Positions 1 through 54,597 of a stretch of 54,597 bases of DNA are shown here, piece after piece (position 1 is the first letter of the stretch; each line of letters begins with the position of its first letter). A model generated the notes under the pieces. The model had not been told where the DNA came from and did no database searches. It saw only the letters and a program-made list of their open reading frames with translations. The position numbers and the translations under genes are program-made. Source of the stretch: a virus; the IMG/VR virus record IMGVR_UViG_3300026097_000012, positions 72,953 through 127,549 of that record; one strand, written 5' to 3'.

Positions 1-2
1 TG

Positions 3-191
3 AACGGAGAAATAACAGAACTTCCTCGCTCCATGTGTGATATAACCCAAGAGGAACGAGATGAATTACTTCTCTATTTAATAAAGGAACAGAGAAAGGT
101 TATTAATAAGAAGGATAAAAAGATAGAGGAATTCCAAGGTGTATTTAATGCTATAGGAAAGTTTATTCCTCGAAGTAGTAGATCCTTTTAA
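3..191 (+). CDS. C-terminal part of an unknown protein (5' end outside window)
   Basis: The reading frame is open from the window edge to TAA and gives 62 residues. They are charged and helix-prone, with a central Glu/Lys-rich stretch (ITQEERDELLLYLIKEQRK) that could form a coiled coil, and a basic C-terminus (PRSSRSF). No family is recognised. A strong terminator follows 13 bases after the stop, so this is the last gene of a plus-strand unit. Confidence 0.6.
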   Translation, partial: NGEITELPRSMCDITQEERDELLLYLIKEQRKVINKKDKKIEEFQGVFNAIGKFIPRSSRSF

Positions 192-203
192 TTTTTACCT
201 AGA

Positions 204-233
204 GATCCCGTATTTTCCCGGGATTTTTTTTTT
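204..233 (+). terminator. Intrinsic terminator
   Basis: A 6-bp stem (ATCCCG / CGGGAT) is followed by a run of about ten T. It closes the unit that ends with the partial gene at 191. Confidence 0.75.
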
Positions 234-239
234 CCTCTG

Positions 240-1470
240 GAGAAATTGCTTTTCTAGTACCCGGGCCCTGTGGAAAATTTTTGGCCCGTGGGAAATTCCC
301 GTTTTTTGCCCGTGGCCTTTATATTCACAAAATTCAACTTGACTTCGACCTATCCGCCCATATAGTGATCCTGGTGACCTGTTCTATATAGGCCCCAGGG
401 GGCCCTGAGGGCACCTGGAGGGCCCCTGGTGGCCCCTAGGGCTGCCTGAGTCTGAGAGCCCCACCTCTGGGTACTATATACCCTGCCTGAGAGGTCCACC
501 TTGGCCAGGGGTAGTCTATGGCCGCGTCAGATAGGGATCCCAGCTAGGGGTACCTCGCCCGGTAAGCTAGAAGCTAAAACTAAAAAGTTCGGTTTTGCTA
601 AGATAAGCGGTTTCTCGCTCTTGGATCTGAGCGAACCTTAAGACTTATAAGCCGTATGTAAAGATCCACTCCATATGCAGTTGACCAGGGTTGTGATGTA
701 GAGGTGGGAATTCCTCAAGTAGAGCTTTATAAAGAGTTATAACCTTAACGCTTTGGATCTAGAATTCATCGGTCGCTCAGTGACCTGATGGGGAAAAGGG
801 GAGATAAAGATCCAAAGCTTAAAATCCGTCCCTTTCGACTATTGACCAGGGTTAAAAGGTAGGGACTACATTATCTAAAAACTTAAGATACTCTTATACT
901 CTTCCCTTAGAAGAATACAGTTCCTAGCTCGGATTAGAAAAATAGTAAGTATTCCACCAGGAGCAAGGAAGAAAAAAACAACCTGAATGCTACTACTTTC
1001 TTTTTAGGCCGGATAGGTATAAAAAGTAAGATTTAGGAAACTCCATATTATACGCATTTATGGATTCTCGCTCTGTGACCTTGGTGAAGATTACCGTCCC
1101 TATTGGGCAACCCGGCCAATTGATTTAAAAACACTAAGTTTTTGTGAAAACAATGATCTTTCGCTCGGATGCTAAAATGTGAGAATTCTTTGTAGCATTA
1201 GCACTCTTCGCTCCGTCACCTAGTGGGCTGTAGAGCGAAAGGGATTACATAGCTATTGAATCTAACCGCTCAACTGTTGACCAGGGTTGACGAGTAGAAA
1301 CCCCATTTCTTACTTTTTAAACCTAAACGCGAAGCTCAACTGGATCTAGAAGTCATCGGTCGCTCTGTAAGAAGAGTTCTACTATTGGGAGAAGGGAGCG
1401 AGGCCAGATAGAGACATACACAGACATACCTGATAGAAGCTGGCTCCACATTAATTTTAAAATAATGGAT
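240..1470. other. GC-rich, hairpin-rich region without genes
   Basis: No ORF of credible length exists on either strand. The first 300 bases are unusually GC-rich for this genome, with many GGGCCC/GGCCCC blocks. The rest carries repeated pieces: TTGACCAGGGTT at 681, 842 and 1277, a related TTGGCCAGGGG near 502, and a module of type CATCGGTCGCTC near 767 and 1354. Several hairpins are visible, e.g. GGTT-CGCTC / GAGCG-AACC near 609-638 and TTCGCTC / GAGCGAA at 1207-1239. The second TTGACCAGGGTT sits in the loop of a GTCCCT / AGGGAC stem. The region may be structured RNA or a replication or packaging site; this cannot be decided from sequence alone. Confidence 0.6.
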
Positions 1471-1474
1471 TAAA

Positions 1475-1533
1475 TATTTTTTTAATCTAAATAAAATGCC
1501 TATATTTATAGTATAATAATAACAAACAATAAC
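1475..1533 (+). promoter_or_regulatory. Phage-type promoter and leader
   Basis: A T-tract with AATC (1475-1490) is followed by TATATTTA at 1501-1508 and an A-rich leader with AACAAAC before ATG 1534. It fits the consensus seen upstream of about 20 other units in this window. Confidence 0.7.
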
Positions 1534-1635
1534 ATGGAACTTAAACAGATAGGATTAGAATGTTTTGATTTTAATAATATTAAAATAGATACAACAGAGG
1601 CTGCACAAGATGCAATGACTCAGTCAGCCAACTAA
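1534..1635 (+). CDS. Small unknown protein (33 aa)
   Basis: ATG lies at the normal distance from a phage promoter and leader. The frame gives 33 residues (starting MELKQIGLECFDFNN) and ends 8 bases before the tRNA-like RNA, so both are probably on one transcript. No family is recognised. Position rather than sequence is the reason for calling it. It could also be a leader peptide for the RNA downstream. Confidence 0.4.
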   Translation: MELKQIGLECFDFNNIKIDTTEAAQDAMTQSAN

Positions 1636-1643
1636 AGATAACC

Positions 1644-1741
1644 GTGAGAGCGCCGTAGGTCCTTGAGACAGAAGAGACGGACCCATTCGTAAGATGGGCG
1701 GCATCATGCCTTAGTAGGTTTGAATCCTACCTCTCCAACCA
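1644..1741 (+). tRNA. tRNA-like RNA, possibly a degenerate tRNA-Tyr (GTA)
   Basis: The 3' end looks like a tRNA: T-stem GTAGG / CCTAC with loop TTTGAAT (1714-1730), acceptor strand CTCTCCA, discriminator A and an encoded CCA (1739-1741). A 5-bp stem CCCAT / ATGGG with 7-base loop TCGTAAG (1682-1698) would put GTA in the anticodon. A 15-base variable region suits a class II (Tyr) tRNA. Oddities: only five of seven acceptor pairs form, position 33 is C instead of T, T-loop position 56 is T instead of C, and the D-loop would be about 20 bases. A competing GGTCC / GGACC hairpin exists. It may be a decayed tRNA or another tRNA-mimicking RNA. Confidence 0.42.
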
Positions 1742-1745
1742 ATTG

Positions 1746-1779
1746 AAAAAGGAACACTCGAAATGGGGGTTCCTTTTTT
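1746..1779 (+). terminator. Intrinsic terminator
   Basis: Stem AAAAAGGAAC / GTTCCTTTTT with a T-run, directly after the CCA of the tRNA-like RNA. Confidence 0.75.
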
Positions 1780-1806
1780 AGTATAGTAAGATTTAAATAA
1801 AAAACT

Positions 1807-2253
1807 ATGTGGGCAATATTTGATTTAGACGGTACTCTCGCCGATATTGAAGAGCGAAGAAGGTTAGCTTCTAAAGGCGACGGTAAGATTAATTGGGGCA
1901 TTTTCTTTAATCCAGAAAATATAAAGCTAGATAAACCTCTACTTAAAACTATATTTCTTTTACAGACTTTAAGATCTCAAGGTCTAGGAATCGCGATACT
2001 TAGCGGTAGAGGCGAAGAGACTCGCGCTGCGACAGAACACTGGTTAAAGGAAAACGGCGTAGAATACGATAAGCTAATAATGCGTCCAGTTCAGAACTAC
2101 GAACCTGACGACGAGCTCAAGCGAACATGGCTCAATGCTGAGTTTCCAAACCGTGACCAGATACTTTGCGTGTTTGATGATCGGGACAAGGTCGTGGCGA
2201 TGTGGAGGAGGGAAGGATTGCTCTGTTGTCAAGTAGCACCTGGAGATTTTTAG
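1807..2253 (+). CDS. HAD-family phosphatase, polynucleotide-kinase 3'-phosphatase type
   Basis: The 148 residues carry the HAD motifs: FDLDGTLAD at residues 5-13 (nucleophile D6, acid D8), SGR at 66-68 (motif II) and the DDR at 124-126 (motif III/IV). The pattern of conserved residues, including MWRREGL and QVAPGDF at the C-terminus, matches the stand-alone phosphatase domain that forms the C-terminal half of T4 polynucleotide kinase. The likely job is removing 3'-phosphates from nucleic acid ends, as in repair of cleaved tRNA; that is inference from the family. No kinase P-loop is present. No clear phage promoter lies just upstream, so expression may come by read-through past 1779. Confidence 0.85.
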   Translation: MWAIFDLDGTLADIEERRRLASKGDGKINWGIFFNPENIKLDKPLLKTIFLLQTLRSQGLGIAILSGRGEETRAATEHWLKENGVEYDKLIMRPVQNYEPDDELKRTWLNAEFPNRDQILCVFDDRDKVVAMWRREGLLCCQVAPGDF

Positions 2254-2324
2254 TAGCCGAACCGCGTACATCCAGGCTATGTCCGGTGATGTCTTAATCC
2301 CCTTGGCTCTCCACTTTATTTTAG

Positions 2325-2384
2325 CTAATTGGTAAAAGATATAATAATAATTGTTATATTTATAGTATAACTTAAACAAACGAT
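2325..2384 (+). promoter_or_regulatory. Phage-type promoter and leader
   Basis: TATATTTA at 2355-2362, then TATAACTTAAACAAAC ending shortly before ATG 2385. The upstream T-tract is weak here. Confidence 0.7.
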
Positions 2385-2636
2385 ATGGAAAGGGGACTTG
2401 CTGGATATTGGATATCTACTGATAATTTAAAGTTCAATGCTATGACCAATACTTTTGTTGGAGAAGCTTCTGAACTAGGAATTATAGAGTTTGACAAATC
2501 ATACGTACTCTGGAATCCTAAAACAAACGGTTCTTCTTACCTTGAATTTGATAAGTTCGATAAGAACGGAGAAGAGATATCAGGAGCTCGATACTCCTCT
2601 CATCAAGGTTACAAACTATTAATTATAAACGATTAG
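2385..2636 (+). CDS. Hypothetical phage protein (83 aa)
   Basis: First gene of a five-gene unit (2385-3544). The protein is acidic with many aromatic and beta-type residues (YVLWNPKTNGSSYLEF) and looks like a small soluble beta-rich protein. No family, signal peptide or membrane segment is seen. The next gene starts one base after its stop. Confidence 0.7.
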   Translation: MERGLAGYWISTDNLKFNAMTNTFVGEASELGIIEFDKSYVLWNPKTNGSSYLEFDKFDKNGEEISGARYSSHQGYKLLIIND

Positions 2637-2637
2637 T

Positions 2638-2754
2638 ATGAAAAGTCTAAAAGAAAAACGAGAAATAGTAAAGAGGGCGAAGATCATAAGACATACGTTT
2701 CTAAGTAGATCAAAGTTCTCAGCCATTAAATACATTTTAAAATATGACAAGTAA
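2638..2754 (+). CDS. Small basic protein (38 aa)
   Basis: ATG lies one base after the previous stop and the last 11 bases overlap the next gene. The product is strongly basic (MKSLKEKREIVKRAKIIRH) and helix-prone, as expected for a nucleic-acid-binding peptide. No family is known. The tight packing on both sides is the main support. Confidence 0.5.
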   Translation: MKSLKEKREIVKRAKIIRHTFLSRSKFSAIKYILKYDK

Positions 2755-2977
2755 AGTAATAGCAGTAAAGTGGAAGACCGGAAAAGAATGTATCGGTATT
2801 GTTATAGTTGATACTGGATTCGGAATCAAAGGCTACATCAAGAAGGTAGATGGCATGGACCAAGACAGAGACATTACGCAAGTAGCAGAATGGGGAACGG
2901 GCTTGGACTCTTCAGAGATAGAGGGTTTCTTCCCCCATCGATCAGAAGAATTTAGATCAATAGGATATTCAAACTAA
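2744..2977 (+). CDS. Hypothetical phage protein (77 aa)
   Basis: Overlaps the end of the preceding small ORF and is followed after 5 bases by the next ATG. The alternating hydrophobic pattern in the first half (VIAVKWKTGKECIGIVIVD) predicts a small beta-barrel fold. No catalytic motif is seen and no function can be assigned. Confidence 0.7.
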   Translation: MTSKVIAVKWKTGKECIGIVIVDTGFGIKGYIKKVDGMDQDRDITQVAEWGTGLDSSEIEGFFPHRSEEFRSIGYSN

Positions 2978-2982
2978 AAAAC

Positions 2983-3255
2983 ATGAAGAACTTACAATTA
3001 TTAAAAGACAAGTTAAACTCAGTGCGAGATCGCAACCGTGAAGCTAAAGTAGGAGAGTCTCTTGTTTGTCCTTCATGTGGAACTGGATTTAAGAAGAGGA
3101 GTTATCAACAGGTATTTTGTAAATCTAAAACCGGTACTAAATGTAAAGACAGATTTTGGAATACAGTAGACGAGAGTAAGCGTAACAACCAAGACAGACT
3201 AAGTTTATCGCGCGTCGTTTGGTTATTTGAAAAAGAAATGGAAGATTTAATTTAA
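2983..3255 (+). CDS. Zinc-ribbon phage protein (90 aa)
   Basis: Residues 28-56 hold a zinc-binding pattern: CPSC, then VFC and KCKDRFWN. This arrangement is common in small phage and bacterial proteins with a treble-clef or ribbon fold. The N-terminus is a charged helix. It probably binds nucleic acid or acts as a structural zinc site; the exact role is unknown. It is the fourth gene of the 2385-3544 unit. Confidence 0.7.
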   Translation: MKNLQLLKDKLNSVRDRNREAKVGESLVCPSCGTGFKKRSYQQVFCKSKTGTKCKDRFWNTVDESKRNNQDRLSLSRVVWLFEKEMEDLI

Positions 3256-3265
3256 AATAGGAATC

Positions 3266-3544
3266 ATGGGAAAATACGTAAATGTAAATTTGAACGGAAG
3301 GCCTCTAAATGCTAGAGGTAAAGCTTCTAATCTCGTAATGTCTGGTGCAGAACGCATTGAAGAACCAGAAAGCTTAGCACAACATCCAGGTAAGGCGGTT
3401 CTTTGTGTAGTAGAAAACGGACCTTTTGATGCGGCGGCTTGGGCTTACAGTCAGGACGAACTCAATTGCTTCAAACGCGAAGACGGCCGGCTTAAGTCTT
3501 GGTTGACAGTAGACGAATCTGTAATTGAATCTTTAATCGATTAA
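3266..3544 (+). CDS. Hypothetical phage protein (92 aa)
   Basis: Last gene of the unit, followed by a terminator. The protein is acidic overall with no recognised domain. The stretch VLCVVENGPFDAAAWAYS suggests a small compact fold. No signal peptide or membrane segment is seen. Confidence 0.65.
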   Translation: MGKYVNVNLNGRPLNARGKASNLVMSGAERIEEPESLAQHPGKAVLCVVENGPFDAAAWAYSQDELNCFKREDGRLKSWLTVDESVIESLID

Positions 3545-3570
3545 ATCCAGGGTAAACTTAATCTGATAAG

Positions 3571-3595
3571 AGGCCTGCAAACGCGGGCCTTTTTT
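3571..3595 (+). terminator. Intrinsic terminator
   Basis: GC-rich stem AGGCCTGC / GCGGGCCT with a T5 tail, 27 bases after the stop at 3544. Confidence 0.8.
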
Positions 3596-3610
3596 ATGCT
3601 ATAAGCTCTG

Positions 3611-3650
3611 GAGCCAGTGAGCTTTGTAAGCTACGCTATGCAACTGGCTC
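3611..3650. repeat. GAGC-stem long-loop inverted repeat
   Basis: Perfect 8-bp arms GAGCCAGT (3611-3618) and ACTGGCTC (3643-3650) around a 24-base loop. A second imperfect copy (GAGCCAA / TTCGCTC) follows at 3661-3688 and a third weaker one near 3701-3740. All lie after a terminator and before the next promoter. Confidence 0.65.
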
Positions 3651-3764
3651 AAGCACAGTCGAGCCAAGTCAGAGACAAGGAGTTCGCTCTAAGCTCCCGA
3701 GAGCCAGTGGTCTCTGTTAAGAGGCGGTGCTCATTGGCCCTAAGAAAATTTGAAAAATAAATGG

Positions 3765-3825
3765 CGAAATATTTTAAGTACCACAATATTATTCTTATAT
3801 TTAACTATAACTTAAAACAAACACA
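3765..3825 (+). promoter_or_regulatory. Phage-type promoter and leader
   Basis: TATATTTA at 3796-3803, then the leader TATAACTTAAAACAAAC just before ATG 3826. Confidence 0.75.
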
Positions 3826-4170
3826 ATGATCGTTAAATTAAATGACCGAATAATTAATCTAGACTTAGTAAAAGAAGTCTCGGAAATTACCGCGTATCTT
3901 GTTAATGAAAAACGAGATGGAAACAGTGGATATATCCATATCATACGAACCAAAAAGGATATTGTTAGATGGTTGGATATTTCAAATACTGGAACAGAGA
4001 GTCAACAAGAGTATGAAGTAATCTTTGGATTTCAAATCTTTTATTTGGAAGAGAAATATCCAAAGCACGTAAAGGTTTCTCTCCACCAAAGCGAAGCGAG
4101 AAAGGCGAGAGAGGCGTTCGCAACCCTTTTAAATAATAATAACCCTGTAATACACGAAGTAAAATGGTAA
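3826..4170 (+). CDS. Hypothetical phage protein (114 aa)
   Basis: The first gene after a phage promoter. The N-terminal third reads like a small beta-sheet domain (MIVKLNDRIINLDLVKEVS); the C-terminal third is an Ala/Arg-rich helix. No family is recognised. Its TAA overlaps the ATG of the next small gene (ATGGTAA), which indicates translational coupling. Confidence 0.7.
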   Translation: MIVKLNDRIINLDLVKEVSEITAYLVNEKRDGNSGYIHIIRTKKDIVRWLDISNTGTESQQEYEVIFGFQIFYLEEKYPKHVKVSLHQSEARKAREAFATLLNNNNPVIHEVKW

Positions 4171-4343
4171 GAGTAATATGTTTAGGAATCGGATTGAATA
4201 TGTTCTTTCAAGAGTGGGTATCAATAATCGACGCTCCACCACAACCAAAGGAAATCTTTCATAAACCTGGCTTTCAGAACCGAGTTTATACAAAGGTAAA
4301 AGGCTATAAAGTTCCGCACTTAACTCGAATGCAGAACAAATAG
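4164..4343 (+). CDS. Small basic protein (59 aa)
   Basis: ATG overlaps the stop of the previous gene. The product begins with a short hydrophobic stretch (VRVICLGIGLNMFF) and ends basic. A terminator follows 19 bases downstream. No family is recognised. The N-terminus could be a weak signal or membrane anchor, but it is short. Confidence 0.5.
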   Translation: MVRVICLGIGLNMFFQEWVSIIDAPPQPKEIFHKPGFQNRVYTKVKGYKVPHLTRMQNK

Positions 4344-4362
4344 ACCTAGTAAGTCTCTCTTT

Positions 4363-4388
4363 AAACCCCCTCTATTGGGGGTTTTTTT
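4363..4388 (+). terminator. Intrinsic terminator
   Basis: Stem AAACCCCC / GGGGGTTT with a T7 tail. Confidence 0.85.
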
Positions 4389-4473
4389 GTTTCCGGAGTA
4401 AGAAAAGAAGAAAGGAATCTGGCAAGAGGCGGGAGAAGTTCGCTCCTCATAAATTTGAAAAATAATTAATAAA

Positions 4474-4532
4474 AAGTTTTTTATATCCATCAATTATTCT
4501 TATATTTAACTATAACTTAAAACAAACAGATT
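4474..4532 (+). promoter_or_regulatory. Phage-type promoter and leader
   Basis: T-tract and TATCCA (4477-4489), TATATTTA at 4501-4508, leader TATAACTTAAAACAAAC, ATG 4533. It is one of the closest matches to the consensus. Confidence 0.8.
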
Positions 4533-4730
4533 ATGAATTGCGACAGATGTCACACAGAATCACCCCGCTTTACGAAAATGAGTTTCTTCAATATGGACAC
4601 AATATGTCCTGAGTGTGAAGCTAAGGAAAAAGCACATCCACAGTATGAGGCGGCGAGAAAGAAAGAAAGAGAAGAATGTTTAAAGGGTAATATGAATTAT
4701 CCTGGAATCGGAAAACCTGCTGACCTATGA
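4533..4730 (+). CDS. Small double-CxxC zinc protein of phages (65 aa)
   Basis: Pattern CDRC (residues 3-6) and CPEC (25-28), then a charged helix and a conserved C-terminal NYPGIG. This combination, including AHPQYEAARKKE, is a widespread small phage family of unknown function. It is probably a zinc-stabilised nucleic-acid or protein adaptor. Its TGA overlaps the ATG of the next gene. Confidence 0.75.
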   Translation: MNCDRCHTESPRFTKMSFFNMDTICPECEAKEKAHPQYEAARKKEREECLKGNMNYPGIGKPADL

Positions 4731-5035
4731 TTAAGAGCAAAGACGAATTAAAGAGGAGACCTATTGAGATAGATCTAACGGGTCCAGATGGTAATGTATT
4801 CTATTTAATGGCTACAGCAAAGCGGTTATCGCGCCAGCTTTACGACTTCGTAACAGAAGAGCTTGAAAATGCTCGAGCAGTAGATGAATCATTAAAGCTG
4901 TTATATGACGGAGACTTTAAAACTCCTGAAAACATGGGAGACTGGATCGTAGAAGAAATGATGAAGTCTGATTACGAACATGCAGTTCAAGTTTTTGATA
5001 AATATTTTGGCGCAGTTGTAACACTGTACCGTTAA
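4727..5035 (+). CDS. Hypothetical phage protein (102 aa)
   Basis: Translationally coupled to the preceding gene by an ATGA overlap. A short N-terminal beta part (IDLTGPDGNVFYLMATAKR) precedes helices rich in acidic residues. The phrase TGPDGNVFYLM is typical of a small, broadly distributed phage family of unknown role. No catalytic residues are evident. Confidence 0.7.
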   Translation: MIKSKDELKRRPIEIDLTGPDGNVFYLMATAKRLSRQLYDFVTEELENARAVDESLKLLYDGDFKTPENMGDWIVEEMMKSDYEHAVQVFDKYFGAVVTLYR

Positions 5036-5048
5036 CTACGGAGTAACT

Positions 5049-5306
5049 ATGGAAGAAGTAATAAACTTAATATCCGACCGAGACGAGATACTCGAGGACA
5101 AGGTGGCCGAGTTTCAGAAGAAACTAATTGACATACATCCTAAATTTAAAGTCGGACAGGTAATTCTTTTTTGGGGAGGATATAATAACGATATCCGATA
5201 CCGATCTGAAATAATTGGATTTAACGAGGACGGAGAAATCTACGTTATGTGGGATTGTTATTGGTTCCCTATTAGAGATGAAGAATCAAGAGAAATAGAA
5301 TTATAA
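5049..5306 (+). CDS. Hypothetical phage protein (85 aa)
   Basis: Preceded by ACTACGGAGT, whose GGAG lies 6 bases before ATG and could act as a ribosome site, which is rare in this genome. The C-terminal half (KVGQVILFWGGYNND, EIYVMWDCYWFPI) is beta-rich and aromatic, like a small SH3/KOW-type barrel. No family can be named. Confidence 0.7.
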   Translation: MEEVINLISDRDEILEDKVAEFQKKLIDIHPKFKVGQVILFWGGYNNDIRYRSEIIGFNEDGEIYVMWDCYWFPIRDEESREIEL

Positions 5307-5330
5307 ACGGGTTTGTTTAAGTTAGATGGA

Positions 5331-5354
5331 ACCTCAACTTCGGTTGGGGTTTCG
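5331..5354 (+). terminator. Intrinsic terminator
   Basis: Stem AACC-AAC with a TTCG loop. The element GTTTGTTTAAGTTA lies just upstream at 5312-5325 and is the reverse complement of this unit's own leader. Confidence 0.7.
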
Positions 5355-5413
5355 TCGTTTAGAGCGGTAAGCTTAGCGACGTGCCCGAGGAGGGTTGGCT
5401 CAGAAAGCTTTGA

Positions 5414-5478
5414 CTACGGAGTTCACCGTGCACGCCGGGACCAGTGGGATCCCGGTACACAAGAGCACGGCTGGCCCT
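5414..5478. repeat. Composite element, copy 1 (ACTACGGAGT - GGGACCAG - CACGGCTGGCCCT)
   Basis: The 10-mer ACTACGGAGT is followed by GGGACCAG and then CACGGCTGGCCCT (5466-5478). The same three blocks occur in the same order and almost the same spacing at 24490-24553. It lies in the gap between a terminator and a promoter. Confidence 0.55.
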
Positions 5479-5499
5479 TAGAGAAATGCACAAAAATAT

Positions 5500-5561
5500 T
5501 CTCAGGATTTTTTATAATGAAGAATAATTCTTATATTTAACTATAACTTAAAACAAACACG
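5500..5561 (+). promoter_or_regulatory. Phage-type promoter and leader
   Basis: TATATTTA at 5532-5539, leader TATAACTTAAAACAAAC, ATG 5562. Confidence 0.8.
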
Positions 5562-5771
5562 ATGAGTAATTTTATAGATCACATCAAATTAGCAACAGAG
5601 AATATAGTTCTATGTAGTGGTATATGTTCTAAGAAAGAGCATTACGAGTACGCTGAGAAGATGGAAAAGATGCTTAAGCATCAGTTAAAAGAGGAGTTAA
5701 CTGAAATTGTAAATGATCACGAGATGATGGAAGAAAGACTTTGTGAATTTATTCAAAAACTAGGAGTATGA
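5562..5771 (+). CDS. Small helical phage protein (69 aa)
   Basis: An all-helical acidic protein. The segment KKEHYEYAEKMEKMLK resembles the E-x-Y-E-x-C-A helix found at the C-terminus of five other small proteins in this window, so it may be a distant member of that family. Its TGA overlaps the next ATG. Confidence 0.65.
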   Translation: MSNFIDHIKLATENIVLCSGICSKKEHYEYAEKMEKMLKHQLKEELTEIVNDHEMMEERLCEFIQKLGV

Positions 5772-5932
5772 AAAAGAAACCGACAATGACCAAAGCTCAA
5801 TTAACTCAGAGAGTTAATGAAGAAGCAAAGAGAATGCGAGAAGACATTAAAAGACAAGGAGGCAATCTTACCTTTGCTGAATGCAAGAAGGAGGCTCGTA
5901 AAGTATTCATGGAAGAATTCGAAATAGTTTAA
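5768..5932 (+). CDS. Small charged helical protein (54 aa)
   Basis: ATGA overlap with the preceding gene. The protein is Lys/Arg/Glu-rich and predicted to be a helix or helical hairpin (MTKAQLTQRVNEEAKRMRED). No family is recognised. Overlap and position in the unit support it. Confidence 0.55.
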   Translation: MKKKPTMTKAQLTQRVNEEAKRMREDIKRQGGNLTFAECKKEARKVFMEEFEIV

Positions 5933-6014
5933 GTCTAGGACACCCAATTCTCTTAGACATTTAATCTTACTTCAAAGAGATTATCTTATCATAGAGGGAC
6001 CCGAGTTAATCACA

Positions 6015-6045
6015 AGAGGAATCTAAACAGGTTCCTCTTTTTTTA
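6015..6045 (+). terminator. Intrinsic terminator
   Basis: Perfect 7-bp stem AGAGGAA / TTCCTCT with an 8-T tail, 83 bases after the stop at 5932. Confidence 0.8.
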
Positions 6046-6171
6046 TCTCTACTTATCGAGCAAGTCGATAGGTTTCAAGAGAGAGGAGAGCTCGCTCGTC
6101 TCTGTTTGAGCCAGTGTGCTTTCGATCCTAACCTAGAGACCTCGACCTAGAGTATTTCAAAAATAAGTATA

Positions 6172-6232
6172 ATTATATTTTAGGTTATCAATTATTATTC
6201 TTATATTTAATTATAACTTAAAACAAACAGAT
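6172..6232 (+). promoter_or_regulatory. Phage-type promoter and leader
   Basis: TATATTTA at 6202-6209, leader TATAACTTAAAACAAAC, ATG 6233. Confidence 0.8.
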
Positions 6233-6388
6233 ATGTATTCATTATATTGTAGCTACTACGACAAAGAGTTTAATTCCCTTGAGGAGCTAATTGAGGACGT
6301 GACCATCAATGGCATGGACCCAAACTATGAGGTGACCAGAGATGGCAAGGGTATTGGAGAGAACGCCATAGATTTTATTCAATTTTAA
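6233..6388 (+). CDS. Small hypothetical protein (51 aa)
   Basis: Starts at the expected distance from a phage leader and is followed 10 bases later by the next gene. The product begins MYSLYCSYYDKEF and is acidic. It resembles the small phage proteins that begin with a short beta strand and a helix, but no family is named. Confidence 0.6.
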   Translation: MYSLYCSYYDKEFNSLEELIEDVTINGMDPNYEVTRDGKGIGENAIDFIQF

Positions 6389-6398
6389 AAATAATATT

Positions 6399-6611
6399 AT
6401 GGATAAGCCAAAACTATACGTACTTATGTCTTATGATGAAGATGGTACCGACACATCTATATTCTTAGACAAAGATGAAGCGTTAGAAGAATTCGAAAGA
6501 GCAAGTGGAGACGACAAGGTCGTAGGAGAAGTAGAAGAATACAAATCCTTCGGACAAGGAGCATGGGGAGATTGGTATGGAATCAAAATAATTAAGAAAT
6601 CTGATGGTTAA
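6399..6611 (+). CDS. Hypothetical phage protein (70 aa)
   Basis: A compact alpha/beta pattern: strand (LYVLMSYDEDG), acidic helix (KDEALEEFERASG), then a Gly/Trp-rich strand. Such proteins are frequent in phage early regions. The end overlaps the next gene by 8 bases. Function unknown. Confidence 0.7.
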   Translation: MDKPKLYVLMSYDEDGTDTSIFLDKDEALEEFERASGDDKVVGEVEEYKSFGQGAWGDWYGIKIIKKSDG

Positions 6612-6855
6612 GTGGGATAAGAAAATAGAAGACAGGCACATGAAGGGAAATACTCCCTTCGGTGAGGTCTGGATCCGGTTTGACCGGGAAGGTAAAGCAA
6701 TCGGTTTATATACCTGTTTTGGCGATACTCAGAAATGGATTCCGGACGAAGAGTGGATGCAAGATCTCGAAGGAGCCCAGCTCAGATTAGAGGAACTTAC
6801 AGAAGATACCAAACGTTTACGTGATTGGGGTGAGGGACTACGGAGTAAAGATTAA
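6604..6855 (+). CDS. Hypothetical phage protein (83 aa)
   Basis: Overlaps the previous gene. The N-terminal half is beta-rich (GEVWIRFDREGKAIGLY) and the C-terminal half is a long acidic helix. A copy of ACTACGGAGT (6837-6846) forms the last sense codons (LRSKD). No known domain. Confidence 0.7.
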   Translation: MVKWDKKIEDRHMKGNTPFGEVWIRFDREGKAIGLYTCFGDTQKWIPDEEWMQDLEGAQLRLEELTEDTKRLRDWGEGLRSKD

Positions 6856-6919
6856 ATTACATTATATTCTAAAACTGAGACCAGAATTACCTGTATAAGA
6901 AATAAATAATACTATAGAC

Positions 6920-7120
6920 ATGGAAAGCCAAATACATTCAATAATCGATCAATGGAAAGAAGAAACTGGTAATCAGAAGTCTATCTCGTCTGACTCGATT
7001 AAGGTTAAGTATGCAGACCGTGAGGTAGGGATATATACTATTTATCTTATGTTAAATCCTACAGTAAGGATTAAAGCATTGCTGAATGGCCCTGCTTGGA
7101 AAATCATAGAATTAAAATGA
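6920..7120 (+). CDS. Hypothetical phage protein (66 aa)
   Basis: Sixty-four bases after the previous gene and without an obvious promoter, so probably the same unit. The protein is small, alpha/beta and not recognised. Its TGA overlaps the ATG of the next gene at 7117. Confidence 0.65.
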   Translation: MESQIHSIIDQWKEETGNQKSISSDSIKVKYADREVGIYTIYLMLNPTVRIKALLNGPAWKIIELK

Positions 7121-7410
7121 GACTTAACGAACCTTTTACTAAACTACTAACGTCAGTAGATGACCAGCTCGGAAGAGACGAAGAATCTATACACCTATTT
7201 GAATGGGTACTAGAAGAACACTATGAATCTAAAATTATAGAGAACATGGATTTTTTTCAAGAAAGGCCTGATCTTCGCTCAATTCAAAACGAACAAATGC
7301 TTCATGAATTAGATGTAATGGAAGCCTACTTCGTATCAAAGGAAGAGTATGAGAAATGCGCGTCAATCGTAAAGATTCGTTCTGATTTAAAACAAATTAT
7401 TTCTGCATAA
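7117..7410 (+). CDS. UVR-like small protein, paralogue A
   Basis: The start at 7117 is preferred over 7096 because it gives an ATGA overlap. The C-terminal segment (LHELDVMEAYFVSKEEYEKC, then ASIVKIRSDLK) forms a helical hairpin of the type L-x3-M-x2-YF-x3-EEYE-x-C-A-x-I. Closely similar tails occur in the genes at 7853, 15177, 17971 and 22669. The shape resembles the UVR motif of UvrB/UvrC and ClpC, a protein-contact hairpin. Function unknown. Confidence 0.7.
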   Translation: MRLNEPFTKLLTSVDDQLGRDEESIHLFEWVLEEHYESKIIENMDFFQERPDLRSIQNEQMLHELDVMEAYFVSKEEYEKCASIVKIRSDLKQIISA

Positions 7411-7466
7411 TATTTTTTTATTCCAAATAAGTTTCTTATATTTACTTTATAACTTAAAACAAGGCA
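7411..7466 (+). promoter_or_regulatory. Phage-type promoter and leader
   Basis: T-tract and TTCCA (7412-7424), TATATTTA at 7437-7444. The leader TATAACTTAAAACAAGG differs from the norm at its 3' end (CAAGG instead of CAAAC). Confidence 0.8.
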
Positions 7467-7856
7467 ATGGCAAAAGGAACTAATGAATGGATAGGAGGTA
7501 GTTTCCATAACGTAACTATCACTGCCACCATAAACGATCTTATATTAGCATTAGGAGAACCACAGGTCTTTGATAATAGCGGAGAAGATAAAGTAAACGT
7601 TGAATGGGGTGCAGTCACTGAGGCAGGATTCCGTTTCACGATTTACGATTGGAAAGAATACAGAGTTTTAGATTTAGACGAACCTATTACTTTCCATATT
7701 GGAAGTACGAAAGGAGCAATTCAAGAATGGGAAGCAGAAGCTGAAGTAATTGCCGATATAGTAAAAATTAAAAAGAATGAAGAGATGCTTGAGTCAGGAT
7801 TAAGCGAAGAGGAATACGATGCTCTCTCTGAACTAGAAGAAATAAACAAAGAATGA
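7467..7856 (+). CDS. Hypothetical phage protein (129 aa)
   Basis: First gene of a two-gene unit. Residues 1-75 form a beta-rich domain with the phrase LGEPQVFDNSGEDKVNVEW, typical of a small phage family of unknown function. The C-terminus is a highly acidic helix. Its TGA overlaps the next ATG. Confidence 0.7.
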   Translation: MAKGTNEWIGGSFHNVTITATINDLILALGEPQVFDNSGEDKVNVEWGAVTEAGFRFTIYDWKEYRVLDLDEPITFHIGSTKGAIQEWEAEAEVIADIVKIKKNEEMLESGLSEEEYDALSELEEINKE

Positions 7857-8125
7857 AAGATATAATAATTGAACGAATGTTAAAAGATACTAACAACGAA
7901 GGATTCCATATTCTGGACGAGTATGGATTACAAGCCTTCTTAGATCTTACGGCGACGAGTCATGATCCGATAGAAGGAATTAGGGATCTTAATAAAATGA
8001 AAAATTATTTTATTAGAGAAGAGGATTACCGTAAGTGCGCAAAGATACAAGACTGTATTAATGTCTTATGGGTCGATGGTCCTGAGAAACAAGGTCTAAA
8101 AAAAGAATTAGAAATATTAGTTTAA
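7853..8125 (+). CDS. UVR-like small protein, paralogue B
   Basis: ATGA overlap with the gene before. The tail GIRDLNKMKNYFIREEDYRK followed by CAKIQDCI matches the helical hairpin of paralogue A. The N-terminal half differs completely, so the shared part behaves like a C-terminal docking module. Confidence 0.7.
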   Translation: MKDIIIERMLKDTNNEGFHILDEYGLQAFLDLTATSHDPIEGIRDLNKMKNYFIREEDYRKCAKIQDCINVLWVDGPEKQGLKKELEILV

Positions 8126-8146
8126 ATCCAGCTTGTTTAAGTTAGG

Positions 8147-8178
8147 AAAAGGTCGGAGAAATCCGACCTTTTCTTTTT
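8147..8178 (+). terminator. Intrinsic terminator
   Basis: Perfect 11-bp stem AAAAGGTCGGA / TCCGACCTTTT. The element CTTGTTTAAGTTA (8132-8144) just before it is complementary to this unit's variant leader. Confidence 0.85.
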
Positions 8179-8189
8179 CCTGAGGATCT

Positions 8190-8229
8190 GAGCCAAGTAT
8201 GCCCGGATAATAAACGATCCCGTTGGCTC
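8190..8229. repeat. GAGC-stem long-loop inverted repeat
   Basis: Perfect 7-bp arms GAGCCAA (8190-8196) and TTGGCTC (8223-8229), loop 26 bases. It includes CGATCCCGTTGGCTC, which recurs with one change near 13587 and 14265. Confidence 0.65.
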
Positions 8230-8254
8230 TAAACAAATTTGCAAAAAAGTTTAA

Positions 8255-8318
8255 GAAATATTATAATAAGTGGTATATTATTCTTATATTTATAGTATAA
8301 CTTAAAAACAAACAAGAT
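8255..8318 (+). promoter_or_regulatory. Phage-type promoter and leader
   Basis: TATATTTA at 8285-8292, leader TATAACTTAAAAACAAAC, ATG 8319. Confidence 0.8.
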
Positions 8319-8573
8319 ATGGTAATGACACCGATTGACGCAGACACACTGCGAAGCAAATTGAATGAAGGCACAGTGCAATTCGCATTTAAGAAAAAAG
8401 ACGGGACCCTGCGAACTGCAGTGGGAACCACTAACTTGGATACGGTTCCCCTAGAGAGTCATCCATCAGGCGAAGGAGGAGAATCTTCTCGTGCATCAGT
8501 TCGATATTTTGACATGGGCAAGAACTCATGGAGATCATGTTCTGCTGACACTGAAATCTTTTTAGCAGATTAG
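8319..8573 (+). CDS. DUF2693-like phage protein (84 aa)
   Basis: The phrase VQFAFKKKDGTLRTAVGTTN followed by a variable loop and RYFDMGKNSWRS is typical of a small beta-barrel phage family (DUF2693-like), which has no known function. The next gene begins one base after its stop. Confidence 0.65.
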   Translation: MVMTPIDADTLRSKLNEGTVQFAFKKKDGTLRTAVGTTNLDTVPLESHPSGEGGESSRASVRYFDMGKNSWRSCSADTEIFLAD

Positions 8574-8574
8574 A

Positions 8575-9294
8575 ATGTACGAAGAGATTTATAACCTATG
8601 TTCCGTAAAGAACAAGGGATCTGTTTTTCAAAACGGATCGGATAAGATTACTCCACGAGTAGAATGGATCTTGAACTTCCTAATGGATAACAAGATGCCA
8701 TTCATACTCGATGAGTTTCCTGTTAAAGACGGAACAGGTTATAATATTATCCTTACTGGAGAGTCAGGTAAATGGGTTACATGCCATCATGATATTGTAA
8801 ACCCTAAGTCTGATAATGCAAATGACAATTCATGTTCTATTATAAATGCTATCTCGTTAAAACAACTTGCTCCTCATATTAATGTAGCAATACTCGATGG
8901 AGAAGAGCCAGGTGGTCTAGGATCAAATCGCCTTTCCTCTCAAATGAAAGCGGGTGACTACGGAGTAATTGATTGGATTCTAAATCTAGAGCTAACAGGT
9001 ATAGGAGGTAAAGATTTTCTGATCTGTAACTCTAATATGGACAAGTCACTAAGTAAACGAGTAAGAGATCTCTTTATATGCGATATCATTGGAGTACCAT
9101 TTAACGACTCAGTTATATTTAGAAAGAACGGTTTTGATTCTATAGTTATTAACCCTCTTCCTAGAATGGAGAACGGAAAATTAGATATGAGTGTCCTATT
9201 TAGATGTCATTCAATGAGTGATTCAGTAGATAAGATCTCAATAGAAGATATGAAAGTATTTACAGAAGAAGTTTTACTTCCGATCGTAAGTTAA
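8575..9294 (+). CDS. M28-like zinc aminopeptidase
   Basis: The 239 residues show a co-catalytic zinc peptidase layout: HHD at 71-73, ND at 83-84 within NANDNS, GEE at 109-111 (catalytic acid E110 and ligand), LEL at 138-140, and a C-terminal RCHSMSDSVDKI supplying the last histidine. This order matches M28/M20-type peptidases. No signal peptide is present, so it should act in the host cytoplasm. Possible roles are peptide recycling or cleavage of a specific host peptide; this is inference. ACTACGGAGT at 8957-8966 encodes part of GDYGV. A terminator follows. Confidence 0.7.
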   Translation: MYEEIYNLCSVKNKGSVFQNGSDKITPRVEWILNFLMDNKMPFILDEFPVKDGTGYNIILTGESGKWVTCHHDIVNPKSDNANDNSCSIINAISLKQLAPHINVAILDGEEPGGLGSNRLSSQMKAGDYGVIDWILNLELTGIGGKDFLICNSNMDKSLSKRVRDLFICDIIGVPFNDSVIFRKNGFDSIVINPLPRMENGKLDMSVLFRCHSMSDSVDKISIEDMKVFTEEVLLPIVS

Positions 9295-9317
9295 GGCGTT
9301 TGTTTAAGGTTAGAGAT

Positions 9318-9350
9318 TCCCTCAACGAAAGTTGGGGGTTTCTCGTTTTT
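9318..9350 (+). terminator. Intrinsic terminator
   Basis: Stem CCTCAAC / GTTGGGG with GAAA loop and T-rich tail. GTTTGTTTAAGGTTA (9298-9312) precedes it. Confidence 0.7.
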
Positions 9351-9352
9351 GG

Positions 9353-9401
9353 AGGCGAGCTAACTTTACCCCTTGAATCCTTGACATCGGAGGGCTCGCC
9401 T
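9353..9401. repeat. GAGC-stem long-loop inverted repeat
   Basis: Perfect 8-bp arms AGGCGAGC (9353-9360) and GCTCGCCT (9394-9401), loop 33 bases. Confidence 0.6.
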
Positions 9402-9424
9402 CGCTCTAGACTTTATTTAAATCA

Positions 9425-9484
9425 AATGTGAAATATTTAATTTATTTTGCCTATATTTACTTATAACTTAAAACAAATAGTAAT
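9425..9484 (+). promoter_or_regulatory. Phage-type promoter and leader
   Basis: TATATTTA at 9452-9459, leader TATAACTTAAAACAAAT, ATG 9485. Confidence 0.8.
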
Positions 9485-9844
9485 ATGGAAGCAATATTCA
9501 ATAGACATCTTAAAGATTTTCATGCGGATTTTACAATAGAATTTGACGTGAAAAATCCACCTCTAGCAAACATATCAGAAGAAGCACATCAGTATGAATA
9601 TGAAACAGGAACTGTAGTAAATGAATTAGGAGATGAATTATTTAATAATCTTAACTATAAGTGGCTGAAAGATTGGAGTTTTGCCGGTCGAAGCAATGGC
9701 TGGTTTGTTTTGTTGTGCGAAGGAGATGAATCCAAAATACAAGCAAAAACACTCAGAAGGCTAGAAAGTCTTGTTAAAGACTACCTAAACAAATACAAAT
9801 TAGCATTGGAGCATGCTTATAATTCGTTAAAAGAAAATGGCTAA
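9485..9844 (+). CDS. Hypothetical phage protein (119 aa)
   Basis: An alpha/beta protein with a central aromatic strand region (SFAGRSNGWFVLLCEGDE) and a C-terminal helix. GRSNGW is common in a family of small phage proteins with no known role. It overlaps the next gene by 8 bases. Confidence 0.7.
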   Translation: MEAIFNRHLKDFHADFTIEFDVKNPPLANISEEAHQYEYETGTVVNELGDELFNNLNYKWLKDWSFAGRSNGWFVLLCEGDESKIQAKTLRRLESLVKDYLNKYKLALEHAYNSLKENG

Positions 9845-10022
9845 GAAAAAGAAATACACGATTACTAAAGAACAACAATTGAAGTTCGACCGCAAGGCGA
9901 GCCGCGAGGAAGAGCTTGATAAGAATGGAGGCTGGTGCGCGGTCCATAAAGTCCACAAGTCAGACAAGACCTACTGCCGAACGAAGAAGCACTCGAAGCG
10001 AGACGACGAGCTTGGCTCATAA
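9837..10022 (+). CDS. Small basic protein with Cys/His (61 aa)
   Basis: Very basic (MAKKKKYTITKEQQLKFDRK) with a C-terminal WCAVHKVHKSDKTYC. The two Cys and two His residues could form a single zinc knuckle. It probably binds nucleic acid. Codon usage is more GC-rich than in its neighbours, which may indicate separate acquisition. Confidence 0.6.
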   Translation: MAKKKKYTITKEQQLKFDRKASREEELDKNGGWCAVHKVHKSDKTYCRTKKHSKRDDELGS

Positions 10023-10044
10023 CTAATTCCAAAAATAAGTTCAT

Positions 10045-10104
10045 AAAAGTGTTAAGTATTCAAAGTAAATGCTTATATTTACTTATAACTTAAAACAAAC
10101 ACAC
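10045..10104 (+). promoter_or_regulatory. Phage-type promoter and leader
   Basis: TATATTTA at 10074-10081, leader TATAACTTAAAACAAAC, ATG 10105. A longer ORF from 10069 would begin inside the promoter. Confidence 0.8.
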
Positions 10105-10473
10105 ATGAAGCATCTATTTTTTGTAGCACAGGACGGCAACGCAGACGAGTTGTTTGCAATGATTGAGTCAGATCATTTCGACGATCTTGCACTAACTCAA
10201 CTTAAATCAGAATATGAGAATGCAGAGATTGATGATACAGAATTCTGCGAACAAGTACAAGGGTACCTTAAATCCAATATCGTTCTTTCTATCTTTGCGG
10301 TAGTGATGGTGGAAAGAGAAGATTCAGATAATCCAACTCTTAAAATTGTTAGAGCTGAGAACGAAGACGATGCTTACAACAGATTTGCGTCTATGATTGG
10401 TCATACCGGAAGATCATTGAACGAAGGAGAAGAGGAAGGAGAAATTGTAATTCTAATAAGAGAAGTTAAGTAA
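10105..10473 (+). CDS. Hypothetical phage protein (122 aa)
   Basis: The start at 10105 is chosen because an upstream ATG at 10069 lies within the promoter. The protein is acidic, alpha/beta, with ADELFAMIESDHFDD and a C-terminal strand EIVILIREVK. It could be a small regulatory or decoy protein, but no family is recognised. Confidence 0.7.
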   Translation: MKHLFFVAQDGNADELFAMIESDHFDDLALTQLKSEYENAEIDDTEFCEQVQGYLKSNIVLSIFAVVMVEREDSDNPTLKIVRAENEDDAYNRFASMIGHTGRSLNEGEEEGEIVILIREVK

Positions 10474-10490
10474 CCGTAAATTAACCAAGT

Positions 10491-10652
10491 ATGAAAAAGA
10501 AAATAATCCAAGTATTCGTTGTAATTTGTATGATTATATCTGCAGTGATACTACACGAATTAATATTCCTACTTACTAAATTTATTCCTTATCCAATTGT
10601 GTTAGGTATGCTCGGAGGATGGGGACTGACCTATCTATACTATAGAAAGTAG
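10491..10652 (+). CDS. Small membrane protein, two TM segments (53 aa)
   Basis: Two hydrophobic stretches (about residues 5-27 and 33-48) separated by a short Lys/Pro turn, with basic ends (MKKK, YYRK). It is likely inserted in the host inner membrane. It might be a holin-like or superinfection-exclusion protein, but nothing specific supports either. Confidence 0.6.
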   Translation: MKKKIIQVFVVICMIISAVILHELIFLLTKFIPYPIVLGMLGGWGLTYLYYRK

Positions 10653-10666
10653 TTTGTTTAAAGTTA

Positions 10667-10700
10667 AATGAGACCCTGCTTCGGCGGGGTCTCATTGTTT
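10667..10700 (+). terminator. Intrinsic terminator
   Basis: 10-bp stem AATGAGACCC / GGGTCTCATT with an extended TTCG-capped inner stem. GTTTGTTTAAAGTTA (10652-10666) lies directly upstream. Confidence 0.8.
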
Positions 10701-10742
10701 GGAGCCAATTGATCTACGTTCTTCAGACTCTTAATTGGCTCC
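10701..10742. repeat. GAGC-stem long-loop inverted repeat
   Basis: Perfect 10-bp arms GGAGCCAATT (10701-10710) and AATTGGCTCC (10733-10742), loop 22 bases. It is the best-formed member of the family. Confidence 0.7.
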
Positions 10743-10783
10743 TCCTATAATATGTTTACTACGGAGTAGTTCATTATACAGAC

Positions 10784-10824
10784 GAGCGAAGCTAATCCGA
10801 TCGCATGTCTGCCGAAGTTCGCTC
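10784..10824. repeat. GAGC-stem long-loop inverted repeat with shared 19-mer
   Basis: Arms GAGCGAA (10784-10790) and TTCGCTC (10818-10824). It contains AAGCTAATCCGATCGCATG (10789-10807), identical to 16181-16199. Confidence 0.65.
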
Positions 10825-10846
10825 TAACTTATGTGCAAAATAAATG

Positions 10847-10911
10847 GACGTTTTATTTTTTATCCAATAAAGTTTTGTATATTTACTATGTAACCAATTA
10901 ATTTCAAGTAT
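10847..10911 (+). promoter_or_regulatory. Phage-type promoter, divergent leader
   Basis: T-tract and TATCCAA (10852-10867), TATATTTA at 10878-10885. The leader differs (GTAACCAATTAATTTC) before ATG 10912. Confidence 0.75.
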
Positions 10912-11325
10912 ATGAACAAAGAAGAGTTAGTAACCAAGTTTAAGAAGAGAGGTAGTAAGGACCTATCTAAGAAATTAGATAATCCAAAAACTACAGATTT
11001 GGAAAAGAAGGCAATCACTGAATTGCTCGTCAAGAGAGGAGTAATTAAGGAGGAGGCAAAGAAACCAGTTGCCACAAAAAAGAAAGCGACAAAGAAATCC
11101 CCAGCCAAAAAGAAATCGGCAAACGTGGATGTAATTGCTGACTTCCTAAAAGTAGGAGACGAGGCTAAAATCAAATCTAAGGCTAAGTCCACGTTGGGCC
11201 AAATGATCAATGCAAAGGTCGTGAAGATCTATGCATGTAATCGAACAGGCAAGAATTACGTGAGATTAAAGGCAGATGGTCACACGTACCACAAACGCTT
11301 AAATGCATTTGAACCTGCAGAGTAG
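10912..11325 (+). CDS. Basic, histone-H1-like tailed protein (137 aa)
   Basis: Residues 1-45 form a helical Lys/Glu-rich domain, residues 46-66 are a Lys/Ala/Pro-rich linker (KKKATKKSPAKKKS) like histone H1 tails, and residues 68-137 form a beta-rich domain (ARIKS-like strands, NYVRLKADGHTYHKRLN). The linker is expected to bind DNA or RNA. It is a single-gene unit between its own promoter and terminator. It may compact DNA or join nucleic-acid complexes; this is inference from composition. Confidence 0.65.
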   Translation: MNKEELVTKFKKRGSKDLSKKLDNPKTTDLEKKAITELLVKRGVIKEEAKKPVATKKKATKKSPAKKKSANVDVIADFLKVGDEAKIKSKAKSTLGQMINAKVVKIYACNRTGKNYVRLKADGHTYHKRLNAFEPAE

Positions 11326-11345
11326 GAATTAAATCCCTCGCATAG

Positions 11346-11372
11346 AAACCCTGGCTTCGGCTAGGGTTTTTT
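11346..11372 (+). terminator. Intrinsic terminator
   Basis: Stem AAACCCT-GC / GC-AGGGTTT with TTCG loop and T6. Confidence 0.85.
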
Positions 11373-11449
11373 CGTTTACTACGATAGAGCCAAGACATCT
11401 CGAAACAGAGGCGGGAGAGCTCGCTCATTGATTTCTTGCAAATGAAATG

Positions 11450-11528
11450 TCATTTTATTTTTTTAATCCATTGATATTATGTATATTTAACATGTAATTA
11501 ATTATTAATCAATTAAAAATTAAAGCGC
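11450..11528 (+). promoter_or_regulatory. Phage-type promoter, divergent leader
   Basis: T-tract and AATCCA (11456-11470), TATATTTA at 11482-11489, AT-rich 40-base leader before ATG 11529. Confidence 0.7.
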
Positions 11529-11996
11529 ATGAAAAAACTAATTTTGTTATCAAGTCTTCTTCTTTTAGTAGGAGTAGCATTTTCATCACCATCAATTGAC
11601 ATAGAGTCAACTGATATTACAAGTGTTGATATTGTTCAATCATCGGTCACAAAAGTTCCGGAAGCATCGGTCCCAGTGTTTGATGGATTATTCCATCTAG
11701 TGGAAATCAAGATTTTATCTAGACATTTAGAATACATCACTGATACTGTCTATGATTTGGTCGAAGTCCACAAACCACATGATATATTTTTACGTGTACA
11801 GGTTGACTCCTCTATGTATAAAGACTATATTATACACGATATTGGAAATTTTGAAAATATAGATACCATTCGATATCTTGAGATATATGAGCAGGATGAA
11901 TGTAATCATGCCAATGTCGTACATATCAATTGGTTAAATAAATCGATAGTTGATCTTGTCTATGTACCAATTGACGATATAGAAAAGATTGAATAA
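11529..11996 (+). CDS. Predicted exported protein (155 aa)
   Basis: An N-terminal signal peptide is clear: MKK, a leucine-rich core (LILLSSLLLLVGVAF) and a likely cleavage site after SS/SP near residue 20. The mature part is acidic and beta-rich, without known motifs. It probably acts in the periplasm or envelope, for example to alter host surface access. It is a single-gene unit with its own promoter and terminator. Confidence 0.7.
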   Translation: MKKLILLSSLLLLVGVAFSSPSIDIESTDITSVDIVQSSVTKVPEASVPVFDGLFHLVEIKILSRHLEYITDTVYDLVEVHKPHDIFLRVQVDSSMYKDYIIHDIGNFENIDTIRYLEIYEQDECNHANVVHINWLNKSIVDLVYVPIDDIEKIE

Positions 11997-12015
11997 ACGG
12001 TTTACTAAATTTAAG

Positions 12016-12042
12016 AAAAACCCCGCATGGCGGGGTTTTTTT
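12016..12042 (+). terminator. Intrinsic terminator
   Basis: Stem AAAAACCCCGC / GCGGGGTTTTT with T7 tail. Confidence 0.85.
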
Positions 12043-12056
12043 ATGCTCTGTTGTCT

Positions 12057-12098
12057 AGAGCAAGGGATCCCCGATAATAGAGTTTGTCTCCTCGCTCT
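12057..12098. repeat. GAGC-stem long-loop inverted repeat (one mismatch)
   Basis: AGAGCAAGG (12057-12065) against CCTCGCTCT (12090-12098), eight of nine pairs. Confidence 0.55.
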
Positions 12099-12122
12099 AA
12101 TTAAATGCGCAAAATAAATGAC

Positions 12123-12183
12123 GTAAAATTTTTTATATCCAAGCAAATTGCCTATATTTACTTATAACTTAAAACAAAGGATT
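12123..12183 (+). promoter_or_regulatory. Phage-type promoter and leader
   Basis: T-tract and TATCCAA (12129-12142), TATATTTA at 12153-12160, leader TATAACTTAAAACAAAG, ATG 12184. Confidence 0.8.
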
Positions 12184-12366
12184 ATGAAAATTATGAAAAA
12201 CGTTATGTATATTATTGGATTATTCGCGACACTAGTAATGGTGTTCGGAGGAATCATCCATTATTTTGGTAATGAGCACGGTGACTCAGTTATTCTAGTT
12301 GCCGGGATGGTAGCAGTAGCGTGTTTATTTAGTATTGATGCATTATCTAAAGAGGAGACATTATGA
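12184..12366 (+). CDS. Small membrane protein, two TM segments (60 aa)
   Basis: The start at 12184 follows the leader; an ATG at 12148 lies in the promoter. Two hydrophobic segments (about residues 8-25 and 34-52) suggest a hairpin in the inner membrane. The stop overlaps the next ATG (TTATGA), so the two products may be made in similar amounts. Function unknown. Confidence 0.65.
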   Translation: MKIMKNVMYIIGLFATLVMVFGGIIHYFGNEHGDSVILVAGMVAVACLFSIDALSKEETL

Positions 12367-13022
12367 AGATTACAAAGAAGGACTGGGACAGAATGCTAGA
12401 TTTAATACTCACTAATAATGAAGGAGAGACCGTTGCCAAGTCGATAAAGGATCCAAACAAGGCCGCTGCTAGATTTATATGTGGCCTTAAATTAATGGGA
12501 CTAGACATTGATTACAGAAGCACATGGAACGATCCAGTATATGTAGAAGAATTTTCATGTTTCGGTAATAGAGCTATCGAACTAGGAGGACCTGATTTCA
12601 TCGTCCATATTCTGAATGAGTTTAGAAAAACAGAGATCCCCTTGTATGTCAGAGAGAAGAGAGAAAAGTACATCGGAAAGAATATGAATAATGGATATGT
12701 ATCATTCATATCTAAGGCGATTATTGATGCAGGGTTTGACATTAACTATCTAAACAGCGGAGGATATGCAATGACCTCAGCAGGAAAATACGCAATGGAA
12801 CGTAACGGAAGAAAGTGGACCATTGGATATAAAACAGAAATCCAAATCGGAGAGGAGAAATATACATTCAACTTCGATGCTATTACATGTGAAGGAGGAG
12901 GACCAACGAGTTATGTAGTGCATGAAACAAGCTCTAGCATATTTGATTCAATGATATGGTCTGAGGTTGGTAAGACATCATTTAAATCTCAATTACTCAA
13001 GCAACTAAAAGAAGCTGCGTAA
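12363..13022 (+). CDS. Hypothetical phage protein (219 aa)
   Basis: Coupled to the small membrane protein before it. It has an N-terminal helical part with AAARFICGLKLMG, a middle part with SFISKAIIDAGFDINYL and a C-terminal beta part. GFDINYLNSGGYAM gives it a faint ankyrin-like or metal-protein look, but no repeat unit is convincing. No signal peptide. Function unknown. Confidence 0.7.
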   Translation: MKITKKDWDRMLDLILTNNEGETVAKSIKDPNKAAARFICGLKLMGLDIDYRSTWNDPVYVEEFSCFGNRAIELGGPDFIVHILNEFRKTEIPLYVREKREKYIGKNMNNGYVSFISKAIIDAGFDINYLNSGGYAMTSAGKYAMERNGRKWTIGYKTEIQIGEEKYTFNFDAITCEGGGPTSYVVHETSSSIFDSMIWSEVGKTSFKSQLLKQLKEAA

Positions 13023-13046
13023 AAACAGTGACTACGGAGTAATAAG

Positions 13047-13070
13047 AACCTCAGCAATGCTGGGGTTTTT
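13047..13070 (+). terminator. Intrinsic terminator
   Basis: Stem AACC-CAGC / GCTG-GGTT with T5. ACTACGGAGT (13031-13040) lies between stop and hairpin. Confidence 0.75.
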
Positions 13071-13135
13071 AGTTCCGATAGCGGGAGCCAATCTCCTCCG
13101 TGCTTGTCACTCGACATTTAATTTTAAATAAATGT

Positions 13136-13197
13136 CAATTTATTTTTTAGATACACAAATTATTCTTATATTTACTTATAACTTAAAAAAACAGATT
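13136..13197 (+). promoter_or_regulatory. Phage-type promoter and leader
   Basis: T-tract 13139-13148, TATATTTA at 13167-13174, leader TATAACTTAAAAAAACAG, ATG 13198. Confidence 0.8.
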
Positions 13198-13497
13198 ATG
13201 TGGATTCAATCAGTAATTAATGCAATGTCTCAAGTCGACGAAAACAAACTTAAAAGAGTAATATCACTTAACCCCGATGGGGATTGGAGTGAAGAGGAAT
13301 GGAAAGAGTATAACTATGTAGCAGGCGCAGTAGTTGAACCATTTACTTTTCCAGGATGTGAATCAGAAGAAGAGGATTTATTCTATGAAAAATCAGATGA
13401 GTTCGGACCAGACTTTATTAAGTCTATTACAGATGGTCTTGATAACCGAGACGAGTGGAATAAATTAATTGATTTAGTAGACGTAATAGGATATTAA
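13198..13497 (+). CDS. Acidic hypothetical protein (99 aa)
   Basis: The start at 13198 is used because the upstream ATG at 13132 lies in the promoter. The protein is very acidic and rich in Trp (DGDWSEEEWKEYN), a composition seen in DNA-mimic inhibitors, but composition alone does not prove this. Single-gene unit. Confidence 0.65.
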   Translation: MWIQSVINAMSQVDENKLKRVISLNPDGDWSEEEWKEYNYVAGAVVEPFTFPGCESEEEDLFYEKSDEFGPDFIKSITDGLDNRDEWNKLIDLVDVIGY

Positions 13498-13521
13498 GAT
13501 GGAGAAGAAAACATCAGTAAC

Positions 13522-13548
13522 GAGACCGGCGAAAGTCGGTCTTTTTTG
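13522..13548 (+). terminator. Intrinsic terminator
   Basis: Stem AGACCG / CGGTCT with T6 tail. Confidence 0.8.
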
Positions 13549-13617
13549 TTTCTGATCCTCGAGTAAGCTGTGTCCAGATTTAAGGCGATCCCGCTGGCTC
13601 CACATAATATGTAAAAC

Positions 13618-13686
13618 TTTTTTAAAAAGATTGCAATGGATTAAAAGATAATTCGTATATTTACTTATAACATTAAAACAAACAGT
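13618..13686 (+). promoter_or_regulatory. Phage-type promoter and leader
   Basis: TATATTTA at 13656-13663, leader TATAACATTAAAACAAAC, ATG 13687. Confidence 0.75.
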
Positions 13687-13740
13687 ATGATGACTCCTTT
13701 AAATTATACGCTAATTAACACATTAAAAGAGCAACTATGA
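13687..13740 (+). CDS. Leader ORF (17 aa) before the ART-like gene
   Basis: ATG is at the normal distance from the leader; the 17-codon frame (MMTPLNYTLINTLKEQL) ends in TGA overlapping the ATG at 13737. The next gene therefore depends on translation of this leader, which could limit how much of it is made. Confidence 0.5.
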   Translation: MMTPLNYTLINTLKEQL

Positions 13741-14066
13741 AAAAGACATTATACCATGGAACCTCAATTAAGAATGTGGAATCCATCTTGGAGACGGGCC
13801 TGAAGAAGTCAATCTTTGAACAGGCTGTATACCTCACAGAGTCGGCAGAGTCCGCTGCACGTTGGACCGGATTTAAACTACAAACAATGGGAGAAGAAAC
13901 TCTTGCAGTAATTGAGGTTACAGTTGATGAAGACCGGCTTTCACCTGGGTGTGACCATTCTCCCCTAATGCAGAGTATGTTTGGAGCCGGAGAAAGTATC
14001 TTACACGAAGGGGATATAACACCAGAAGAAATAATACGTGTAATATACTTTGGTAAAAAAGTATAA
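13737..14066 (+). CDS. ADP-ribosyltransferase-fold protein (ART-like, 109 aa)
   Basis: The pattern YHGTS (residues 6-10), AVYLTES near 30, a central strand pair and GESILHEGDITPEEI near the C-terminus matches the H-Y-E type ART/RNA-2'-phosphotransferase fold: H of HGT and Y of VYL for NAD+ binding, and E of GESIL as likely catalytic acid. Such proteins transfer ADP-ribose from NAD+ to protein or nucleic acid. The protein is short but keeps all three blocks. It is coupled to a 17-codon leader. A macro-domain gene (36617) and NAD+ salvage genes (50065, 52219) are present elsewhere in the window. Target unknown. Confidence 0.65.
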   Translation: MKKTLYHGTSIKNVESILETGLKKSIFEQAVYLTESAESAARWTGFKLQTMGEETLAVIEVTVDEDRLSPGCDHSPLMQSMFGAGESILHEGDITPEEIIRVIYFGKKV

Positions 14067-14198
14067 TATAATTCCCTAATAAAAATGAAGAAGCTAATAT
14101 AGAAATAAGCTGCCCTAACCAGTGGGTGTAACTGATAAACAGGTTGATAGGCATTTCGCGATAAACCTATCAATGTAGAGATAACACTTTCAATTTTT

Positions 14199-14225
14199 AC
14201 CCAGTCAGAAATGACTGGGTTTTTT
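14199..14225 (+). terminator. Intrinsic terminator
   Basis: Perfect 9-bp stem ACCCAGTCA / TGACTGGGT with GAAA loop and T-run. Confidence 0.9.
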
Positions 14226-14235
14226 GTTTTTGAGG

Positions 14236-14283
14236 ATCAGAGCAAGATCAGTCGAAGAAGAACGCGATCCCGCTGGCTCTGAT
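14236..14283. repeat. GAGC-stem long-loop inverted repeat
   Basis: Perfect 8-bp arms ATCAGAGC (14236-14243) and GCTCTGAT (14276-14283), loop 32 bases with CGATCCCGCTGGCTC. Confidence 0.6.
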
Positions 14284-14309
14284 TTATTTTCAAATCAGTT
14301 GTGAAATAA

Positions 14310-14367
14310 TTTTACGGTATGAAATAAATTTCTTATATTTATAGTATAATATATAAAATGATAAAAC
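14310..14367 (+). promoter_or_regulatory. Phage-type promoter, divergent leader
   Basis: TATATTTA at 14334-14341, followed by GTATAATATATAAAATG and ATG 14368. Confidence 0.7.
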
Positions 14368-14907
14368 ATGGGATTAGATATAACAGCAATTAGCGGAGTA
14401 GTAACTAAGAATACAGATCCAATTGCATATGACTTTCACTCTCTACTTGATGCAGAGACAAATACGTTTTATGTTAATCCTGATTTTCCAGAACATGGGG
14501 CTGAGTTTGAAGTTAGCAATGGTGAAGTGGAATATATCAAATCGGACGAAGCAGAGGAATTCAACTTTAGAGTTGGCTCATATAGTACGTATAACAAGAT
14601 TCGTAACTTAATCTGTTTGGCAATTCATGGTGTAAAAGTAGAAAACGCATGGGATAATCCAGGTAAGTATTCTACAATGGCTCTCTGGGATTTACTTAAC
14701 TTTTCAGATTGTGAAGGAGTTATTGATTCTGTAACGAGTGAAAGTATTTTAACAGACCTTAAAGAGAACCGAGAAAAATTCGTTAACTATATAAAACAAG
14801 ATACAGATATTGGAGACATGGATACGGAACACTACATTGATTCGTATAATAGCTTTATTAAATGCTTTGAATTAGGAGCAGACAGTGGAGTTGTAATATT
14901 TGGATAA
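14368..14907 (+). CDS. Conserved phage protein, MGLDITA family (179 aa)
   Basis: It begins MGLDITAISG and has RVGSYSTYNKIRNLIC in the middle, the signature of a widely found phage and prophage protein of unknown function. Soluble, acidic. It starts a three-gene unit with 14926 and 15177. Confidence 0.75.
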   Translation: MGLDITAISGVVTKNTDPIAYDFHSLLDAETNTFYVNPDFPEHGAEFEVSNGEVEYIKSDEAEEFNFRVGSYSTYNKIRNLICLAIHGVKVENAWDNPGKYSTMALWDLLNFSDCEGVIDSVTSESILTDLKENREKFVNYIKQDTDIGDMDTEHYIDSYNSFIKCFELGADSGVVIFG

Positions 14908-14925
14908 AAACTAAACGAACAAAAT

Positions 14926-15177
14926 ATGACAGGACAAGATGTTGATTCACTAATAAGATACGGAGCTACTGACCGAGTACGCAAACATATTAAAAAACTA
15001 GGTATGAAGTCTAGAATGCGTCTGCTTAGAGACTGTGTACCTAACGTTAATGCTACTACGGAGTCACTTAAATTCTTTAAAGAAAACTTCTCAAAGGAAA
15101 TAGGAGCTCTAATGATGGCGGAACAAGACATAGATAAAGCCGTGGCCTTATATAATGAGGCAAAAAAATTAAAGTAA
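14926..15177 (+). CDS. Hypothetical helical protein (83 aa)
   Basis: All-helical and basic in its first half (RVRKHIKKLGMKSRMRLL). ACTACGGAGT (15055-15064) encodes the TTES stretch. It ends in TAATGA so that the next gene begins at its stop. No family known. Confidence 0.65.
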   Translation: MTGQDVDSLIRYGATDRVRKHIKKLGMKSRMRLLRDCVPNVNATTESLKFFKENFSKEIGALMMAEQDIDKAVALYNEAKKLK

Positions 15178-15491
15178 TGAAAAATACTCTTACTTATTTC
15201 GATGAAATACTTCAAGCAGATTTTAAAATTCCTGCATTCGAAGAAGTAACTCCTTCTATTTTACGAGAAGAATACGATGATGAGGTTTATAGATCCATCT
15301 ATGCCTCGCTTGCAAGATTAGAAGTTAACCCTGATTGGGCTAACATTCCTTGTTTTTCTATGAATGGAGTAATTTTTGAAATAGACAGAGGAGACCACAT
15401 CGAACATTTAAATAATTGTTTAGACTATTTTACAAAGAGCGAAGAGTACGAGATCTGCTCCCACCTAGTTCGGCTCAAGAATACTTTATAA
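15177..15491 (+). CDS. UVR-like small protein, paralogue C
   Basis: The start overlaps the previous stop (TAATGA). The C-terminal tail (IEHLNNCLDYFTKSEEYEIC, then SHLVRLKNTL) matches the helical hairpin of paralogues A, B, D and E. The N-terminal part (LTYFDEILQADFKIPAFEE) is unrelated to the others. Confidence 0.65.
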   Translation: MKNTLTYFDEILQADFKIPAFEEVTPSILREEYDDEVYRSIYASLARLEVNPDWANIPCFSMNGVIFEIDRGDHIEHLNNCLDYFTKSEEYEICSHLVRLKNTL

Positions 15492-15501
15492 ATTATTTCC
15501 C

Positions 15502-15556
15502 CTAGATTTTTTTAATCCAAATAAGTTTCTTATATTTAACTATATAATTAAACAAC
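15502..15556 (+). promoter_or_regulatory. Phage-type promoter, variant leader
   Basis: T-tract and AATCCAA (15507-15520), TATATTTA at 15531-15538, leader CTATATAATTAAACAAC, ATG 15557. Confidence 0.8.
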
Positions 15557-15868
15557 ATGGATAAAGAAAGATATAAATTAGTAGAAAGACAATGGGAAGG
15601 CTGGAATTTTCAGTCTGTTCAAGAAACTTCTAGAGATACTATGGTAAGTTACTATAGAGTAGAGGACAATAACGGAATCAGAGAAGGACTTGAAGTTTAC
15701 ACTGGAGAAAACTATGTAGTTGGATCCAAAAAGAGAAGCTATTCACGTCACTATCCAATCACAAACAAACATTCTATTTTAGAACTACCAGTAGATAGAA
15801 GAGAAAAGGTCGTTGAGATGCGAGCTGCTCTAAAAAGAATGTTAGGAAATAAACTTTTAAAGATATAA
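15557..15868 (+). CDS. Hypothetical phage protein (103 aa)
   Basis: A soluble alpha/beta protein: beta-rich first half (RYKLVERQWEGWNFQSVQE) and a basic C-terminal helix. No family recognised. First gene of a two-gene unit with a membrane protein. Confidence 0.65.
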   Translation: MDKERYKLVERQWEGWNFQSVQETSRDTMVSYYRVEDNNGIREGLEVYTGENYVVGSKKRSYSRHYPITNKHSILELPVDRREKVVEMRAALKRMLGNKLLKI

Positions 15869-15870
15869 TT

Positions 15871-16074
15871 ATGGGACATAGAAGAAGAGGAGATAATACA
15901 ATTAGAGGATTTTTAACCTCTATCTTATATTTTGCCCTAATAATGGTTGTAATATACGTATTACTCGGATGGGCATATGCTAAAGAATCAGGAGAATCAT
16001 TTAACATTGTTTATGAATTTGGAAAGGCAGTTAAACTATTTTGGACTCATTTAAAAGATGGATGGAATAGTTAA
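15871..16074 (+). CDS. Single-TM membrane protein (67 aa)
   Basis: A basic N-terminus (MGHRRRGDN) precedes one hydrophobic segment (about residues 16-35, ILYFALIMVVIYVLLGWAYA) and a 30-residue soluble tail. Topology by the positive-inside rule is N-in. Function unknown. Confidence 0.65.
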   Translation: MGHRRRGDNTIRGFLTSILYFALIMVVIYVLLGWAYAKESGESFNIVYEFGKAVKLFWTHLKDGWNS

Positions 16075-16137
16075 AACTTAACCTCTTCTTGTAGTATAAG
16101 ATAGTAATGTATGTTATTACTTATTTCCCCCTCACAA

Positions 16138-16164
16138 TGGCTCGCTTCGGCGGGCTTTTATTGT
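16138..16164 (+). terminator. Intrinsic terminator
   Basis: Short GC stem GCTCGC / GCGGGC with TTCG loop and TTTTA tail. Confidence 0.65.
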
Positions 16165-16173
16165 TTCTAGAGG

Positions 16174-16218
16174 CGGAGCCAAGCTAATCCGATCGCATGC
16201 CAACAGGAGTTCGCTCCG
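16174..16218. repeat. GAGC-stem long-loop inverted repeat with shared 19-mer
   Basis: Arms CGGAGC (16174-16179) and GCTCCG (16213-16218); the loop starts with AAGCTAATCCGATCGCATG, identical to 10789-10807. Both copies continue to AGTTCGCTC. Confidence 0.65.
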
Positions 16219-16235
16219 TAATAAATAAAAAATAA

Positions 16236-16306
16236 ATGTGAAATAATTTTTTTTATTCAAATTAATCGCTTATATTTACTATATAATCTTAAACAAATAA
16301 TATCCA
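16236..16306 (+). promoter_or_regulatory. Phage-type promoter and leader
   Basis: T-tract 16247-16256, TATATTTA at 16271-16278, leader TATAATCTTAAACAAAT, ATG 16307. It drives the sigma-factor unit. Confidence 0.75.
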
Positions 16307-16465
16307 ATGAAAAAAGGAAAATCTACAAAATCTTTAAACTGCAAATTCTGTGGTGATGAAGTAAAGAACGTAGGACACTATACGGTTAAAGTAACTTGCT
16401 GGAAATGTGTTAACCTATCAATGCAAACTACCGTTCCACTTGCCGATGAAGGGGACGATGACTAA
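16307..16465 (+). CDS. Small zinc-ribbon protein (52 aa)
   Basis: Two CxxC knuckles, CKFC (residues 12-15) and CWKC (31-34), spaced as in a classic zinc ribbon, with a basic start and an acidic C-terminus. It lies directly before the sigma factor on the same transcript, so a role in transcription is possible but not shown. Confidence 0.65.
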   Translation: MKKGKSTKSLNCKFCGDEVKNVGHYTVKVTCWKCVNLSMQTTVPLADEGDDD

Positions 16466-16511
16466 TAAATGATCTAAAAATAAATTACTTAAAAACAAAC
16501 TAAAAAGTACT

Positions 16512-17240
16512 ATGAAAAATTACAAGCAAAAATCAGAGAGTTTAGATAGATATTTCAAATCTATCCAAGACCTCAACCCATTAGCTAAATCCGAAGAAAT
16601 CGAATTAGCGAAAAAAGCAAAAGCTGGAGATACTCGAGCTATGAACAAGCTAGTTGAGCACAACTTAAAAATTGTGGTAACAATAGCTAATAAGAACGTA
16701 GGTCGTGGAATCGATGTGGACGACTTGATCCAACAAGGAAACTTAGGATTATTCGAAGCGGCTCAACGCTTCGATCCTGAAGCAGGTGTTAGATTCTCTA
16801 CATTCGCAGGAACTAGAGTCCTAAAGATGATGAATCAATTAATTGACACGTGTGGGAGAGTCGTACGAATCCCCGTAAACCAGGAATATAAAAGATATCT
16901 TGCTTTGAAAAAAGGTGAAGAGGTTGAAAACCTTAATCCTGTAAAGATTGATGACTTTGTTCAAGATGACAAAGGTAAGTCTAAAGCAGATTCTGGAATA
17001 CTATCGGTGGGGCCATCGATTGAAGAAGAGCACAACATTGAAGACTTCAAAGTTCGTACGACAACGCTTCTATCCGGTCTAAAAGAACGAGACAGAAAGA
17101 TTATAAAGCTTTACTTTGGAATCGACTGTCCTGATGCTTTGCCTACTAAGGAAATCGCGGAAGAGGTAAACTTAACTCAAATCAGAGTATGTCAGATTAT
17201 CAACTCTGCGAAGAAGCAACTTCAATTAGCCATCCAGTAA
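16512..17240 (+). CDS. Sigma-70 family RNA polymerase sigma factor
   Basis: The 242 residues align with region 1.2 (SLDRYFKSIQDL), region 2 (LVEHNLKIVVTIANKNVGRG, DLIQQGNLGLFEAAQRFDP), a short region 3 (VVRIPVNQ) and region 4 (GLKERDRKIIKLYFGID plus a helix-turn-helix KEIAEEVNLTQIRVCQII). In region 2.4 the housekeeping pattern YAxWWIRQAI is replaced by FAGTRVLKMMNQLI, so the -10 element recognised should differ from the host's. It probably directs host polymerase to the repeated TATATTTA promoters in this window, including its own. Confidence 0.92.
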   Translation: MKNYKQKSESLDRYFKSIQDLNPLAKSEEIELAKKAKAGDTRAMNKLVEHNLKIVVTIANKNVGRGIDVDDLIQQGNLGLFEAAQRFDPEAGVRFSTFAGTRVLKMMNQLIDTCGRVVRIPVNQEYKRYLALKKGEEVENLNPVKIDDFVQDDKGKSKADSGILSVGPSIEEEHNIEDFKVRTTTLLSGLKERDRKIIKLYFGIDCPDALPTKEIAEEVNLTQIRVCQIINSAKKQLQLAIQ

Positions 17241-17250
17241 ATCATAGATC

Positions 17251-17526
17251 ATGAGAGAGAAAGTATTAATATTCGACGGGAAGGACTTACATGAAATTGG
17301 CGCTGAATACTTCTTCCAACATCCGGTTATAAGAGACCTGAAGAAAGATGATGTATTACATATATACCAACACACTATGTTTCTCAATTATTCAGCAGAA
17401 CAAAATGAGGAGGATAAAATCAAAATGGAAAAGGGTTCCAATATCCTAGAACAAATGGTTTTAGATATGTACGGCAAAAAGGAAGGTCAACCTCATATTG
17501 ATCGAGTAAATTACATGATTACATGA
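17251..17526 (+). CDS. Hypothetical phage protein (91 aa)
   Basis: Ten bases after the sigma factor. An acidic alpha/beta protein with no family hit by eye. Its TGA overlaps the ATG of the protease gene. Confidence 0.65.
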   Translation: MREKVLIFDGKDLHEIGAEYFFQHPVIRDLKKDDVLHIYQHTMFLNYSAEQNEEDKIKMEKGSNILEQMVLDMYGKKEGQPHIDRVNYMIT

Positions 17527-17981
17527 AAAAGCTATTAGCAATATCTATCCTCGGAATACTGTGTTACTACGGAGTAACGTATTATAACTACATGAACAAT
17601 GGAGTTACGTATGTTGATCCTAACTTAGAGACCTTGGTCGAAGAGTGGAAGTCTGAAGTGGAAGAGCACGGCATCGACCTGAAAGATAGGTATCATAGAA
17701 TCCGAAGGATAGAGATTGTTAGTGACTACGGAGTAAAGAACCTGGCAGGTCAATGTAACTACACAACAAGAGAGATAGGAATAGGTAAAGAACAAGTATT
17801 AAAAGGAAGGTATACTACAATGACAGTACTTTGGCACGAGCTCGGACATTTTGTATTCGAACTCGAGCATCAAGATAGAATCTCTATCATGAATTCCGAA
17901 ACCTTAAGTGAAGAGTATTACAGAAAGCATTGGGAAATACTGAAAGTCAATTACATAAAACAAATCAAAGATGGAATATAG
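17523..17981 (+). CDS. Metzincin-like zinc metalloprotease with N-terminal anchor
   Basis: Residues 105-116 read HELGHFVFELEH, giving HExxH plus a third histidine; SIMN at 121-124 fits a Met-turn, as in metzincins. Residues 1-22 (MKKLLAISILGILCYYGVTY) are hydrophobic and should anchor or export the protein, placing the active site in the periplasm. At 152 residues it is small for a metzincin. ACTACGGAGT occurs twice in it (17566 and 17725). It may cleave an envelope protein of the host; substrate unknown. Confidence 0.75.
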   Translation: MKKLLAISILGILCYYGVTYYNYMNNGVTYVDPNLETLVEEWKSEVEEHGIDLKDRYHRIRRIEIVSDYGVKNLAGQCNYTTREIGIGKEQVLKGRYTTMTVLWHELGHFVFELEHQDRISIMNSETLSEEYYRKHWEILKVNYIKQIKDGI

Positions 17982-18282
17982 TTATAACAGCGAAGAGATA
18001 CTAAAGAAGTTAGAAGATCTAAAGAACCGAGATGTAGAAGCATTTACCGATTTAGTATTGAAAGCTTTCCGTATCGCGCCAGACCATATTCTTGAAGACC
18101 CACATCCTTCGGCCAATAAGATTAGAGCTTTGAAAGCTATGTTAGAATATTTAGAGACGACTGAACGATATGAAGACTGTGCTTTTATAAAAGGAATCAT
18201 GGATAACATAGAAACCAAAAAGGAAGACATTACTCTATGTGGAGTGTGTGGAGGAGATGCCTCAATTTGCGACGGATGTTAA
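17971..18282 (+). CDS. UVR-like small protein, paralogue D, with Cys-rich tail
   Basis: Overlaps the protease gene by 11 bases. The tail IRALKAMLEYLETTERYEDC then AFIKGIMDNIE matches the shared helical hairpin. It is followed by an extra CGVCGGDASICDGC, a probable zinc-binding addition absent from the other paralogues. Confidence 0.7.
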   Translation: MEYSYNSEEILKKLEDLKNRDVEAFTDLVLKAFRIAPDHILEDPHPSANKIRALKAMLEYLETTERYEDCAFIKGIMDNIETKKEDITLCGVCGGDASICDGC

Positions 18283-18283
18283 T

Positions 18284-18547
18284 ATGAATACCAAGAAAGA
18301 GACATATCTTATTATATCTGAAGCGACAGACCCTCGTCTGTCGTTCGGTCAGGCTATTAGAGCTACAGTTGCAGTAGCAAGTAATTTTAGAAAGGCATAC
18401 GACTTGGCTCTAAGCATGGGCGATATTACTGATCCGAGCCTCGGATATCGCGCCGCCCTTGAACGAACTAACGGAGAGCTGGCATTCCAATTGGAAGAAA
18501 AAGACGGCTCAAAGAAAGTTACAATTGCTCTCATAAAAAAGTACTGA
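18284..18547 (+). CDS. Hypothetical phage protein (87 aa)
   Basis: The start at 18284, right after the previous stop, is preferred over 18239, which would overlap the Cys-rich tail. The protein is Ala-rich and helical in the middle (GQAIRATVAVASNFRKAYD). No known family. Confidence 0.65.
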   Translation: MNTKKETYLIISEATDPRLSFGQAIRATVAVASNFRKAYDLALSMGDITDPSLGYRAALERTNGELAFQLEEKDGSKKVTIALIKKY

Positions 18548-18548
18548 T

Positions 18549-18611
18549 TAATTTTTTTAACCCAAGAATTTTACGTATATTTATATTATAAACCAATAAA
18601 CAGCTAATATT
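18549..18611 (+). promoter_or_regulatory. Phage-type promoter, divergent leader
   Basis: T-tract and AACCCAA (18551-18565), TATATTTA at 18576-18583, leader TATAAACCAATAAACAG, ATG 18612. Confidence 0.75.
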
Positions 18612-18860
18612 ATGAAAAAGATAATTTTAACAATAGCATTAATGGTAATAGCAATCTCATGTGATATGTCGACTGAGCCTGATGTATCATACGATGAGAT
18701 TCATAATTGCCTACCAATTCCTAGTGATGTGCCACATGTGTATAAGAGTGGTTCCCCTATCGAATGGGATTGTGAAATGAATTCGTATTACAAAAACGGA
18801 GATCTCATTTTACATTACGATAGCGATAGCAACCTCATCATGATTGAAAAGATCTGGTAA
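18612..18860 (+). CDS. Small lipoprotein (82 aa)
   Basis: A lipoprotein signal: MKK, hydrophobic core (IILTIALMVIAI) and the lipobox ISC with the modified Cys at residue 17. The mature part is short, with two further Cys. It should be anchored in the host envelope; phage lipoproteins of this size often block superinfection, but this is inference. Its TAA overlaps the next ATG. Confidence 0.75.
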   Translation: MKKIILTIALMVIAISCDMSTEPDVSYDEIHNCLPIPSDVPHVYKSGSPIEWDCEMNSYYKNGDLILHYDSDSNLIMIEKIW

Positions 18861-19042
18861 TGGATAAGGTAGAACGAATACTTAATCTGATATCTGAGAA
18901 ATCGAGAGGATTACAGGAAGAACTGGACTCAATGTCTCCTATCTCTTTAAATGAAGATGCGAAGGCGGAGTTATTTACTCAAATTTCAACACTGGATGAA
19001 TTATACAATGAGGTAAAACTAATACAGAAACAAGATGATTAA
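18860..19042 (+). CDS. Small acidic helical protein (60 aa)
   Basis: TAATGG overlap with the lipoprotein. Acidic helices, probable coiled coil. The end overlaps the next gene by 8 bases. No family. Confidence 0.6.
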   Translation: MDKVERILNLISEKSRGLQEELDSMSPISLNEDAKAELFTQISTLDELYNEVKLIQKQDD

Positions 19043-19376
19043 ATTTATAAAGACATACTTTAAAGAAAAGGCGGAATCTAACCTGATCCAAGAGCAAGAA
19101 GCCAAGGATAAGGCAAAAGCTAATGCTGCTCGAAAGAAGAAAACCTTTGTAAACGAAATCAAAGCTCTTAGACTTATAGCAATTAATAATGCAAGGTATA
19201 TAAGAGCAAGTATTAACACCTTAAACGGATCAGTGAATCATGCTAAAGGATCAAGTGCAGCGGAGACCAAAAAAAAGAGAGCTGTTCTTCGTGAAAGATT
19301 AGAATGGCTCAAAAGTAAGAAGGACGAAGAGGAAGTAATGGTAGATTACTATAACTCTCTTTTAGGAAAAAATTAA
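19035..19376 (+). CDS. Coiled-coil basic protein (113 aa)
   Basis: Almost entirely helical, Lys/Ala/Glu-rich (EQEAKDKAKANAARKKK), with long heptad-like stretches. It could be a structural or scaffold-like protein or bind nucleic acid. Last gene of the lipoprotein unit; a terminator follows. Confidence 0.65.
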   Translation: MIKFIKTYFKEKAESNLIQEQEAKDKAKANAARKKKTFVNEIKALRLIAINNARYIRASINTLNGSVNHAKGSSAAETKKKRAVLRERLEWLKSKKDEEEVMVDYYNSLLGKN

Positions 19377-19402
19377 AGGAAATCATAGTTTAGTTTGTTT
19401 AG

Positions 19403-19426
19403 ACCCTGCTTCGGCGGGGTTTTTTG
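19403..19426 (+). terminator. Intrinsic terminator
   Basis: Stem ACCCTGC / GCGGGGT with TTCG loop and T6. TTTAGTTTGTTTAGA precedes it. Confidence 0.85.
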
Positions 19427-19487
19427 TCTCGGTAACTAGGAGCCAAGCTCAGAAATCACGTTAGCCTTGACACTCGCTCTGGATCTT

Positions 19488-19530
19488 GGAGCCAGTTACT
19501 ATAGGCATGCAAGACGTCGGCGTTGGCTCC
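19488..19530. repeat. GAGC-stem long-loop inverted repeat
   Basis: Perfect 7-bp arms GGAGCCA (19488-19494) and TGGCTCC (19524-19530), loop 29 bases. A further GGAGCCA half-site lies at 19439. Confidence 0.65.
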
Positions 19531-19565
19531 CGATAAATGTTGAAAATTGTTGGGTAAATGTCGAA

Positions 19566-19615
19566 AGAATCCCAACATTATTAGTATATTTATAATAACC
19601 TTAATATAAAACAAA
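19566..19615 (+). promoter_or_regulatory. Phage-type promoter, divergent leader
   Basis: AATCCCAAC (19568-19576) without T-tract, TATATTTA at 19585-19592, leader ATAACCTTAATATAAAAC, ATG 19616. Confidence 0.7.
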
Positions 19616-20065
19616 ATGAAAAAACCCATATTCATATTACGATTAGGAATCGAGACAATAGTAGAAATAGACAAAGTATCAGTAGGTCATTTACAGGAGG
19701 AACTTGAAGACATTGCAGGATGTTCTCTTCCATTCGGTATATTATCTATCATTAATACTGATCTGTCCCCTAAAGAGCTCAAGGATTTATACGTTCAAGC
19801 AGCTGAAGAACTAGGAGACCATGCTCCAGTTGTAGTGTGGGATCCTTCTAGTAAGGATGCAACGTTTGACCTAAGAGATTTTCCCCAAGTAAAAGACATG
19901 ATAGATGCCTGGGAAGCGCATTATGATAAGGACCTTATTCCTCAGAAAAATGATATGTGCAACATGACCCTAGAAGAGCTTATCGACAAAGTCGGCAGAA
20001 CGGGCCGGGATTCGCTAACTCCTCTGGAGTTTGCACGACTAGAATTTTTATCAAAAAACTACTAG
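19616..20065 (+). CDS. Hypothetical phage protein (149 aa)
   Basis: The N-terminal 100 residues are alpha/beta (IFILRLGIETIVEIDKVS). The C-terminal 35 (MTLEELIDKVGRTGRDSLTP, then LEFARLEFLSK) form a short helical module also found at the end of other bacterial proteins as a protein-contact tail. Function unknown. Confidence 0.7.
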   Translation: MKKPIFILRLGIETIVEIDKVSVGHLQEELEDIAGCSLPFGILSIINTDLSPKELKDLYVQAAEELGDHAPVVVWDPSSKDATFDLRDFPQVKDMIDAWEAHYDKDLIPQKNDMCNMTLEELIDKVGRTGRDSLTPLEFARLEFLSKNY

Positions 20066-20136
20066 AATTTTTTTAACCCAAATTAAATTCTTATATTTAC
20101 ATATCTTAATTAATAACTTATAAAATAATAAACAAC
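20062..20136 (+). promoter_or_regulatory. Phage-type promoter, long variant leader
   Basis: T-tract and AACCCAA (20067-20082), TATATTTA at 20092-20099. The leader is longer, with CTTAATTAA near 20105 and AAACAAC just before ATG 20137. Confidence 0.75.
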
Positions 20137-21279
20137 ATGATTGAATTAAAAGGATCTAAAAAGGAACAATCGGTAAGAAACTGGTTTAATAAAAAGCATA
20201 ATGGAGTTGTGCCTAACTCAAAGGTGATTGACCTATTTAAAGTATTCGAGGTCGAAGTACCTGGAATTTCTTATGGCTGTCTAAACGGTACCATGAAAAA
20301 GATCGTGGCAGAAGGTCACGTTGACATGTCAGCTCCACAAAGTAAAGGTGGGACTACGGAGTCCACTACTCCAGTTGAGCCAGTAGAGGCAGAAATTGTA
20401 ACAGTGGAAGACATGGATTTTCCTGACTTCGGTCTACATAGAACCGGTAAAGAAATCGATCATCTATTCTCAGATCATGAGGAAGGTGGAGGTCAATACG
20501 GCGGTACGGTAACCATTATAATTGGAGAGTCAGGAGTAGGGAAGTCTACCTTATTATTAGACGCTCTTGCTTCAATACAAAATGTAAACCCTGAAGCTAA
20601 GGTATTATATGTATCTAGTGAGATGACGAAAAATGATATCGGATTCTACTACAAAAAAACTCCGGCAATTGGAAAGGTACCGACCCTTCTCTTAATGAGC
20701 CATGTAAAGGACGGAAGCATGGATCAGGTAATTCAAGACGAGTTCAATAAGGACTATGACATTATCTTATTAGACTCTTACCAAGATGTTGTTGTGAAAC
20801 TGAAAGAGGTTAAGGGATGGAAATCTACTTACGCTGAGTCTTGGTTAACTAACATCATGATCGATGCGGCAGAGAATAATGGTGCTGCGATCTGGGCAAT
20901 TCAACACATGACTAAAGGAGGTCAGTATGTAGGGTCAACTTACCTAAAGCACGCAACTACAGCCATGCTTGAGATCATGTTCGATGAGGCTGGACAGAGA
21001 TACGTAGAGTTCTCAAAGAACAGAAGAGGTGGATCAGCTGTTGGTAATAGACTTTACTTTAGACTGATCGACGGTGATGTAGTGTACGATGCAAATCGAT
21101 TTAAAGAAACTAAGGAGCTCAAAGAAATGGAGGACAACGAGTCTATACGTCAAACTGATCTCTCTAAAAAGTTCGAAGAGATATTTGTATTTGGAGCTAA
21201 TGAAGCGTCTAAGGACGAGGAATCAGACGAAGGCGCCAACAAGATAGAGCTAGAAATAGTTGAACCTTCTGAAGAATAG
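20137..21279 (+). CDS. RecA-fold ATPase, RadA-like
   Basis: The 380 residues have Walker A GESGVGKST at 130-138, Walker B DIILLDS at about 208-214 and a later SKNRRGGS that resembles the KNRFG motif specific to RadA/Sms. The N-terminal 60 residues look like a winged-helix domain (SVRNWFNKKHNGVVPNSKVI); no zinc finger is present. RadA proteins drive branch migration in recombination, so a role in phage recombination or replication fork repair is likely. A DnaB-type helicase relative is the alternative. The acidic tail (about 330-380) may bind partners. It is followed by the DUF932 gene. Confidence 0.8.
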   Translation: MIELKGSKKEQSVRNWFNKKHNGVVPNSKVIDLFKVFEVEVPGISYGCLNGTMKKIVAEGHVDMSAPQSKGGTTESTTPVEPVEAEIVTVEDMDFPDFGLHRTGKEIDHLFSDHEEGGGQYGGTVTIIIGESGVGKSTLLLDALASIQNVNPEAKVLYVSSEMTKNDIGFYYKKTPAIGKVPTLLLMSHVKDGSMDQVIQDEFNKDYDIILLDSYQDVVVKLKEVKGWKSTYAESWLTNIMIDAAENNGAAIWAIQHMTKGGQYVGSTYLKHATTAMLEIMFDEAGQRYVEFSKNRRGGSAVGNRLYFRLIDGDVVYDANRFKETKELKEMEDNESIRQTDLSKKFEEIFVFGANEASKDEESDEGANKIELEIVEPSEE

Positions 21280-21344
21280 TTGAAATTATAAAACCAAATT
21301 GAGTATAATAGATATAACCTTATAAAAACAAATCAAATATTATT

Positions 21345-22535
21345 ATGGGAAAACGAGAAGTAACGGACGCACAGTTCCAAGAAATTAAAAACAAAGTCGG
21401 CCAAGCTGAGTCGGCTGTAAAAAGAGTACCTATATCTGCGATCTCCGTAGATCATGAGACTCTTAGACGAGGAAGAATCCTCGTTGGTGGTCAGCCGGTT
21501 AAAGTAAGTTCAGGCTTTTTCTCAAAGCTCGGACAAATGCTAAAGATCTCTACTTCTCTTACGAGAAAGATGATTGAGAAAGGAGACACGCAGATTGCGG
21601 CTGCTCTTATTAATGGTCTTAAGGACTATTCAGTTAAGAACAAAAAGGACAACGACGTAATGTTAATTGCAAACGTTAACTCTAAAGAAATCGTTGACAT
21701 TTGTACTCCTAATAGATATAAGAGAGTTACGAATGATACTTTGTTCGATGTAACAGAACGCATCTTGAACGACAACTCTTCTCTTATCTTAGAGACAGTG
21801 GACTTCAATCCGAATACCGGTAAAGCATCAATTAACTTTCTTAATCAGGAAGAGGTTGGATTTGCACAGGCAGGTAAAGATGAGTTCTTTAAATTCGGGT
21901 TCTCTCTTATTCAAACGAACAAAGATACCATTGTGGAATCTTACAATCAACGTTTGATCTGTACTAATGGACTCCGTACTTCACTAGGTGGAGGGGTTAT
22001 TGGGGGAACTTCAAACAAGGGAATGAGTTTCGACGATAAGTTCAGACTAGGCGGAACCTCAACTGAGGATATTCGAATCTTCTTGAACAAAATCGAAGAC
22101 ATGAAGAAAGCTAACTTCGTACCTGGTACATTTGAAGGAGCTATCAACCGTGCAGTAGGAACTAAAGCTTCGTACCTTGAAGTTGAAAAAGCCTGGAAAG
22201 CTGCACATGCCAAAGTAGAGGATATTAATCCTGATATGCGAAAGCAATATCAAGCTGCGATGGCAAGAGACTTCTTCCATGCTTATGGAAACACAATGAA
22301 TCGAATTAAGAACAAAGGAACTGATCCATTGGGTCTTAATGAAAAGCAAAAGTCATTCATTAAAACTGACATGTCGATCTGGGATGTAGTTAATTCAATG
22401 ACATTCCTAGGTTCAAATAACTCAGGGTTCGAATTGGCAAACAAGCACGAACTAAAGTATTCAGCTGGGGAGCTGTTCGCGAAAGGCACAAAGGAAGGTT
22501 ACGACCTGGAATTTGCGCAATACGCAAACCTATAA
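21345..22535 (+). CDS. DUF932-type phage/plasmid protein (396 aa)
   Basis: The central part (TGKASINFLNQEEVGFAQAG, SYNQRLICTNGLRTS) matches the DUF932 / phage-plasmid-like protein family, often encoded next to recombination and replication genes. Its biochemical role is not known; relatives are suspected to work with RecA/RecT-type systems. The upstream 65 bases have a weak leader (GAGTATAATAGATATAACC) but no TATATTTA, so it may share the RadA transcript. A terminator follows. Confidence 0.8.
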   Translation: MGKREVTDAQFQEIKNKVGQAESAVKRVPISAISVDHETLRRGRILVGGQPVKVSSGFFSKLGQMLKISTSLTRKMIEKGDTQIAAALINGLKDYSVKNKKDNDVMLIANVNSKEIVDICTPNRYKRVTNDTLFDVTERILNDNSSLILETVDFNPNTGKASINFLNQEEVGFAQAGKDEFFKFGFSLIQTNKDTIVESYNQRLICTNGLRTSLGGGVIGGTSNKGMSFDDKFRLGGTSTEDIRIFLNKIEDMKKANFVPGTFEGAINRAVGTKASYLEVEKAWKAAHAKVEDINPDMRKQYQAAMARDFFHAYGNTMNRIKNKGTDPLGLNEKQKSFIKTDMSIWDVVNSMTFLGSNNSGFELANKHELKYSAGELFAKGTKEGYDLEFAQYANL

Positions 22536-22557
22536 AATAGGTTGTTTAATTAAGGTA

Positions 22558-22588
22558 GAAAGCCTGGCGAAAGTCAGGCTTTTTTTGT
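22558..22588 (+). terminator. Intrinsic terminator ending the plus-strand block
   Basis: Stem AAAGCCTG / CAGGCTTT with T7. GTTGTTTAATTAAGG (22541-22555) lies upstream and complements the unusual leader of this unit. Minus-strand genes begin right after. Confidence 0.85.
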
Positions 22589-22668
22589 GTGTAGAATCGG
22601 GAGAGATCTATCTTGTACTAAGATGTACTGGCTCGCTCCGTGCCCGCCGAGCCCAGTGGACCGTTTTG

Positions 22669-22956
22669 CTACTCCCGGGACGGGGGCCCATCGGGAAATA
22701 GACTTTTTTCTAATTTGTCTACTTCAATGGATTGACTATGCATCTTAGCGCAAGTCTCATATAGCTCTAGATCTGAATAGTAATCTATCAAGGCCTTCAT
22801 AAATTCCTGACCGTGTATAATCCTAATAGTTCCATAGTTTTCGGTAACCATGTTAATATGTAAGCTCTTTACTGTGGACTCTGTTATCTTAACAGGTACA
22901 TCTATTTTAGCTCTAATTTCTAACATTAGTATTCTTATATAGGTTAACTCATTCAT
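22669..22956 (-). CDS. UVR-like small protein, paralogue E
   Basis: Opposite orientation to the other paralogues. The tail EFMKALIDYYSDLELYETCA matches the shared helical hairpin. The N-terminal half is beta-rich. The last residues (FPDGPPSRE) are encoded by GC-rich intergenic-type DNA, so the C-terminus may have been extended. Confidence 0.65.
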   Translation of the reverse strand: MNELTYIRILMLEIRAKIDVPVKITESTVKSLHINMVTENYGTIRIIHGQEFMKALIDYYSDLELYETCAKMHSQSIEVDKLEKSLFPDGPPSRE

Positions 22957-23163
22957 TTAATTCTTGCCTCCTAATAGGTCATCAATATGATCCTCTAGGG
23001 TTTCATATAAAGGCTCCATCTCTTCTGGACTATATGTACACAGAATAAGTAAATCGCAGACCACTCCCATGTTACTCAGATTCACGTCCTCATGTCCTTC
23101 ATATCGATCTTTAATAGTATGTAAGGTCTTTCTTATATTGTCCCATTCCTTATCTATGTTCAT
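22957..23163 (-). CDS. Small acidic helical protein (68 aa)
   Basis: Stop and the next start are adjacent, indicating one unit with 22669-22956. Helical, acidic (YETLEDHIDDLLGGK). No known family. Confidence 0.6.
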   Translation of the reverse strand: MNIDKEWDNIRKTLHTIKDRYEGHEDVNLSNMGVVCDLLILCTYSPEEMEPLYETLEDHIDDLLGGKN

Positions 23164-23229
23164 AATAATTCTTTTTTATTATTTATTCGCAATATGAAAT
23201 AATGGAGATACTAGTGGTATAATAATAAT

Positions 23230-23382
23230 ATGAAAGACAGATGGAGAGCCTTAACTATAGAATTAGAATCCTTAATAGGATATGACGCGACAACCGAGGT
23301 AACTGCTAGAATTACCGCCCGCAAAACAGGTGCTACTGCCAATCTTGAATCATTAGATAAAATAGTTACGGAGCTCAAGTAA
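23230..23382 (+). CDS. Small protein (50 aa)
   Basis: Plus-strand gene in a mostly minus-strand area. ATG follows GGTATAATAATAAT, and a plus-strand terminator lies 21 bases after the stop, which fixes the orientation. The product is helical (MKDRWRALTIELESLIG) with an Ala/Thr-rich middle. An overlapping minus-strand ORF lacks such signals. No family. Confidence 0.55.
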   Translation: MKDRWRALTIELESLIGYDATTEVTARITARKTGATANLESLDKIVTELK

Positions 23383-23403
23383 GCTCGAACAAATTCCATT
23401 AGA

Positions 23404-23432
23404 GAACCTCAGCACGAAGCTGGGGTTTTTTT
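23404..23432 (+). terminator. Intrinsic terminator
   Basis: Stem AACC-CAGC / GCTG-GGTT with T7 on the plus strand only. Confidence 0.8.
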
Positions 23433-23446
23433 GTGTCTTCTCCTGG

Positions 23447-23488
23447 GCGAGCTTTTCTTAGTTCTCCTACCTGGAGGAGATAGCTCGC
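23447..23488. repeat. GAGC-stem long-loop inverted repeat with nested hairpin
   Basis: Perfect 7-bp arms GCGAGCT (23447-23453) and AGCTCGC (23482-23488); the loop contains a second stem TCTCC / GGAGA (23463-23480). Confidence 0.6.
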
Positions 23489-23549
23489 TCCGACTCGAGC
23501 GAACTTTAAATATAATAACTCCTTTGGAAGAAGTAAAATTTATGGCCAT

Positions 23550-24143
23550 TTAATCCTTCTCGCTCGGTAAGGCTCTCGCAAGCTTAGCTTCTTCTATTAG
23601 CTTAGCCAAATCCTCGCTCTGTTCTTCTAGATAATAGGGATCAGTTAACACGGGATTCATTATCACAACATCTGTTCCATGGTACTTGCATAATTCGGCA
23701 AAGAATTCGTATGCCACACGTGATATCCTACACTTAGTATCGACCACCACTGCGTCTACCTTTCCGGCCATAATATCTCTTAGTAGCTGGTGGAACTGAG
23801 GGCGTCCAGACTGCGAGTGATCGGTGCTACTACCAATATCCTCATATATCTTCTCTAGGGAAATACCTCGCTTGGTACAGAAGTGTCGCATTAGATTCTT
23901 CTGAGCCTGTAGCTGGCTCGAGTCCGGCTTAAACCTTTTACCTACCCTTACATAACCTACTATCCAGTGTTCCTTGGTAATTCTTTTACCTACCATGGCG
24001 TAAACATCCTCGTCCCAGTAATTATTCTTACCTTTCTTTCCGTACATCTCGTATTTGTATACACGGATCTTTCCAGATTTAGCGTATCTCTTTAGAGTAG
24101 AATAACTACATCCTAGGACTCTTAGTGCCTCTGTCTTAGTCAT
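23550..24143 (-). CDS. IS607 TnpA-like serine recombinase homologue, catalytic serine missing
   Basis: Residues 1-50 form a MerR-type helix-turn-helix (EALRVLGCSYSTLKRYAKSG). Residues 61-165 match the IS607 serine recombinase core: EDIGSSTDH at 101-109, GRPQFHQLLRDIMAGKVDAV and DTKCRISR near 135-142, KYHGTDVVIMN. In active enzymes the core begins YARVS; here it is YVRVG (64-68), so the nucleophile is replaced by Gly, although S75 and S76 are close by. It is 197 residues, full length for the family. No tnpB follows. It may be a domesticated DNA-binding or regulatory protein, or use a shifted serine. Confidence 0.8.
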   Translation of the reverse strand: MTKTEALRVLGCSYSTLKRYAKSGKIRVYKYEMYGKKGKNNYWDEDVYAMVGKRITKEHWIVGYVRVGKRFKPDSSQLQAQKNLMRHFCTKRGISLEKIYEDIGSSTDHSQSGRPQFHQLLRDIMAGKVDAVVVDTKCRISRVAYEFFAELCKYHGTDVVIMNPVLTDPYYLEEQSEDLAKLIEEAKLARALPSEKD

Positions 24144-24364
24144 ATATGTCTGATTCTTTTAAGTGTTACTACGGAGTCCCTATACACGGACAGGGGAATC
24201 CTTTTAGTTATTTATCAGGAGATAGTGGTTCAAAAAATTAGAAATGAACCTCAGCTGAGCACCAGTCATGATATGTACCTCTACTTCGTCGTCGTCGCCA
24301 ACGTTTGTCCTGGAGCCCGAGGGAAGACGCCCAACCCACGCAACTGTTGACGTTGCCCCCAAAC

Positions 24365-24424
24365 AGGCCGAACGGGCACACGTCGAAAGGGCACAGGCCG
24401 AACGGGCACACGCCGAACGGGCAC
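24365..24424. repeat. 15-bp tandem repeat, four units
   Basis: Units of type AGGCCGAACGGGCAC / ACGTCGAAAGGGCAC repeat four times with few changes. The period is a multiple of three, so both strands appear open, but the composition is unlike phage proteins. Confidence 0.8.
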
Positions 24425-24489
24425 ACCTGGTACAGGAGGACAAGGGACTAGGTGGTATCGGGACCGTAGGTCCACGATCACCAGCTGTA

Positions 24490-24553
24490 CTACGGAGTAA
24501 AACGTGTAGGAGAGGGGGACCAGGTGACGTGTGGCGAGGCCACGGCTGGCCCT
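24490..24553. repeat. Composite element, copy 2
   Basis: CTACGGAGT (24490-24498), GGACCAG near 24518 and CACGGCTGGCCCT (24541-24553), in the same order and spacing as 5414-5478. Confidence 0.55.
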
Positions 24554-24708
24554 GGAGGTCTATAAAAAGGTCTTATACGTCAAGTAACTAGGTCAGTACA
24601 ACTGAGCTGTACTACGGAGTAAGGAGGTATAGGAGATTCTTTTATTTCTTTATTAGTTTATATAGGAGTAGACATAATAGAAGGGTCTATAGTAGTTTTA
24701 TTATTTCT

Positions 24709-24912
24709 TTAATTAGTGGTACCGCGCGGTGACTGGAAAGGGGTGTGAGAAAATCCGTGCGTTAGGAGTGGTAGGCGCTCTAAAACACTCTCAATTCCGA
24801 CAGGAAATATGTTGCCGTGGTTTACAACATAGGCGAGCTTTCCCTTGACTTTATACAATTCTGCGCCTGTACCTCTATAATAGAATTCTAGTCTTGCTCC
24901 CTTATCTCGCAT
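24709..24912 (-). CDS. Hypothetical protein (67 aa)
   Basis: Small, basic, beta-rich (ARLEFYYRGTGAELYKVKGK). The start overlaps the end of the upstream gene by 25 bases. The C-terminus (FSHTPFQSPRGTTN) is low-complexity. No family. Confidence 0.55.
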   Translation of the reverse strand: MRDKGARLEFYYRGTGAELYKVKGKLAYVVNHGNIFPVGIESVLERLPLLTHGFSHTPFQSPRGTTN

Positions 24913-25130
24913 TCTAATATTTTTAATTGGGTTCCGATAGATTTGAGTCTCTCTTCCATTGTGATTAATAAATGAGGTGGAATTCTCTTCTTTATAGAGT
25001 AACCGGTTCCTGCGTTTTTAGTATACATTATTCCGTGGACTTTGAGTCTTAATACCCCTACTGATGTCAAACTATGTTGGAATAAGAGTTGCTCTATTAT
25101 GTGACCCTTTGTCTGATCTACTGGTGTCAT
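24888..25130 (-). CDS. Hypothetical protein (80 aa)
   Basis: Basic alpha/beta protein. Residues 5-11 (DQTKGHI) resemble the QTKG core of the peptide shared by other genes to the right. Overlaps the next gene (24709). No recognised domain. Confidence 0.55.
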   Translation of the reverse strand: MTPVDQTKGHIIEQLLFQHSLTSVGVLRLKVHGIMYTKNAGTGYSIKKRIPPHLLITMEERLKSIGTQLKILECEIREQD

Positions 25131-25324
25131 TTGCGTATAATATTATCTTGAGTATTGGGGACTACGGAGTAAACTACAGGCAAATACGGTTCTATAGAAA
25201 AGAGGATACGATCTGCCTCACCGTATATTCCAGTCATAGTAGCCATTCTACCACGAATCTTTATCTCTTCAAATCCATTCCTATTGGAGAAATGTTCCTC
25301 TATTCTCTTACCTAGATCTTGCAT
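25127..25324 (-). CDS. Hypothetical protein (65 aa)
   Basis: Stop overlaps the ATG of 24888-25130 (ATGA). Alpha/beta (RIEEHFSNRNGFEEIKIRGR). ACTACGGAGT on the opposite strand lies within its 3' half. Function unknown. Confidence 0.55.
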   Translation of the reverse strand: MQDLGKRIEEHFSNRNGFEEIKIRGRMATMTGIYGEADRILFSIEPYLPVVYSVVPNTQDNIIRK

Positions 25325-25467
25325 TATATTCCTTTAATAGGATGAGTCTCATGTATGCCAATAATTGATATCATTACCCTATTGTTGGGTTTTATCTTTA
25401 TCCAAAATATCCGGCTTGGAGCCGTCTCTTCGAAGTGAGCTTCTATTAATTGGCCTTGGTTATTCAT
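25324..25467 (-). CDS. Small hypothetical protein (47 aa)
   Basis: ATGA overlap with the upstream gene and TAATG-type overlap with the downstream one make this a clear member of the unit. The product (MNNQGQLIEAHFEETAPSR) is unrecognised. THPIKGI at the C-terminus is a weak echo of the shared TKG peptide. Confidence 0.5.
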   Translation of the reverse strand: MNNQGQLIEAHFEETAPSRIFWIKIKPNNRVMISIIGIHETHPIKGI

Positions 25468-25691
25468 CTCTTTTTATGTAACGGTGGTGGAACATTATAG
25501 AGTTTGCTTAGTGAGAGTAAATAACTATAAGAAGAAGGCATGCCTCCTGTAGCGACTTCCCCTATATGTAGATAAAATCCTTCCCAGTCATTGAGGTAAT
25601 AACCTTTTTCTTGCGGTCTAGGATCCGGGCTATACCTTACCTTGGTCCAGTCATAATCAAATGCTAATCTCATGTCGTCTTCTTCGGCCAT
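25464..25691 (-). CDS. Hypothetical protein (75 aa)
   Basis: Acidic N-terminus, then DPRPQEKGYYLNDWEGFY, in which RPQEKG is a variant of the shared RPQTKG peptide. The stop codon of the gene upstream abuts its start. No fold recognised. Confidence 0.6.
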   Translation of the reverse strand: MAEEDDMRLAFDYDWTKVRYSPDPRPQEKGYYLNDWEGFYLHIGEVATGGMPSSYSYLLSLSKLYNVPPPLHKKR

Positions 25692-25955
25692 TTAATCTTC
25701 AAATAGGTCATTTAAGTAATCATCCCTAAAGCTCATGCCCCCTAATTCGGACTCTTCTGGTGCCTCGAGAACCGGGTCCTTCTTTAATTTAAAATCTGGA
25801 TAGATATCCTTTATGGTTTTAACTGCCATACGTACGGTAGATGGAGCCATTGTATGTCTTCCATGAGCATATCTAATAGCCATCCATGTGATATCATCTA
25901 AGACCTCCTTTAGCTGGTATCGTTCCACTTGAGATAATCCTTTTCTATGTTTCAT
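25692..25955 (-). CDS. Conserved phage protein (87 aa)
   Basis: The central part (ITWMAIRYAHGRHTMAPSTV) belongs to a common phage pattern, M-A-x-R-Y-x-x-GR-x-T, found in small early proteins of unknown function. Mostly helical with an acidic tail (DDYLNDLFED). Confidence 0.65.
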   Translation of the reverse strand: MKHRKGLSQVERYQLKEVLDDITWMAIRYAHGRHTMAPSTVRMAVKTIKDIYPDFKLKKDPVLEAPEESELGGMSFRDDYLNDLFED

Positions 25956-25958
25956 AGT

Positions 25959-26303
25959 TTACTTTTTTAGAAACCATTTTTCTCGATGGCTCTGGATAAT
26001 AATAAATAGTTCTTTTTCCCCTATTGGCTCTAGGTCCGATGGATCATCTGGTTTTACCAATTCGCGATATCTTTCCTTAAAATCTCCCTCGTGTATTAGT
26101 TGATATTTGTCTACATTATTTACTGTAAAAGTAATTAGCAGGGTAAACGGATTAATGAATCTACTGGACGGATTAGAGACGGTCTTAGGTGTTCCGGATT
26201 TCAGGAGTCTAGTTGCTCGCTCTTCCATTCTTTTGGCTATACCAAGCCAAACTCTTCCCAGTCCTGCCTTTAATCTATTACCTCCTATTTCAATTGTCTT
26301 CAT
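25959..26303 (-). CDS. Hypothetical protein (114 aa)
   Basis: Basic N-terminal helical half (GRVWLGIAKRMEERATRLLK) and a beta-rich C-terminal half. No known family. Spaced 3 bases from the next gene. Confidence 0.6.
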   Translation of the reverse strand: MKTIEIGGNRLKAGLGRVWLGIAKRMEERATRLLKSGTPKTVSNPSSRFINPFTLLITFTVNNVDKYQLIHEGDFKERYRELVKPDDPSDLEPIGEKELFIIIQSHREKWFLKK

Positions 26304-26320
26304 CCTTATTGGTTTAATTT

Positions 26321-26656
26321 TTATACATCTGGATATTCTTTTGCCAATCCCTTTAATTGAGGATATCCCTTTATCCTTTTTATTTCTGAATGATACATAC
26401 TCGAACCGGTATCATAACTGTCGATCTCCCCTGTTGCTATTATTATACGATCAAATTTTATATTTAACATCGATGCCAGTTTCATCGGAATCGGTCCATT
26501 CAAAATAGAGTTTTCTATCTTAATATCCTCCTTGCATACTCTACACCAAATATGTTTTTCCCATTCTGACCAAGTAATGTCGTGTCCGCTATCACTCGGA
26601 CATTGGATGTCATATTCAAACGGATGATATGCATAGTGCCAGGTTCTCTTTTTCAT
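26321..26656 (-). CDS. Zinc-binding conserved phage protein (111 aa)
   Basis: The start at 26656 is preferred; a longer frame to 26776 would run through the upstream gene. HYAYHPFEYDIQCPSDSGHD and SEWEKHIWCRVCKEDIK form a Cys/His zinc site (CP..H....WCxxC) typical of a widespread phage family that also carries the LNGPIPMKLASMLNIKFDRI segment. Function unknown. The C-terminal YPQLKGLAKEY is similar to the shared peptide. Confidence 0.75.
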   Translation of the reverse strand: MKKRTWHYAYHPFEYDIQCPSDSGHDITWSEWEKHIWCRVCKEDIKIENSILNGPIPMKLASMLNIKFDRIIIATGEIDSYDTGSSMYHSEIKRIKGYPQLKGLAKEYPDV

Positions 26657-26660
26657 GTGA

Positions 26661-26987
26661 CTACGGAGTAACAATTTTAAGTATAGAATCCGACAGATCC
26701 AATTGTCTGTCCAGTTTTTGCTCCAGTTCTGAAACTCTTTGTGCCAGTTCCAAGTTTTGTTGTTGCAACACTTCAATTACACTGACACCTGAATAAGATG
26801 GATAAGATTGAATGGATGATAATGTTTCTCCAGCAGTATGATGAATAAATATAGTATCGTCATATGGATTCCGTCTAAATCCTCTAGTTTGAGGGCGATT
26901 ATTCTCGTGCACCGCTTTATTCAAACAATGGACCTGATTAGAACATCCCCTGATAATATCCAGTATTGGAGGTAAATTAAGTTCCAT
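26661..26987 (-). CDS. Coiled-coil protein with the RPQT[KR]G peptide (108 aa)
   Basis: Residues 29-40 read NRPQTRGFRRNP, one of the best copies of the shared peptide. The last 40 residues (VLQQQNLELAQRVSELEQKL) form a leucine-zipper-like coiled coil, so the protein is probably an oligomer. The stop codon TAG lies inside a reverse copy of ACTACGGAGT. Confidence 0.65.
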   Translation of the reverse strand: MELNLPPILDIIRGCSNQVHCLNKAVHENNRPQTRGFRRNPYDDTIFIHHTAGETLSSIQSYPSYSGVSVIEVLQQQNLELAQRVSELEQKLDRQLDLSDSILKIVTP

Positions 26988-27255
26988 GGTCGAATGTTAC
27001 AGTATATTTCATTTTTAATTCAGTTAACATTGAGCTGAGATCATCAATTGACTTTCTATTGAAGGTATAGTTTTGTTTATAAGTATAATCTGTTTCAAGG
27101 TCATAATATCTAACGAATTCCTTTTCTCTAATACCTTTTGTATGTGGACGACAGGCTTTAAGTATTTCGTTAAATTTTGCACTCTCCTCTTCATTCCTTC
27201 CTGATTCGAGGCAAAGGAGTTTATACATTCTTCCTGTTATTGGCTTATCATTCAT
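26977..27255 (-). CDS. Hypothetical protein with the RPHTKG peptide (92 aa)
   Basis: ACRPHTKGIREKEFVRYYD (around residues 33-51) contains the shared peptide. The N-terminal half is helical (LLCLESGRNEEESAKFNEIL). Overlaps its neighbours by 8-11 bases. Function unknown. Confidence 0.65.
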   Translation of the reverse strand: MNDKPITGRMYKLLCLESGRNEEESAKFNEILKACRPHTKGIREKEFVRYYDLETDYTYKQNYTFNRKSIDDLSSMLTELKMKYTVTFDHGT

Positions 27256-27778
27256 GTCTCTTTAGTTTATTTGGATAAGAAGTCAGTCCACGGTTCTGCG
27301 GGTTAACATCAGGTTTCCATTTGTTCTTTAATACTTCATTCCAGTAATTTGTTACAGTTTTAGTTCCATTCTTATGACTTGACCAAATACATGGATGTCT
27401 TTCTCTTGCAAGTTTAAGTCTTTCTTTTTTAGGGAGAGAATGATCTGTGTCTAGTTCATATGCTAACCAACATTCCCAATAATGATTTTCATGTTGAGCT
27501 TTAATAATTACGGCAATTTGCCATTTAAGGAATACAAATGATAACACAGGAGCCCATTCAAATCTAAATTCATCGTATTTTGTTTTCCATCCTAATGTAA
27601 CCCAATCGAATCCTATCTGCTTTGGAATCGCTTTTTGATGTCCAGGTTTATCCGGATTATCCACCCATCGTCTTGGTAGAAAATAAGGAGTTCCAATTGC
27701 TACCTTACCCATGTACCATTTAAGTTTAGGTCTCTTAAATGGGGAGCAAAATGCCTTTAATGGAGTGAACTTTTTCAT
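27248..27778 (-). CDS. Conserved aromatic-rich phage protein (176 aa)
   Basis: The start at 27778 avoids overlapping the upstream gene. The phrases SPFKRPKLKWYMGKVAIGTP, GFDWVTLGWKTKYDEFRFEW and HYWECWLAYELDTDHSLPKK mark a widespread phage family of unknown role, rich in Trp and Tyr. NPQNRGL near the C-terminus is a weak copy of the shared peptide. Confidence 0.75.
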   Translation of the reverse strand: MKKFTPLKAFCSPFKRPKLKWYMGKVAIGTPYFLPRRWVDNPDKPGHQKAIPKQIGFDWVTLGWKTKYDEFRFEWAPVLSFVFLKWQIAVIIKAQHENHYWECWLAYELDTDHSLPKKERLKLARERHPCIWSSHKNGTKTVTNYWNEVLKNKWKPDVNPQNRGLTSYPNKLKRHE

Positions 27779-27780
27779 AA

Positions 27781-28071
27781 TCAATGTATGTATTCGCTTT
27801 GGTCTATTCCATATAGATTGTCTCTGTTTTTTCCTTCTATTTGAGCTTCGTGTTTCCACCCAGGAGTTAAATCTGATATATTAGTCAATGCTGACGTATA
27901 GTCCCGAAAATTGTCCCAATCACCTGCACAGTTATAAACTACTCTTACTGCAGAATTGGTGTGAGTAGGGATCTCCTTAACCATCCCGTTTTCCCACTTA
28001 CCTTCCGACATGTAGTGTTCAGGCTGGTAACATACTCTATCTCCGATATTTAATTTACTAATGTCTATCAT
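27781..28071 (-). CDS. KOW/SH3-like conserved phage protein (96 aa)
   Basis: The N-terminal LNIGDRVCYQPEHYMSEGKW, then NGMVKEIPTH and VRVVYNCAGDWDNF, is typical of a small beta-barrel phage family. The barrel may bind nucleic acid or a partner; the role is unknown. Confidence 0.7.
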   Translation of the reverse strand: MIDISKLNIGDRVCYQPEHYMSEGKWENGMVKEIPTHTNSAVRVVYNCAGDWDNFRDYTSALTNISDLTPGWKHEAQIEGKNRDNLYGIDQSEYIH

Positions 28072-28080
28072 TTGCTCATA

Positions 28081-28320
28081 TTAAAATGGTAAATCAAGTG
28101 CTAGCATTTTACAATGTTCAGGATTAACTTCAAACTCTTCCATGACTTTTAGGATATCTTCGTTACTTGCTCCAAATGTAGAACACAGTTCAACTATCAT
28201 TGGGTCTTCATCCTCATCTGTGTCAGCTTCTTTGAATACGTCTATGAAATATCCAAGTACATGATCGAATCCATATGCTACTATCGTATCTCCGTCTATT
28301 TTTTTGCTATATCTACTCAT
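28081..28320 (-). CDS. Hypothetical protein, paralogue of 31735-31952 (79 aa)
   Basis: It shares TIVAYGFDHVLGYFIDVF, then CSTFGASNEDILKVMEEFEV with the product of 31735-31952, so the two arose by duplication. Acidic and helical. This copy is intact. Function unknown. Stop and start overlap with the upstream gene. Confidence 0.7.
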   Translation of the reverse strand: MSRYSKKIDGDTIVAYGFDHVLGYFIDVFKEADTDEDEDPMIVELCSTFGASNEDILKVMEEFEVNPEHCKMLALDLPF

Positions 28321-28649
28321 AATCTTTCTATTGCTACTTCAAATGATTCAACTGTTCTTTGAGCAGGAAACTGATATGTGGTTTGACTTAAGGTATCAGA
28401 AGATCCGCTTATGGTTTCTTCATGGACGTAATCGTAATTGCGATATGATCTTTGAACTGAAATAACCTTAAACTTTCCACGTATTCCTTTTCTAAATAGT
28501 TTTCTATTTGGAAATCTAGCGTCATGCCAGTGTTCATCCATTAGGGTCGTTATCCAAATCTCTTCTCCTATTTCTGGAACCTTGTGAGTTGGAACAGTTA
28601 GAACATTATCTTCGCCTAACCAATAAGATATTTCTGATTTATCTTTCAT
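28317..28649 (-). CDS. Hypothetical beta-rich protein (110 aa)
   Basis: Mostly strands (NVLTVPTHKVPEIGEEIWIT) with basic loops. ATGA overlaps on both sides. No known domain; KGIRGK is a weak echo of the shared peptide. Confidence 0.6.
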   Translation of the reverse strand: MKDKSEISYWLGEDNVLTVPTHKVPEIGEEIWITTLMDEHWHDARFPNRKLFRKGIRGKFKVISVQRSYRNYDYVHEETISGSSDTLSQTTYQFPAQRTVESFEVAIERL

Positions 28650-28945
28650 ACGATTTCTCCTCTTTTAATTTCTTTCATTCGATTAATAAAATTAACTTCT
28701 TTTTGAATAAGAGATTTTACTTTCTTTTTAGAATGATTTGGATTAGTGATATCAATAGGAATTGAAAAAAGTTCGTTATACGTTACAACCTCTACATCTG
28801 GTCCAAATAGTATAAATTTTTTCTTCTTTTTTACAATAGGCGCAGTATCATAAAAATGAGTAATTTCCGAATCAAATGTTTCAGCTCCAGTCAGATCATA
28901 TGATTCATAGAAAAATAAACGTCCGTTAAATTCTAATTCTTTCAT
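28646..28945 (-). CDS. Hypothetical protein (99 aa)
   Basis: First gene after a well-formed promoter on the minus strand. Contains HFYDTAPIVKKKKKF; YDTAP also occurs in the product of 29643-30455, and the DNA under it shares GGCGCAGTATCATA. The C-terminus is a basic helix. Function unknown. Confidence 0.65.
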   Translation of the reverse strand: MKELEFNGRLFFYESYDLTGAETFDSEITHFYDTAPIVKKKKKFILFGPDVEVVTYNELFSIPIDITNPNHSKKKVKSLIQKEVNFINRMKEIKRGEIV

Positions 28946-28982
28946 ATGTTAAATATACTAAATTAGATCGGGATTAAAAAAT
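28946..28982 (-). promoter_or_regulatory. Phage-type promoter on the minus strand
   Basis: Reverse complement: TTTTTTAATCC, then TATATTTA at 28958-28951, 13 to 5 bases before ATG 28945. The same architecture as the plus-strand units but with almost no leader. Confidence 0.65.
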
Positions 28983-28989
28983 TAATAGA

Positions 28990-29172
28990 CTATAAATATT
29001 TAATTATTTTCACTGCCTCGTCATGAGGGTGCACGTCAAATACATTTTTCTTACATTTTTTACATTCAACCTCCCATTCTGATCCGTAATATACGTTTCT
29101 AAATTCATGTTTACATGAATTGGCAAGTCCACGAGTTTGAGGACGGAATATGACAGTTTGTCTACGTTTTCC
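28990..29172 (-). CDS. Cys-rich ORF without ATG, in frame behind 29173-29382
   Basis: Sixty sense codons follow the TAA of the upstream gene in the same frame. They encode FRPQTRGLANSCKHEF and a later VECKKCKKN, that is, the shared peptide plus a C-H-C-C zinc site, so the frame looks coding. No ATG, GTG or TTG start is obvious. Options are stop-codon read-through, an unusual start, or a start lost by mutation or sequencing error. Confidence 0.45.
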   Translation of the reverse strand, partial: GKRRQTVIFRPQTRGLANSCKHEFRNVYYGSEWEVECKKCKKNVFDVHPHDEAVKIIKYL

Positions 29173-29382
29173 TTAAACAGGATCTTCAATGTCAACATTG
29201 CCATCTCCTATTTGAATTCGTTGTCCATCCTCTACCACTAAAATAGTTTTAGTAACGTTCCACTGTCCGTCTCCTTTAGGAGCGTATTCAGGTTGAATGT
29301 GTACGTCGATTCGTAATTCACCATTAGCGAACATTTCTACAATCGCGTCTCGTACTTGTTTTCTAGATAATTTCTGTTCCAT
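29173..29382 (-). CDS. Hypothetical protein (69 aa), possible read-through partner
   Basis: N-terminal basic helix (EQKLSRKQVRDAIVEMFANG) followed by strands (RIDVHIQPEYAPKGDGQWNV). It ends IEDPV then TAA, after which the same frame continues for 60 codons. Function unknown. Confidence 0.65.
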   Translation of the reverse strand: MEQKLSRKQVRDAIVEMFANGELRIDVHIQPEYAPKGDGQWNVTKTILVVEDGQRIQIGDGNVDIEDPV

Positions 29383-29412
29383 CTTAAATTGGGTTTCCTA
29401 GTTGTTCTCTCT

Positions 29413-29646
29413 TTACTCAGCCCCTTCGTCTGCGAACGGGTTTTCTTCAAAATGTATATGCGTGTTTCCATTAGCGTCAATCGATTCCAAAACTTTAACA
29501 TCGTCTATTGTATATTTCTTAAACTTCTTATTAAGATCTGTTAAGTCCTCGACTTTTACGATCTTTGATTTCTTTACAAAAACATCATCTAACAGTGCGT
29601 GGCCTGAATCTTCCCATCTTGAATATTTTACAAATACTGTCTTCAT
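29413..29646 (-). CDS. Hypothetical acidic protein (77 aa)
   Basis: Alpha/beta, Lys and Asp-rich (KYTIDDVKVLESIDANGNTH). The stop and start overlaps link it to the 270-residue protein upstream. No family. Confidence 0.6.
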   Translation of the reverse strand: MKTVFVKYSRWEDSGHALLDDVFVKKSKIVKVEDLTDLNKKFKKYTIDDVKVLESIDANGNTHIHFEENPFADEGAE

Positions 29647-30455
29647 GATGTGAACCAGTTTAGTATACGTCTAAAGAATCCAGGATTCTTAATTGGCTCC
29701 GATTTTACTGGATCCTTGAACTCAGTTTCACCTTTATATTTCTTAACTGCTTTCTTAAGGTTCTCATTAGGAGGCTTAGGATTTTCAATAGATTCACAGA
29801 ATAATTCAGCATCCTCTTCAGATTTAATTATACTATCATCCCATTCATCGATTGCATCACGATCATCATCATCAAGATCAGGAAGACGTTCCACTGATTC
29901 AGGCTCAGTGAACATTAGAGATTCTTGTACTTTATCCATTTCTTCAGTATTTCCCTCTTCAATTCCAAGTAGTTCTCCAATTCCATCACCAATTATCTTT
30001 TTTCCTTTAGCAATATTCTCTCTGTCTACTTTGATATGGTTCTCACAATAGTCAGCCATCCATGCTAATTTATAAGGATCAGTAATTCCTTGTGCTTCTA
30101 ACATTGGTCTCCATTTCTCAATAAGATATGGATCATTAGATGTACCAAATGAATCTGCTGGCTTATCGAATCCTTCATGCATTACTACGGAGTCAACCTT
30201 TGGCTCTTCAGCTTCAACTGGCGCAGTATCATACACGTTTGGATCATCAGTTTCAATGATAACAAAACACTTGCTACTTCCTGGATCCTTAGGAGAGTAC
30301 GCATGATATCCATTACAATATTTGTTAGGATTCTTAGTAGACAAACACATGTCACCCTTATGAGCTACGATGTGTTCGTACCAATATCTAAATCCATTCA
30401 TTGATACTATCCCCTTTTCTGGTAAAATTTCTGTCACTTCTTTATTCTCTTCCAT
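29643..30455 (-). CDS. Large acidic phage protein (270 aa)
   Basis: An N-terminal 70-residue part with Cys residues (DMCLSTKNPNKYCNGYHAYS), YDTAPV near residue 75, a middle with PYLIEKWRPMLEAQGI and a very acidic C-terminal half. It ends with a short amphipathic basic stretch (FFRRILNWFTS) that may touch membrane or a partner. No known domain; probably modular. Confidence 0.65.
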   Translation of the reverse strand: MEENKEVTEILPEKGIVSMNGFRYWYEHIVAHKGDMCLSTKNPNKYCNGYHAYSPKDPGSSKCFVIIETDDPNVYDTAPVEAEEPKVDSVVMHEGFDKPADSFGTSNDPYLIEKWRPMLEAQGITDPYKLAWMADYCENHIKVDRENIAKGKKIIGDGIGELLGIEEGNTEEMDKVQESLMFTEPESVERLPDLDDDDRDAIDEWDDSIIKSEEDAELFCESIENPKPPNENLKKAVKKYKGETEFKDPVKSEPIKNPGFFRRILNWFTS

Positions 30456-30828
30456 TATTCTGGTATTTCTAAATCTGGGTACATTTTACTTTCTATGTTA
30501 TGGTTTACCCAACCCATTAGTCTTGCAGTAGGGATCATTAAACGACATCCTTCCGGTAGAAGAATATAATATCCTCCATAGAAATGCACTCGGCTATTTC
30601 CAAAGTGTTCTTCGATCTTTTCGTATTCTTACTTGTTTAAGAATAATTGGAACCTTAATCCATTTCTATTTTGAACTATATGTACTCTTGAACCGAATGG
30701 GAAATCACAAGTTTCACGCCAATTGGAAGTAGTTTTTGGTCTACACAATACATATATAGATGATGTTTGTAATTAAAATATGATATGTCAGTTGCTTCAC
30801 AATGTGGGCATTTTTCTAAGTCCTTCAT
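30455..30828 (-). pseudogene. Interrupted gene: one frameshift and one in-frame TAA
   Basis: Read as one protein it would begin MKDLEKCPHCEATDISYF, shift frame after YMYC (near 30738), continue RPKTTSNWRETCDFPFGS, meet TAA after FLNK (near 30636), then go on EYEKIEEHFGNSRVHFYGGY to a stop at 30455. CPHC plus the later Cys suggests a zinc site, and RPKT a copy of the shared peptide. Both neighbours overlap its ends as expected for a real gene. It may be decayed, recoded, or damaged by assembly errors. Confidence 0.55.
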
Positions 30829-31088
30829 TCTTTTACTCCTTTAATTCTGTCCAGTGATGTTTTCACACTTGATACAAATTCTCTAAGAACGACGATACGC
30901 CTCATATTATACGAAGGATGGTTCTCCCACTTAGATACTCGTATTAAATTGTCCGCGACAACATGCGCCATTTTAATAGCACGTCGATGTTTGTTATATC
31001 TAAATTGCCTTCTGCATTCTAAGTATATCTCATCAGCATACTTATCTACCTTCTCGTAGATTGGTGGTGCATATTCTCTTTCTACCAT
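30825..31088 (-). CDS. Basic helical protein (87 aa)
   Basis: Helical, Arg/Lys-rich (ECRRQFRYNKHRRAIKMAHV). ATGA overlap with the interrupted gene downstream. It could bind nucleic acid. No family. Confidence 0.6.
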   Translation of the reverse strand: MVEREYAPPIYEKVDKYADEIYLECRRQFRYNKHRRAIKMAHVVADNLIRVSKWENHPSYNMRRIVVLREFVSSVKTSLDRIKGVKE

Positions 31089-31089
31089 G

Positions 31090-31518
31090 TTAATGTGCGC
31101 TCAAGTATTCTTCTTCTATTGGTAACTTTAACCATTCCTTTTTGATTATCTTAGACCCAGATCGAGGCTGACAATACCATCCGTATTCTGATTTATGAAA
31201 CCTGAGGTATTTAAATTGCCAGTTAGTTCCTACAACATTATTTCCTTCTCTGAATGATATCATTCTCCACTTAACATCAGGTCCACCAGATCGCTTCCTA
31301 AGATCATATAGGATCTCCTCTACTTCTTCGATAGTCATAAAGAATCTATCTCGATACTTTGCAACTTTTCCTAAGTATGGAATATTATCTCTATCATCTT
31401 CGAGTTTCCATCCACAGTGAAAATCTCGTGTATCGCAATTGATACTAACTATTTTATCTGATTTGAATGGTGTTGTTTCCAATGGTTGCCATTTATCTTG
31501 TTCTTCGTCTGATATCAT
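31090..31518 (-). CDS. Conserved phage protein (142 aa)
   Basis: A basic alpha/beta protein with FMTIEEVEEILYDLRKRSGG and a C-terminal aromatic stretch (QFKYLRFHKSEYGWYCQPRS). The WQPLETTPF start is common in phage hypothetical proteins. Function unknown. Confidence 0.65.
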   Translation of the reverse strand: MISDEEQDKWQPLETTPFKSDKIVSINCDTRDFHCGWKLEDDRDNIPYLGKVAKYRDRFFMTIEEVEEILYDLRKRSGGPDVKWRMISFREGNNVVGTNWQFKYLRFHKSEYGWYCQPRSGSKIIKKEWLKLPIEEEYLSAH

Positions 31519-31522
31519 ATCT

Positions 31523-31732
31523 TTAAAATTCGTGCACGCTTCTTATTGCTAAAGGATATCCATTCTCATCTGGTTCATCAATTTCGTCAACTATACTATA
31601 ATTTCTATAGTAACTTTCTTCAAACTCCTCTAATATATTTTCTAATTGCTCATCAGTTAAGATGGGTATCTTCGACATTAGAACTGCCATTGCAGTTTCT
31701 CTAGTTATATCGTGTGTTGATTTAATTCCCAT
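31523..31732 (-). CDS. Small helical protein (69 aa)
   Basis: Helical and acidic (LTDEQLENILEEFEESYYRN). Two bases separate it from the frameshifted paralogue upstream. No known family. Confidence 0.6.
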   Translation of the reverse strand: MGIKSTHDITRETAMAVLMSKIPILTDEQLENILEEFEESYYRNYSIVDEIDEPDENGYPLAIRSVHEF

Positions 31733-31734
31733 GA

Positions 31735-31952
31735 TTAAAATGCTAAATCCATTGCTACTAATTCTCGATGTATTTCATCGACCCCATACTCTTCCATGAT
31801 ATTAAGTATATCTCCATTACTTGATCCAAACATAGAGCATTTTTCTAATATGACCTCATCTTTTTTGAGTCATCTTTTGCTTCTCGAAATACATCAATAA
31901 AAAATCCTAATGCGTGGTCGTGACTGTATGCTACGATCGTTCCATCTTTCAT
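31735..31952 (-). CDS. Paralogue of 28081-28320 with a -1 frameshift at A-AAA-AAG
   Basis: Frame 0 gives MKDGTIVAYSHDHALGFF through DDSKK and then stops. A -1 shift at the heptamer A-AAA-AAG (31866-31860) restores DEVILEKCSMFGSSNGDILN to TAA at 31735, matching the intact copy at 28081-28320 over its whole length. The heptamer is in the correct phase for ribosomal slippage, as in dnaX. A one-base deletion in the A-run or a sequencing error is the simpler alternative. Confidence 0.6.
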
Positions 31953-31990
31953 GATATTAATATACCATAAAATGTGAAACTTATAAAACT

Positions 31991-32599
31991 TTACAGTGCT
32001 GTGATTGTAGAATTATATTTCTTATAAACCTTTTTTGCTTCAGATTTTACATGAGAATAATAGTTAGGACTTTCGGCATAAGTTGAAGAAAGAGCAGATA
32101 GATATTGCTCTTCTGTCTTGGCTTTCCTCATGTATGTAGTTTGATAAAATGCATAATCTATTACACATTCTTGCCATGTATCATACACTGCATGTCCACT
32201 ATTTTCTCCCCTGTGTGTAGTCGCTCTTGATCTAGCACACTTCATTCCAAACATGTTATTATTATGTTTAAAGATATTACTCATGTAATGACCGGATTCT
32301 ATTCTAGCTTGTGCAATTACAATATGAGGAAATCTTACATTCATCCCGACTAGTAAATCATACATTGACTTTTCAGAAAAAGCTAAGTTACAGTCGACTA
32401 TAATTGGAACTTTTTCGTAATCAACTGTCTTTTGTTTATAAATGACGATATCAGTTGAGCTAAATAGTGATGCTCCTAAAATAAAGAATATAATTGCTGA
32501 GAGAGATATGTATAGCCAAATTGGACGTCTCACTCTCTTGTATTCTAATGATTCATTATCAATTGAATACACAGGTTTTGGTTTTCGTATCTTTTTCAT
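31991..32599 (-). CDS. Membrane-anchored glucosaminidase (peptidoglycan hydrolase)
   Basis: Residues 27-49 (IWLYISLSAIIFFILGASLF) form an N-terminal membrane anchor. Residues about 85-200 match the FlgJ/LytG-type N-acetylglucosaminidase domain: VIAQARIESGHYMSNIFKHN with the catalytic Glu in RIESG, NNMFGMK, and YDTWQECVIDYAFY. It should cut peptidoglycan glycan strands from the periplasmic side, as endolysin or as an entry/remodelling enzyme. The anchor resembles signal-anchor lysins. A tiny membrane protein lies just upstream. Confidence 0.85.
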   Translation of the reverse strand: MKKIRKPKPVYSIDNESLEYKRVRRPIWLYISLSAIIFFILGASLFSSTDIVIYKQKTVDYEKVPIIVDCNLAFSEKSMYDLLVGMNVRFPHIVIAQARIESGHYMSNIFKHNNNMFGMKCARSRATTHRGENSGHAVYDTWQECVIDYAFYQTTYMRKAKTEEQYLSALSSTYAESPNYYSHVKSEAKKVYKKYNSTITAL

Positions 32600-32637
32600 A
32601 TTATTAAGTTTCTAATGAGTTAGTTTGAAGTCGATCT

Positions 32638-32733
32638 CTATATCATCTCGATCACACGAGACACCACATAGAAGATTCCGAATATAACTATCATAAATAT
32701 TAATCGTTTCCACAATGGTTGTTTATAATTCAT
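32638..32733 (-). CDS. Tiny single-TM protein (31 aa), possible lysis partner
   Basis: ATGA overlap with the upstream gene supports it. A basic start (MNYKQPLWKR) is followed by one hydrophobic segment (LIFMIVIFGIFYVVS). It precedes the glucosaminidase by 38 bases. Location and topology suggest a holin- or spanin-like accessory, but size alone cannot prove this. Confidence 0.5.
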   Translation of the reverse strand: MNYKQPLWKRLIFMIVIFGIFYVVSRVIEMI

Positions 32734-33029
32734 CTACGTCTATGATTAAAGTTTCGCTTATTGAAATTGCCTTTGTTGTAGTTTTGCTTTGGATTATATC
32801 TTTTGTGAAAATTAGGAGTATGTCTTGTAACAGGTTTAGTTGGAGGTTCTTTTTCTACTTCATCGATATCTACATAGTCATTTTCCCATATAGTATATTC
32901 CAGATTTGAGAACCTCATTCCTACTATAACTTCACCTTTTAATCCGCTTGTTCGCGGATCATCTGGCCAAGTATCTTTGTCAAACTCTGCCCATCTTGCT
33001 TCTATTTCGTCGTCAGGATTAAACTCCAT
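32730..33029 (-). CDS. Hypothetical protein with Asn/Lys-rich tail (99 aa)
   Basis: Acidic N-terminal part with DDPRTSGLKGE (weak shared peptide), then a low-complexity basic tail (NYNKGNFNKRNFNHRRR) likely to bind nucleic acid or phospholipid. Overlaps both neighbours. Confidence 0.6.
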   Translation of the reverse strand: MEFNPDDEIEARWAEFDKDTWPDDPRTSGLKGEVIVGMRFSNLEYTIWENDYVDIDEVEKEPPTKPVTRHTPNFHKRYNPKQNYNKGNFNKRNFNHRRR

Positions 33030-33273
33030 CTCTTCCTCTAGTTTTAGGGTCTTGTGCTTTTTCTATTTCGTATCTTATCCACTTTTCTTCCCATTCAGTT
33101 TGAATTTCAGCGGCATCAGATAAGGCAAAATCTCCGCCTTTTTCTTTGAGTCTCTTTTGAACCGTGATGATTAAGTCTGCATGTTTATAATCCATACCCA
33201 TTCCACAAGATCTCAACGCTAAGTCAAGATACTTTGTATCGTCGTCGTTCTTATATTTATGATCTACCTTCAT
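33019..33273 (-). CDS. Hypothetical helical protein (84 aa)
   Basis: Helical (DAAEIQTEWEEKWIRYEIEK); ends with DPKTRGRDGV, a C-terminal copy of the shared peptide. The overlap at both ends shows tight packing. No known family. Confidence 0.6.
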   Translation of the reverse strand: MKVDHKYKNDDDTKYLDLALRSCGMGMDYKHADLIITVQKRLKEKGGDFALSDAAEIQTEWEEKWIRYEIEKAQDPKTRGRDGV

Positions 33274-33538
33274 TGTATTTTAATATTGGTGAATATATGT
33301 TTCCTGTAAAAACTGGATGAATCCCAGGTTCAGATATTGATGTCGATGTCGGAACCCTATGATGTATGTGTCCTGCAACTACAGTTTCAAATCTAGTTTG
33401 AAGTCCCTTTGTTTGGGGTCTTATGTCAGGAAATGGTAATACACAATCTTGATCTTCACCTAATGAAATCTCTGAACATGGATTAGTTCCAAAATCAGGT
33501 TCTGATAATAACCCCTTGATATGTGGACAGTGTTCCAT
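33257..33538 (-). CDS. Protein with NPCSEI and RPQTKGL peptides (93 aa)
   Basis: Residues 14-24 (EPDFGTNPCSEISL) read like the active-site signature NPCSEI of ribonucleotide reductase large subunits, but the rest of that enzyme is absent. PHIKGLL at 5-11 and DIRPQTKGLQTRF at about 37-49 are two copies of the shared peptide. It may be a short mosaic protein or a remnant. Enzymatic activity is not expected. Confidence 0.55.
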   Translation of the reverse strand: MEHCPHIKGLLSEPDFGTNPCSEISLGEDQDCVLPFPDIRPQTKGLQTRFETVVAGHIHHRVPTSTSISEPGIHPVFTGNIYSPILKYNEGRS

Positions 33539-33606
33539 AGTTTTATTATACTCTACACAATTATTAATTTTAATCTAATGGTACCATTCATCACCAATGT
33601 AAGTCA

Positions 33607-33939
33607 TTACCAAAGAAGCGGCCCACCAACTAGAGCAACTGATGCTCCTTCTATGTTATGTTCTTTAATGAATGCTTCAAGTTGATCCCACTGTTTCATC
33701 ATCTGCTCTTTGCTTGTAGCATCCTGTGATGCGACGATGGCATACGTATGGTTTCCTGAATATGAATTACCCCAGTATGTGTAGCCAATTCCATCAGGAA
33801 GGTTTAGACATTCCATTACTTCTATATCATCCATTTCATCGATGACACAGTCTTCGTCCTGTTCATACATTAAATGCTTTACATCACTAGGATCTACTGT
33901 GAATCCTATTCCAAAATGTGCGTCGTGATCTACTCCCAT
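33607..33939 (-). CDS. Conserved phage protein (110 aa)
   Basis: The N-terminal MGVDHDAHFGIGF and a central GYTYWGNSYSGNHTYAIV match a small phage family of unknown function. Acidic. Its stop lies before a 68-base AT-rich gap; the upstream gene abuts its start. Confidence 0.65.
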   Translation of the reverse strand: MGVDHDAHFGIGFTVDPSDVKHLMYEQDEDCVIDEMDDIEVMECLNLPDGIGYTYWGNSYSGNHTYAIVASQDATSKEQMMKQWDQLEAFIKEHNIEGASVALVGGPLLW

Positions 33940-34184
33940 TATCCTCTTCCTGAATTTAAAATTAATACTTGTGGTGCGCTGTCGTAATCCGGATCTCCGT
34001 CTTCATCCTTTGGCATATTAGCCTCTTCCCATGCAGTACCATCTGCACAGTTTCCAAAATAAGCTCGGTCTAAATAAACGGATTCCTTTGTTATAAGGTA
34101 ATCGTCCTTTGCTCTTACTGCGATCTGAGTGTCGAAGCTAATCCCTGCTTCAGTACACTGATCAATTAATTCCTGTATTGTCAT
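33939..34184 (-). CDS. Conserved phage protein (81 aa)
   Basis: Begins MTIQELIDQCTEAGISFDTQ and has a C-terminal PQVLILNSGRG. The layout (helix, strand, acidic loop, strand) is typical of a family in which the protein may bind a partner. Function unknown. Confidence 0.65.
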   Translation of the reverse strand: MTIQELIDQCTEAGISFDTQIAVRAKDDYLITKESVYLDRAYFGNCADGTAWEEANMPKDEDGDPDYDSAPQVLILNSGRG

Positions 34185-34498
34185 TATTCAAATTTAAAAA
34201 AGTTTATGTCATATGCTCTCATTCTCTTTCCATTATCATTGATCACTGGCACATACCAGTAAATGCAATATGGATCGTAGACAGGAGGGCCAGTCATTCT
34301 GTATTTCTTTCCTCGAGTTAAAACTTTAGTGTAGCTTGTGTCAATACATTCTATCCAATCATTTCTCTTGAATTGAGCCATGAATTCTGCCTTAGCCTTG
34401 TGACGCTTGACATTCTCTACCGATTCATATTCAGATATAATCTTCTGACACTCTTCTCTAAGTTCTAACGCTTTCTCGTATTGTCCTTTAGTAATCAT
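34184..34498 (-). CDS. Hypothetical protein (104 aa)
   Basis: N-terminal coiled helices (YEKALELREECQKIISEYES) followed by a beta-rich part (GKKYRMTGPPVYDPYCIYWY). An AT-rich GGTATATTATATCG lies upstream near 34520 and may be its promoter. No known family. Confidence 0.6.
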   Translation of the reverse strand: MITKGQYEKALELREECQKIISEYESVENVKRHKAKAEFMAQFKRNDWIECIDTSYTKVLTRGKKYRMTGPPVYDPYCIYWYVPVINDNGKRMRAYDINFFKFE

Positions 34499-34531
34499 TT
34501 AAATCCTTTCTTTTTACGATATAATATACCA

Positions 34532-34846
34532 CTATAGTGTGACTCTTTTCTTTTCAATTACTCCTCTAGTTTCTGCATATTCAACAGTGACTTCTAACCA
34601 ATTAGAATGATAAAGCTTTGTGTGAATTGATTCAGTGGCATTTCCATATGATGGAACGGTTCCCCAAAGTAACCTTCCGCTATCAGTATCTACATGGAAT
34701 ATTACATTTTCATTTAGATAATTTATAACTCTCACTCGAGTAACAGTACTTCCATTCATGTCGATGAAAATAAAACAGTCTTTTTTTGATCTGAGTCCCT
34801 TTGTATGTGGAGTTCCCTTTTTCAATATTCTAGTTATTTTCACCAT
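34532..34846 (-). CDS. Hypothetical protein with the TPHTKGL peptide (104 aa)
   Basis: Starts at 34846, 34855 or 34876 are all possible; 34846 overlaps the upstream gene least. The N-terminal ILKKGTPHTKGLRSKKD carries the shared peptide, followed by a beta-rich domain (CFIFIDMNGSTVTRVRVIN). Function unknown. Confidence 0.6.
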   Translation of the reverse strand: MVKITRILKKGTPHTKGLRSKKDCFIFIDMNGSTVTRVRVINYLNENVIFHVDTDSGRLLWGTVPSYGNATESIHTKLYHSNWLEVTVEYAETRGVIEKKRVTL

Positions 34847-35027
34847 CTTCTTCATCGGTATCATCTCCATATACAAAATCCATGTAAAATAAATGTCCTA
34901 CTGGAGCTGACATTGGTTGGACTGAAACTAGCTCAGTTGCTATCAACGTTGGATCAAACAATGGACGTGTTTCAAGCCCTTTCGTTTGAGGACGAGTATA
35001 TTCTTTACCTGTCTTATCACATATCAT
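34830..35027 (-). CDS. Hypothetical protein with the RPQTKGL peptide (65 aa)
   Basis: EYTRPQTKGLETRPLFDP lies at residues 10-27. The C-terminus is very acidic (GDDTDEEDGENN). Overlaps both neighbours. No domain outside the peptide. Confidence 0.6.
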   Translation of the reverse strand: MICDKTGKEYTRPQTKGLETRPLFDPTLIATELVSVQPMSAPVGHLFYMDFVYGDDTDEEDGENN

Positions 35028-35271
35028 ATCTCTCGTTCCATTGTGTAACTACTGAAACTACTTGATCCTCAAAGAATGGAACATTGAATTCGTCACATAG
35101 TTTTTTAATATCTCCGACGTGAATTGGTTTTGCGATAATCAATAGCTTGTCCATTTCCTCATTATATCCATCCCAATCGGCGGATCTCACACCTTTGGTA
35201 CGAGGATCCAATTTTCTTAGGATTCTAGATTCAACTTGAATATAGTCTATTAATTTTTCAGTCTCAGTCAT
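35017..35271 (-). CDS. Hypothetical protein with the DPRTKGV peptide (84 aa)
   Basis: Residues 21-32 (DPRTKGVRSADW) hold the shared peptide between two helical parts. Acidic. No known family. Confidence 0.6.
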   Translation of the reverse strand: MTETEKLIDYIQVESRILRKLDPRTKGVRSADWDGYNEEMDKLLIIAKPIHVGDIKKLCDEFNVPFFEDQVVSVVTQWNERYDM

Positions 35272-35283
35272 ATTAAAATTATA

Positions 35284-35478
35284 CTACAATTCACCCTCTT
35301 CTTTTAATTGATTAATAATCTGAGCAGCGGCGGCAGACGTGACGAAATAATTAGAGTTAGTCTTTCTTCCACGTTCAGCTATGATGTTGGCAGTCTCCTG
35401 CACCTTCGTCATTAATTCTTTACGCCTAGCAATTTCCCTAGTTTCTCCTTTCTTCTGAGGCTTAAACATTAACTCCAA
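35284..35478 (-). CDS. Small basic protein (64 aa)
   Basis: Basic start (FKPQKKGETREIARRKELM) and a helix with SAAAAQIINQLKEE. The last part (YFVTSAAAAQIIN) resembles a short helix-turn-helix, but this is uncertain. Overlaps the KH gene. Confidence 0.6.
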   Translation of the reverse strand: MELMFKPQKKGETREIARRKELMTKVQETANIIAERGRKTNSNYFVTSAAAAQIINQLKEEGEL

Positions 35479-35786
35479 AGTTTAGATTCAGTGATTAGTA
35501 TTTTAACAGGACGTTCATGATGATTCGATAAATATTCTTGAATTGCATCGAGCGTACTTCCAGCCTTTCCGATTAAAATACCAGGACGTTCGAGCGTGAT
35601 CATCATTTCAGTTCGTCCATCAACTTCTGAGAATTCCAAGTTAGTAACTCCGAATCTAGAAATAGGAATATCAATCACTGGATTATATCCATTCCATCCT
35701 TCAAAGAATAATCTAAATGCATTCTTAATGCTTCTATATTCCGATTTCAATCGTGCTATATCAGCCCCCTTTGTTTGATTCCGCAT
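35469..35786 (-). CDS. KH-domain RNA-binding protein (105 aa)
   Basis: The segment RPGILIGKAGSTLDAIQEYL contains the GxxG loop (IGKAGS) of a type II KH domain, as in ribosomal protein S3, with flanking strands (EMMITLE, VKILI). Residues 1-45 are extra, starting with RNQTKGADI. KH domains bind single-stranded RNA or DNA, so the protein may act on phage or host RNA. Stand-alone KH proteins in phages are little studied. Confidence 0.75.
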   Translation of the reverse strand: MRNQTKGADIARLKSEYRSIKNAFRLFFEGWNGYNPVIDIPISRFGVTNLEFSEVDGRTEMMITLERPGILIGKAGSTLDAIQEYLSNHHERPVKILITESKLWS

Positions 35787-35805
35787 CTTGTATCTTTTTA
35801 ATTTC

Positions 35806-35931
35806 CTATTCTATTTCTTCTAATGTGTAGGCTACTTTTAACGTATTCCAGTATTTAAATATCCAAAGGAATGTGTGACGTTTCTCAAGATAATAAAACG
35901 GTTAGATATAGTTTAGCCTATAGTTATCCAT
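35806..35931 (-). pseudogene. Short ORF with in-frame TAA
   Basis: ATG at 35931 overlaps the upstream gene, as is usual here, and gives MDNYRLNYI, then TAA (35904-35902). The same frame goes on for 31 codons (PFYYLEKRHTFLWIFKYWNT). It may be decayed, read through, or affected by sequencing error. The pattern repeats that at 29173 and 30636. Confidence 0.35.
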
Positions 35932-36613
35932 TGAAGATAATGTTTCCTAATCTCTTAGCTTTTACTTCGAACTCTTCTAAAGTTCCGTTGTTAGAAATCA
36001 AGATATCAGCGCTCTTTGTTGTGATATTGAAAGAATCTTTTGGTTCCCTTGGTAGACGATTAGATGCGTCAACCCAAATAATAAGATCAAATACTCCTTG
36101 ACGTAGACACTCATCTATCTCTTCTTTGTCTCTCATTCCAACGTAACAGTCAGACGACTTCATGATGTCTTTTGCTAAACGAGCTTTATCACGTTTGTTG
36201 TAAAGACAAATTAGATCATACCATTCAGATCTGTGATTTGCGCGATCATTGAAGCATTCTTCTGGAGTTTCATATCCGTACTTGTCTTTAAGAACTCGAT
36301 AGATAAAAATCTCAGATGCAGCCATTGAAGATGCTTTGAATTTCATTCCATGGTCTAGGTTGAAGATCTCAGCAAGGGTATCTTTACCATGACGTCCATG
36401 TCCAATGATAAGAAGACGTGGCATCTTCTTAGGTTTAGGAGCTGGCTTCCTCTCTTTAACTGGACGGTATTTTGGAGCATTTGATTTTGGCTCCTCCTTC
36501 TTAGTTTCTTTTTTAGGTTCATCATCGTTCCCTCGATCTTTAATATCTTTAACGATTGATGCTGCTCCTTTAATTGCTAGTACGTTTCGTACGAAATTGA
36601 ATCCTTCACTCAT
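35924..36613 (-). CDS. P-loop (deoxy)nucleoside monophosphate kinase-like protein
   Basis: Residues 1-65 are a helix plus a Lys/Pro-rich linker. Then comes a P-loop GHGRHGKDT (about 73-81) with AEIF and further LICLYNKRDKARLAKDI and VFDLIIWVDASNR, the layout of T4 gp1-like dNMP kinases and adenylate-kinase relatives. It probably phosphorylates nucleotides for phage DNA synthesis. The long basic linker is unusual and may tether it to a complex. Confidence 0.7.
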   Translation of the reverse strand: MSEGFNFVRNVLAIKGAASIVKDIKDRGNDDEPKKETKKEEPKSNAPKYRPVKERKPAPKPKKMPRLLIIGHGRHGKDTLAEIFNLDHGMKFKASSMAASEIFIYRVLKDKYGYETPEECFNDRANHRSEWYDLICLYNKRDKARLAKDIMKSSDCYVGMRDKEEIDECLRQGVFDLIIWVDASNRLPREPKDSFNITTKSADILISNNGTLEEFEVKAKRLGNIIFNG

Positions 36614-36616
36614 AAT

Positions 36617-37093
36617 TTAATGTAATTCTACGATTGTTAATTTTACGTCAGTTAATGTTCGCTTTAAAATATCAGCGACTTTATTCTTATCTCCACCTGC
36701 TAATCCACATCCAATCCAAGGTAAACCAACATGTTTTCCTTTAAAGTAGTGGTTGATCTTCTTCATACACATTTCAAGTGCAACGTAATCAAGGGGAGTT
36801 TGTGATCCGTTTTTATGGTTTCTTCCAAATCCAAATTGGGTATATGCATTCACTACAACTAATTCATTATCTCCAATTGGTATTTTTGCAAAATCAATTT
36901 GACCTAATTTATTATATACTCCACGTTGCATTTCATTTTCTAAGTGAAATTGATTTGCTCCAAATGCTTTAGCCATTTGAGGCGCGATACCTGCACCCAT
37001 TGTGCAAAAACAATTGCAACCATGTGCAATCACATCGAATTCACAAGCTTGTGCTAGAGTGATTAGGTTTCCTTTAATTATTTCCATCTTCAA
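36617..37093 (-). CDS. Macro-domain protein (ADP-ribose binding or hydrolysis)
   Basis: The 158 residues cover one macro domain: IIKGNLITLA at the start, AHGCNCFCTMGAGIA (ADP-ribose loop), AYTQFGFGR and GLPWIGCGLAGGDKNKV. This fits the ALC1-like/Poa1p group, which removes or binds ADP-ribose. Together with the ART-like gene at 13737 and the NAD+ genes at 50-53 kb it suggests control of ADP-ribosylation during infection. An internal ATG at 37087 is an alternative start. Confidence 0.88.
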   Translation of the reverse strand: MKMEIIKGNLITLAQACEFDVIAHGCNCFCTMGAGIAPQMAKAFGANQFHLENEMQRGVYNKLGQIDFAKIPIGDNELVVVNAYTQFGFGRNHKNGSQTPLDYVALEMCMKKINHYFKGKHVGLPWIGCGLAGGDKNKVADILKRTLTDVKLTIVELH

Positions 37094-37316
37094 TTTGATA
37101 ATTTACGTAGTCGCACATATGTGAAACTTCTTGCTGTTGGTAATCTCCTTCGACATTACTTGATATTTCTTTTCCAATTTCCTCCTTGAAGTCTTGTATT
37201 ATTTTAGCAATGTCATCTTCACTTAGATGATGATAATTACTAATATGAGTAAGTTTCACTTTGAATTTCAAAGTTACTTCAACTTCTTCGTTTTGTGGAT
37301 AGTGTCTATTTGCCAT
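37074..37316 (-). CDS. Hypothetical protein (80 aa)
   Basis: The start at 37316 is chosen because TAATG overlaps the previous stop; 37322 is an alternative. Beta strand (EEVEVTLKFKVKLTHI) then helix; the C-terminus has MCDYVNYQIEDG. Function unknown. Overlaps the macro-domain gene by 20 bases. Confidence 0.6.
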   Translation of the reverse strand: MANRHYPQNEEVEVTLKFKVKLTHISNYHHLSEDDIAKIIQDFKEEIGKEISSNVEGDYQQQEVSHMCDYVNYQIEDGNN

Positions 37317-37717
37317 TACCAATCTATTGCGAATGAATCAACGTTGTCCTTCATAATGTGCTCACATGCTGCTACAAAGATAGGATCCTCTCTTAACTTA
37401 TCTGCTTCTTCAACACATCCCCATTCTATGAGTTCATCATCGCTTGCTGCCCATAGATCAAAGTCACCATCATTATCGAATAGTGTAACTACTCCACGTC
37501 TATCATCTATCATGCCATGCACATCAACATATGCTCTAAGTGCTCCATCTGGAAGCCAATTAAGTTGAGTCTTTGGTAGACCATTATTTGCCCACAAATA
37601 AAACTTCTTACGAACGTCAGTTTCTTGATCTGATTGCTTCTTTAAAAGCTCCTTTAATCTTTCCTGCTTTGATGAAATTGTAGCTTTAAGCTGGCTTATT
37701 TCTTGTTTTAATGTCAT
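37316..37717 (-). CDS. Hypothetical protein with coiled-coil start (133 aa)
   Basis: Residues 1-40 form a coiled coil (QEISQLKATISSKQERLKEL). The rest is acidic with conserved-looking Trp residues (WANNGLPKTQLNWLPDGALR). It ends just before the macro-domain partner gene. No known family. Confidence 0.6.
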   Translation of the reverse strand: MTLKQEISQLKATISSKQERLKELLKKQSDQETDVRKKFYLWANNGLPKTQLNWLPDGALRAYVDVHGMIDDRRGVVTLFDNDGDFDLWAASDDELIEWGCVEEADKLREDPIFVAACEHIMKDNVDSFAIDW

Positions 37718-37718
37718 A

Positions 37719-38417
37719 TTAATCGTCTGATACTCCTAAGAATTGGAGTAAGTGAATGAATATATTAATGAAGTCTAGATATAAATCAAGTGCTCCCCGT
37801 ATTGCAAGCTTCTTTGTCTCGTCGCTTCCATAGGTAATCCTTGATCCAATATCTTTTAGTTTCTGTGTATCATATGCAGTAAGTCCTAAGAATACAATGA
37901 TGGCAATCCCTGATATAATGTAATGCATAGTAGGACTCTGCACAAACCAATTGGCAATCATAGCGATTATAATTCCTACGAGTGCGAACATTAAGAATGT
38001 ACCAAAATTAGTTAAGTCCACTTCAGTCTTGAGTCCAACAAGTGATAGAATCAGGAATAAGGCGGAGGTTATAAAGAATGTTAGAACAATACTTGCTCCT
38101 GTATAAATTAAGAATATGTAGGACAAACTCATTCCTATCATGACGGCAAATACAATGAGTCCCATAAACATTATGGTGGCCGTTGATCTCTTCAACATAC
38201 TTGCTAATCCGAAGATCATTACTAATGGAGCAAGGGTTACAATCCATCCTAGAATTGTCATTGACATGTGAGTTCCATCACCTTCTTCGTTTGGAACGAT
38301 TTCATACATTGTATGAATTAATTCGGTATTTCCGAATATGTATGACGTAAATCCCGTCACTGCTAACGCAATGGTCATGTAGAAATATACACCTGATAAA
38401 AACTTGTTTTGTTGCAT
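37719..38417 (-). CDS. Bax inhibitor-1 (BI-1/YccA) family membrane protein
   Basis: The 232 residues contain about seven hydrophobic segments. The C-terminal GLTAYDTQKLKDIGSR, then ALDLYLDFINIFIHLLQFLG is the BI-1 signature, including the Asp pair that forms the pH sensor of the calcium leak channel. Bacterial members (YccA, YetJ) modulate FtsH protease or leak calcium. A phage copy may protect membrane proteins, block host death responses or tune ion flux; this is inference. It is full length. Confidence 0.9.
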   Translation of the reverse strand: MQQNKFLSGVYFYMTIALAVTGFTSYIFGNTELIHTMYEIVPNEEGDGTHMSMTILGWIVTLAPLVMIFGLASMLKRSTATIMFMGLIVFAVMIGMSLSYIFLIYTGASIVLTFFITSALFLILSLVGLKTEVDLTNFGTFLMFALVGIIIAMIANWFVQSPTMHYIISGIAIIVFLGLTAYDTQKLKDIGSRITYGSDETKKLAIRGALDLYLDFINIFIHLLQFLGVSDD

Positions 38418-38440
38418 GGTTTTATTTTAACTGTTCAGTT

Positions 38441-38755
38441 TTATTTTACTCTAAAGAACGGATTATTTTCTAAATCCCCTCCGATTGTTTGTTTAGGCCA
38501 GCCTAATTTAATACATTGGCTTATTTTCATCTTAGCTTTTTCGCTCACTCGACCTGCAATCGCTCTTTGGTGCCAAATGTCAAACATTCTAATTATTTTA
38601 GCAACACTTTGAGGAGAACATTGAAGAGGTTCAATCACTTCTAGTTTCTCTGTAACATAAGTTGTCTCTTCTCCATGTGTCTTCCATAGTCTGATAGATG
38701 TTTCTTTAATCTCGTTAAAGATCTCTTCTGATATTATAATGTCTTCAAGCTTCAT
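38441..38755 (-). CDS. Hypothetical helical protein (104 aa)
   Basis: Mostly helical (SVAKIIRMFDIWHQRAIAGR). The C-terminal KLGWPKQTIGGDLENNPFF is distinctive but unrecognised. Overlaps the next gene by 11 bases. Confidence 0.6.
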   Translation of the reverse strand: MKLEDIIISEEIFNEIKETSIRLWKTHGEETTYVTEKLEVIEPLQCSPQSVAKIIRMFDIWHQRAIAGRVSEKAKMKISQCIKLGWPKQTIGGDLENNPFFRVK

Positions 38756-39155
38756 GTCTGTTCCAATTATACTCAGTTACTTTACCGTCTTTAAATTCTT
38801 TCCATGTTTTATTCCAGCGTCCTGACAATAGAAGAGTTGCGCAGCCATTAGAATTTCCAATTTTATGATAGGAATCTCTAGGAAAGAATTTAAAGAATTT
38901 AGTTCTTCTTGTTACGCTATATGCTCCAGTATTTTCGTCAAGTAATTCATACTCTGTATATCTTCCAAATAATTTAAAAGATAATGCGTTGAATGCATGG
39001 GTGTGATATCTGTCTTGAGATCCGTTTGATCTCTCAAAATAGAAGATGATGATGGAGAATAAGTATTTGCACTCAAAGATTACGTACTGTTGAACATGCT
39101 GATCTCCAAATTCGAATCTATTCTTTTTAAATAATGTAAGCCATGATGTTTTCAT
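38745..39155 (-). CDS. Cupin-like phage protein (136 aa)
   Basis: DRYHTHAFNALSFKLFGRYT holds a HxH pair and later strands end in CATLLLSGRWNKTWKEF. This matches a phage family of cupin-like beta-barrels in which His residues bind metal. No enzyme activity is known for the phage members. Confidence 0.65.
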   Translation of the reverse strand: MKTSWLTLFKKNRFEFGDQHVQQYVIFECKYLFSIIIFYFERSNGSQDRYHTHAFNALSFKLFGRYTEYELLDENTGAYSVTRRTKFFKFFPRDSYHKIGNSNGCATLLLSGRWNKTWKEFKDGKVTEYNWNRHEA

Positions 39156-39188
39156 ATGTCAAATGTTTTTTGACACCGAAGTAATCTA

Positions 39189-40082
39189 TTAGTTGAAATT
39201 AACCATTAGATTTTTCATCACAATTCCATTCTCAATTCCTTCAATAGGTTTTGGAAAGTCTATATCTCCGTATCTCTTTCTTGTCTTCAAACAACTCACC
39301 AATACTTTTGAAACTGCTTTAGCTCTATCTTTAACTTCAGAACTTAGAGCCATTTCATATGTCCCATCCATTCCACAGTTATGTGCAGAAGATCCTTTTC
39401 CCCAATGTAAAACTGGGGTATCAATCCACTTTCCATCTTTATGATATCCAAATTTAAAGTTGAATCTCTTCCACTTCTTACTGAACCATCTTTGATATTT
39501 CCTTACATATTGAGTCTCTTCCACTTCTGCTTGATATATTCCTTCTGGCATTTTGATCTGAGCATAAAAAGTATCGACGATATTTGACGTTACTTTATCT
39601 TTTCCTCTAATCCATTCACCTGGGTGGAAACTTCCGCTTCTCCATTTTGGAACTGAACTGTCCCAACTATTATCATCTCTCCAAATATTCCACCACATTG
39701 CGTAATTATGGAATATTATACTCGTTTTTCGATTCGCAGTTCTGATCCAACCTTTATCTCGAGTTCTCAATTTTCTTGAAATCTTTTTATTTTCGTTAGG
39801 CTTTGAATCCTTATCTGCGAATTGATTATATTCTCTTACATAAATCCATTCAGGAAATATTCTTGAGAATCCAATATAGAATTTAAAGATGAACCAGAAG
39901 TAAATTAAGACACGGTGTTCATCGCCCTCAATATCTAATCCCCATCCAAAATTAGGACGTGAACATATTTCAAGAGAGATATCCTTATTTCCATGTTCTC
40001 CTATATGCCAGAACCAACGGTGATAGAATAAGTATTTTCCAGGTTCTCTCTTTCCTTCGTTTATGTGATGTACCCAGCCCAT
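39189..40082 (-). CDS. Conserved Trp-rich phage protein (297 aa)
   Basis: Very rich in Trp, Phe and Tyr (FYHRWFWHIGEHGNKDISLE, FWFIFKFYIGFSRIFPEW). The order of motifs matches a large phage protein family without known function, predicted as beta-sandwich. Not a membrane protein despite its aromatics. Its start meets the stop of the previous gene. Confidence 0.7.
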   Translation of the reverse strand: MGWVHHINEGKREPGKYLFYHRWFWHIGEHGNKDISLEICSRPNFGWGLDIEGDEHRVLIYFWFIFKFYIGFSRIFPEWIYVREYNQFADKDSKPNENKKISRKLRTRDKGWIRTANRKTSIIFHNYAMWWNIWRDDNSWDSSVPKWRSGSFHPGEWIRGKDKVTSNIVDTFYAQIKMPEGIYQAEVEETQYVRKYQRWFSKKWKRFNFKFGYHKDGKWIDTPVLHWGKGSSAHNCGMDGTYEMALSSEVKDRAKAVSKVLVSCLKTRKRYGDIDFPKPIEGIENGIVMKNLMVNFN

Positions 40083-40258
40083 TAATAGTCCTTTACTTTT
40101 TCTTTTAGAGATTCTAAAGTTTCTTTAACTTCAGGTTTATGATCGCCTTTGTCCCAGTCTACTCCTTTTAGATATAATTCAGATAGGACCTTCATTGCGA
40201 TCAATTCGTTTTTTGTAAATTTAGGCTGCATACCTAATGCTTTTTTAATTGAGTTCAT
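40082..40258 (-). CDS. Small helical protein (58 aa)
   Basis: The start at 40258, next to the stop of the upstream gene, is used instead of 40381. Helical and basic (MNSIKKALGMQPKFTKNELI). No known family. Confidence 0.6.
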   Translation of the reverse strand: MNSIKKALGMQPKFTKNELIAMKVLSELYLKGVDWDKGDHKPEVKETLESLKEKVKDY

Positions 40259-40259
40259 T

Positions 40260-40682
40260 TTAACTAGTTTGAAATATGGTTTTGTCCTTATGGACAATTC
40301 TTGTGAAGCAACCTTGCCCACAATAAGTTTTAAACATATAACCTCTAAACGATGCTCCTCCTGAAAAGAAATCTTCGTCAAACTCTAGATCAGTATCTCC
40401 TGCCATTTCCCATGCGCTTTGTATGGCAGTCATTACATTTGATTGAGTTAGTATTCCACGATCGTAAAACATATCCTCATATTTCTTTTCCCATTTAAAA
40501 AACTTTAAGAATTCTTCATGAAGTTCATCATCAGATAAATCTTTAATCTTACGGATGATTCTCATAGCATTTCTATTTTTACATCGGTCTGCGTTTTCAA
40601 TCTCTTTATGAAATCTCTCAATTGCTTTTTCTCCTTCTGGAGAATCTAAAAATGCTTCAAGGTTATCTAATGGGTTGCTCAT
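40260..40682 (-). CDS. Hypothetical protein (140 aa)
   Basis: All-helical, acidic (LSDDELHEEFLKFFKWEKKY) with a C-terminal GYMFKTYCGQGCFTR. The end is followed immediately by a 58-residue gene. Function unknown. Confidence 0.6.
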   Translation of the reverse strand: MSNPLDNLEAFLDSPEGEKAIERFHKEIENADRCKNRNAMRIIRKIKDLSDDELHEEFLKFFKWEKKYEDMFYDRGILTQSNVMTAIQSAWEMAGDTDLEFDEDFFSGGASFRGYMFKTYCGQGCFTRIVHKDKTIFQTS

Positions 40683-41128
40683 GACATGGTAAGTTTATCC
40701 ATCAGGCTTAGTTCAAAAGTAACCTTACCTGCAATTATTTTTTTAGCAGCTCTTTTCTGCGGTTTTGGTAATTTTATTAAACGCTTACCATCGTTCTTAA
40801 TTTTAAGATTATGAATTTCAGATCTGTAGAAATAGATTAGTTTATCCATATCATTCATTTCAGGATCTGAGAATTTCCACCAACCATTTAGCATCCATCT
40901 ATGTAATTGTTCTTGTAAGTGAACTGGTTCTTTTCTGGAACATTTGTTTATGATTTTGTATAGACGATCACATAGTGCTTCCTTAGGAACTCCATGTTTA
41001 ACTGCACTCCATCCACAGAACCCTGCTTGAATTCTACCTAGGGCATCAATGGCACTTACTCCCTTAACATCGTACCAACCTTTGCAAGCTAATATTAAAT
41101 GTCCGTCTAAGTTGTCTACTTCTATCAT
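40679..41128 (-). CDS. Hypothetical protein (149 aa)
   Basis: An N-terminal alpha/beta part (ACKGWYDVKGVSAIDALGRI) and a basic C-terminus (KLPKPQKRAAKKI). The Cys/Trp pattern is suggestive of a small phage family, but no role is known. ATGA overlap with the gene downstream. Confidence 0.6.
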   Translation of the reverse strand: MIEVDNLDGHLILACKGWYDVKGVSAIDALGRIQAGFCGWSAVKHGVPKEALCDRLYKIINKCSRKEPVHLQEQLHRWMLNGWWKFSDPEMNDMDKLIYFYRSEIHNLKIKNDGKRLIKLPKPQKRAAKKIIAGKVTFELSLMDKLTMS

Positions 41129-41131
41129 AAC

Positions 41132-41302
41132 TTAATAAATTCCAAGTGTTTTACATAATTCTACTAACTCTTCCGTACTTTTTTCGTATTTTTTAGCAAG
41201 TCTTCTAATATCTATGCCCTCACAATCAACTAGCTCATCTTGTAGCTTTTCGTCCCTGGTAAGCCTAGGACTCTTTTTCCACCTTCTGTCGAGTTTGCTC
41301 AT
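41132..41302 (-). CDS. Small basic/acidic helical protein (56 aa)
   Basis: Three bases from the next gene. RRWKKSPRLTRDEKL at the N-terminus is basic. The rest (GIDIRRLAKKYEKSTEELVE) looks like a helix-turn-helix, so DNA binding is possible. Confidence 0.55.
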   Translation of the reverse strand: MSKLDRRWKKSPRLTRDEKLQDELVDCEGIDIRRLAKKYEKSTEELVELCKTLGIY

Positions 41303-41311
41303 AATGTTTAA

Positions 41312-41566
41312 TTAGTTAATACAAATTGCATTGATCTCTTCTTTCGTGCAAGTATCTTCAGGATCTATGTCAGGATCTGAGTTGAATGCAGTGAATCCCC
41401 CATTATATTCACCATCATGGTGTCCAGCTGCTGGAGTATAATGAACTTTATTAAATCCGTTTCCTTCATCATCTCTTGAATAAACCACATCTAATGTGGC
41501 GTATTCTGGATTATCTTTAAGTATTTTGACTAAGTTGTCAACGTATTCTTTTAATTTAAGACTCAT
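41312..41566 (-). CDS. Hypothetical protein (84 aa)
   Basis: First gene of the minus block reading left. The N-terminal helix (LKEYVDNLVKILKDNPEYAT) is followed by strands with VVYSRDDEGNGFNKVHYTPA. This pattern is common in small phage proteins of unknown role. Confidence 0.65.
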   Translation of the reverse strand: MSLKLKEYVDNLVKILKDNPEYATLDVVYSRDDEGNGFNKVHYTPAAGHHDGEYNGGFTAFNSDPDIDPEDTCTKEEINAICIN

Positions 41567-41569
41567 AAT

Positions 41570-41651
41570 GCTATATTTTTAATATTTTACTAAAACCAAT
41601 CACTATATTTCTAATAAATAATATTATAAATAATAAAAAGAATTTCACATT
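41570..41651 (+). promoter_or_regulatory. Divergent AT-rich promoter region
   Basis: The gap between the divergent genes at 41566 and 41652 is almost pure A/T. It contains CCAATCAC followed by TATATTTC at about 41605, a near match to the TATATTTA element. Confidence 0.45.
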
Positions 41652-44600
41652 ATGGCTAAGAATAAGCACATTAAGAGAATATATGAGGATTTTATGATGG
41701 CGGAACCTACAAAAACTCCGACTAAAACTCCGACTAAAACTCCAAAAAGAAGGGGACCTTCTCCAATAAGAAGAGACAAACCCGGAGTTAAACCAAAGCC
41801 AATGGCAGCAACTGCTGAAGAAGTTTATGATAGATTTATTAATGAACTAAAAGAGGCAGACGGAGAAATAGATTTTGATTTAAAATTCCTAGCATCTAAA
41901 TATAAAATGGAAGAATCTCAAATAGTTAAGGGATTCGCTCAATATATCTATGAAGCATCTCTTGAAGATAATCCAGGAATACCAGGAGAAGGAGAGAACG
42001 ACGATGCTGATAAGTACTTAAGTGATGTTGAAGGTAGAGCAAATCAAATGAAGTCTGATACTAGAGAACGTTACGGACGTAAGATTCCTCAGTTTATGGC
42101 TACTGTACAAGAAGTTCAAAGATTACAAGCAGGTCACGAAACACAATTAGAACAACTAGCAACCGATGCTATTAAAGAAATGTATGGCTCTATTTTAGAT
42201 GGAGTTAAATTAGATATCAAATTTCCAGAACAAGAGGAAATGAAAGATACTATGGATCCTGTTGATATGGATCCACCAGAAATGGAAGAGATCGAAGATG
42301 AAAACATCAAAAATGAGATCAGCAAGAGAAAAATCGCAAACAATATTACACAAGGTGAAGCTAAGAATACTAAACTTATTCTTAATATGCCATTTATTGC
42401 AGACGGTTTAAAAGATATATTAGGAGAAGAAGATGGAGCTAAAATGGTAGAGCTTCTTACTGAAATTACAAATATTGCTTCATTCTTTGATTGGGAGATT
42501 CCAATTGACGTTCAAAAACAAATGTGGCAAACCAAAGAAGGTTTCGCTGGAACTGTTGAAGTTGATTGGGAAGAACCAGAAGATGATCAAGCAGAAAAAA
42601 CAGCAGAAGATATTATTGCTAGTTTAGAATCAGGAGACGATCTTCTTGATAACGGAGATGAATTAGAAGATTTATTTAATGAGACTACTCCAGTTATTAA
42701 AGCAAGAGGAAAAGATTTTGCAATGCTAATTCATGAAACTGTTAAAGGTATTTATCAATTAATTTCATCTATTGGGATCCCAGAAGACGAGCAAGTTGCT
42801 CAAACTGTTATTATGAATACTGATACTCTTTCAGGAGAATTAGAAGATTTAAGATACGGACCATATATTGCATCTGATTTACATAGATTTATTGCAGGAT
42901 TCGAAGAGAATGATAGTATTGATAACCTAAAAGAGCATTTCTTTGGAAAAATGATGTCAATGCCAGCTGCTGAATTTTTACAATTCATTAGAGATATTTT
43001 AATGAACGATGACAAAGCAACAGAACAAGCTCAAGAAATAATTGATGAAATTGCAGAAGAAATAAGAGACTTTGAAGTCGATGGAATATCTTCTTATGGA
43101 GATGATGAATATGATGAAGAAAATTTTGAAATAGATGACTATGGTAAACCATCGCCAACTCCACTTGTTGGCGATGACGAAACATATAAAGCAATGTCTA
43201 ATGTTGAGTTACAGAGTTTAATTGATGATGCATTAGACAATGGAGACATGGAAGAAGTTAGAAGATTAGCTTCTTATCTTAAAGAATCGCTAAGACTTAA
43301 ATTAGAAGCTAAGTTAGAAGCTATCAATGAAGCTAAATATTCTCACATTAATTCATATTCTACTTTTAAAAAAAAAGAAGTAATATCATTAAATGAGAAT
43401 ATTAAAGATGCTAAAAACTTCTTTATTAAACGTAAAGCAGAAGACGCAGGATTTGATTTTTCAGGATTAACGGAAGAGGAGAAAGAGAGATTAGAAAAAG
43501 ATCCTCAATGGGTTACTCTTAGAAAAATGATTGAAGATGCTGGTAGAGTCGGAGACGCAGTTGCTTTTGTAAAATTCATGATGGATCAAAAGGCATCATT
43601 AGATATTTTACAAACTCTAATGGACTTATTAAGAGATCCTGATAATAAACCGATACTTAAAGATCTACCTAGAAAATCAGTATCAGCATATGCTAAGATT
43701 CCACTTAAAGATGGAGAGAATCCAGGATATGAGATGCTAATTGATGATATTTCAAAACTAAAAGAGCAGATGGCGGGTAGGTGGATAGTTAAGGCTTTAG
43801 TAAATAAAGCAGGAACTAGAGATTATCGTGGAGTTGAAATACCAGGAGCTGAACCATTTAATCAAAAACAAGCATTTAAAGAAGCTAGTCCAGAAGTTCA
43901 AAACGAATTAATAAACGTAGCATATCAACTGCATCAAGCAGATCCAACTGGACGCGAAATTCACGGATTCAAAAGAAAACTAGGTAAATTTAAATCTCTT
44001 GAAGAAATTAAACAGGGACTAGAAAATAAAGTAGCAGGATTAGGATCTGACTTAAATGATATTACTGATAGGGTTGAAAAAAGCGACCCAGGTGCAAGTG
44101 TTATATGGGAAGGTAAAAATAAATTACTTACTGTATTTAGATCACCAGAAACATTAGGAAATATATGCTCATCAACATCATGGTGTTTATTGCCATCTAG
44201 ATATCCAGGAGGACATGGAATGTTTTATTCATATGTTAATAAAGACGATAGTGGAACGGTTCAATATGTATTCTTTGATCATACTAAACCAGCATCCGAT
44301 CAAATGCACTTAGTTGGAGTTACAGTAGATAAGTATGGTAAGGTAACACATGCTCACCGAAAGGATGATGGAGATATTAAACGTCATTATGGAAGCGATT
44401 TTTCAACATATTTAGATTTATTCGGTATTCCAAAAGATGAACAAGAATTAATTCTTAATGCTATTCCAAGTGAAGCTGAGCTAATTAAAGATGTTACTCC
44501 GTTTTATAAAGAGATTCAGCAAGGTAGAGGAGATCTTGGAAAGATCGCTACTAATATGATTATTAGAACAGAGAAACGAGCTAATCAAGCTAAATTCAAA

Positions 44601-45017
44601 GGAGAAGAATTCGTAAGAAACTCAACAACTGATAGATTATTAACAGTTGAAATGAGGAATTCAGAAAAAGTAGATTCTGCAAGAAAGGCGGTATTAGAAA
44701 GATTCTATGACATGGGATGTTCTAATGTAGAAGCAGCTAGATATTTTAAGATGTTATTCGAAGGTTCTGATATGTATACAGATGAGATTATTGACAAAAT
44801 AATAGCTGCATCTAGAAGACGTAGTGATGGATTTACAAAACTAATAAGAGCGATGTCGAATGCATCAGCAACAGATAGAAAACGATTTGTTCAGAAAGCA
44901 AGAGGTAAGGATTTAAATCAAATTAAAGAGCATTCAAAACTTATGATTGAAAGTATTGAAAATGCGGTAACATATTTACAATCATTAAAAAAGTCTAATA
45001 AAGATGGAAGCAAATAA
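41652..45017 (+). CDS. Very large phage protein (1121 aa)
   Basis: Residues 1-55 are Lys/Thr/Pro-rich with a repeated TPTK. Residues 60-560 are acidic, helical and low in motifs. Residues about 820-940 form a distinct domain: CSSTSWCLLP, GGHGMFYSYVNKDDSG, YVFFDHTKPASDQMHLVGVT. This domain recurs in large proteins of T4-like and jumbo phages, with SWC and a terminal acidic strand; its function is unknown. The remainder is helical. It could be an injected or virion-associated protein. It starts a three-gene unit. Confidence 0.7.
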   Translation: MAKNKHIKRIYEDFMMAEPTKTPTKTPTKTPKRRGPSPIRRDKPGVKPKPMAATAEEVYDRFINELKEADGEIDFDLKFLASKYKMEESQIVKGFAQYIYEASLEDNPGIPGEGENDDADKYLSDVEGRANQMKSDTRERYGRKIPQFMATVQEVQRLQAGHETQLEQLATDAIKEMYGSILDGVKLDIKFPEQEEMKDTMDPVDMDPPEMEEIEDENIKNEISKRKIANNITQGEAKNTKLILNMPFIADGLKDILGEEDGAKMVELLTEITNIASFFDWEIPIDVQKQMWQTKEGFAGTVEVDWEEPEDDQAEKTAEDIIASLESGDDLLDNGDELEDLFNETTPVIKARGKDFAMLIHETVKGIYQLISSIGIPEDEQVAQTVIMNTDTLSGELEDLRYGPYIASDLHRFIAGFEENDSIDNLKEHFFGKMMSMPAAEFLQFIRDILMNDDKATEQAQEIIDEIAEEIRDFEVDGISSYGDDEYDEENFEIDDYGKPSPTPLVGDDETYKAMSNVELQSLIDDALDNGDMEEVRRLASYLKESLRLKLEAKLEAINEAKYSHINSYSTFKKKEVISLNENIKDAKNFFIKRKAEDAGFDFSGLTEEEKERLEKDPQWVTLRKMIEDAGRVGDAVAFVKFMMDQKASLDILQTLMDLLRDPDNKPILKDLPRKSVSAYAKIPLKDGENPGYEMLIDDISKLKEQMAGRWIVKALVNKAGTRDYRGVEIPGAEPFNQKQAFKEASPEVQNELINVAYQLHQADPTGREIHGFKRKLGKFKSLEEIKQGLENKVAGLGSDLNDITDRVEKSDPGASVIWEGKNKLLTVFRSPETLGNICSSTSWCLLPSRYPGGHGMFYSYVNKDDSGTVQYVFFDHTKPASDQMHLVGVTVDKYGKVTHAHRKDDGDIKRHYGSDFSTYLDLFGIPKDEQELILNAIPSEAELIKDVTPFYKEIQQGRGDLGKIATNMIIRTEKRANQAKFKGEEFVRNSTTDRLLTVEMRNSEKVDSARKAVLERFYDMGCSNVEAARYFKMLFEGSDMYTDEIIDKIIAASRRRSDGFTKLIRAMSNASATDRKRFVQKARGKDLNQIKEHSKLMIESIENAVTYLQSLKKSNKDGSK

Positions 45018-45366
45018 TATTAAAAATTTTAAAGAATTCTCTAAACTTAACGAACAGGATGAAGAAGAAAGACCATTTAGATTATATGGAACTGGGTCTA
45101 CGCCTGAAGCTGAATTAATAGATTCACTTAAGTCATTAATCGAGGATATTAGAAAAGCTAATCCAATTGATCAAGAAAGTTATGATGCCATTAAGGCAGA
45201 TATTAGAGCTAAATCAGCTGCTATTAAATCTCATAAAAGCTATCCAGAACTTAAAAACGGTATTCCATGGCAAGATGGATTTATTAAACTAAGTGATTGG
45301 TCTGCTGAGTTAAAAGACGCAGTTAATGGACTAGCACAAAAAGCTAGTAAAAGAGGATTAGTATAA
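45004..45366 (+). CDS. Hypothetical helical protein (120 aa)
   Basis: The N-terminus (MEANNIKNFKEFSKLNE) has the NIKNFKEFSKLNE-type stretch also seen near the start of several large phage proteins. Mostly helical. Overlaps the 1121-residue gene by 14 bases and the next gene by one base. Likely a partner of the large protein. Confidence 0.65.
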   Translation: MEANNIKNFKEFSKLNEQDEEERPFRLYGTGSTPEAELIDSLKSLIEDIRKANPIDQESYDAIKADIRAKSAAIKSHKSYPELKNGIPWQDGFIKLSDWSAELKDAVNGLAQKASKRGLV

Positions 45367-45872
45367 TGCTAAAACATCGAGCAAAAACCTTTAAGATATG
45401 GGAATCACTTCAGCCTGGAATGAGAATTCCAGATCAAGTTATAGTGTCAGATGAAGATATAAAAGATATTAAGCAAGTTCAATGGACTGATTTAGATTGG
45501 GAGCAAATCGGAGATGATGGAAATACTATGATATGGCTGAAGATGGTTCAGCCATTTACAGATAAAATAAGCAATGGAGTAGTTGTAGATATTCAATTAA
45601 TCCAAGATACATTTTATCAAATTCATATTAGTATAGCAGAAAATCTAAGAGGAATAGGACTAGGTACAAAAATATATAGAAGCATTATAGATTGGGCTGG
45701 ACATTTATATTCAGGAAAAGGTAGACGTCAAAATCCAATTATTAGTAACGTATGGAACAGTCTTAAATATGATAATGATGTAACATGTTCTAGTAATGAA
45801 ATTGGAGATATATGTGTAAGCAATAGGAATCCAAAAGGGGATGAATTGTTAAATATATTTAATTCAATTTAG
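45366..45872 (+). CDS. GNAT-like protein (168 aa)
   Basis: YQIHISIAENLRGIGLGTKI, then YRSIIDWAGHLY, resembles motif A of GNAT acetyltransferases (R-G-x-G-x-G, here RGIGLG, followed by a helix). The N-terminal part is acidic beta-rich. No catalytic residue can be assigned. The gene ends facing a minus-strand gene with only one base between the stops. Confidence in the fold is moderate. Confidence 0.5.
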   Translation: MLKHRAKTFKIWESLQPGMRIPDQVIVSDEDIKDIKQVQWTDLDWEQIGDDGNTMIWLKMVQPFTDKISNGVVVDIQLIQDTFYQIHISIAENLRGIGLGTKIYRSIIDWAGHLYSGKGRRQNPIISNVWNSLKYDNDVTCSSNEIGDICVSNRNPKGDELLNIFNSI

Positions 45873-45873
45873 A

Positions 45874-46197
45874 TTATATAGATATCCATATTTTATTTGG
45901 CATCTCTCCAAACACGAACTCAGTGACGTGACATAACCAAACCGGGAACTCAAATAAATCCGATTTTAGATTATACCATGCTCCTCCATCATATGGCTTA
46001 TCATATGTCAAGCATATTCCATTCTCAATTGGTTCTAAACTAAGAGTAGTGTGAACTTCAGTTTCTCCCTGTGCAAGAATATCAAGCATAGTATCAGCTC
46101 CGCATACCATTTCAAGCTCCCAATGTTCTCCTTTCCATTCAGGAAGAACCACGTACCATTTATTATCTGCTTCTTTTTCAAACTTAAAGTATTTCAT
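45874..46197 (-). CDS. Hypothetical beta-rich protein (107 aa)
   Basis: Beta strands (KWYVVLPEWKGEHWELEMVC) and several Trp. The phrases FEKEADNKWYVVLPEWKG and ENGICLTYDKPYDGGAWY mark a phage family of unknown role. Overlaps the next upstream gene by 14 bases. Confidence 0.65.
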   Translation of the reverse strand: MKYFKFEKEADNKWYVVLPEWKGEHWELEMVCGADTMLDILAQGETEVHTTLSLEPIENGICLTYDKPYDGGAWYNLKSDLFEFPVWLCHVTEFVFGEMPNKIWISI

Positions 46198-46381
46198 TAT
46201 CTAGTTTTATTATGATCTCATCCTCTTTTCTTTCATTAAGGAGAGTCAAAACATCAGAAGTAAAATCATCTTCTACAAACAGTGCATCTGCTCTAAAATA
46301 TTGTTTGACTCCTTTTAGTCCGTCTCGTTTATAATATACTATTAGACTTTCTTTGTTAACAAATCTTTTATTGAATCCCAT
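46184..46381 (-). CDS. Hypothetical protein (65 aa)
   Basis: Begins MGFNKRFVNKESLIVYYKRD. The DNA for its start codon and first residues lies in the 41-bp repeat, and the second copy of that repeat at 48849 begins an identical MGFNK that soon stops. It was therefore probably next to the cca-like gene before the cassette entered. Confidence 0.6.
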   Translation of the reverse strand: MGFNKRFVNKESLIVYYKRDGLKGVKQYFRADALFVEDDFTSDVLTLLNERKEDEIIIKLDNEIL

Positions 46382-46406
46382 TACTTTGTATTATTTTTTA
46401 TTTGTA
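46366..46406. repeat. 41-bp direct repeat, left copy
   Basis: Identical to 48849-48889. It covers the end of a TNKK-stop and the start of an MGFNK frame on the minus strand. Confidence 0.9.
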
Positions 46407-46447
46407 TATATACCATTATCTTCTAGATATTTAATACCGTCTTCCAT
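46391..46447 (-). CDS. 18-codon ORF ending in the repeat (probable remnant)
   Basis: MEDGIKYLEDNGIYTNKK; the last codons lie in the 41-bp repeat, matching the end of the cca-like protein (PTNKK). The ATG overlaps the TAA of the upstream gene. It is probably a remnant of the insertion rather than a functional gene. Confidence 0.3.
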   Translation of the reverse strand: MEDGIKYLEDNGIYTNKK

Positions 46448-46778
46448 TATTTTGGTAAATTTTTAAAATAAAATGTAGTAGGTAATTCCTCTACATTATA
46501 ACCCTCTTTAATAATTTTCCTAGTTAGTGTATCTAAAATACTTACAGTATATCCACTACACACCCCATAATACGTCTTTTTACAATGGTATTCTGATCCC
46601 GAAACCCCATGAAAAATATACTTATCATCTGTTTCCTCTACTCGTTTAATACCTGAGTTGAGTTTCCATGATTCTCCATCTAGGTATCCCCTTTCCATGA
46701 GGCAAATATCTTATACACATTAGGTTCATCTTCTTTGGATATTTTTAAAACTATCCACCCGTGGGGTGTTTCTACCAT
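46447..46778 (-). pseudogene. Frameshifted gene (46680-46778 plus 46447-46698)
   Basis: The upstream frame gives MVETPHGWIVLKISKEDEPN through FASWKG, then a stop. The downstream frame continues GYLDGESWKLNSGIKRVEE and SGSEYHCKKTYYG. Joined, they read like one phage protein (W-x-GGYLDG-x-SW-x-LNSGI pattern). One extra G in the GGGG run at about 46685-46688 would restore it. Either a real frameshift or a homopolymer error. Confidence 0.55.
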
Positions 46779-46781
46779 AAT

Positions 46782-47027
46782 TTAATCTAATTGAATATTA
46801 TAACCATTTAATATTTCTCTAATCCCCTCTCTAAGTCTTTCAGCTACTTCATATTCTATTTCAGTTGCTGATTCATTGTGTTTTAATATAGATACATCAT
46901 ACTTTGTAGTTGAGCGTAATAATTGGTCAATATCCCAAACTGCAAGTTTCCATTTATAACCGTCTAATGCTTCTTTAATTTCTACTTGTTCCTCAACACT
47001 ATCAAATTCTAATATTACTTTTCCCAT
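46782..47027 (-). CDS. Hypothetical protein (81 aa)
   Basis: Begins MGKVILEFDSVEEQVEIKEA, with the phrase ILEFDSVEE-x-ALDGYKWKLAVWDIDQ-LRS that is common in phages and plasmids (unknown function). Located in the cassette between the 41-bp repeats. Confidence 0.7.
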   Translation of the reverse strand: MGKVILEFDSVEEQVEIKEALDGYKWKLAVWDIDQLLRSTTKYDVSILKHNESATEIEYEVAERLREGIREILNGYNIQLD

Positions 47028-47072
47028 AATTTTTTCTTTTAATATACGAAAAATATTTCAAATTTCCTAATT

Positions 47073-47555
47073 TCAGTTATTTATATAGTTTTCAATTGTT
47101 TTTAAATCTTCTTTTAAAAATTTAATTTTAGCTTTACCAACAAACCCGCTAGCAACCGATTCAACTGGTTTGCTATTATAATAAGCAGTATAATACATTT
47201 TTATTTTATTTTGCGTTTTCTTTACCTTTGAAACACTTCCGTATTTTTTAGATAGTTTATATATACCATCTTCCATCACAGATATTCTAATCAATTCTTG
47301 ATAAAAATCGATTAATTCATCACCTCTTACAAAAATACTTTGTGAATAAAAACCTTCTCTGATGGTTGGGTATTTATAACCGCTATAAATGACATGTTTA
47401 TAATAGGTATCACTGGTACTCTTAATCACTTCAAAATCTAATGTTTTAAGATTTAGGATATCATTTGTATGTTTTTCTACTCTTTCTTGTCCAAAAGAAA
47501 ATGTTGTTATTAAGGCAAACAACATAACCATCATTACTTTTAAATTTTTCATCAT
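47073..47555 (-). CDS. Predicted exported protein (160 aa)
   Basis: A signal peptide is clear: MMKNLKVMMVMLFALITTFS with likely cleavage after FG near residue 22. The mature part is Lys-rich and beta/alpha mixed (RVEKHTNDILNLKTLDFEVI), without known motifs. It should act in the periplasm or outside. Part of the cassette; AT-rich codon use. Confidence 0.7.
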   Translation of the reverse strand: MMKNLKVMMVMLFALITTFSFGQERVEKHTNDILNLKTLDFEVIKSTSDTYYKHVIYSGYKYPTIREGFYSQSIFVRGDELIDFYQELIRISVMEDGIYKLSKKYGSVSKVKKTQNKIKMYYTAYYNSKPVESVASGFVGKAKIKFLKEDLKTIENYINN

Positions 47556-47585
47556 TTTTTATTTTTTATTTACTTACTCTTTTAC

Positions 47586-47858
47586 TTACTTATTTTTTAT
47601 AGTTTCAATCAAAACTTGGCTTTCTTTAATACAACCATTCTTGTTAGAATTTCGTATTCTTTTAACTTTACATGTTTCATCAATAATCACCTTTATATTA
47701 AACTTCTTTACATGATAATCTTCTACTAAGCCTTTGAATTTATCTTTAAGTTCTACAACATACTCGCATATTTTTGATATATGTGAAATATGTTCTTTGT
47801 GGATTTTTATTGAAACTTTACCACCTTTACTTACTTTAATCTTTGTTTCTGCTTTCAT
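47586..47858 (-). CDS. Small basic protein (90 aa)
   Basis: Lys-rich alpha/beta (AETKIKVSKGGKVSIKIHKE). No signal peptide, no family. It lies between the two exported proteins of the cassette. Confidence 0.6.
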   Translation of the reverse strand: MKAETKIKVSKGGKVSIKIHKEHISHISKICEYVVELKDKFKGLVEDYHVKKFNIKVIIDETCKVKRIRNSNKNGCIKESQVLIETIKNK

Positions 47859-47886
47859 TACTTATTTGATATAGTTTATCATTTAG

Positions 47887-48813
47887 TTAATTTTTCATCA
47901 CTTTAAAAAATTGGTTATTAACTTTAATAATATATGCTCCTGGTTTTAAACCAGCAACATCTATTTCTTTATAGATTATATTTGAATCATTATAAAAGTT
48001 ATCTGAATATAAAGTCTTTCCCGACATATCTAAAATTTCAATATCCAAATCTTGTGATGAATTTCCAGTTATGCTAATTTTATCAGTTACAGGATTAGGA
48101 AAAACTTTAAACTTATCAGTTTCACAATCTGTGGATAAAGGTCCAAAGTATTCATATTGCCCATCAAAATCAATTTGCTTTAAACGGTAATAATTATATT
48201 CTGTTTTACTTCTATAAGTATAATTGCTTTCAGAAGTTTTATTTCCTTGTCCTGATAATGTATCAATAATTATAAAGTTTTCACCATCATAAGATGCTTG
48301 GATTTCCCAATGTGAAGAATTATTTTCTGATTCTGTGGTCCAATTTAAAGTGAGAGTGGATTCACAATTAAGAGTGAAAGATGAAAGTTCAACTGGTAGC
48401 ACAGAACCTATGCATGCAACTGCTCTAACACTATTAGCGGTATTAAAATTACATCCACTATTCAGATGTGAATAGAATCTAATAGTACCCGTGAATGGTG
48501 AAACCCATTGGAGTGGATTTCCAAATGTTGGAGTACCGAAAGTATAAATTATATTACCTATATTATCTGCTATTGTAACAAAATAATCATTAAAAGAGGA
48601 ATACGCATCAAATAAGTAAATATTTCCTTGTACCACATTAACAGTTGAATATTCACCCGACCATGCATTTCCTACCCCATAAAAAGTACCATCACAACTT
48701 TGGTTTTGGGTTTGAATATTAAATGTTGGCCATTGCCCGTACGGAGCATTAGTACATTGTGAATACACAACACTTCCAATAAATAACACTAATAATAATA
48801 ATAGTTTTTTCAT
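47887..48813 (-). CDS. Secreted protein with T9SS type A sorting domain (308 aa)
   Basis: Signal peptide at residues 1-18 (MKKLLLLLVLFIGSVVYS). Residues 20-135 form a beta-sandwich with many Asn/Tyr; LPVELSSFTLNCESTLTLNW near 140 is a frequent linker motif in Bacteroidota cargo proteins. The last 75 residues (VFPNPVTDKISITGNSSQDL, ending LKPGAYIIKV..KVMKN) match the type A C-terminal domain that routes proteins through the type IX secretion system. It should be exported and displayed on the host surface. Such a gene is host-like and unexpected in a phage. Confidence 0.88.
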   Translation of the reverse strand: MKKLLLLLVLFIGSVVYSQCTNAPYGQWPTFNIQTQNQSCDGTFYGVGNAWSGEYSTVNVVQGNIYLFDAYSSFNDYFVTIADNIGNIIYTFGTPTFGNPLQWVSPFTGTIRFYSHLNSGCNFNTANSVRAVACIGSVLPVELSSFTLNCESTLTLNWTTESENNSSHWEIQASYDGENFIIIDTLSGQGNKTSESNYTYRSKTEYNYYRLKQIDFDGQYEYFGPLSTDCETDKFKVFPNPVTDKISITGNSSQDLDIEILDMSGKTLYSDNFYNDSNIIYKEIDVAGLKPGAYIIKVNNQFFKVMKN

Positions 48814-48848
48814 AATTCATTTTATTTTATTTTTACTTTTAACCCATT

Positions 48849-48889
48849 TTTTATTGAATCCCATTACTTTGTATTATTTTTTATTTGTA
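48849..48889. repeat. 41-bp direct repeat, right copy
   Basis: Identical to 46366-46406; the two copies bracket a 2.4-kb cassette. This copy includes the last codons of the cca-like gene. Confidence 0.9.
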
Positions 48890-49599
48890 GGCATTAACCA
48901 AAATCCTTCTCTCATCATGATATGTGCAAACAGTTGCGGGTTCCATTCCTGTAGCAAATTTAATATTTTGAAAGAGTTAAAAGTGTCATGCTTAAACATT
49001 TTTGTTAATTCCTCTCTTATTCTGTCGTCAGACACAACGATCATTAATCTAAAATCAAATGCTTTAATAGCATCTATGATTTGATCACTAAATCCAAAAC
49101 TTTTAGTTACTGAAAATCTGAGCGCTCTGATGATTCGCAATGGATCATCATTAAAACTTATAGCAGCATCACTTGGGGTTCTAAGGATCATGTCATTTAA
49201 GTCCCTGGCACCATTAAACGGATCAACTACTGTTCCATCTAATCCTTTTGCCATAGCATTTACTGTAAAGTCTCTTCTGTCTAGATCATCTTGTAAAGTT
49301 CCTATTTCAACTACTGGTTTTCTAGTTCCAGTTATGTAACCTAATTCTTTTCTAGCCATTACGAAATCAGCAACTCCAGAATGTTCATGATCTTCTGGAA
49401 ACATTGCCCTAACTGTAAAACAATCTACTGTTTCTAGAAAGATTTTGAATCCATCGTCTTTTAATCTCATAACCATTTGATCAAATGCTTCTACTGGATT
49501 TCCCCAGTCTCCTTCCATTACAACTGTGTAATCGATATCCTTACTTTCGAATCCTAGTATTCCATCTCTAATATGTCCGCCTACTTCGTATAATTTCAT
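48874..49599 (-). CDS. cca: CCA-adding enzyme / poly(A) polymerase-like nucleotidyltransferase, short
   Basis: The class II nucleotidyltransferase core is present: VGGHIRD at 6-12, SKDIDYTVV at 19-27 (catalytic Asp pair), DRRDFTVNAMA near 108-118 and DPLRIIRALRFS near 152-163. The protein has 241 residues, while cellular enzymes have 400 or more; the C-terminal body and tail are missing. It may repair tRNA 3' ends damaged by host defence, or add nucleotides to another RNA. Its C-terminus (PTNKK) lies in the 41-bp repeat, so it may have been truncated when the cassette inserted. A start at 49599 fits an upstream TATA-rich gap. Confidence 0.8.
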   Translation of the reverse strand: MKLYEVGGHIRDGILGFESKDIDYTVVMEGDWGNPVEAFDQMVMRLKDDGFKIFLETVDCFTVRAMFPEDHEHSGVADFVMARKELGYITGTRKPVVEIGTLQDDLDRRDFTVNAMAKGLDGTVVDPFNGARDLNDMILRTPSDAAISFNDDPLRIIRALRFSVTKSFGFSDQIIDAIKAFDFRLMIVVSDDRIREELTKMFKHDTFNSFKILNLLQEWNPQLFAHIMMREGFWLMPTNKK

Positions 49600-49606
49600 A
49601 ACTATA

Positions 49607-50065
49607 TTATACTATTTTAAATATCAGTGTTTCTATTAAATCATCTAGATCTTTTGCCTGTGGTATGTTATATTTAGAACATACAATATCAACATTTCCT
49701 TTTCTCCAGAATCCATTGGGACAGCATACTATTACTTTGTCAGATTTAGCGTGAAGTCCTAATTCAAGCATTGATATTGGAGATTGAGTATCAGGATCAA
49801 AGTATATAATAATCCAATCGGCTACTTCAAGTGCATTCAATTCCCAATTTACCTGTTGACTAAATTGAGGATCTCCTATTTCTTGTTTCCATTTCGAATC
49901 CCAACAGTCTCGTCTAGGATTAAAAAAAACTATCGGATGTACCGATAGTTTTCTTATTACTTTTTCTTGCCACCTTTCAGCTTTTCCCATTTCTATACTT
50001 CCAGCTAAAAATACAGAAGTGTGATATGATGGATAAGAAAGTGGATGCGGTGCTTGTATTTCCAT
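49607..50065 (-). CDS. Nucleoside 2-deoxyribosyltransferase-like protein (152 aa)
   Basis: SVFLAGSIEMGKAERWQEKV, FFNPRRDCWDSKW, ELNALEVADWIIIYFDPDT, SPISMLELGLHAKSDK and CCPNGFWRKGNVD are the complete motif set of the type 2 family. Relatives cut and transfer bases between deoxynucleosides, or cleave NAD-like glycosidic bonds. It is coupled to nadV (start at the nadV stop). A perfect terminator hairpin lies inside the gene (49922-49952). Confidence 0.82.
   Translation of the reverse strand: MEIQAPHPLSYPSYHTSVFLAGSIEMGKAERWQEKVIRKLSVHPIVFFNPRRDCWDSKWKQEIGDPQFSQQVNWELNALEVADWIIIYFDPDTQSPISMLELGLHAKSDKVIVCCPNGFWRKGNVDIVCSKYNIPQAKDLDDLIETLIFKIV
49922..49952 (-). terminator. Intrinsic terminator-like hairpin inside the coding sequence
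   Basis: On the coding strand a perfect 11-bp stem AAAACTATCGG / CCGATAGTTTT with a 5-base loop is followed by eight T. It encodes KLSVHPIVFF of the deoxyribosyltransferase-like protein. It should stop much of the transcription towards the downstream genes unless ribosomes or an antiterminator suppress it. Confidence 0.6.
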
Positions 50066-51798
50066 TATGCCACATCTGGTATTTTAGTCAATGAATCAAT
50101 TCTAGATCTAACTTCTGTTAAAGTAGTCTCATTATAGAATTTACCATCTTCATAGATCACCTGAAGGATTCCTTCGGCTTCTTGTTCTGGAGTACATTCT
50201 GTAATTACCTCATGATCCTCAGTTACACAGATCATTCCTTTAAGAGACTTCTTAGTTCCATCATCCGTGATTGGATCCTTAAAGATATTATGTCCAGTTC
50301 GAACTCCATTCTCAAGAATCTCAAACCAAGCTCCTTTGGCCGCGAATCCGAAAGTATCTCTTGTATTCATTTGATAAGTGTACGATCCGATTCCTAATAC
50401 AATATTAGTTGCGGCAAATCCTTTTGCTTCTAATCTCTTATAGATTTGAACCTGACGATCAAGTGTAATTGAATCTCCGTAGATTGCTCCGATATGAGAG
50501 TCTAATACTTTATAACCATTTTCATTTGTAGTTCCACTGAAGATGTTCCACAATAATTCGATAACTCCAATGTCTGCTGGAGTTGGAGTATATTCTACAG
50601 CTTCAACTTTAGGATCAGAATAAGAAAGATCCATGTAGTAATATTGCTTATCGTGGCGATTCCATTCAATACCACTAACTGTGATGTCGTAATATTTGTC
50701 TCCTAATTTGAATCTCATTGTATGCTCAGTCGGTCCCATCTCTCCATGCGGAGTATCTTCTGCGATCCAATCTGTGATTTCTTCTTTTGCATACTCCTTT
50801 AGAGTTTCAAGATCCTCTACTCTTGGGCCATAATCTACTACGTTAGATAAGGTTCCACAAAGAATATCTACTGGATCTCCTGAATCAGGACGGATAACTA
50901 ATTTACCATCTCTACTCATGATTTGCTCTTTGTTGGCAACTAAGTATTCGGTAATTAATTTCCACAAGTCAAACGTATCAGATACAACAGATAAGATTCC
51001 ATTTGGAAATTTATCCATGAAGTATTTAAGCATCTCGCTTTCTCCCATTGTAAAGATACAAGTAGTAGAAACTGAGTGTTCTGATGCGTTAACTGAATTG
51101 ATACATACTTCGTTATCTGGTTCCCCATAGAAATAACGAGCAGCTGGGATAACAGCTAAAGTATCTGAACCTCTAAATGAAGTTGCATGTCCTAATCCAG
51201 ATGCGATCATATCCCATGGACTTAATCCTCTTGCTGAGAAATCATGGCACATAAACGGAATAAGGAATGCAGATGCTGGATCTGTTTTCATTACCCACTC
51301 TTCCAATACTCTTCTATATTGTAAGGCAATAGTTGCGGATGTTGTTGGCTTCCAAGCAAGAGACGAAATTAAAGTCTCTAAGAAAAGAGTCAACCATGCG
51401 AATCCATCAACTGTGTTAATGAACGTCATATGAGGAACGTTAGGTAAAGTCTCAATTCCTTCAGGAAGAGATTTAATTCTAACTGGTAAGTAACCTAAGT
51501 CGTGAAGTTCAGCGAAGTGATCTCCGTTGAAGTCCATCCCAAGATACAATGACATATCACTTGCAAATTTCATTGCTTCTTCTTTTGGAAGATTAAAGAA
51601 ATTCTCTGTGAACTCATCATGTAACCATCTCATCATCAACGATTGACCGAATGAAACGATCTTACTGATTCCTTTTGGTGCATGCTTTACACTTCGCGGA
51701 ATCCATGTCCCATAGAGACGAGACGTTCCAGGTGCTAGCATTAATTTGTGACCAATCTTGTAGCCATCTGTGTAGAACAAACTATTTGGTGAAAACAT
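50065..51798 (-). CDS. nadV: Nicotinamide phosphoribosyltransferase (NAMPT/NadV)
   Basis: The 577 residues show the family signature throughout: TDGYKIGH (9-16), CHDFSARG, GLGHATSFRGSDT, ASEHSVSTT with the catalytic His, SVVSDTFDLWK, GKLVIRPDSGDPVDIL and GDSITLDRQVQIYKRLEAKG. It makes NMN and PPi from nicotinamide and PRPP. It is full length. It sits in one unit with prs, which supplies PRPP, and with a deoxyribosyltransferase-like protein. Together they should restore NAD+ when it is depleted, e.g. by NAD-degrading defences; an NMN adenylyltransferase is not seen in this window. Confidence 0.96.
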   Translation of the reverse strand: MFSPNSLFYTDGYKIGHKLMLAPGTSRLYGTWIPRSVKHAPKGISKIVSFGQSLMMRWLHDEFTENFFNLPKEEAMKFASDMSLYLGMDFNGDHFAELHDLGYLPVRIKSLPEGIETLPNVPHMTFINTVDGFAWLTLFLETLISSLAWKPTTSATIALQYRRVLEEWVMKTDPASAFLIPFMCHDFSARGLSPWDMIASGLGHATSFRGSDTLAVIPAARYFYGEPDNEVCINSVNASEHSVSTTCIFTMGESEMLKYFMDKFPNGILSVVSDTFDLWKLITEYLVANKEQIMSRDGKLVIRPDSGDPVDILCGTLSNVVDYGPRVEDLETLKEYAKEEITDWIAEDTPHGEMGPTEHTMRFKLGDKYYDITVSGIEWNRHDKQYYYMDLSYSDPKVEAVEYTPTPADIGVIELLWNIFSGTTNENGYKVLDSHIGAIYGDSITLDRQVQIYKRLEAKGFAATNIVLGIGSYTYQMNTRDTFGFAAKGAWFEILENGVRTGHNIFKDPITDDGTKKSLKGMICVTEDHEVITECTPEQEAEGILQVIYEDGKFYNETTLTEVRSRIDSLTKIPDVA

Positions 51799-51808
51799 AA
51801 CTCTGGTT

Positions 51809-52216
51809 TTAAAAGTTAACTTCTTGTAATTTTACGTCTTCTGCAGAATACGTCACATTAACTGATTCGCAAATTCGACATACATACCATTCAGAGTAAC
51901 CCATAAGTTCTCCTGCAAGTTCCATAACGTAGTCGTATTTTTCGTCATCTGACATTCCTTCCTTTGGAAGGATTGCTGGATTCTCATCTAGATAATCTAT
52001 GATGATTCTCTCAGCTGTTGACTCTTTACCTTCACATAGGTTTCCGATTCCTCCTCCACCATTGTTGTTTGAAGCAAATACAGATTTACACAAATCAACG
52101 ATTGCTTTTGCTCTATCTTCTGATTGAACTGTTTTAAATTTTGTACGGTAGTTGTCTCCATCATTTTCCCATGATGTAACTTCCAACGTATACCCTTTTT
52201 TTACTACTGTTTTCAT
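51809..52216 (-). CDS. Hypothetical protein between prs and nadV (135 aa)
   Basis: Alpha/beta with YTLEVTSWENDGDNYRTKFK at the start and a glycine-rich loop (NNNGGGGIGN) near the middle. The phrase TLEVTSWENDGDN occurs at the N-terminus of a phage family without known role. Position suggests a link to nucleotide or NAD metabolism, but nothing proves it. Confidence 0.65.
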   Translation of the reverse strand: MKTVVKKGYTLEVTSWENDGDNYRTKFKTVQSEDRAKAIVDLCKSVFASNNNGGGGIGNLCEGKESTAERIIIDYLDENPAILPKEGMSDDEKYDYVMELAGELMGYSEWYVCRICESVNVTYSAEDVKLQEVNF

Positions 52217-52218
52217 CC

Positions 52219-53082
52219 TTATATGATTTTTTGTTGATGTACTAATTCTACGTCATCAATATCTCGAACTGAGTTCGTACAAAAGATTCCGTCTAAGTAT
52301 TCACTTAGTTTGTCAAATCCACCTGAGAAAATTCCATGTGTTACCACCAAGAAGATTTTATCATCTGGATGTTCTGATGTTGGGCGCTCTTCCTTGATTA
52401 CTTTTGCAAGTTCAATGAAGGTTCTTCCTCCATCACAGATATCATCTACGATAACGAAATTCATAGGATCTTTTACCCTGTCTAATCCGGGAACTGATAT
52501 GTGAGTGATTCTGCCGGTCTTGATATCTCGATGCTTATTTGCAATAATAAGATTATCGAGTGAGAAGTGAGCGGCAACTTCGTAAATTTTCTTTAAAGCT
52601 CCAGCATCTGGGCTAACTAATGTGATACGTTCTTCAGCATCGTAGGCACTATCAATTTGATTCAATGCAAACTTAACTAAAGAGATATTATTTATCTTGT
52701 AGTAATTGTTTAGACATGCTTCTAATACATCAGAGTGCGCATCAACTACCATCACCTCCTCATAATTCTGAGAATTAATAATTGGACAAATTACTGTCTT
52801 CAAATAGTTTGAACTACCTTCGATAAACTTTCGATCTGATCTTGCTCCTAAGAAATAAGGAACATAAAGTGAGATTCGCTTAAATCCTAATTCTCTCAAT
52901 GCAGACGTCGCACTTAAAATAAGTTCTAAATCAAGAAATGAATTTAGATGAGAGTGTATTACGATGTTTTGTTCGCTTTCTTCCTGTGGAAGTCGAATAT
53001 GGACTGTTACTGATTGCTGTCCATCTGGAAATCTAGAGATTGTAAAATCTTCGCTTCCTTCGTTATTTAGTTTTAATAACAT
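52219..53082 (-). CDS. prs: Ribose-phosphate pyrophosphokinase (PRPP synthetase)
   Basis: RFPDGQQSV (17-25), PYFLGARSDR (flexible loop), VVDAHSDV, LVSPDAGALKK and VIVDDICDGGRTF (PRPP-binding loop) are all present. At 287 residues it is slightly shorter than host enzymes (about 310). It makes PRPP from ribose-5-phosphate and ATP, the co-substrate of NadV. The start at 53082 overlaps the upstream small gene by 20 bases, so they are likely co-translated. Confidence 0.95.
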   Translation of the reverse strand: MLLKLNNEGSEDFTISRFPDGQQSVTVHIRLPQEESEQNIVIHSHLNSFLDLELILSATSALRELGFKRISLYVPYFLGARSDRKFIEGSSNYLKTVICPIINSQNYEEVMVVDAHSDVLEACLNNYYKINNISLVKFALNQIDSAYDAEERITLVSPDAGALKKIYEVAAHFSLDNLIIANKHRDIKTGRITHISVPGLDRVKDPMNFVIVDDICDGGRTFIELAKVIKEERPTSEHPDDKIFLVVTHGIFSGGFDKLSEYLDGIFCTNSVRDIDDVELVHQQKII

Positions 53083-53242
53083 CTTTTCCGGCTTTAGTTA
53101 CTTCGTTAGCAGTTTTTGGATCAAATAATATGAAATGATTATTCGCAAATGTACCATGTGCTCCACTATTTAGAGCAATCTTCTTCTTGAATCTTTCAAA
53201 TTCCTCTTCTTTAATCTTTCCCCTTGTTTGTTTACCTGCCAT
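53063..53242 (-). CDS. Small basic protein (59 aa)
   Basis: Overlaps the stop of its upstream neighbour (TAATGG) and the start of prs. Basic and helical (KQTRGKIKEEEFERFKKKIA). No known family. KQTRGK is a weak form of the sh​ared peptide. Confidence 0.55.
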   Translation of the reverse strand: MAGKQTRGKIKEEEFERFKKKIALNSGAHGTFANNHFILFDPKTANEVTKAGKDVIKTK

Positions 53243-53586
53243 TAGTCTTCAGTTGGTGTACATAAAACATGACCGAACATTTCGAATGCTTCTGGATTAT
53301 GCGAGTTTAATAGACTTGCACAACTAGGACAATAATGCTTTCTAGTTGAATGATTGTAGAAAGTTGCTCCTGGTTGTTGACATGCAGATCGATTGCAATT
53401 TCCACCTTTAACTCCCTTTAAAGCAGGATTTGGATTAGATTCATATTCTGATAACTGCTGTGCAGCTTTGTTAATCATACTCGAGATAGATCCTCTATAT
53501 CCTCCTCCTAATATTGTAGTCATCGTTAGAAATGTCTTTTGAGTTTTTACTTCTCTCTTTTCTCTTCGGTTGTGTTTGTCTCCCAT
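53242..53586 (-). CDS. Zinc-binding protein (114 aa)
   Basis: Cys pattern NCNRSACQQPGATFYNHSTR, then HYCPSCASLLN, forms a probable C4 zinc site (CNRSAC and CPSC). NPALKGVKGG just before it is a weak copy of the shared peptide. The start is basic. First gene of the prs-nadV unit; AT-rich GTATAATATAATT lies just upstream. Confidence 0.65.
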   Translation of the reverse strand: MGDKHNRREKREVKTQKTFLTMTTILGGGYRGSISSMINKAAQQLSEYESNPNPALKGVKGGNCNRSACQQPGATFYNHSTRKHYCPSCASLLNSHNPEAFEMFGHVLCTPTED

Positions 53587-53615
53587 AATTATATTATACT
53601 AAACATTTAATATTT

Positions 53616-54419
53616 TTAAATTGGAAGATTAACCTTAGACAATAATTGATTTGAAACATGTGTATAAATTTCAGTAGTTTTTGAACTCGAGTGACCTGCG
53701 ATTTTCTGAATAATTCTCAAATCGGTACCTGATTCTAATAAGTGTGTAAAACTCGAATGTCGTAAAGTATGAATAGATGATTCGTTATCAATGTACTTTT
53801 TGTAAATCTTCTGACAACTTCCAACAGAATACTGTATTTTACTTTGACCATTAAATAGATATTCTTTAGGTCTATACTCTTTATAGTAGTTACGTAACAA
53901 GTCTAAGACTACCTCAGATAAAGGCACAATGCGATCCTTTTTACCTTTAGCATTTTTAATGTGAATCATCATTCTCTTTGAATCAATGTCTTCAATTTTA
54001 AGATTAACAATTTCAGATACTCTTAATCCCACTGAATAGGTTAGACTTAAGATTGTTTTATGTTTTAAGTTGGTAATTTTAGATAATTGTGCTTTTATAA
54101 ACTCGCCGTCAATAACTCTTGGTAATTTCTTTTCAGATTTCGGTCTTTTGAAAGATACTTTATCGTATTTTTTACCTAACACTTCTTTGTATAGAAACCG
54201 TATTGCATTAATTACTTGATTCTGTTGTGATACAGAAGTAAATTTGTAATTATCTAAATATGATTGAAAATCAGAAGAGTTACAATGTATGATTTGTTTA
54301 TCACTTAAACTTTCTAAAAATCTTTTGATATGGGATAAGTAATTATCCTTAGTTCTAGTAGAATAGTTTAGGTATATAAACTTTTGTTCACAAATCTTTA
54401 TAATTTTTTGATTTTTCAT
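53616..54419 (-). CDS. Tyrosine recombinase / integrase (XerC/D type, 267 aa)
   Basis: N-terminal SAM-like core-binding domain (residues 1-95) and catalytic domain with all active residues: GLRVSEIVNL (R), KGKKDRIVPL (K), HTLRHSSFTHLL (H and R) and GHSSSKTTEIYTHV (H and nucleophile Y). Full length and apparently active. It may integrate the phage, resolve multimers or move a gene cassette. Two direct repeats (TTATAACTTATT) lie between its start and the next gene. Confidence 0.9.
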   Translation of the reverse strand: MKNQKIIKICEQKFIYLNYSTRTKDNYLSHIKRFLESLSDKQIIHCNSSDFQSYLDNYKFTSVSQQNQVINAIRFLYKEVLGKKYDKVSFKRPKSEKKLPRVIDGEFIKAQLSKITNLKHKTILSLTYSVGLRVSEIVNLKIEDIDSKRMMIHIKNAKGKKDRIVPLSEVVLDLLRNYYKEYRPKEYLFNGQSKIQYSVGSCQKIYKKYIDNESSIHTLRHSSFTHLLESGTDLRIIQKIAGHSSSKTTEIYTHVSNQLLSKVNLPI

Positions 54420-54420
54420 G

Positions 54421-54457
54421 TTATAACTTATTGATAGTTAATGTTTTATAACTTATT
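54421..54457. repeat. Direct repeat upstream of the integrase
   Basis: TTATAACTTATT at 54421-54432 and 54446-54457, 25 bp apart. They could be binding sites for the recombinase or its regulator. Confidence 0.5.
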
Positions 54458-54479
54458 ACATATATAATATAGTTATGTA

Positions 54480-54584
54480 TCATTTAACCCAATTCTTATG
54501 CATTTCACTTTCTCTGTGTACTCTTATCATATTAGTTTTTCCACATCTACACTGTGTTATTAGAAAATTTGTATTGTTTTCCAT
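54480..54584 (-). CDS. Small Cys-rich protein (34 aa)
   Basis: ATG follows GTATAATATACC at the window edge. The product (MENNTNFLITQCRCGKTNMI) has a CRCGK knuckle. No family known. Too short for a confident call. Confidence 0.4.
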   Translation of the reverse strand: MENNTNFLITQCRCGKTNMIRVHRESEMHKNWVK

Positions 54585-54597
54585 AGGTATATTATAC

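Follow-up and report, generated by a model that had tools for sequence, protein, structure and literature searches.

Why would a phage genome carry sixteen copies of a single ten-base word, all pointing the same way? The + strand of the window has 16 copies of ACTACGGAGT and the − strand none; by the window we mean the whole 54,597-nt stretch analysed (positions 72953–127549 of a virus record of 127,549 bases). The first-pass annotation had listed these copies, and every position proved exact, as did the lack of any reverse complement. Its chance expectation of about 0.05 is also the figure returned by dinucleotide shuffles (0.05); a third-order Markov model gives 0.10, and the word is the top 10-mer by z-score. 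No copies had been noticed outside 5–30.2 kb, and the remaining 73 kb of the record holds none on either strand; over the whole 127.5-kb phage record the strand ratio is 16:0. A search allowing one mismatch adds a single copy (21971, − strand) against an expectation of 1.8, which means that the exact copies have no halo of decayed ones around them. The word differs from its own reverse complement at 2 of 10 positions, the palindromic variants being ACTCCGGAGT and ACTACGTAGT, and its extended consensus is K-[A/t]-CTACGGAG-T-AA.

Is the word maintained by what it encodes, or by the RNA it becomes? As the annotation had claimed, copies lie in several reading frames, in gaps, and in gene blocks of both orientations. 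The + gene block (before about 22.6 kb) holds copies at 5413–5422, 6837–6846, 8957–8966, 15055–15064, 17566–17575 and 17725–17734. It also holds the first copy (5035–5044), which overlaps the stop of the ORF at 4727–5035 and lies 4 nt before the ATG at 5049; the GGAG pointed out ahead of that ATG is real. Two further copies there are intergenic (10758–10767 and 13031–13040, the latter followed directly by a terminator-like hairpin), and one (20353–20362) lies within a RadA/DnaB-like ATPase gene. The − gene block (24168–30184) holds three copies described below and, again on the + strand, those at 25161–25170, 26660–26669 and 30184–30193, the last within a − gene at 29643–30455. Five of the 16 copies are in gaps and most are inside genes. 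Assembly breaks were noticed close to motifs. A coding constraint is rejected, because in-gene copies use all three frames (DYGV/YYGV, LRSK and TTES) and fall on both gene strands. The proposal that the ends of the word extend into a TTACT/AGTAA stem is not supported: the flanking bases pair no more than chance predicts (of 50, 23 pair at the first position, 25 at the second and 22 at the third, where 23.2, 20.8 and 18.0 are expected), the sites have no common hairpin fold, and Rfam has no family in the window. A hairpin or RNA element is rejected on these grounds. ACTACGGAGT behaves like a signal that gives DNA a direction, rather than like a component of genes or RNA; what the signal does we infer below. 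Strong support for the earlier claim that selection acts on DNA polarity, as opposed to protein or RNA, comes from the use of one strand, from independence of frame and gene direction, and from repetition of the pattern in at least 22 relatives.

What do the relatives reveal about the direction of the word? The phage belongs to an uncultured family whose hosts are probably Bacteroidota and whose members carry up to 18 exact copies, on one strand and in one part of the genome. The annotation had proposed counting both orientations over the full record and its relatives. At least 22 related contigs share the word, and in 22 relatives 197 of 198 copies lie on one strand per genome, the exception being one opposite-direction copy in G084. 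All relatives have the word antisense to a conserved block of small genes; where terminase and ligase could be placed, it is antisense to them as well. Only in the phage studied here is it sense to that block, with clustered and scattered copies all reversed. Judged by this comparison, the sense direction here is a derived switch of the whole set, and the rule that emerges from the genomes is that all copies share a strand while their direction relative to genes is free. Such a rule speaks against promoters, RNA elements, stoperators and any fixed polarity of the Chi or KOPS type. Exact in-place flipping of sites is rejected: some sites here are near, but not at, the relatives' sites, which fits re-establishment nearby better. 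Among the relatives, copies lie close to the same genes, with roughly conserved positions and an uneven distribution. Their sites favour intergenic gaps (about 60% versus 18%), often 3–60 nt past a stop codon and roughly 100–170 nt ahead of the next start, near terminators. The phage collection contains no close cultured relative, and distant relatives (terminase identity of about 30–35%: huge uncultured phages, Flavobacterium MaF61, PTm1 and PAU) have no array. A 14-mer scan of viral contigs returned mostly single chance matches, in both orientations.

Which protein might recognise the word? The candidate binder is F18 (23550–24143, − strand), an IS607-TnpA-like serine recombinase with an N-terminal helix-turn-helix (HTH_17) and a Resolvase domain. 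It matches Pfam PF00239 (E=9e-13) and, below the model's cut-off, the NCBIfam IS607 transposase (E=5e-23), and its predicted fold matches IS607 TnpA. The catalytic serine is missing in all F18 members, which have YxRV[G/N/A/P] or YCRTA instead of YxRVS, and a TnpB-type partner (PF07282) was found in 0 of 10 records; F18 is therefore not a live transposon, and a live IS607 element is rejected. Of the motif-bearing records, nine extend to this end of the cluster; each has F18 exactly once, and always within the cluster. A separate scan of viral contigs for F18 relatives returned only motif-carrying contigs, including a new record, G095. On its 5′ side lies a mostly non-coding, G+C-rich hub without strand (24144–24708), which contains four 15-bp tandem repeats (24363–24437) and three sites, at 24168–24177 (24 nt upstream of the TnpA-like gene start), 24489–24498 and 24611–24620. 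Across nine genomes, with near-identical copies excluded, 27 sites fall within 1 kb 5′ of the F18 centre against 7.7 expected (maximum 20 in 20,000 simulations), and offsets near −86, −412 and −650 recur in several relatives. This peak is explained in part by the length of the non-coding hub together with the relatives' preference for gaps. Other genes of the block are also conserved, such as a phage sigma-70 family factor (16512–17240, + strand), the RadA/DnaB-like ATPase F7 (20137–21279, + strand; 8 of 8) and, between F7 and F18, the 396-aa protein F20 (21345–22535, + strand; 7 of 8), whose predicted model (mean pLDDT 63) is too poor for use.

The best explanation, to which we assign a probability of roughly 40%, is that F18, as a domesticated IS607-type transposase, recognises ACTACGGAGT. 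The binding sites of IS607 TnpA are short asymmetric direct repeats that lie next to the gene encoding it. At the left end of IS1535, for example, asymmetric 9–10 bp direct repeats lie 5′ of a gene for a helix-turn-helix plus serine-recombinase protein, with helical phasing reported. The arrangement here is alike in having asymmetric direct repeats 5′ of such a gene. It differs in lacking the catalytic serine, TnpB and helical phasing, and in having most of its copies dispersed through as much as about 25 kb of phage genes. F18 has lost its catalytic serine and retained its N-terminal helix-turn-helix, and the hub copies lie in the place that the transposase-binding direct repeats have in an IS607 element. 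We infer that F18 binds the word; by joining the hub to the sites scattered among small phage genes across about 25 kb, it could build a nucleoprotein structure with an organising or controlling role in the region. Parallel pairing of sites would require one common orientation and leave the choice of direction free, although such pairing, and any purpose it serves, is speculative. Recognition by F18 is supported by its presence in all nine records, the 5′ hub peak, the IS607 TnpA-like fold, the dead transposon and the reversal of the whole set. It is weakened by the unphased hub spacing (57 to about 330 bp), the divergence of F18 to about 24–26% identity (G090) while the motif is unchanged, the gap preference, the equal universality of F7 and F3 in the cluster, and the G084 exception. 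A fuller account is rather unlikely as a whole: that an IS607 transposase has become a dead directional DNA-binder whose direct-repeat sites have spread over up to about 25 kb and work only relative to each other, so that the array switches strand as a unit.

The main rival, somewhat unlikely in our view, is that a strand-specific phage nickase acts at the motif and produces the localized single-strand interruptions seen in virion DNA of T5, phiKMV-like phages, tf and Rembedalsseter. Phages with nick sites, tf and Rembedalsseter in particular, show the closest documented behaviour. In phage tf, 14 nicks at TACT/RTGMC are confined to the top strand and unevenly spread, and related phages have theirs at similar positions (PMC3517423). 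Rembedalsseter has 13 nicks at WACTRTGAC on one strand; the motif is common to 60 relatives, lies inside and outside genes, and is concentrated in one genome part (PMC11780129). The array shares with the sites of the tf/LUZ24 group, the phiKMV group and T5 a short near-invariant motif, about a dozen copies on one strand, uneven placement along the genome, persistence among divergent relatives, and positions inside and outside genes. Nick sites would all be on one strand because nicks on both would break the chromosome, and the nicked strand may differ between lineages, which would explain the wholesale strand switch. Read with its usual leading T, the reverse complement (TACTCCG) has 7 consecutive bases in common with CCTA/CTCCGG, the site of phiKMV, at a chance of about 1.5%. 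The tf site shows no significant likeness (chance 0.30) and that of T5 none (0.77). Eight of 16 records contain a DNA ligase (in fragmentary records its absence says nothing), and close to the cluster there is a PNKP-type phosphatase. However, the word differs from those sites, is restricted to a block around the TnpA-like gene and in relatives prefers gaps, unlike in Rembedalsseter. A search found no nickase: F18 lacks the serine, and an HNH nuclease (PF01844), present in only 4 of 21 records, is rejected as the motif's partner because it is not universal. Nor would nicking predict a hub at F18.

Could the sites instead be stoperator-like, so that a repressor, F18 or some other, sits at operon boundaries and halts transcription of the region? 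This is distinctly unlikely. Mycobacteriophage stoperators are asymmetric 13-mers, more than twenty in number, in promoters and short intergenic spaces; their orientation tracks transcription and reversed sites fail (PMC9283540). The resemblance to those of Cluster A lies in the many asymmetric copies, often at gene boundaries, and in a helix-turn-helix partner (here only a candidate). Most sites in relatives are in gaps, often between a stop and the next start, near terminators and antisense to block genes. In this phage, however, one strand is used across convergent genes, the same genes stand in the reversed relation and most copies are intragenic; polarity goes with the genome strand rather than with transcription, and the whole set flips from one lineage to another. 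Very unlikely, too, is the replication- or packaging-orienting role (Chi-, KOPS- or Ter-like) put forward in the first-pass annotation. Such words are likewise short, polar and active at the DNA level, and both the point where transcription converges and the local maximum of cumulative GC skew fall within the cluster. Yet the array is local (about 25 kb, with no copy in the other 100 kb of the record), there is no strand switch at an origin or terminus, and the direction relative to terminase, ligase and block genes is reversed between this phage and its relatives. Were direction tied to replication or packaging, such a reversal would not be expected, unless these processes had flipped too. 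Lastly, recombination sites that shuffle the small block genes as cassettes are highly improbable: block gene order and content vary between phages and a few homology blocks between relatives begin exactly at a motif (for example G051 13358/G080 29592 and G083 7887/G091 6758), but most homology boundaries lie away from motifs, many copies are intragenic, the sole serine recombinase of the cluster lacks its catalytic serine, and active directly repeated sites would delete genes.

What does the array mean for phage biology? Knowledge of one-strand site arrays in phage DNA goes back to T5 in the 1960s. The phages described here add a new lineage, whose array is linked to a single conserved protein, a dead IS607-type transposase. 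One phage with the whole array on the other strand provides a natural experiment. The link to a protein and the strand-switched phage make both protein binding and nicking directly testable.

All 16 copies of the polar 10-letter word ACTACGGAGT listed in the first-pass annotation are exact and lie on the plus strand of the window, which contains no reverse complement, as had been claimed. Shuffled sequences reproduce the chance expectation of 0.05. A count over the whole 127,549-base virus record, which had been proposed with the original claim and of which the window is the final 54.6 kb, found no copy in the other 73 kb. In k-mer statistics for the whole record, ACTACGGAGT is the first-ranked 10-mer, and the k-mers of other lengths that rival it come from tRNA and promoter-leader repeats; the window holds just one single-mismatch copy, approximately the chance level. 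Intragenic copies are translated in three frames, and the plus and minus gene blocks both contain copies, as first described. The suggested longer stem was not borne out, since base pairing outside the ACT/AGT ends is at the chance level.

The record is of the myovirus type, judged by a baseplate wedge and large terminase. It carries 26 tRNA genes (record 50164–60638, in parts L011/L012), including one with anticodon CUA that is called tRNA-Pyl, and an NAD-salvage pair, nicotinamide phosphoribosyltransferase and ribose-phosphate pyrophosphokinase (window 50065–51798 and 52219–53082). A protein with a Por secretion-system (T9SS-type) C-terminal sorting domain (window 47887–48813) suggests a Bacteroidota host. 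No close relative was found in the phage collection searched. Among ORFs of ≥80 aa, TAG is the stop codon for 1/80 in the first 73 kb and 13/68 at record 73–114 kb, a pattern that would fit avoidance, in the first part, of stops that an amber suppressor could read. At least 11 promoter/leader repeats (TTCTTATATTTA...TATAACTTAAAACAAA; window 1460–20120) lie directly 5' of plus-strand start codons, and the AACTTAAAACAA leader is found in relatives as well. The phage might use diaminopurine, given an adenylosuccinate synthetase (L010:5906–7045) that matches PHROG 1211, a family with a PurZ-type name. Other features are a full-length, phage-encoded Bax1-I (Bax inhibitor-1 family) membrane protein (window 37719–38417), two directly repeated 67-nt stretches with 85% identity, located in A+T-rich gaps (window 46340–46406 and 48823–48889), three GTTGACCAGGGTT-type repeats (window 680–1298), and, close to the record's end, a tyrosine recombinase of the phage integrase family (window 53616–54419).

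The array was found in at least 22 further contigs, gathered via terminase relatives, a 14-mer scan, and scans with the TnpA-like protein F18, the conserved 396-aa protein F20 (21345–22535, +), and three proteins of the block of small genes in which the copies are scattered. Copies number 6 in G009, 2 in G027, 9 in G030, 8 in G051, 9 in G058, 6 in G095, and 16 in G096, and fifteen additional contigs together hold 142 nine-mers; several contigs form near-identical pairs or sets, with about ten independent lineages. Over all related contigs, 197/198 copies follow a rule of one strand per contig, the sole off-strand copy being in G084. The 153 distinct contexts retrieved by the fixed core CTACGGAG give the consensus K-[A, sometimes T/G]-CTACGGAG-T-A-A-A. 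Some related metagenome contigs (G051, G088, G093, G095, and G027) terminate within a motif cluster, two of them no more than about 20 bases from a copy; these ends could reflect repeats, strain variation, or nicks.

How does the array relate to the genes around it? The small-gene block is syntenic between this phage and its relatives. Every relative carries the motif antisense to the block genes, and also to terminase and ligase where those were located, whereas in this phage 16/16 copies have the sense orientation with respect to these genes. In a tree of F7, a RadA/DnaB-like ATPase (20137–21279, +), this phage is nested among motif-antisense relatives (support 89/96), which indicates that its strand switch, known from one record, is derived. 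Its copies stay on one strand across a convergent junction at ~22.6 kb, and several relatives carry a same-strand copy within the oppositely oriented F18 gene. Hence, what is conserved is the common strand of the copies, not their direction along or against any gene. This argues against functions tied to the direction of transcription, and it makes a constant coupling to the direction of replication or packaging unlikely.

The product of F18 (23550–24143, −) is 197 aa long and has an HTH_17 and a Resolvase domain. It resembles IS607 transposases at a below-cut-off level, its PDB sequence relatives include ISC1926 TnpA, and it is predicted, with a mean pLDDT of 72, to fold like the catalytic domains of IS607 TnpA. 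F18 is single-copy in each of the nine records reaching this place, and is also in G095, a contig retrieved using F18 itself as query; a TnpB partner was not found. The canonical serine recombinase motif YxRVS includes a serine whose place is taken by G, N, A, or P in all F18 members. Several relatives have a copy of the 10-letter word within the gene, where it adjoins the lost serine and encodes GTTESD. Across nine genomes, excluding near-identical copies, 27 sites fall within 1 kb 5' of F18 vs 7.7 expected, with recurring offsets near −86, −412, and −650; outside this hub, density is mostly 0.3–0.8 sites per kb. By simple ORF-based gene calls, ~60% of sites in relatives lie in intergenic gaps vs ~18% expected, frequently just past a stop codon; in this phage 5/16 are in gaps. 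The gap preference explains part of the hub. A short, asymmetric, one-direction word repeated 5' of a TnpA-like gene is the expected target of such a protein, and we infer that this word is bound by F18. Upstream of the gene, a G+C-rich stretch with four 15-bp tandem repeat copies of the ACAGGCCGAACGGGC type (window 24363–24437) is a possible origin or regulatory region.

Alternatively, the motif may direct site-specific nicking of virion DNA, the nearest documented behavior. Phages tf (PMC3517423) and Rembedalsseter (PMC11780129) have 13–14 nicks at a motif that is confined to one strand, spread unevenly, and conserved among relatives. Nicking would give the one-strand rule an obvious reason, and the phiKMV nick site, on the motif's complementary strand, has 7 consecutive bases in common with it (chance ~1.5%). 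However, the motif does not significantly resemble the tf site, and a search for a nickase candidate found none. Transposase binding and nicking fit better than stoperator-type or cassette readings, and better than the Chi/KOPS-type role first proposed.

The array is real, conserved, polar, and a feature of the DNA itself. Judged from sequence, it may serve as a binding array for a domesticated transposase or as a set of nick sites. The two are compatible, since F18 might recruit a nickase.
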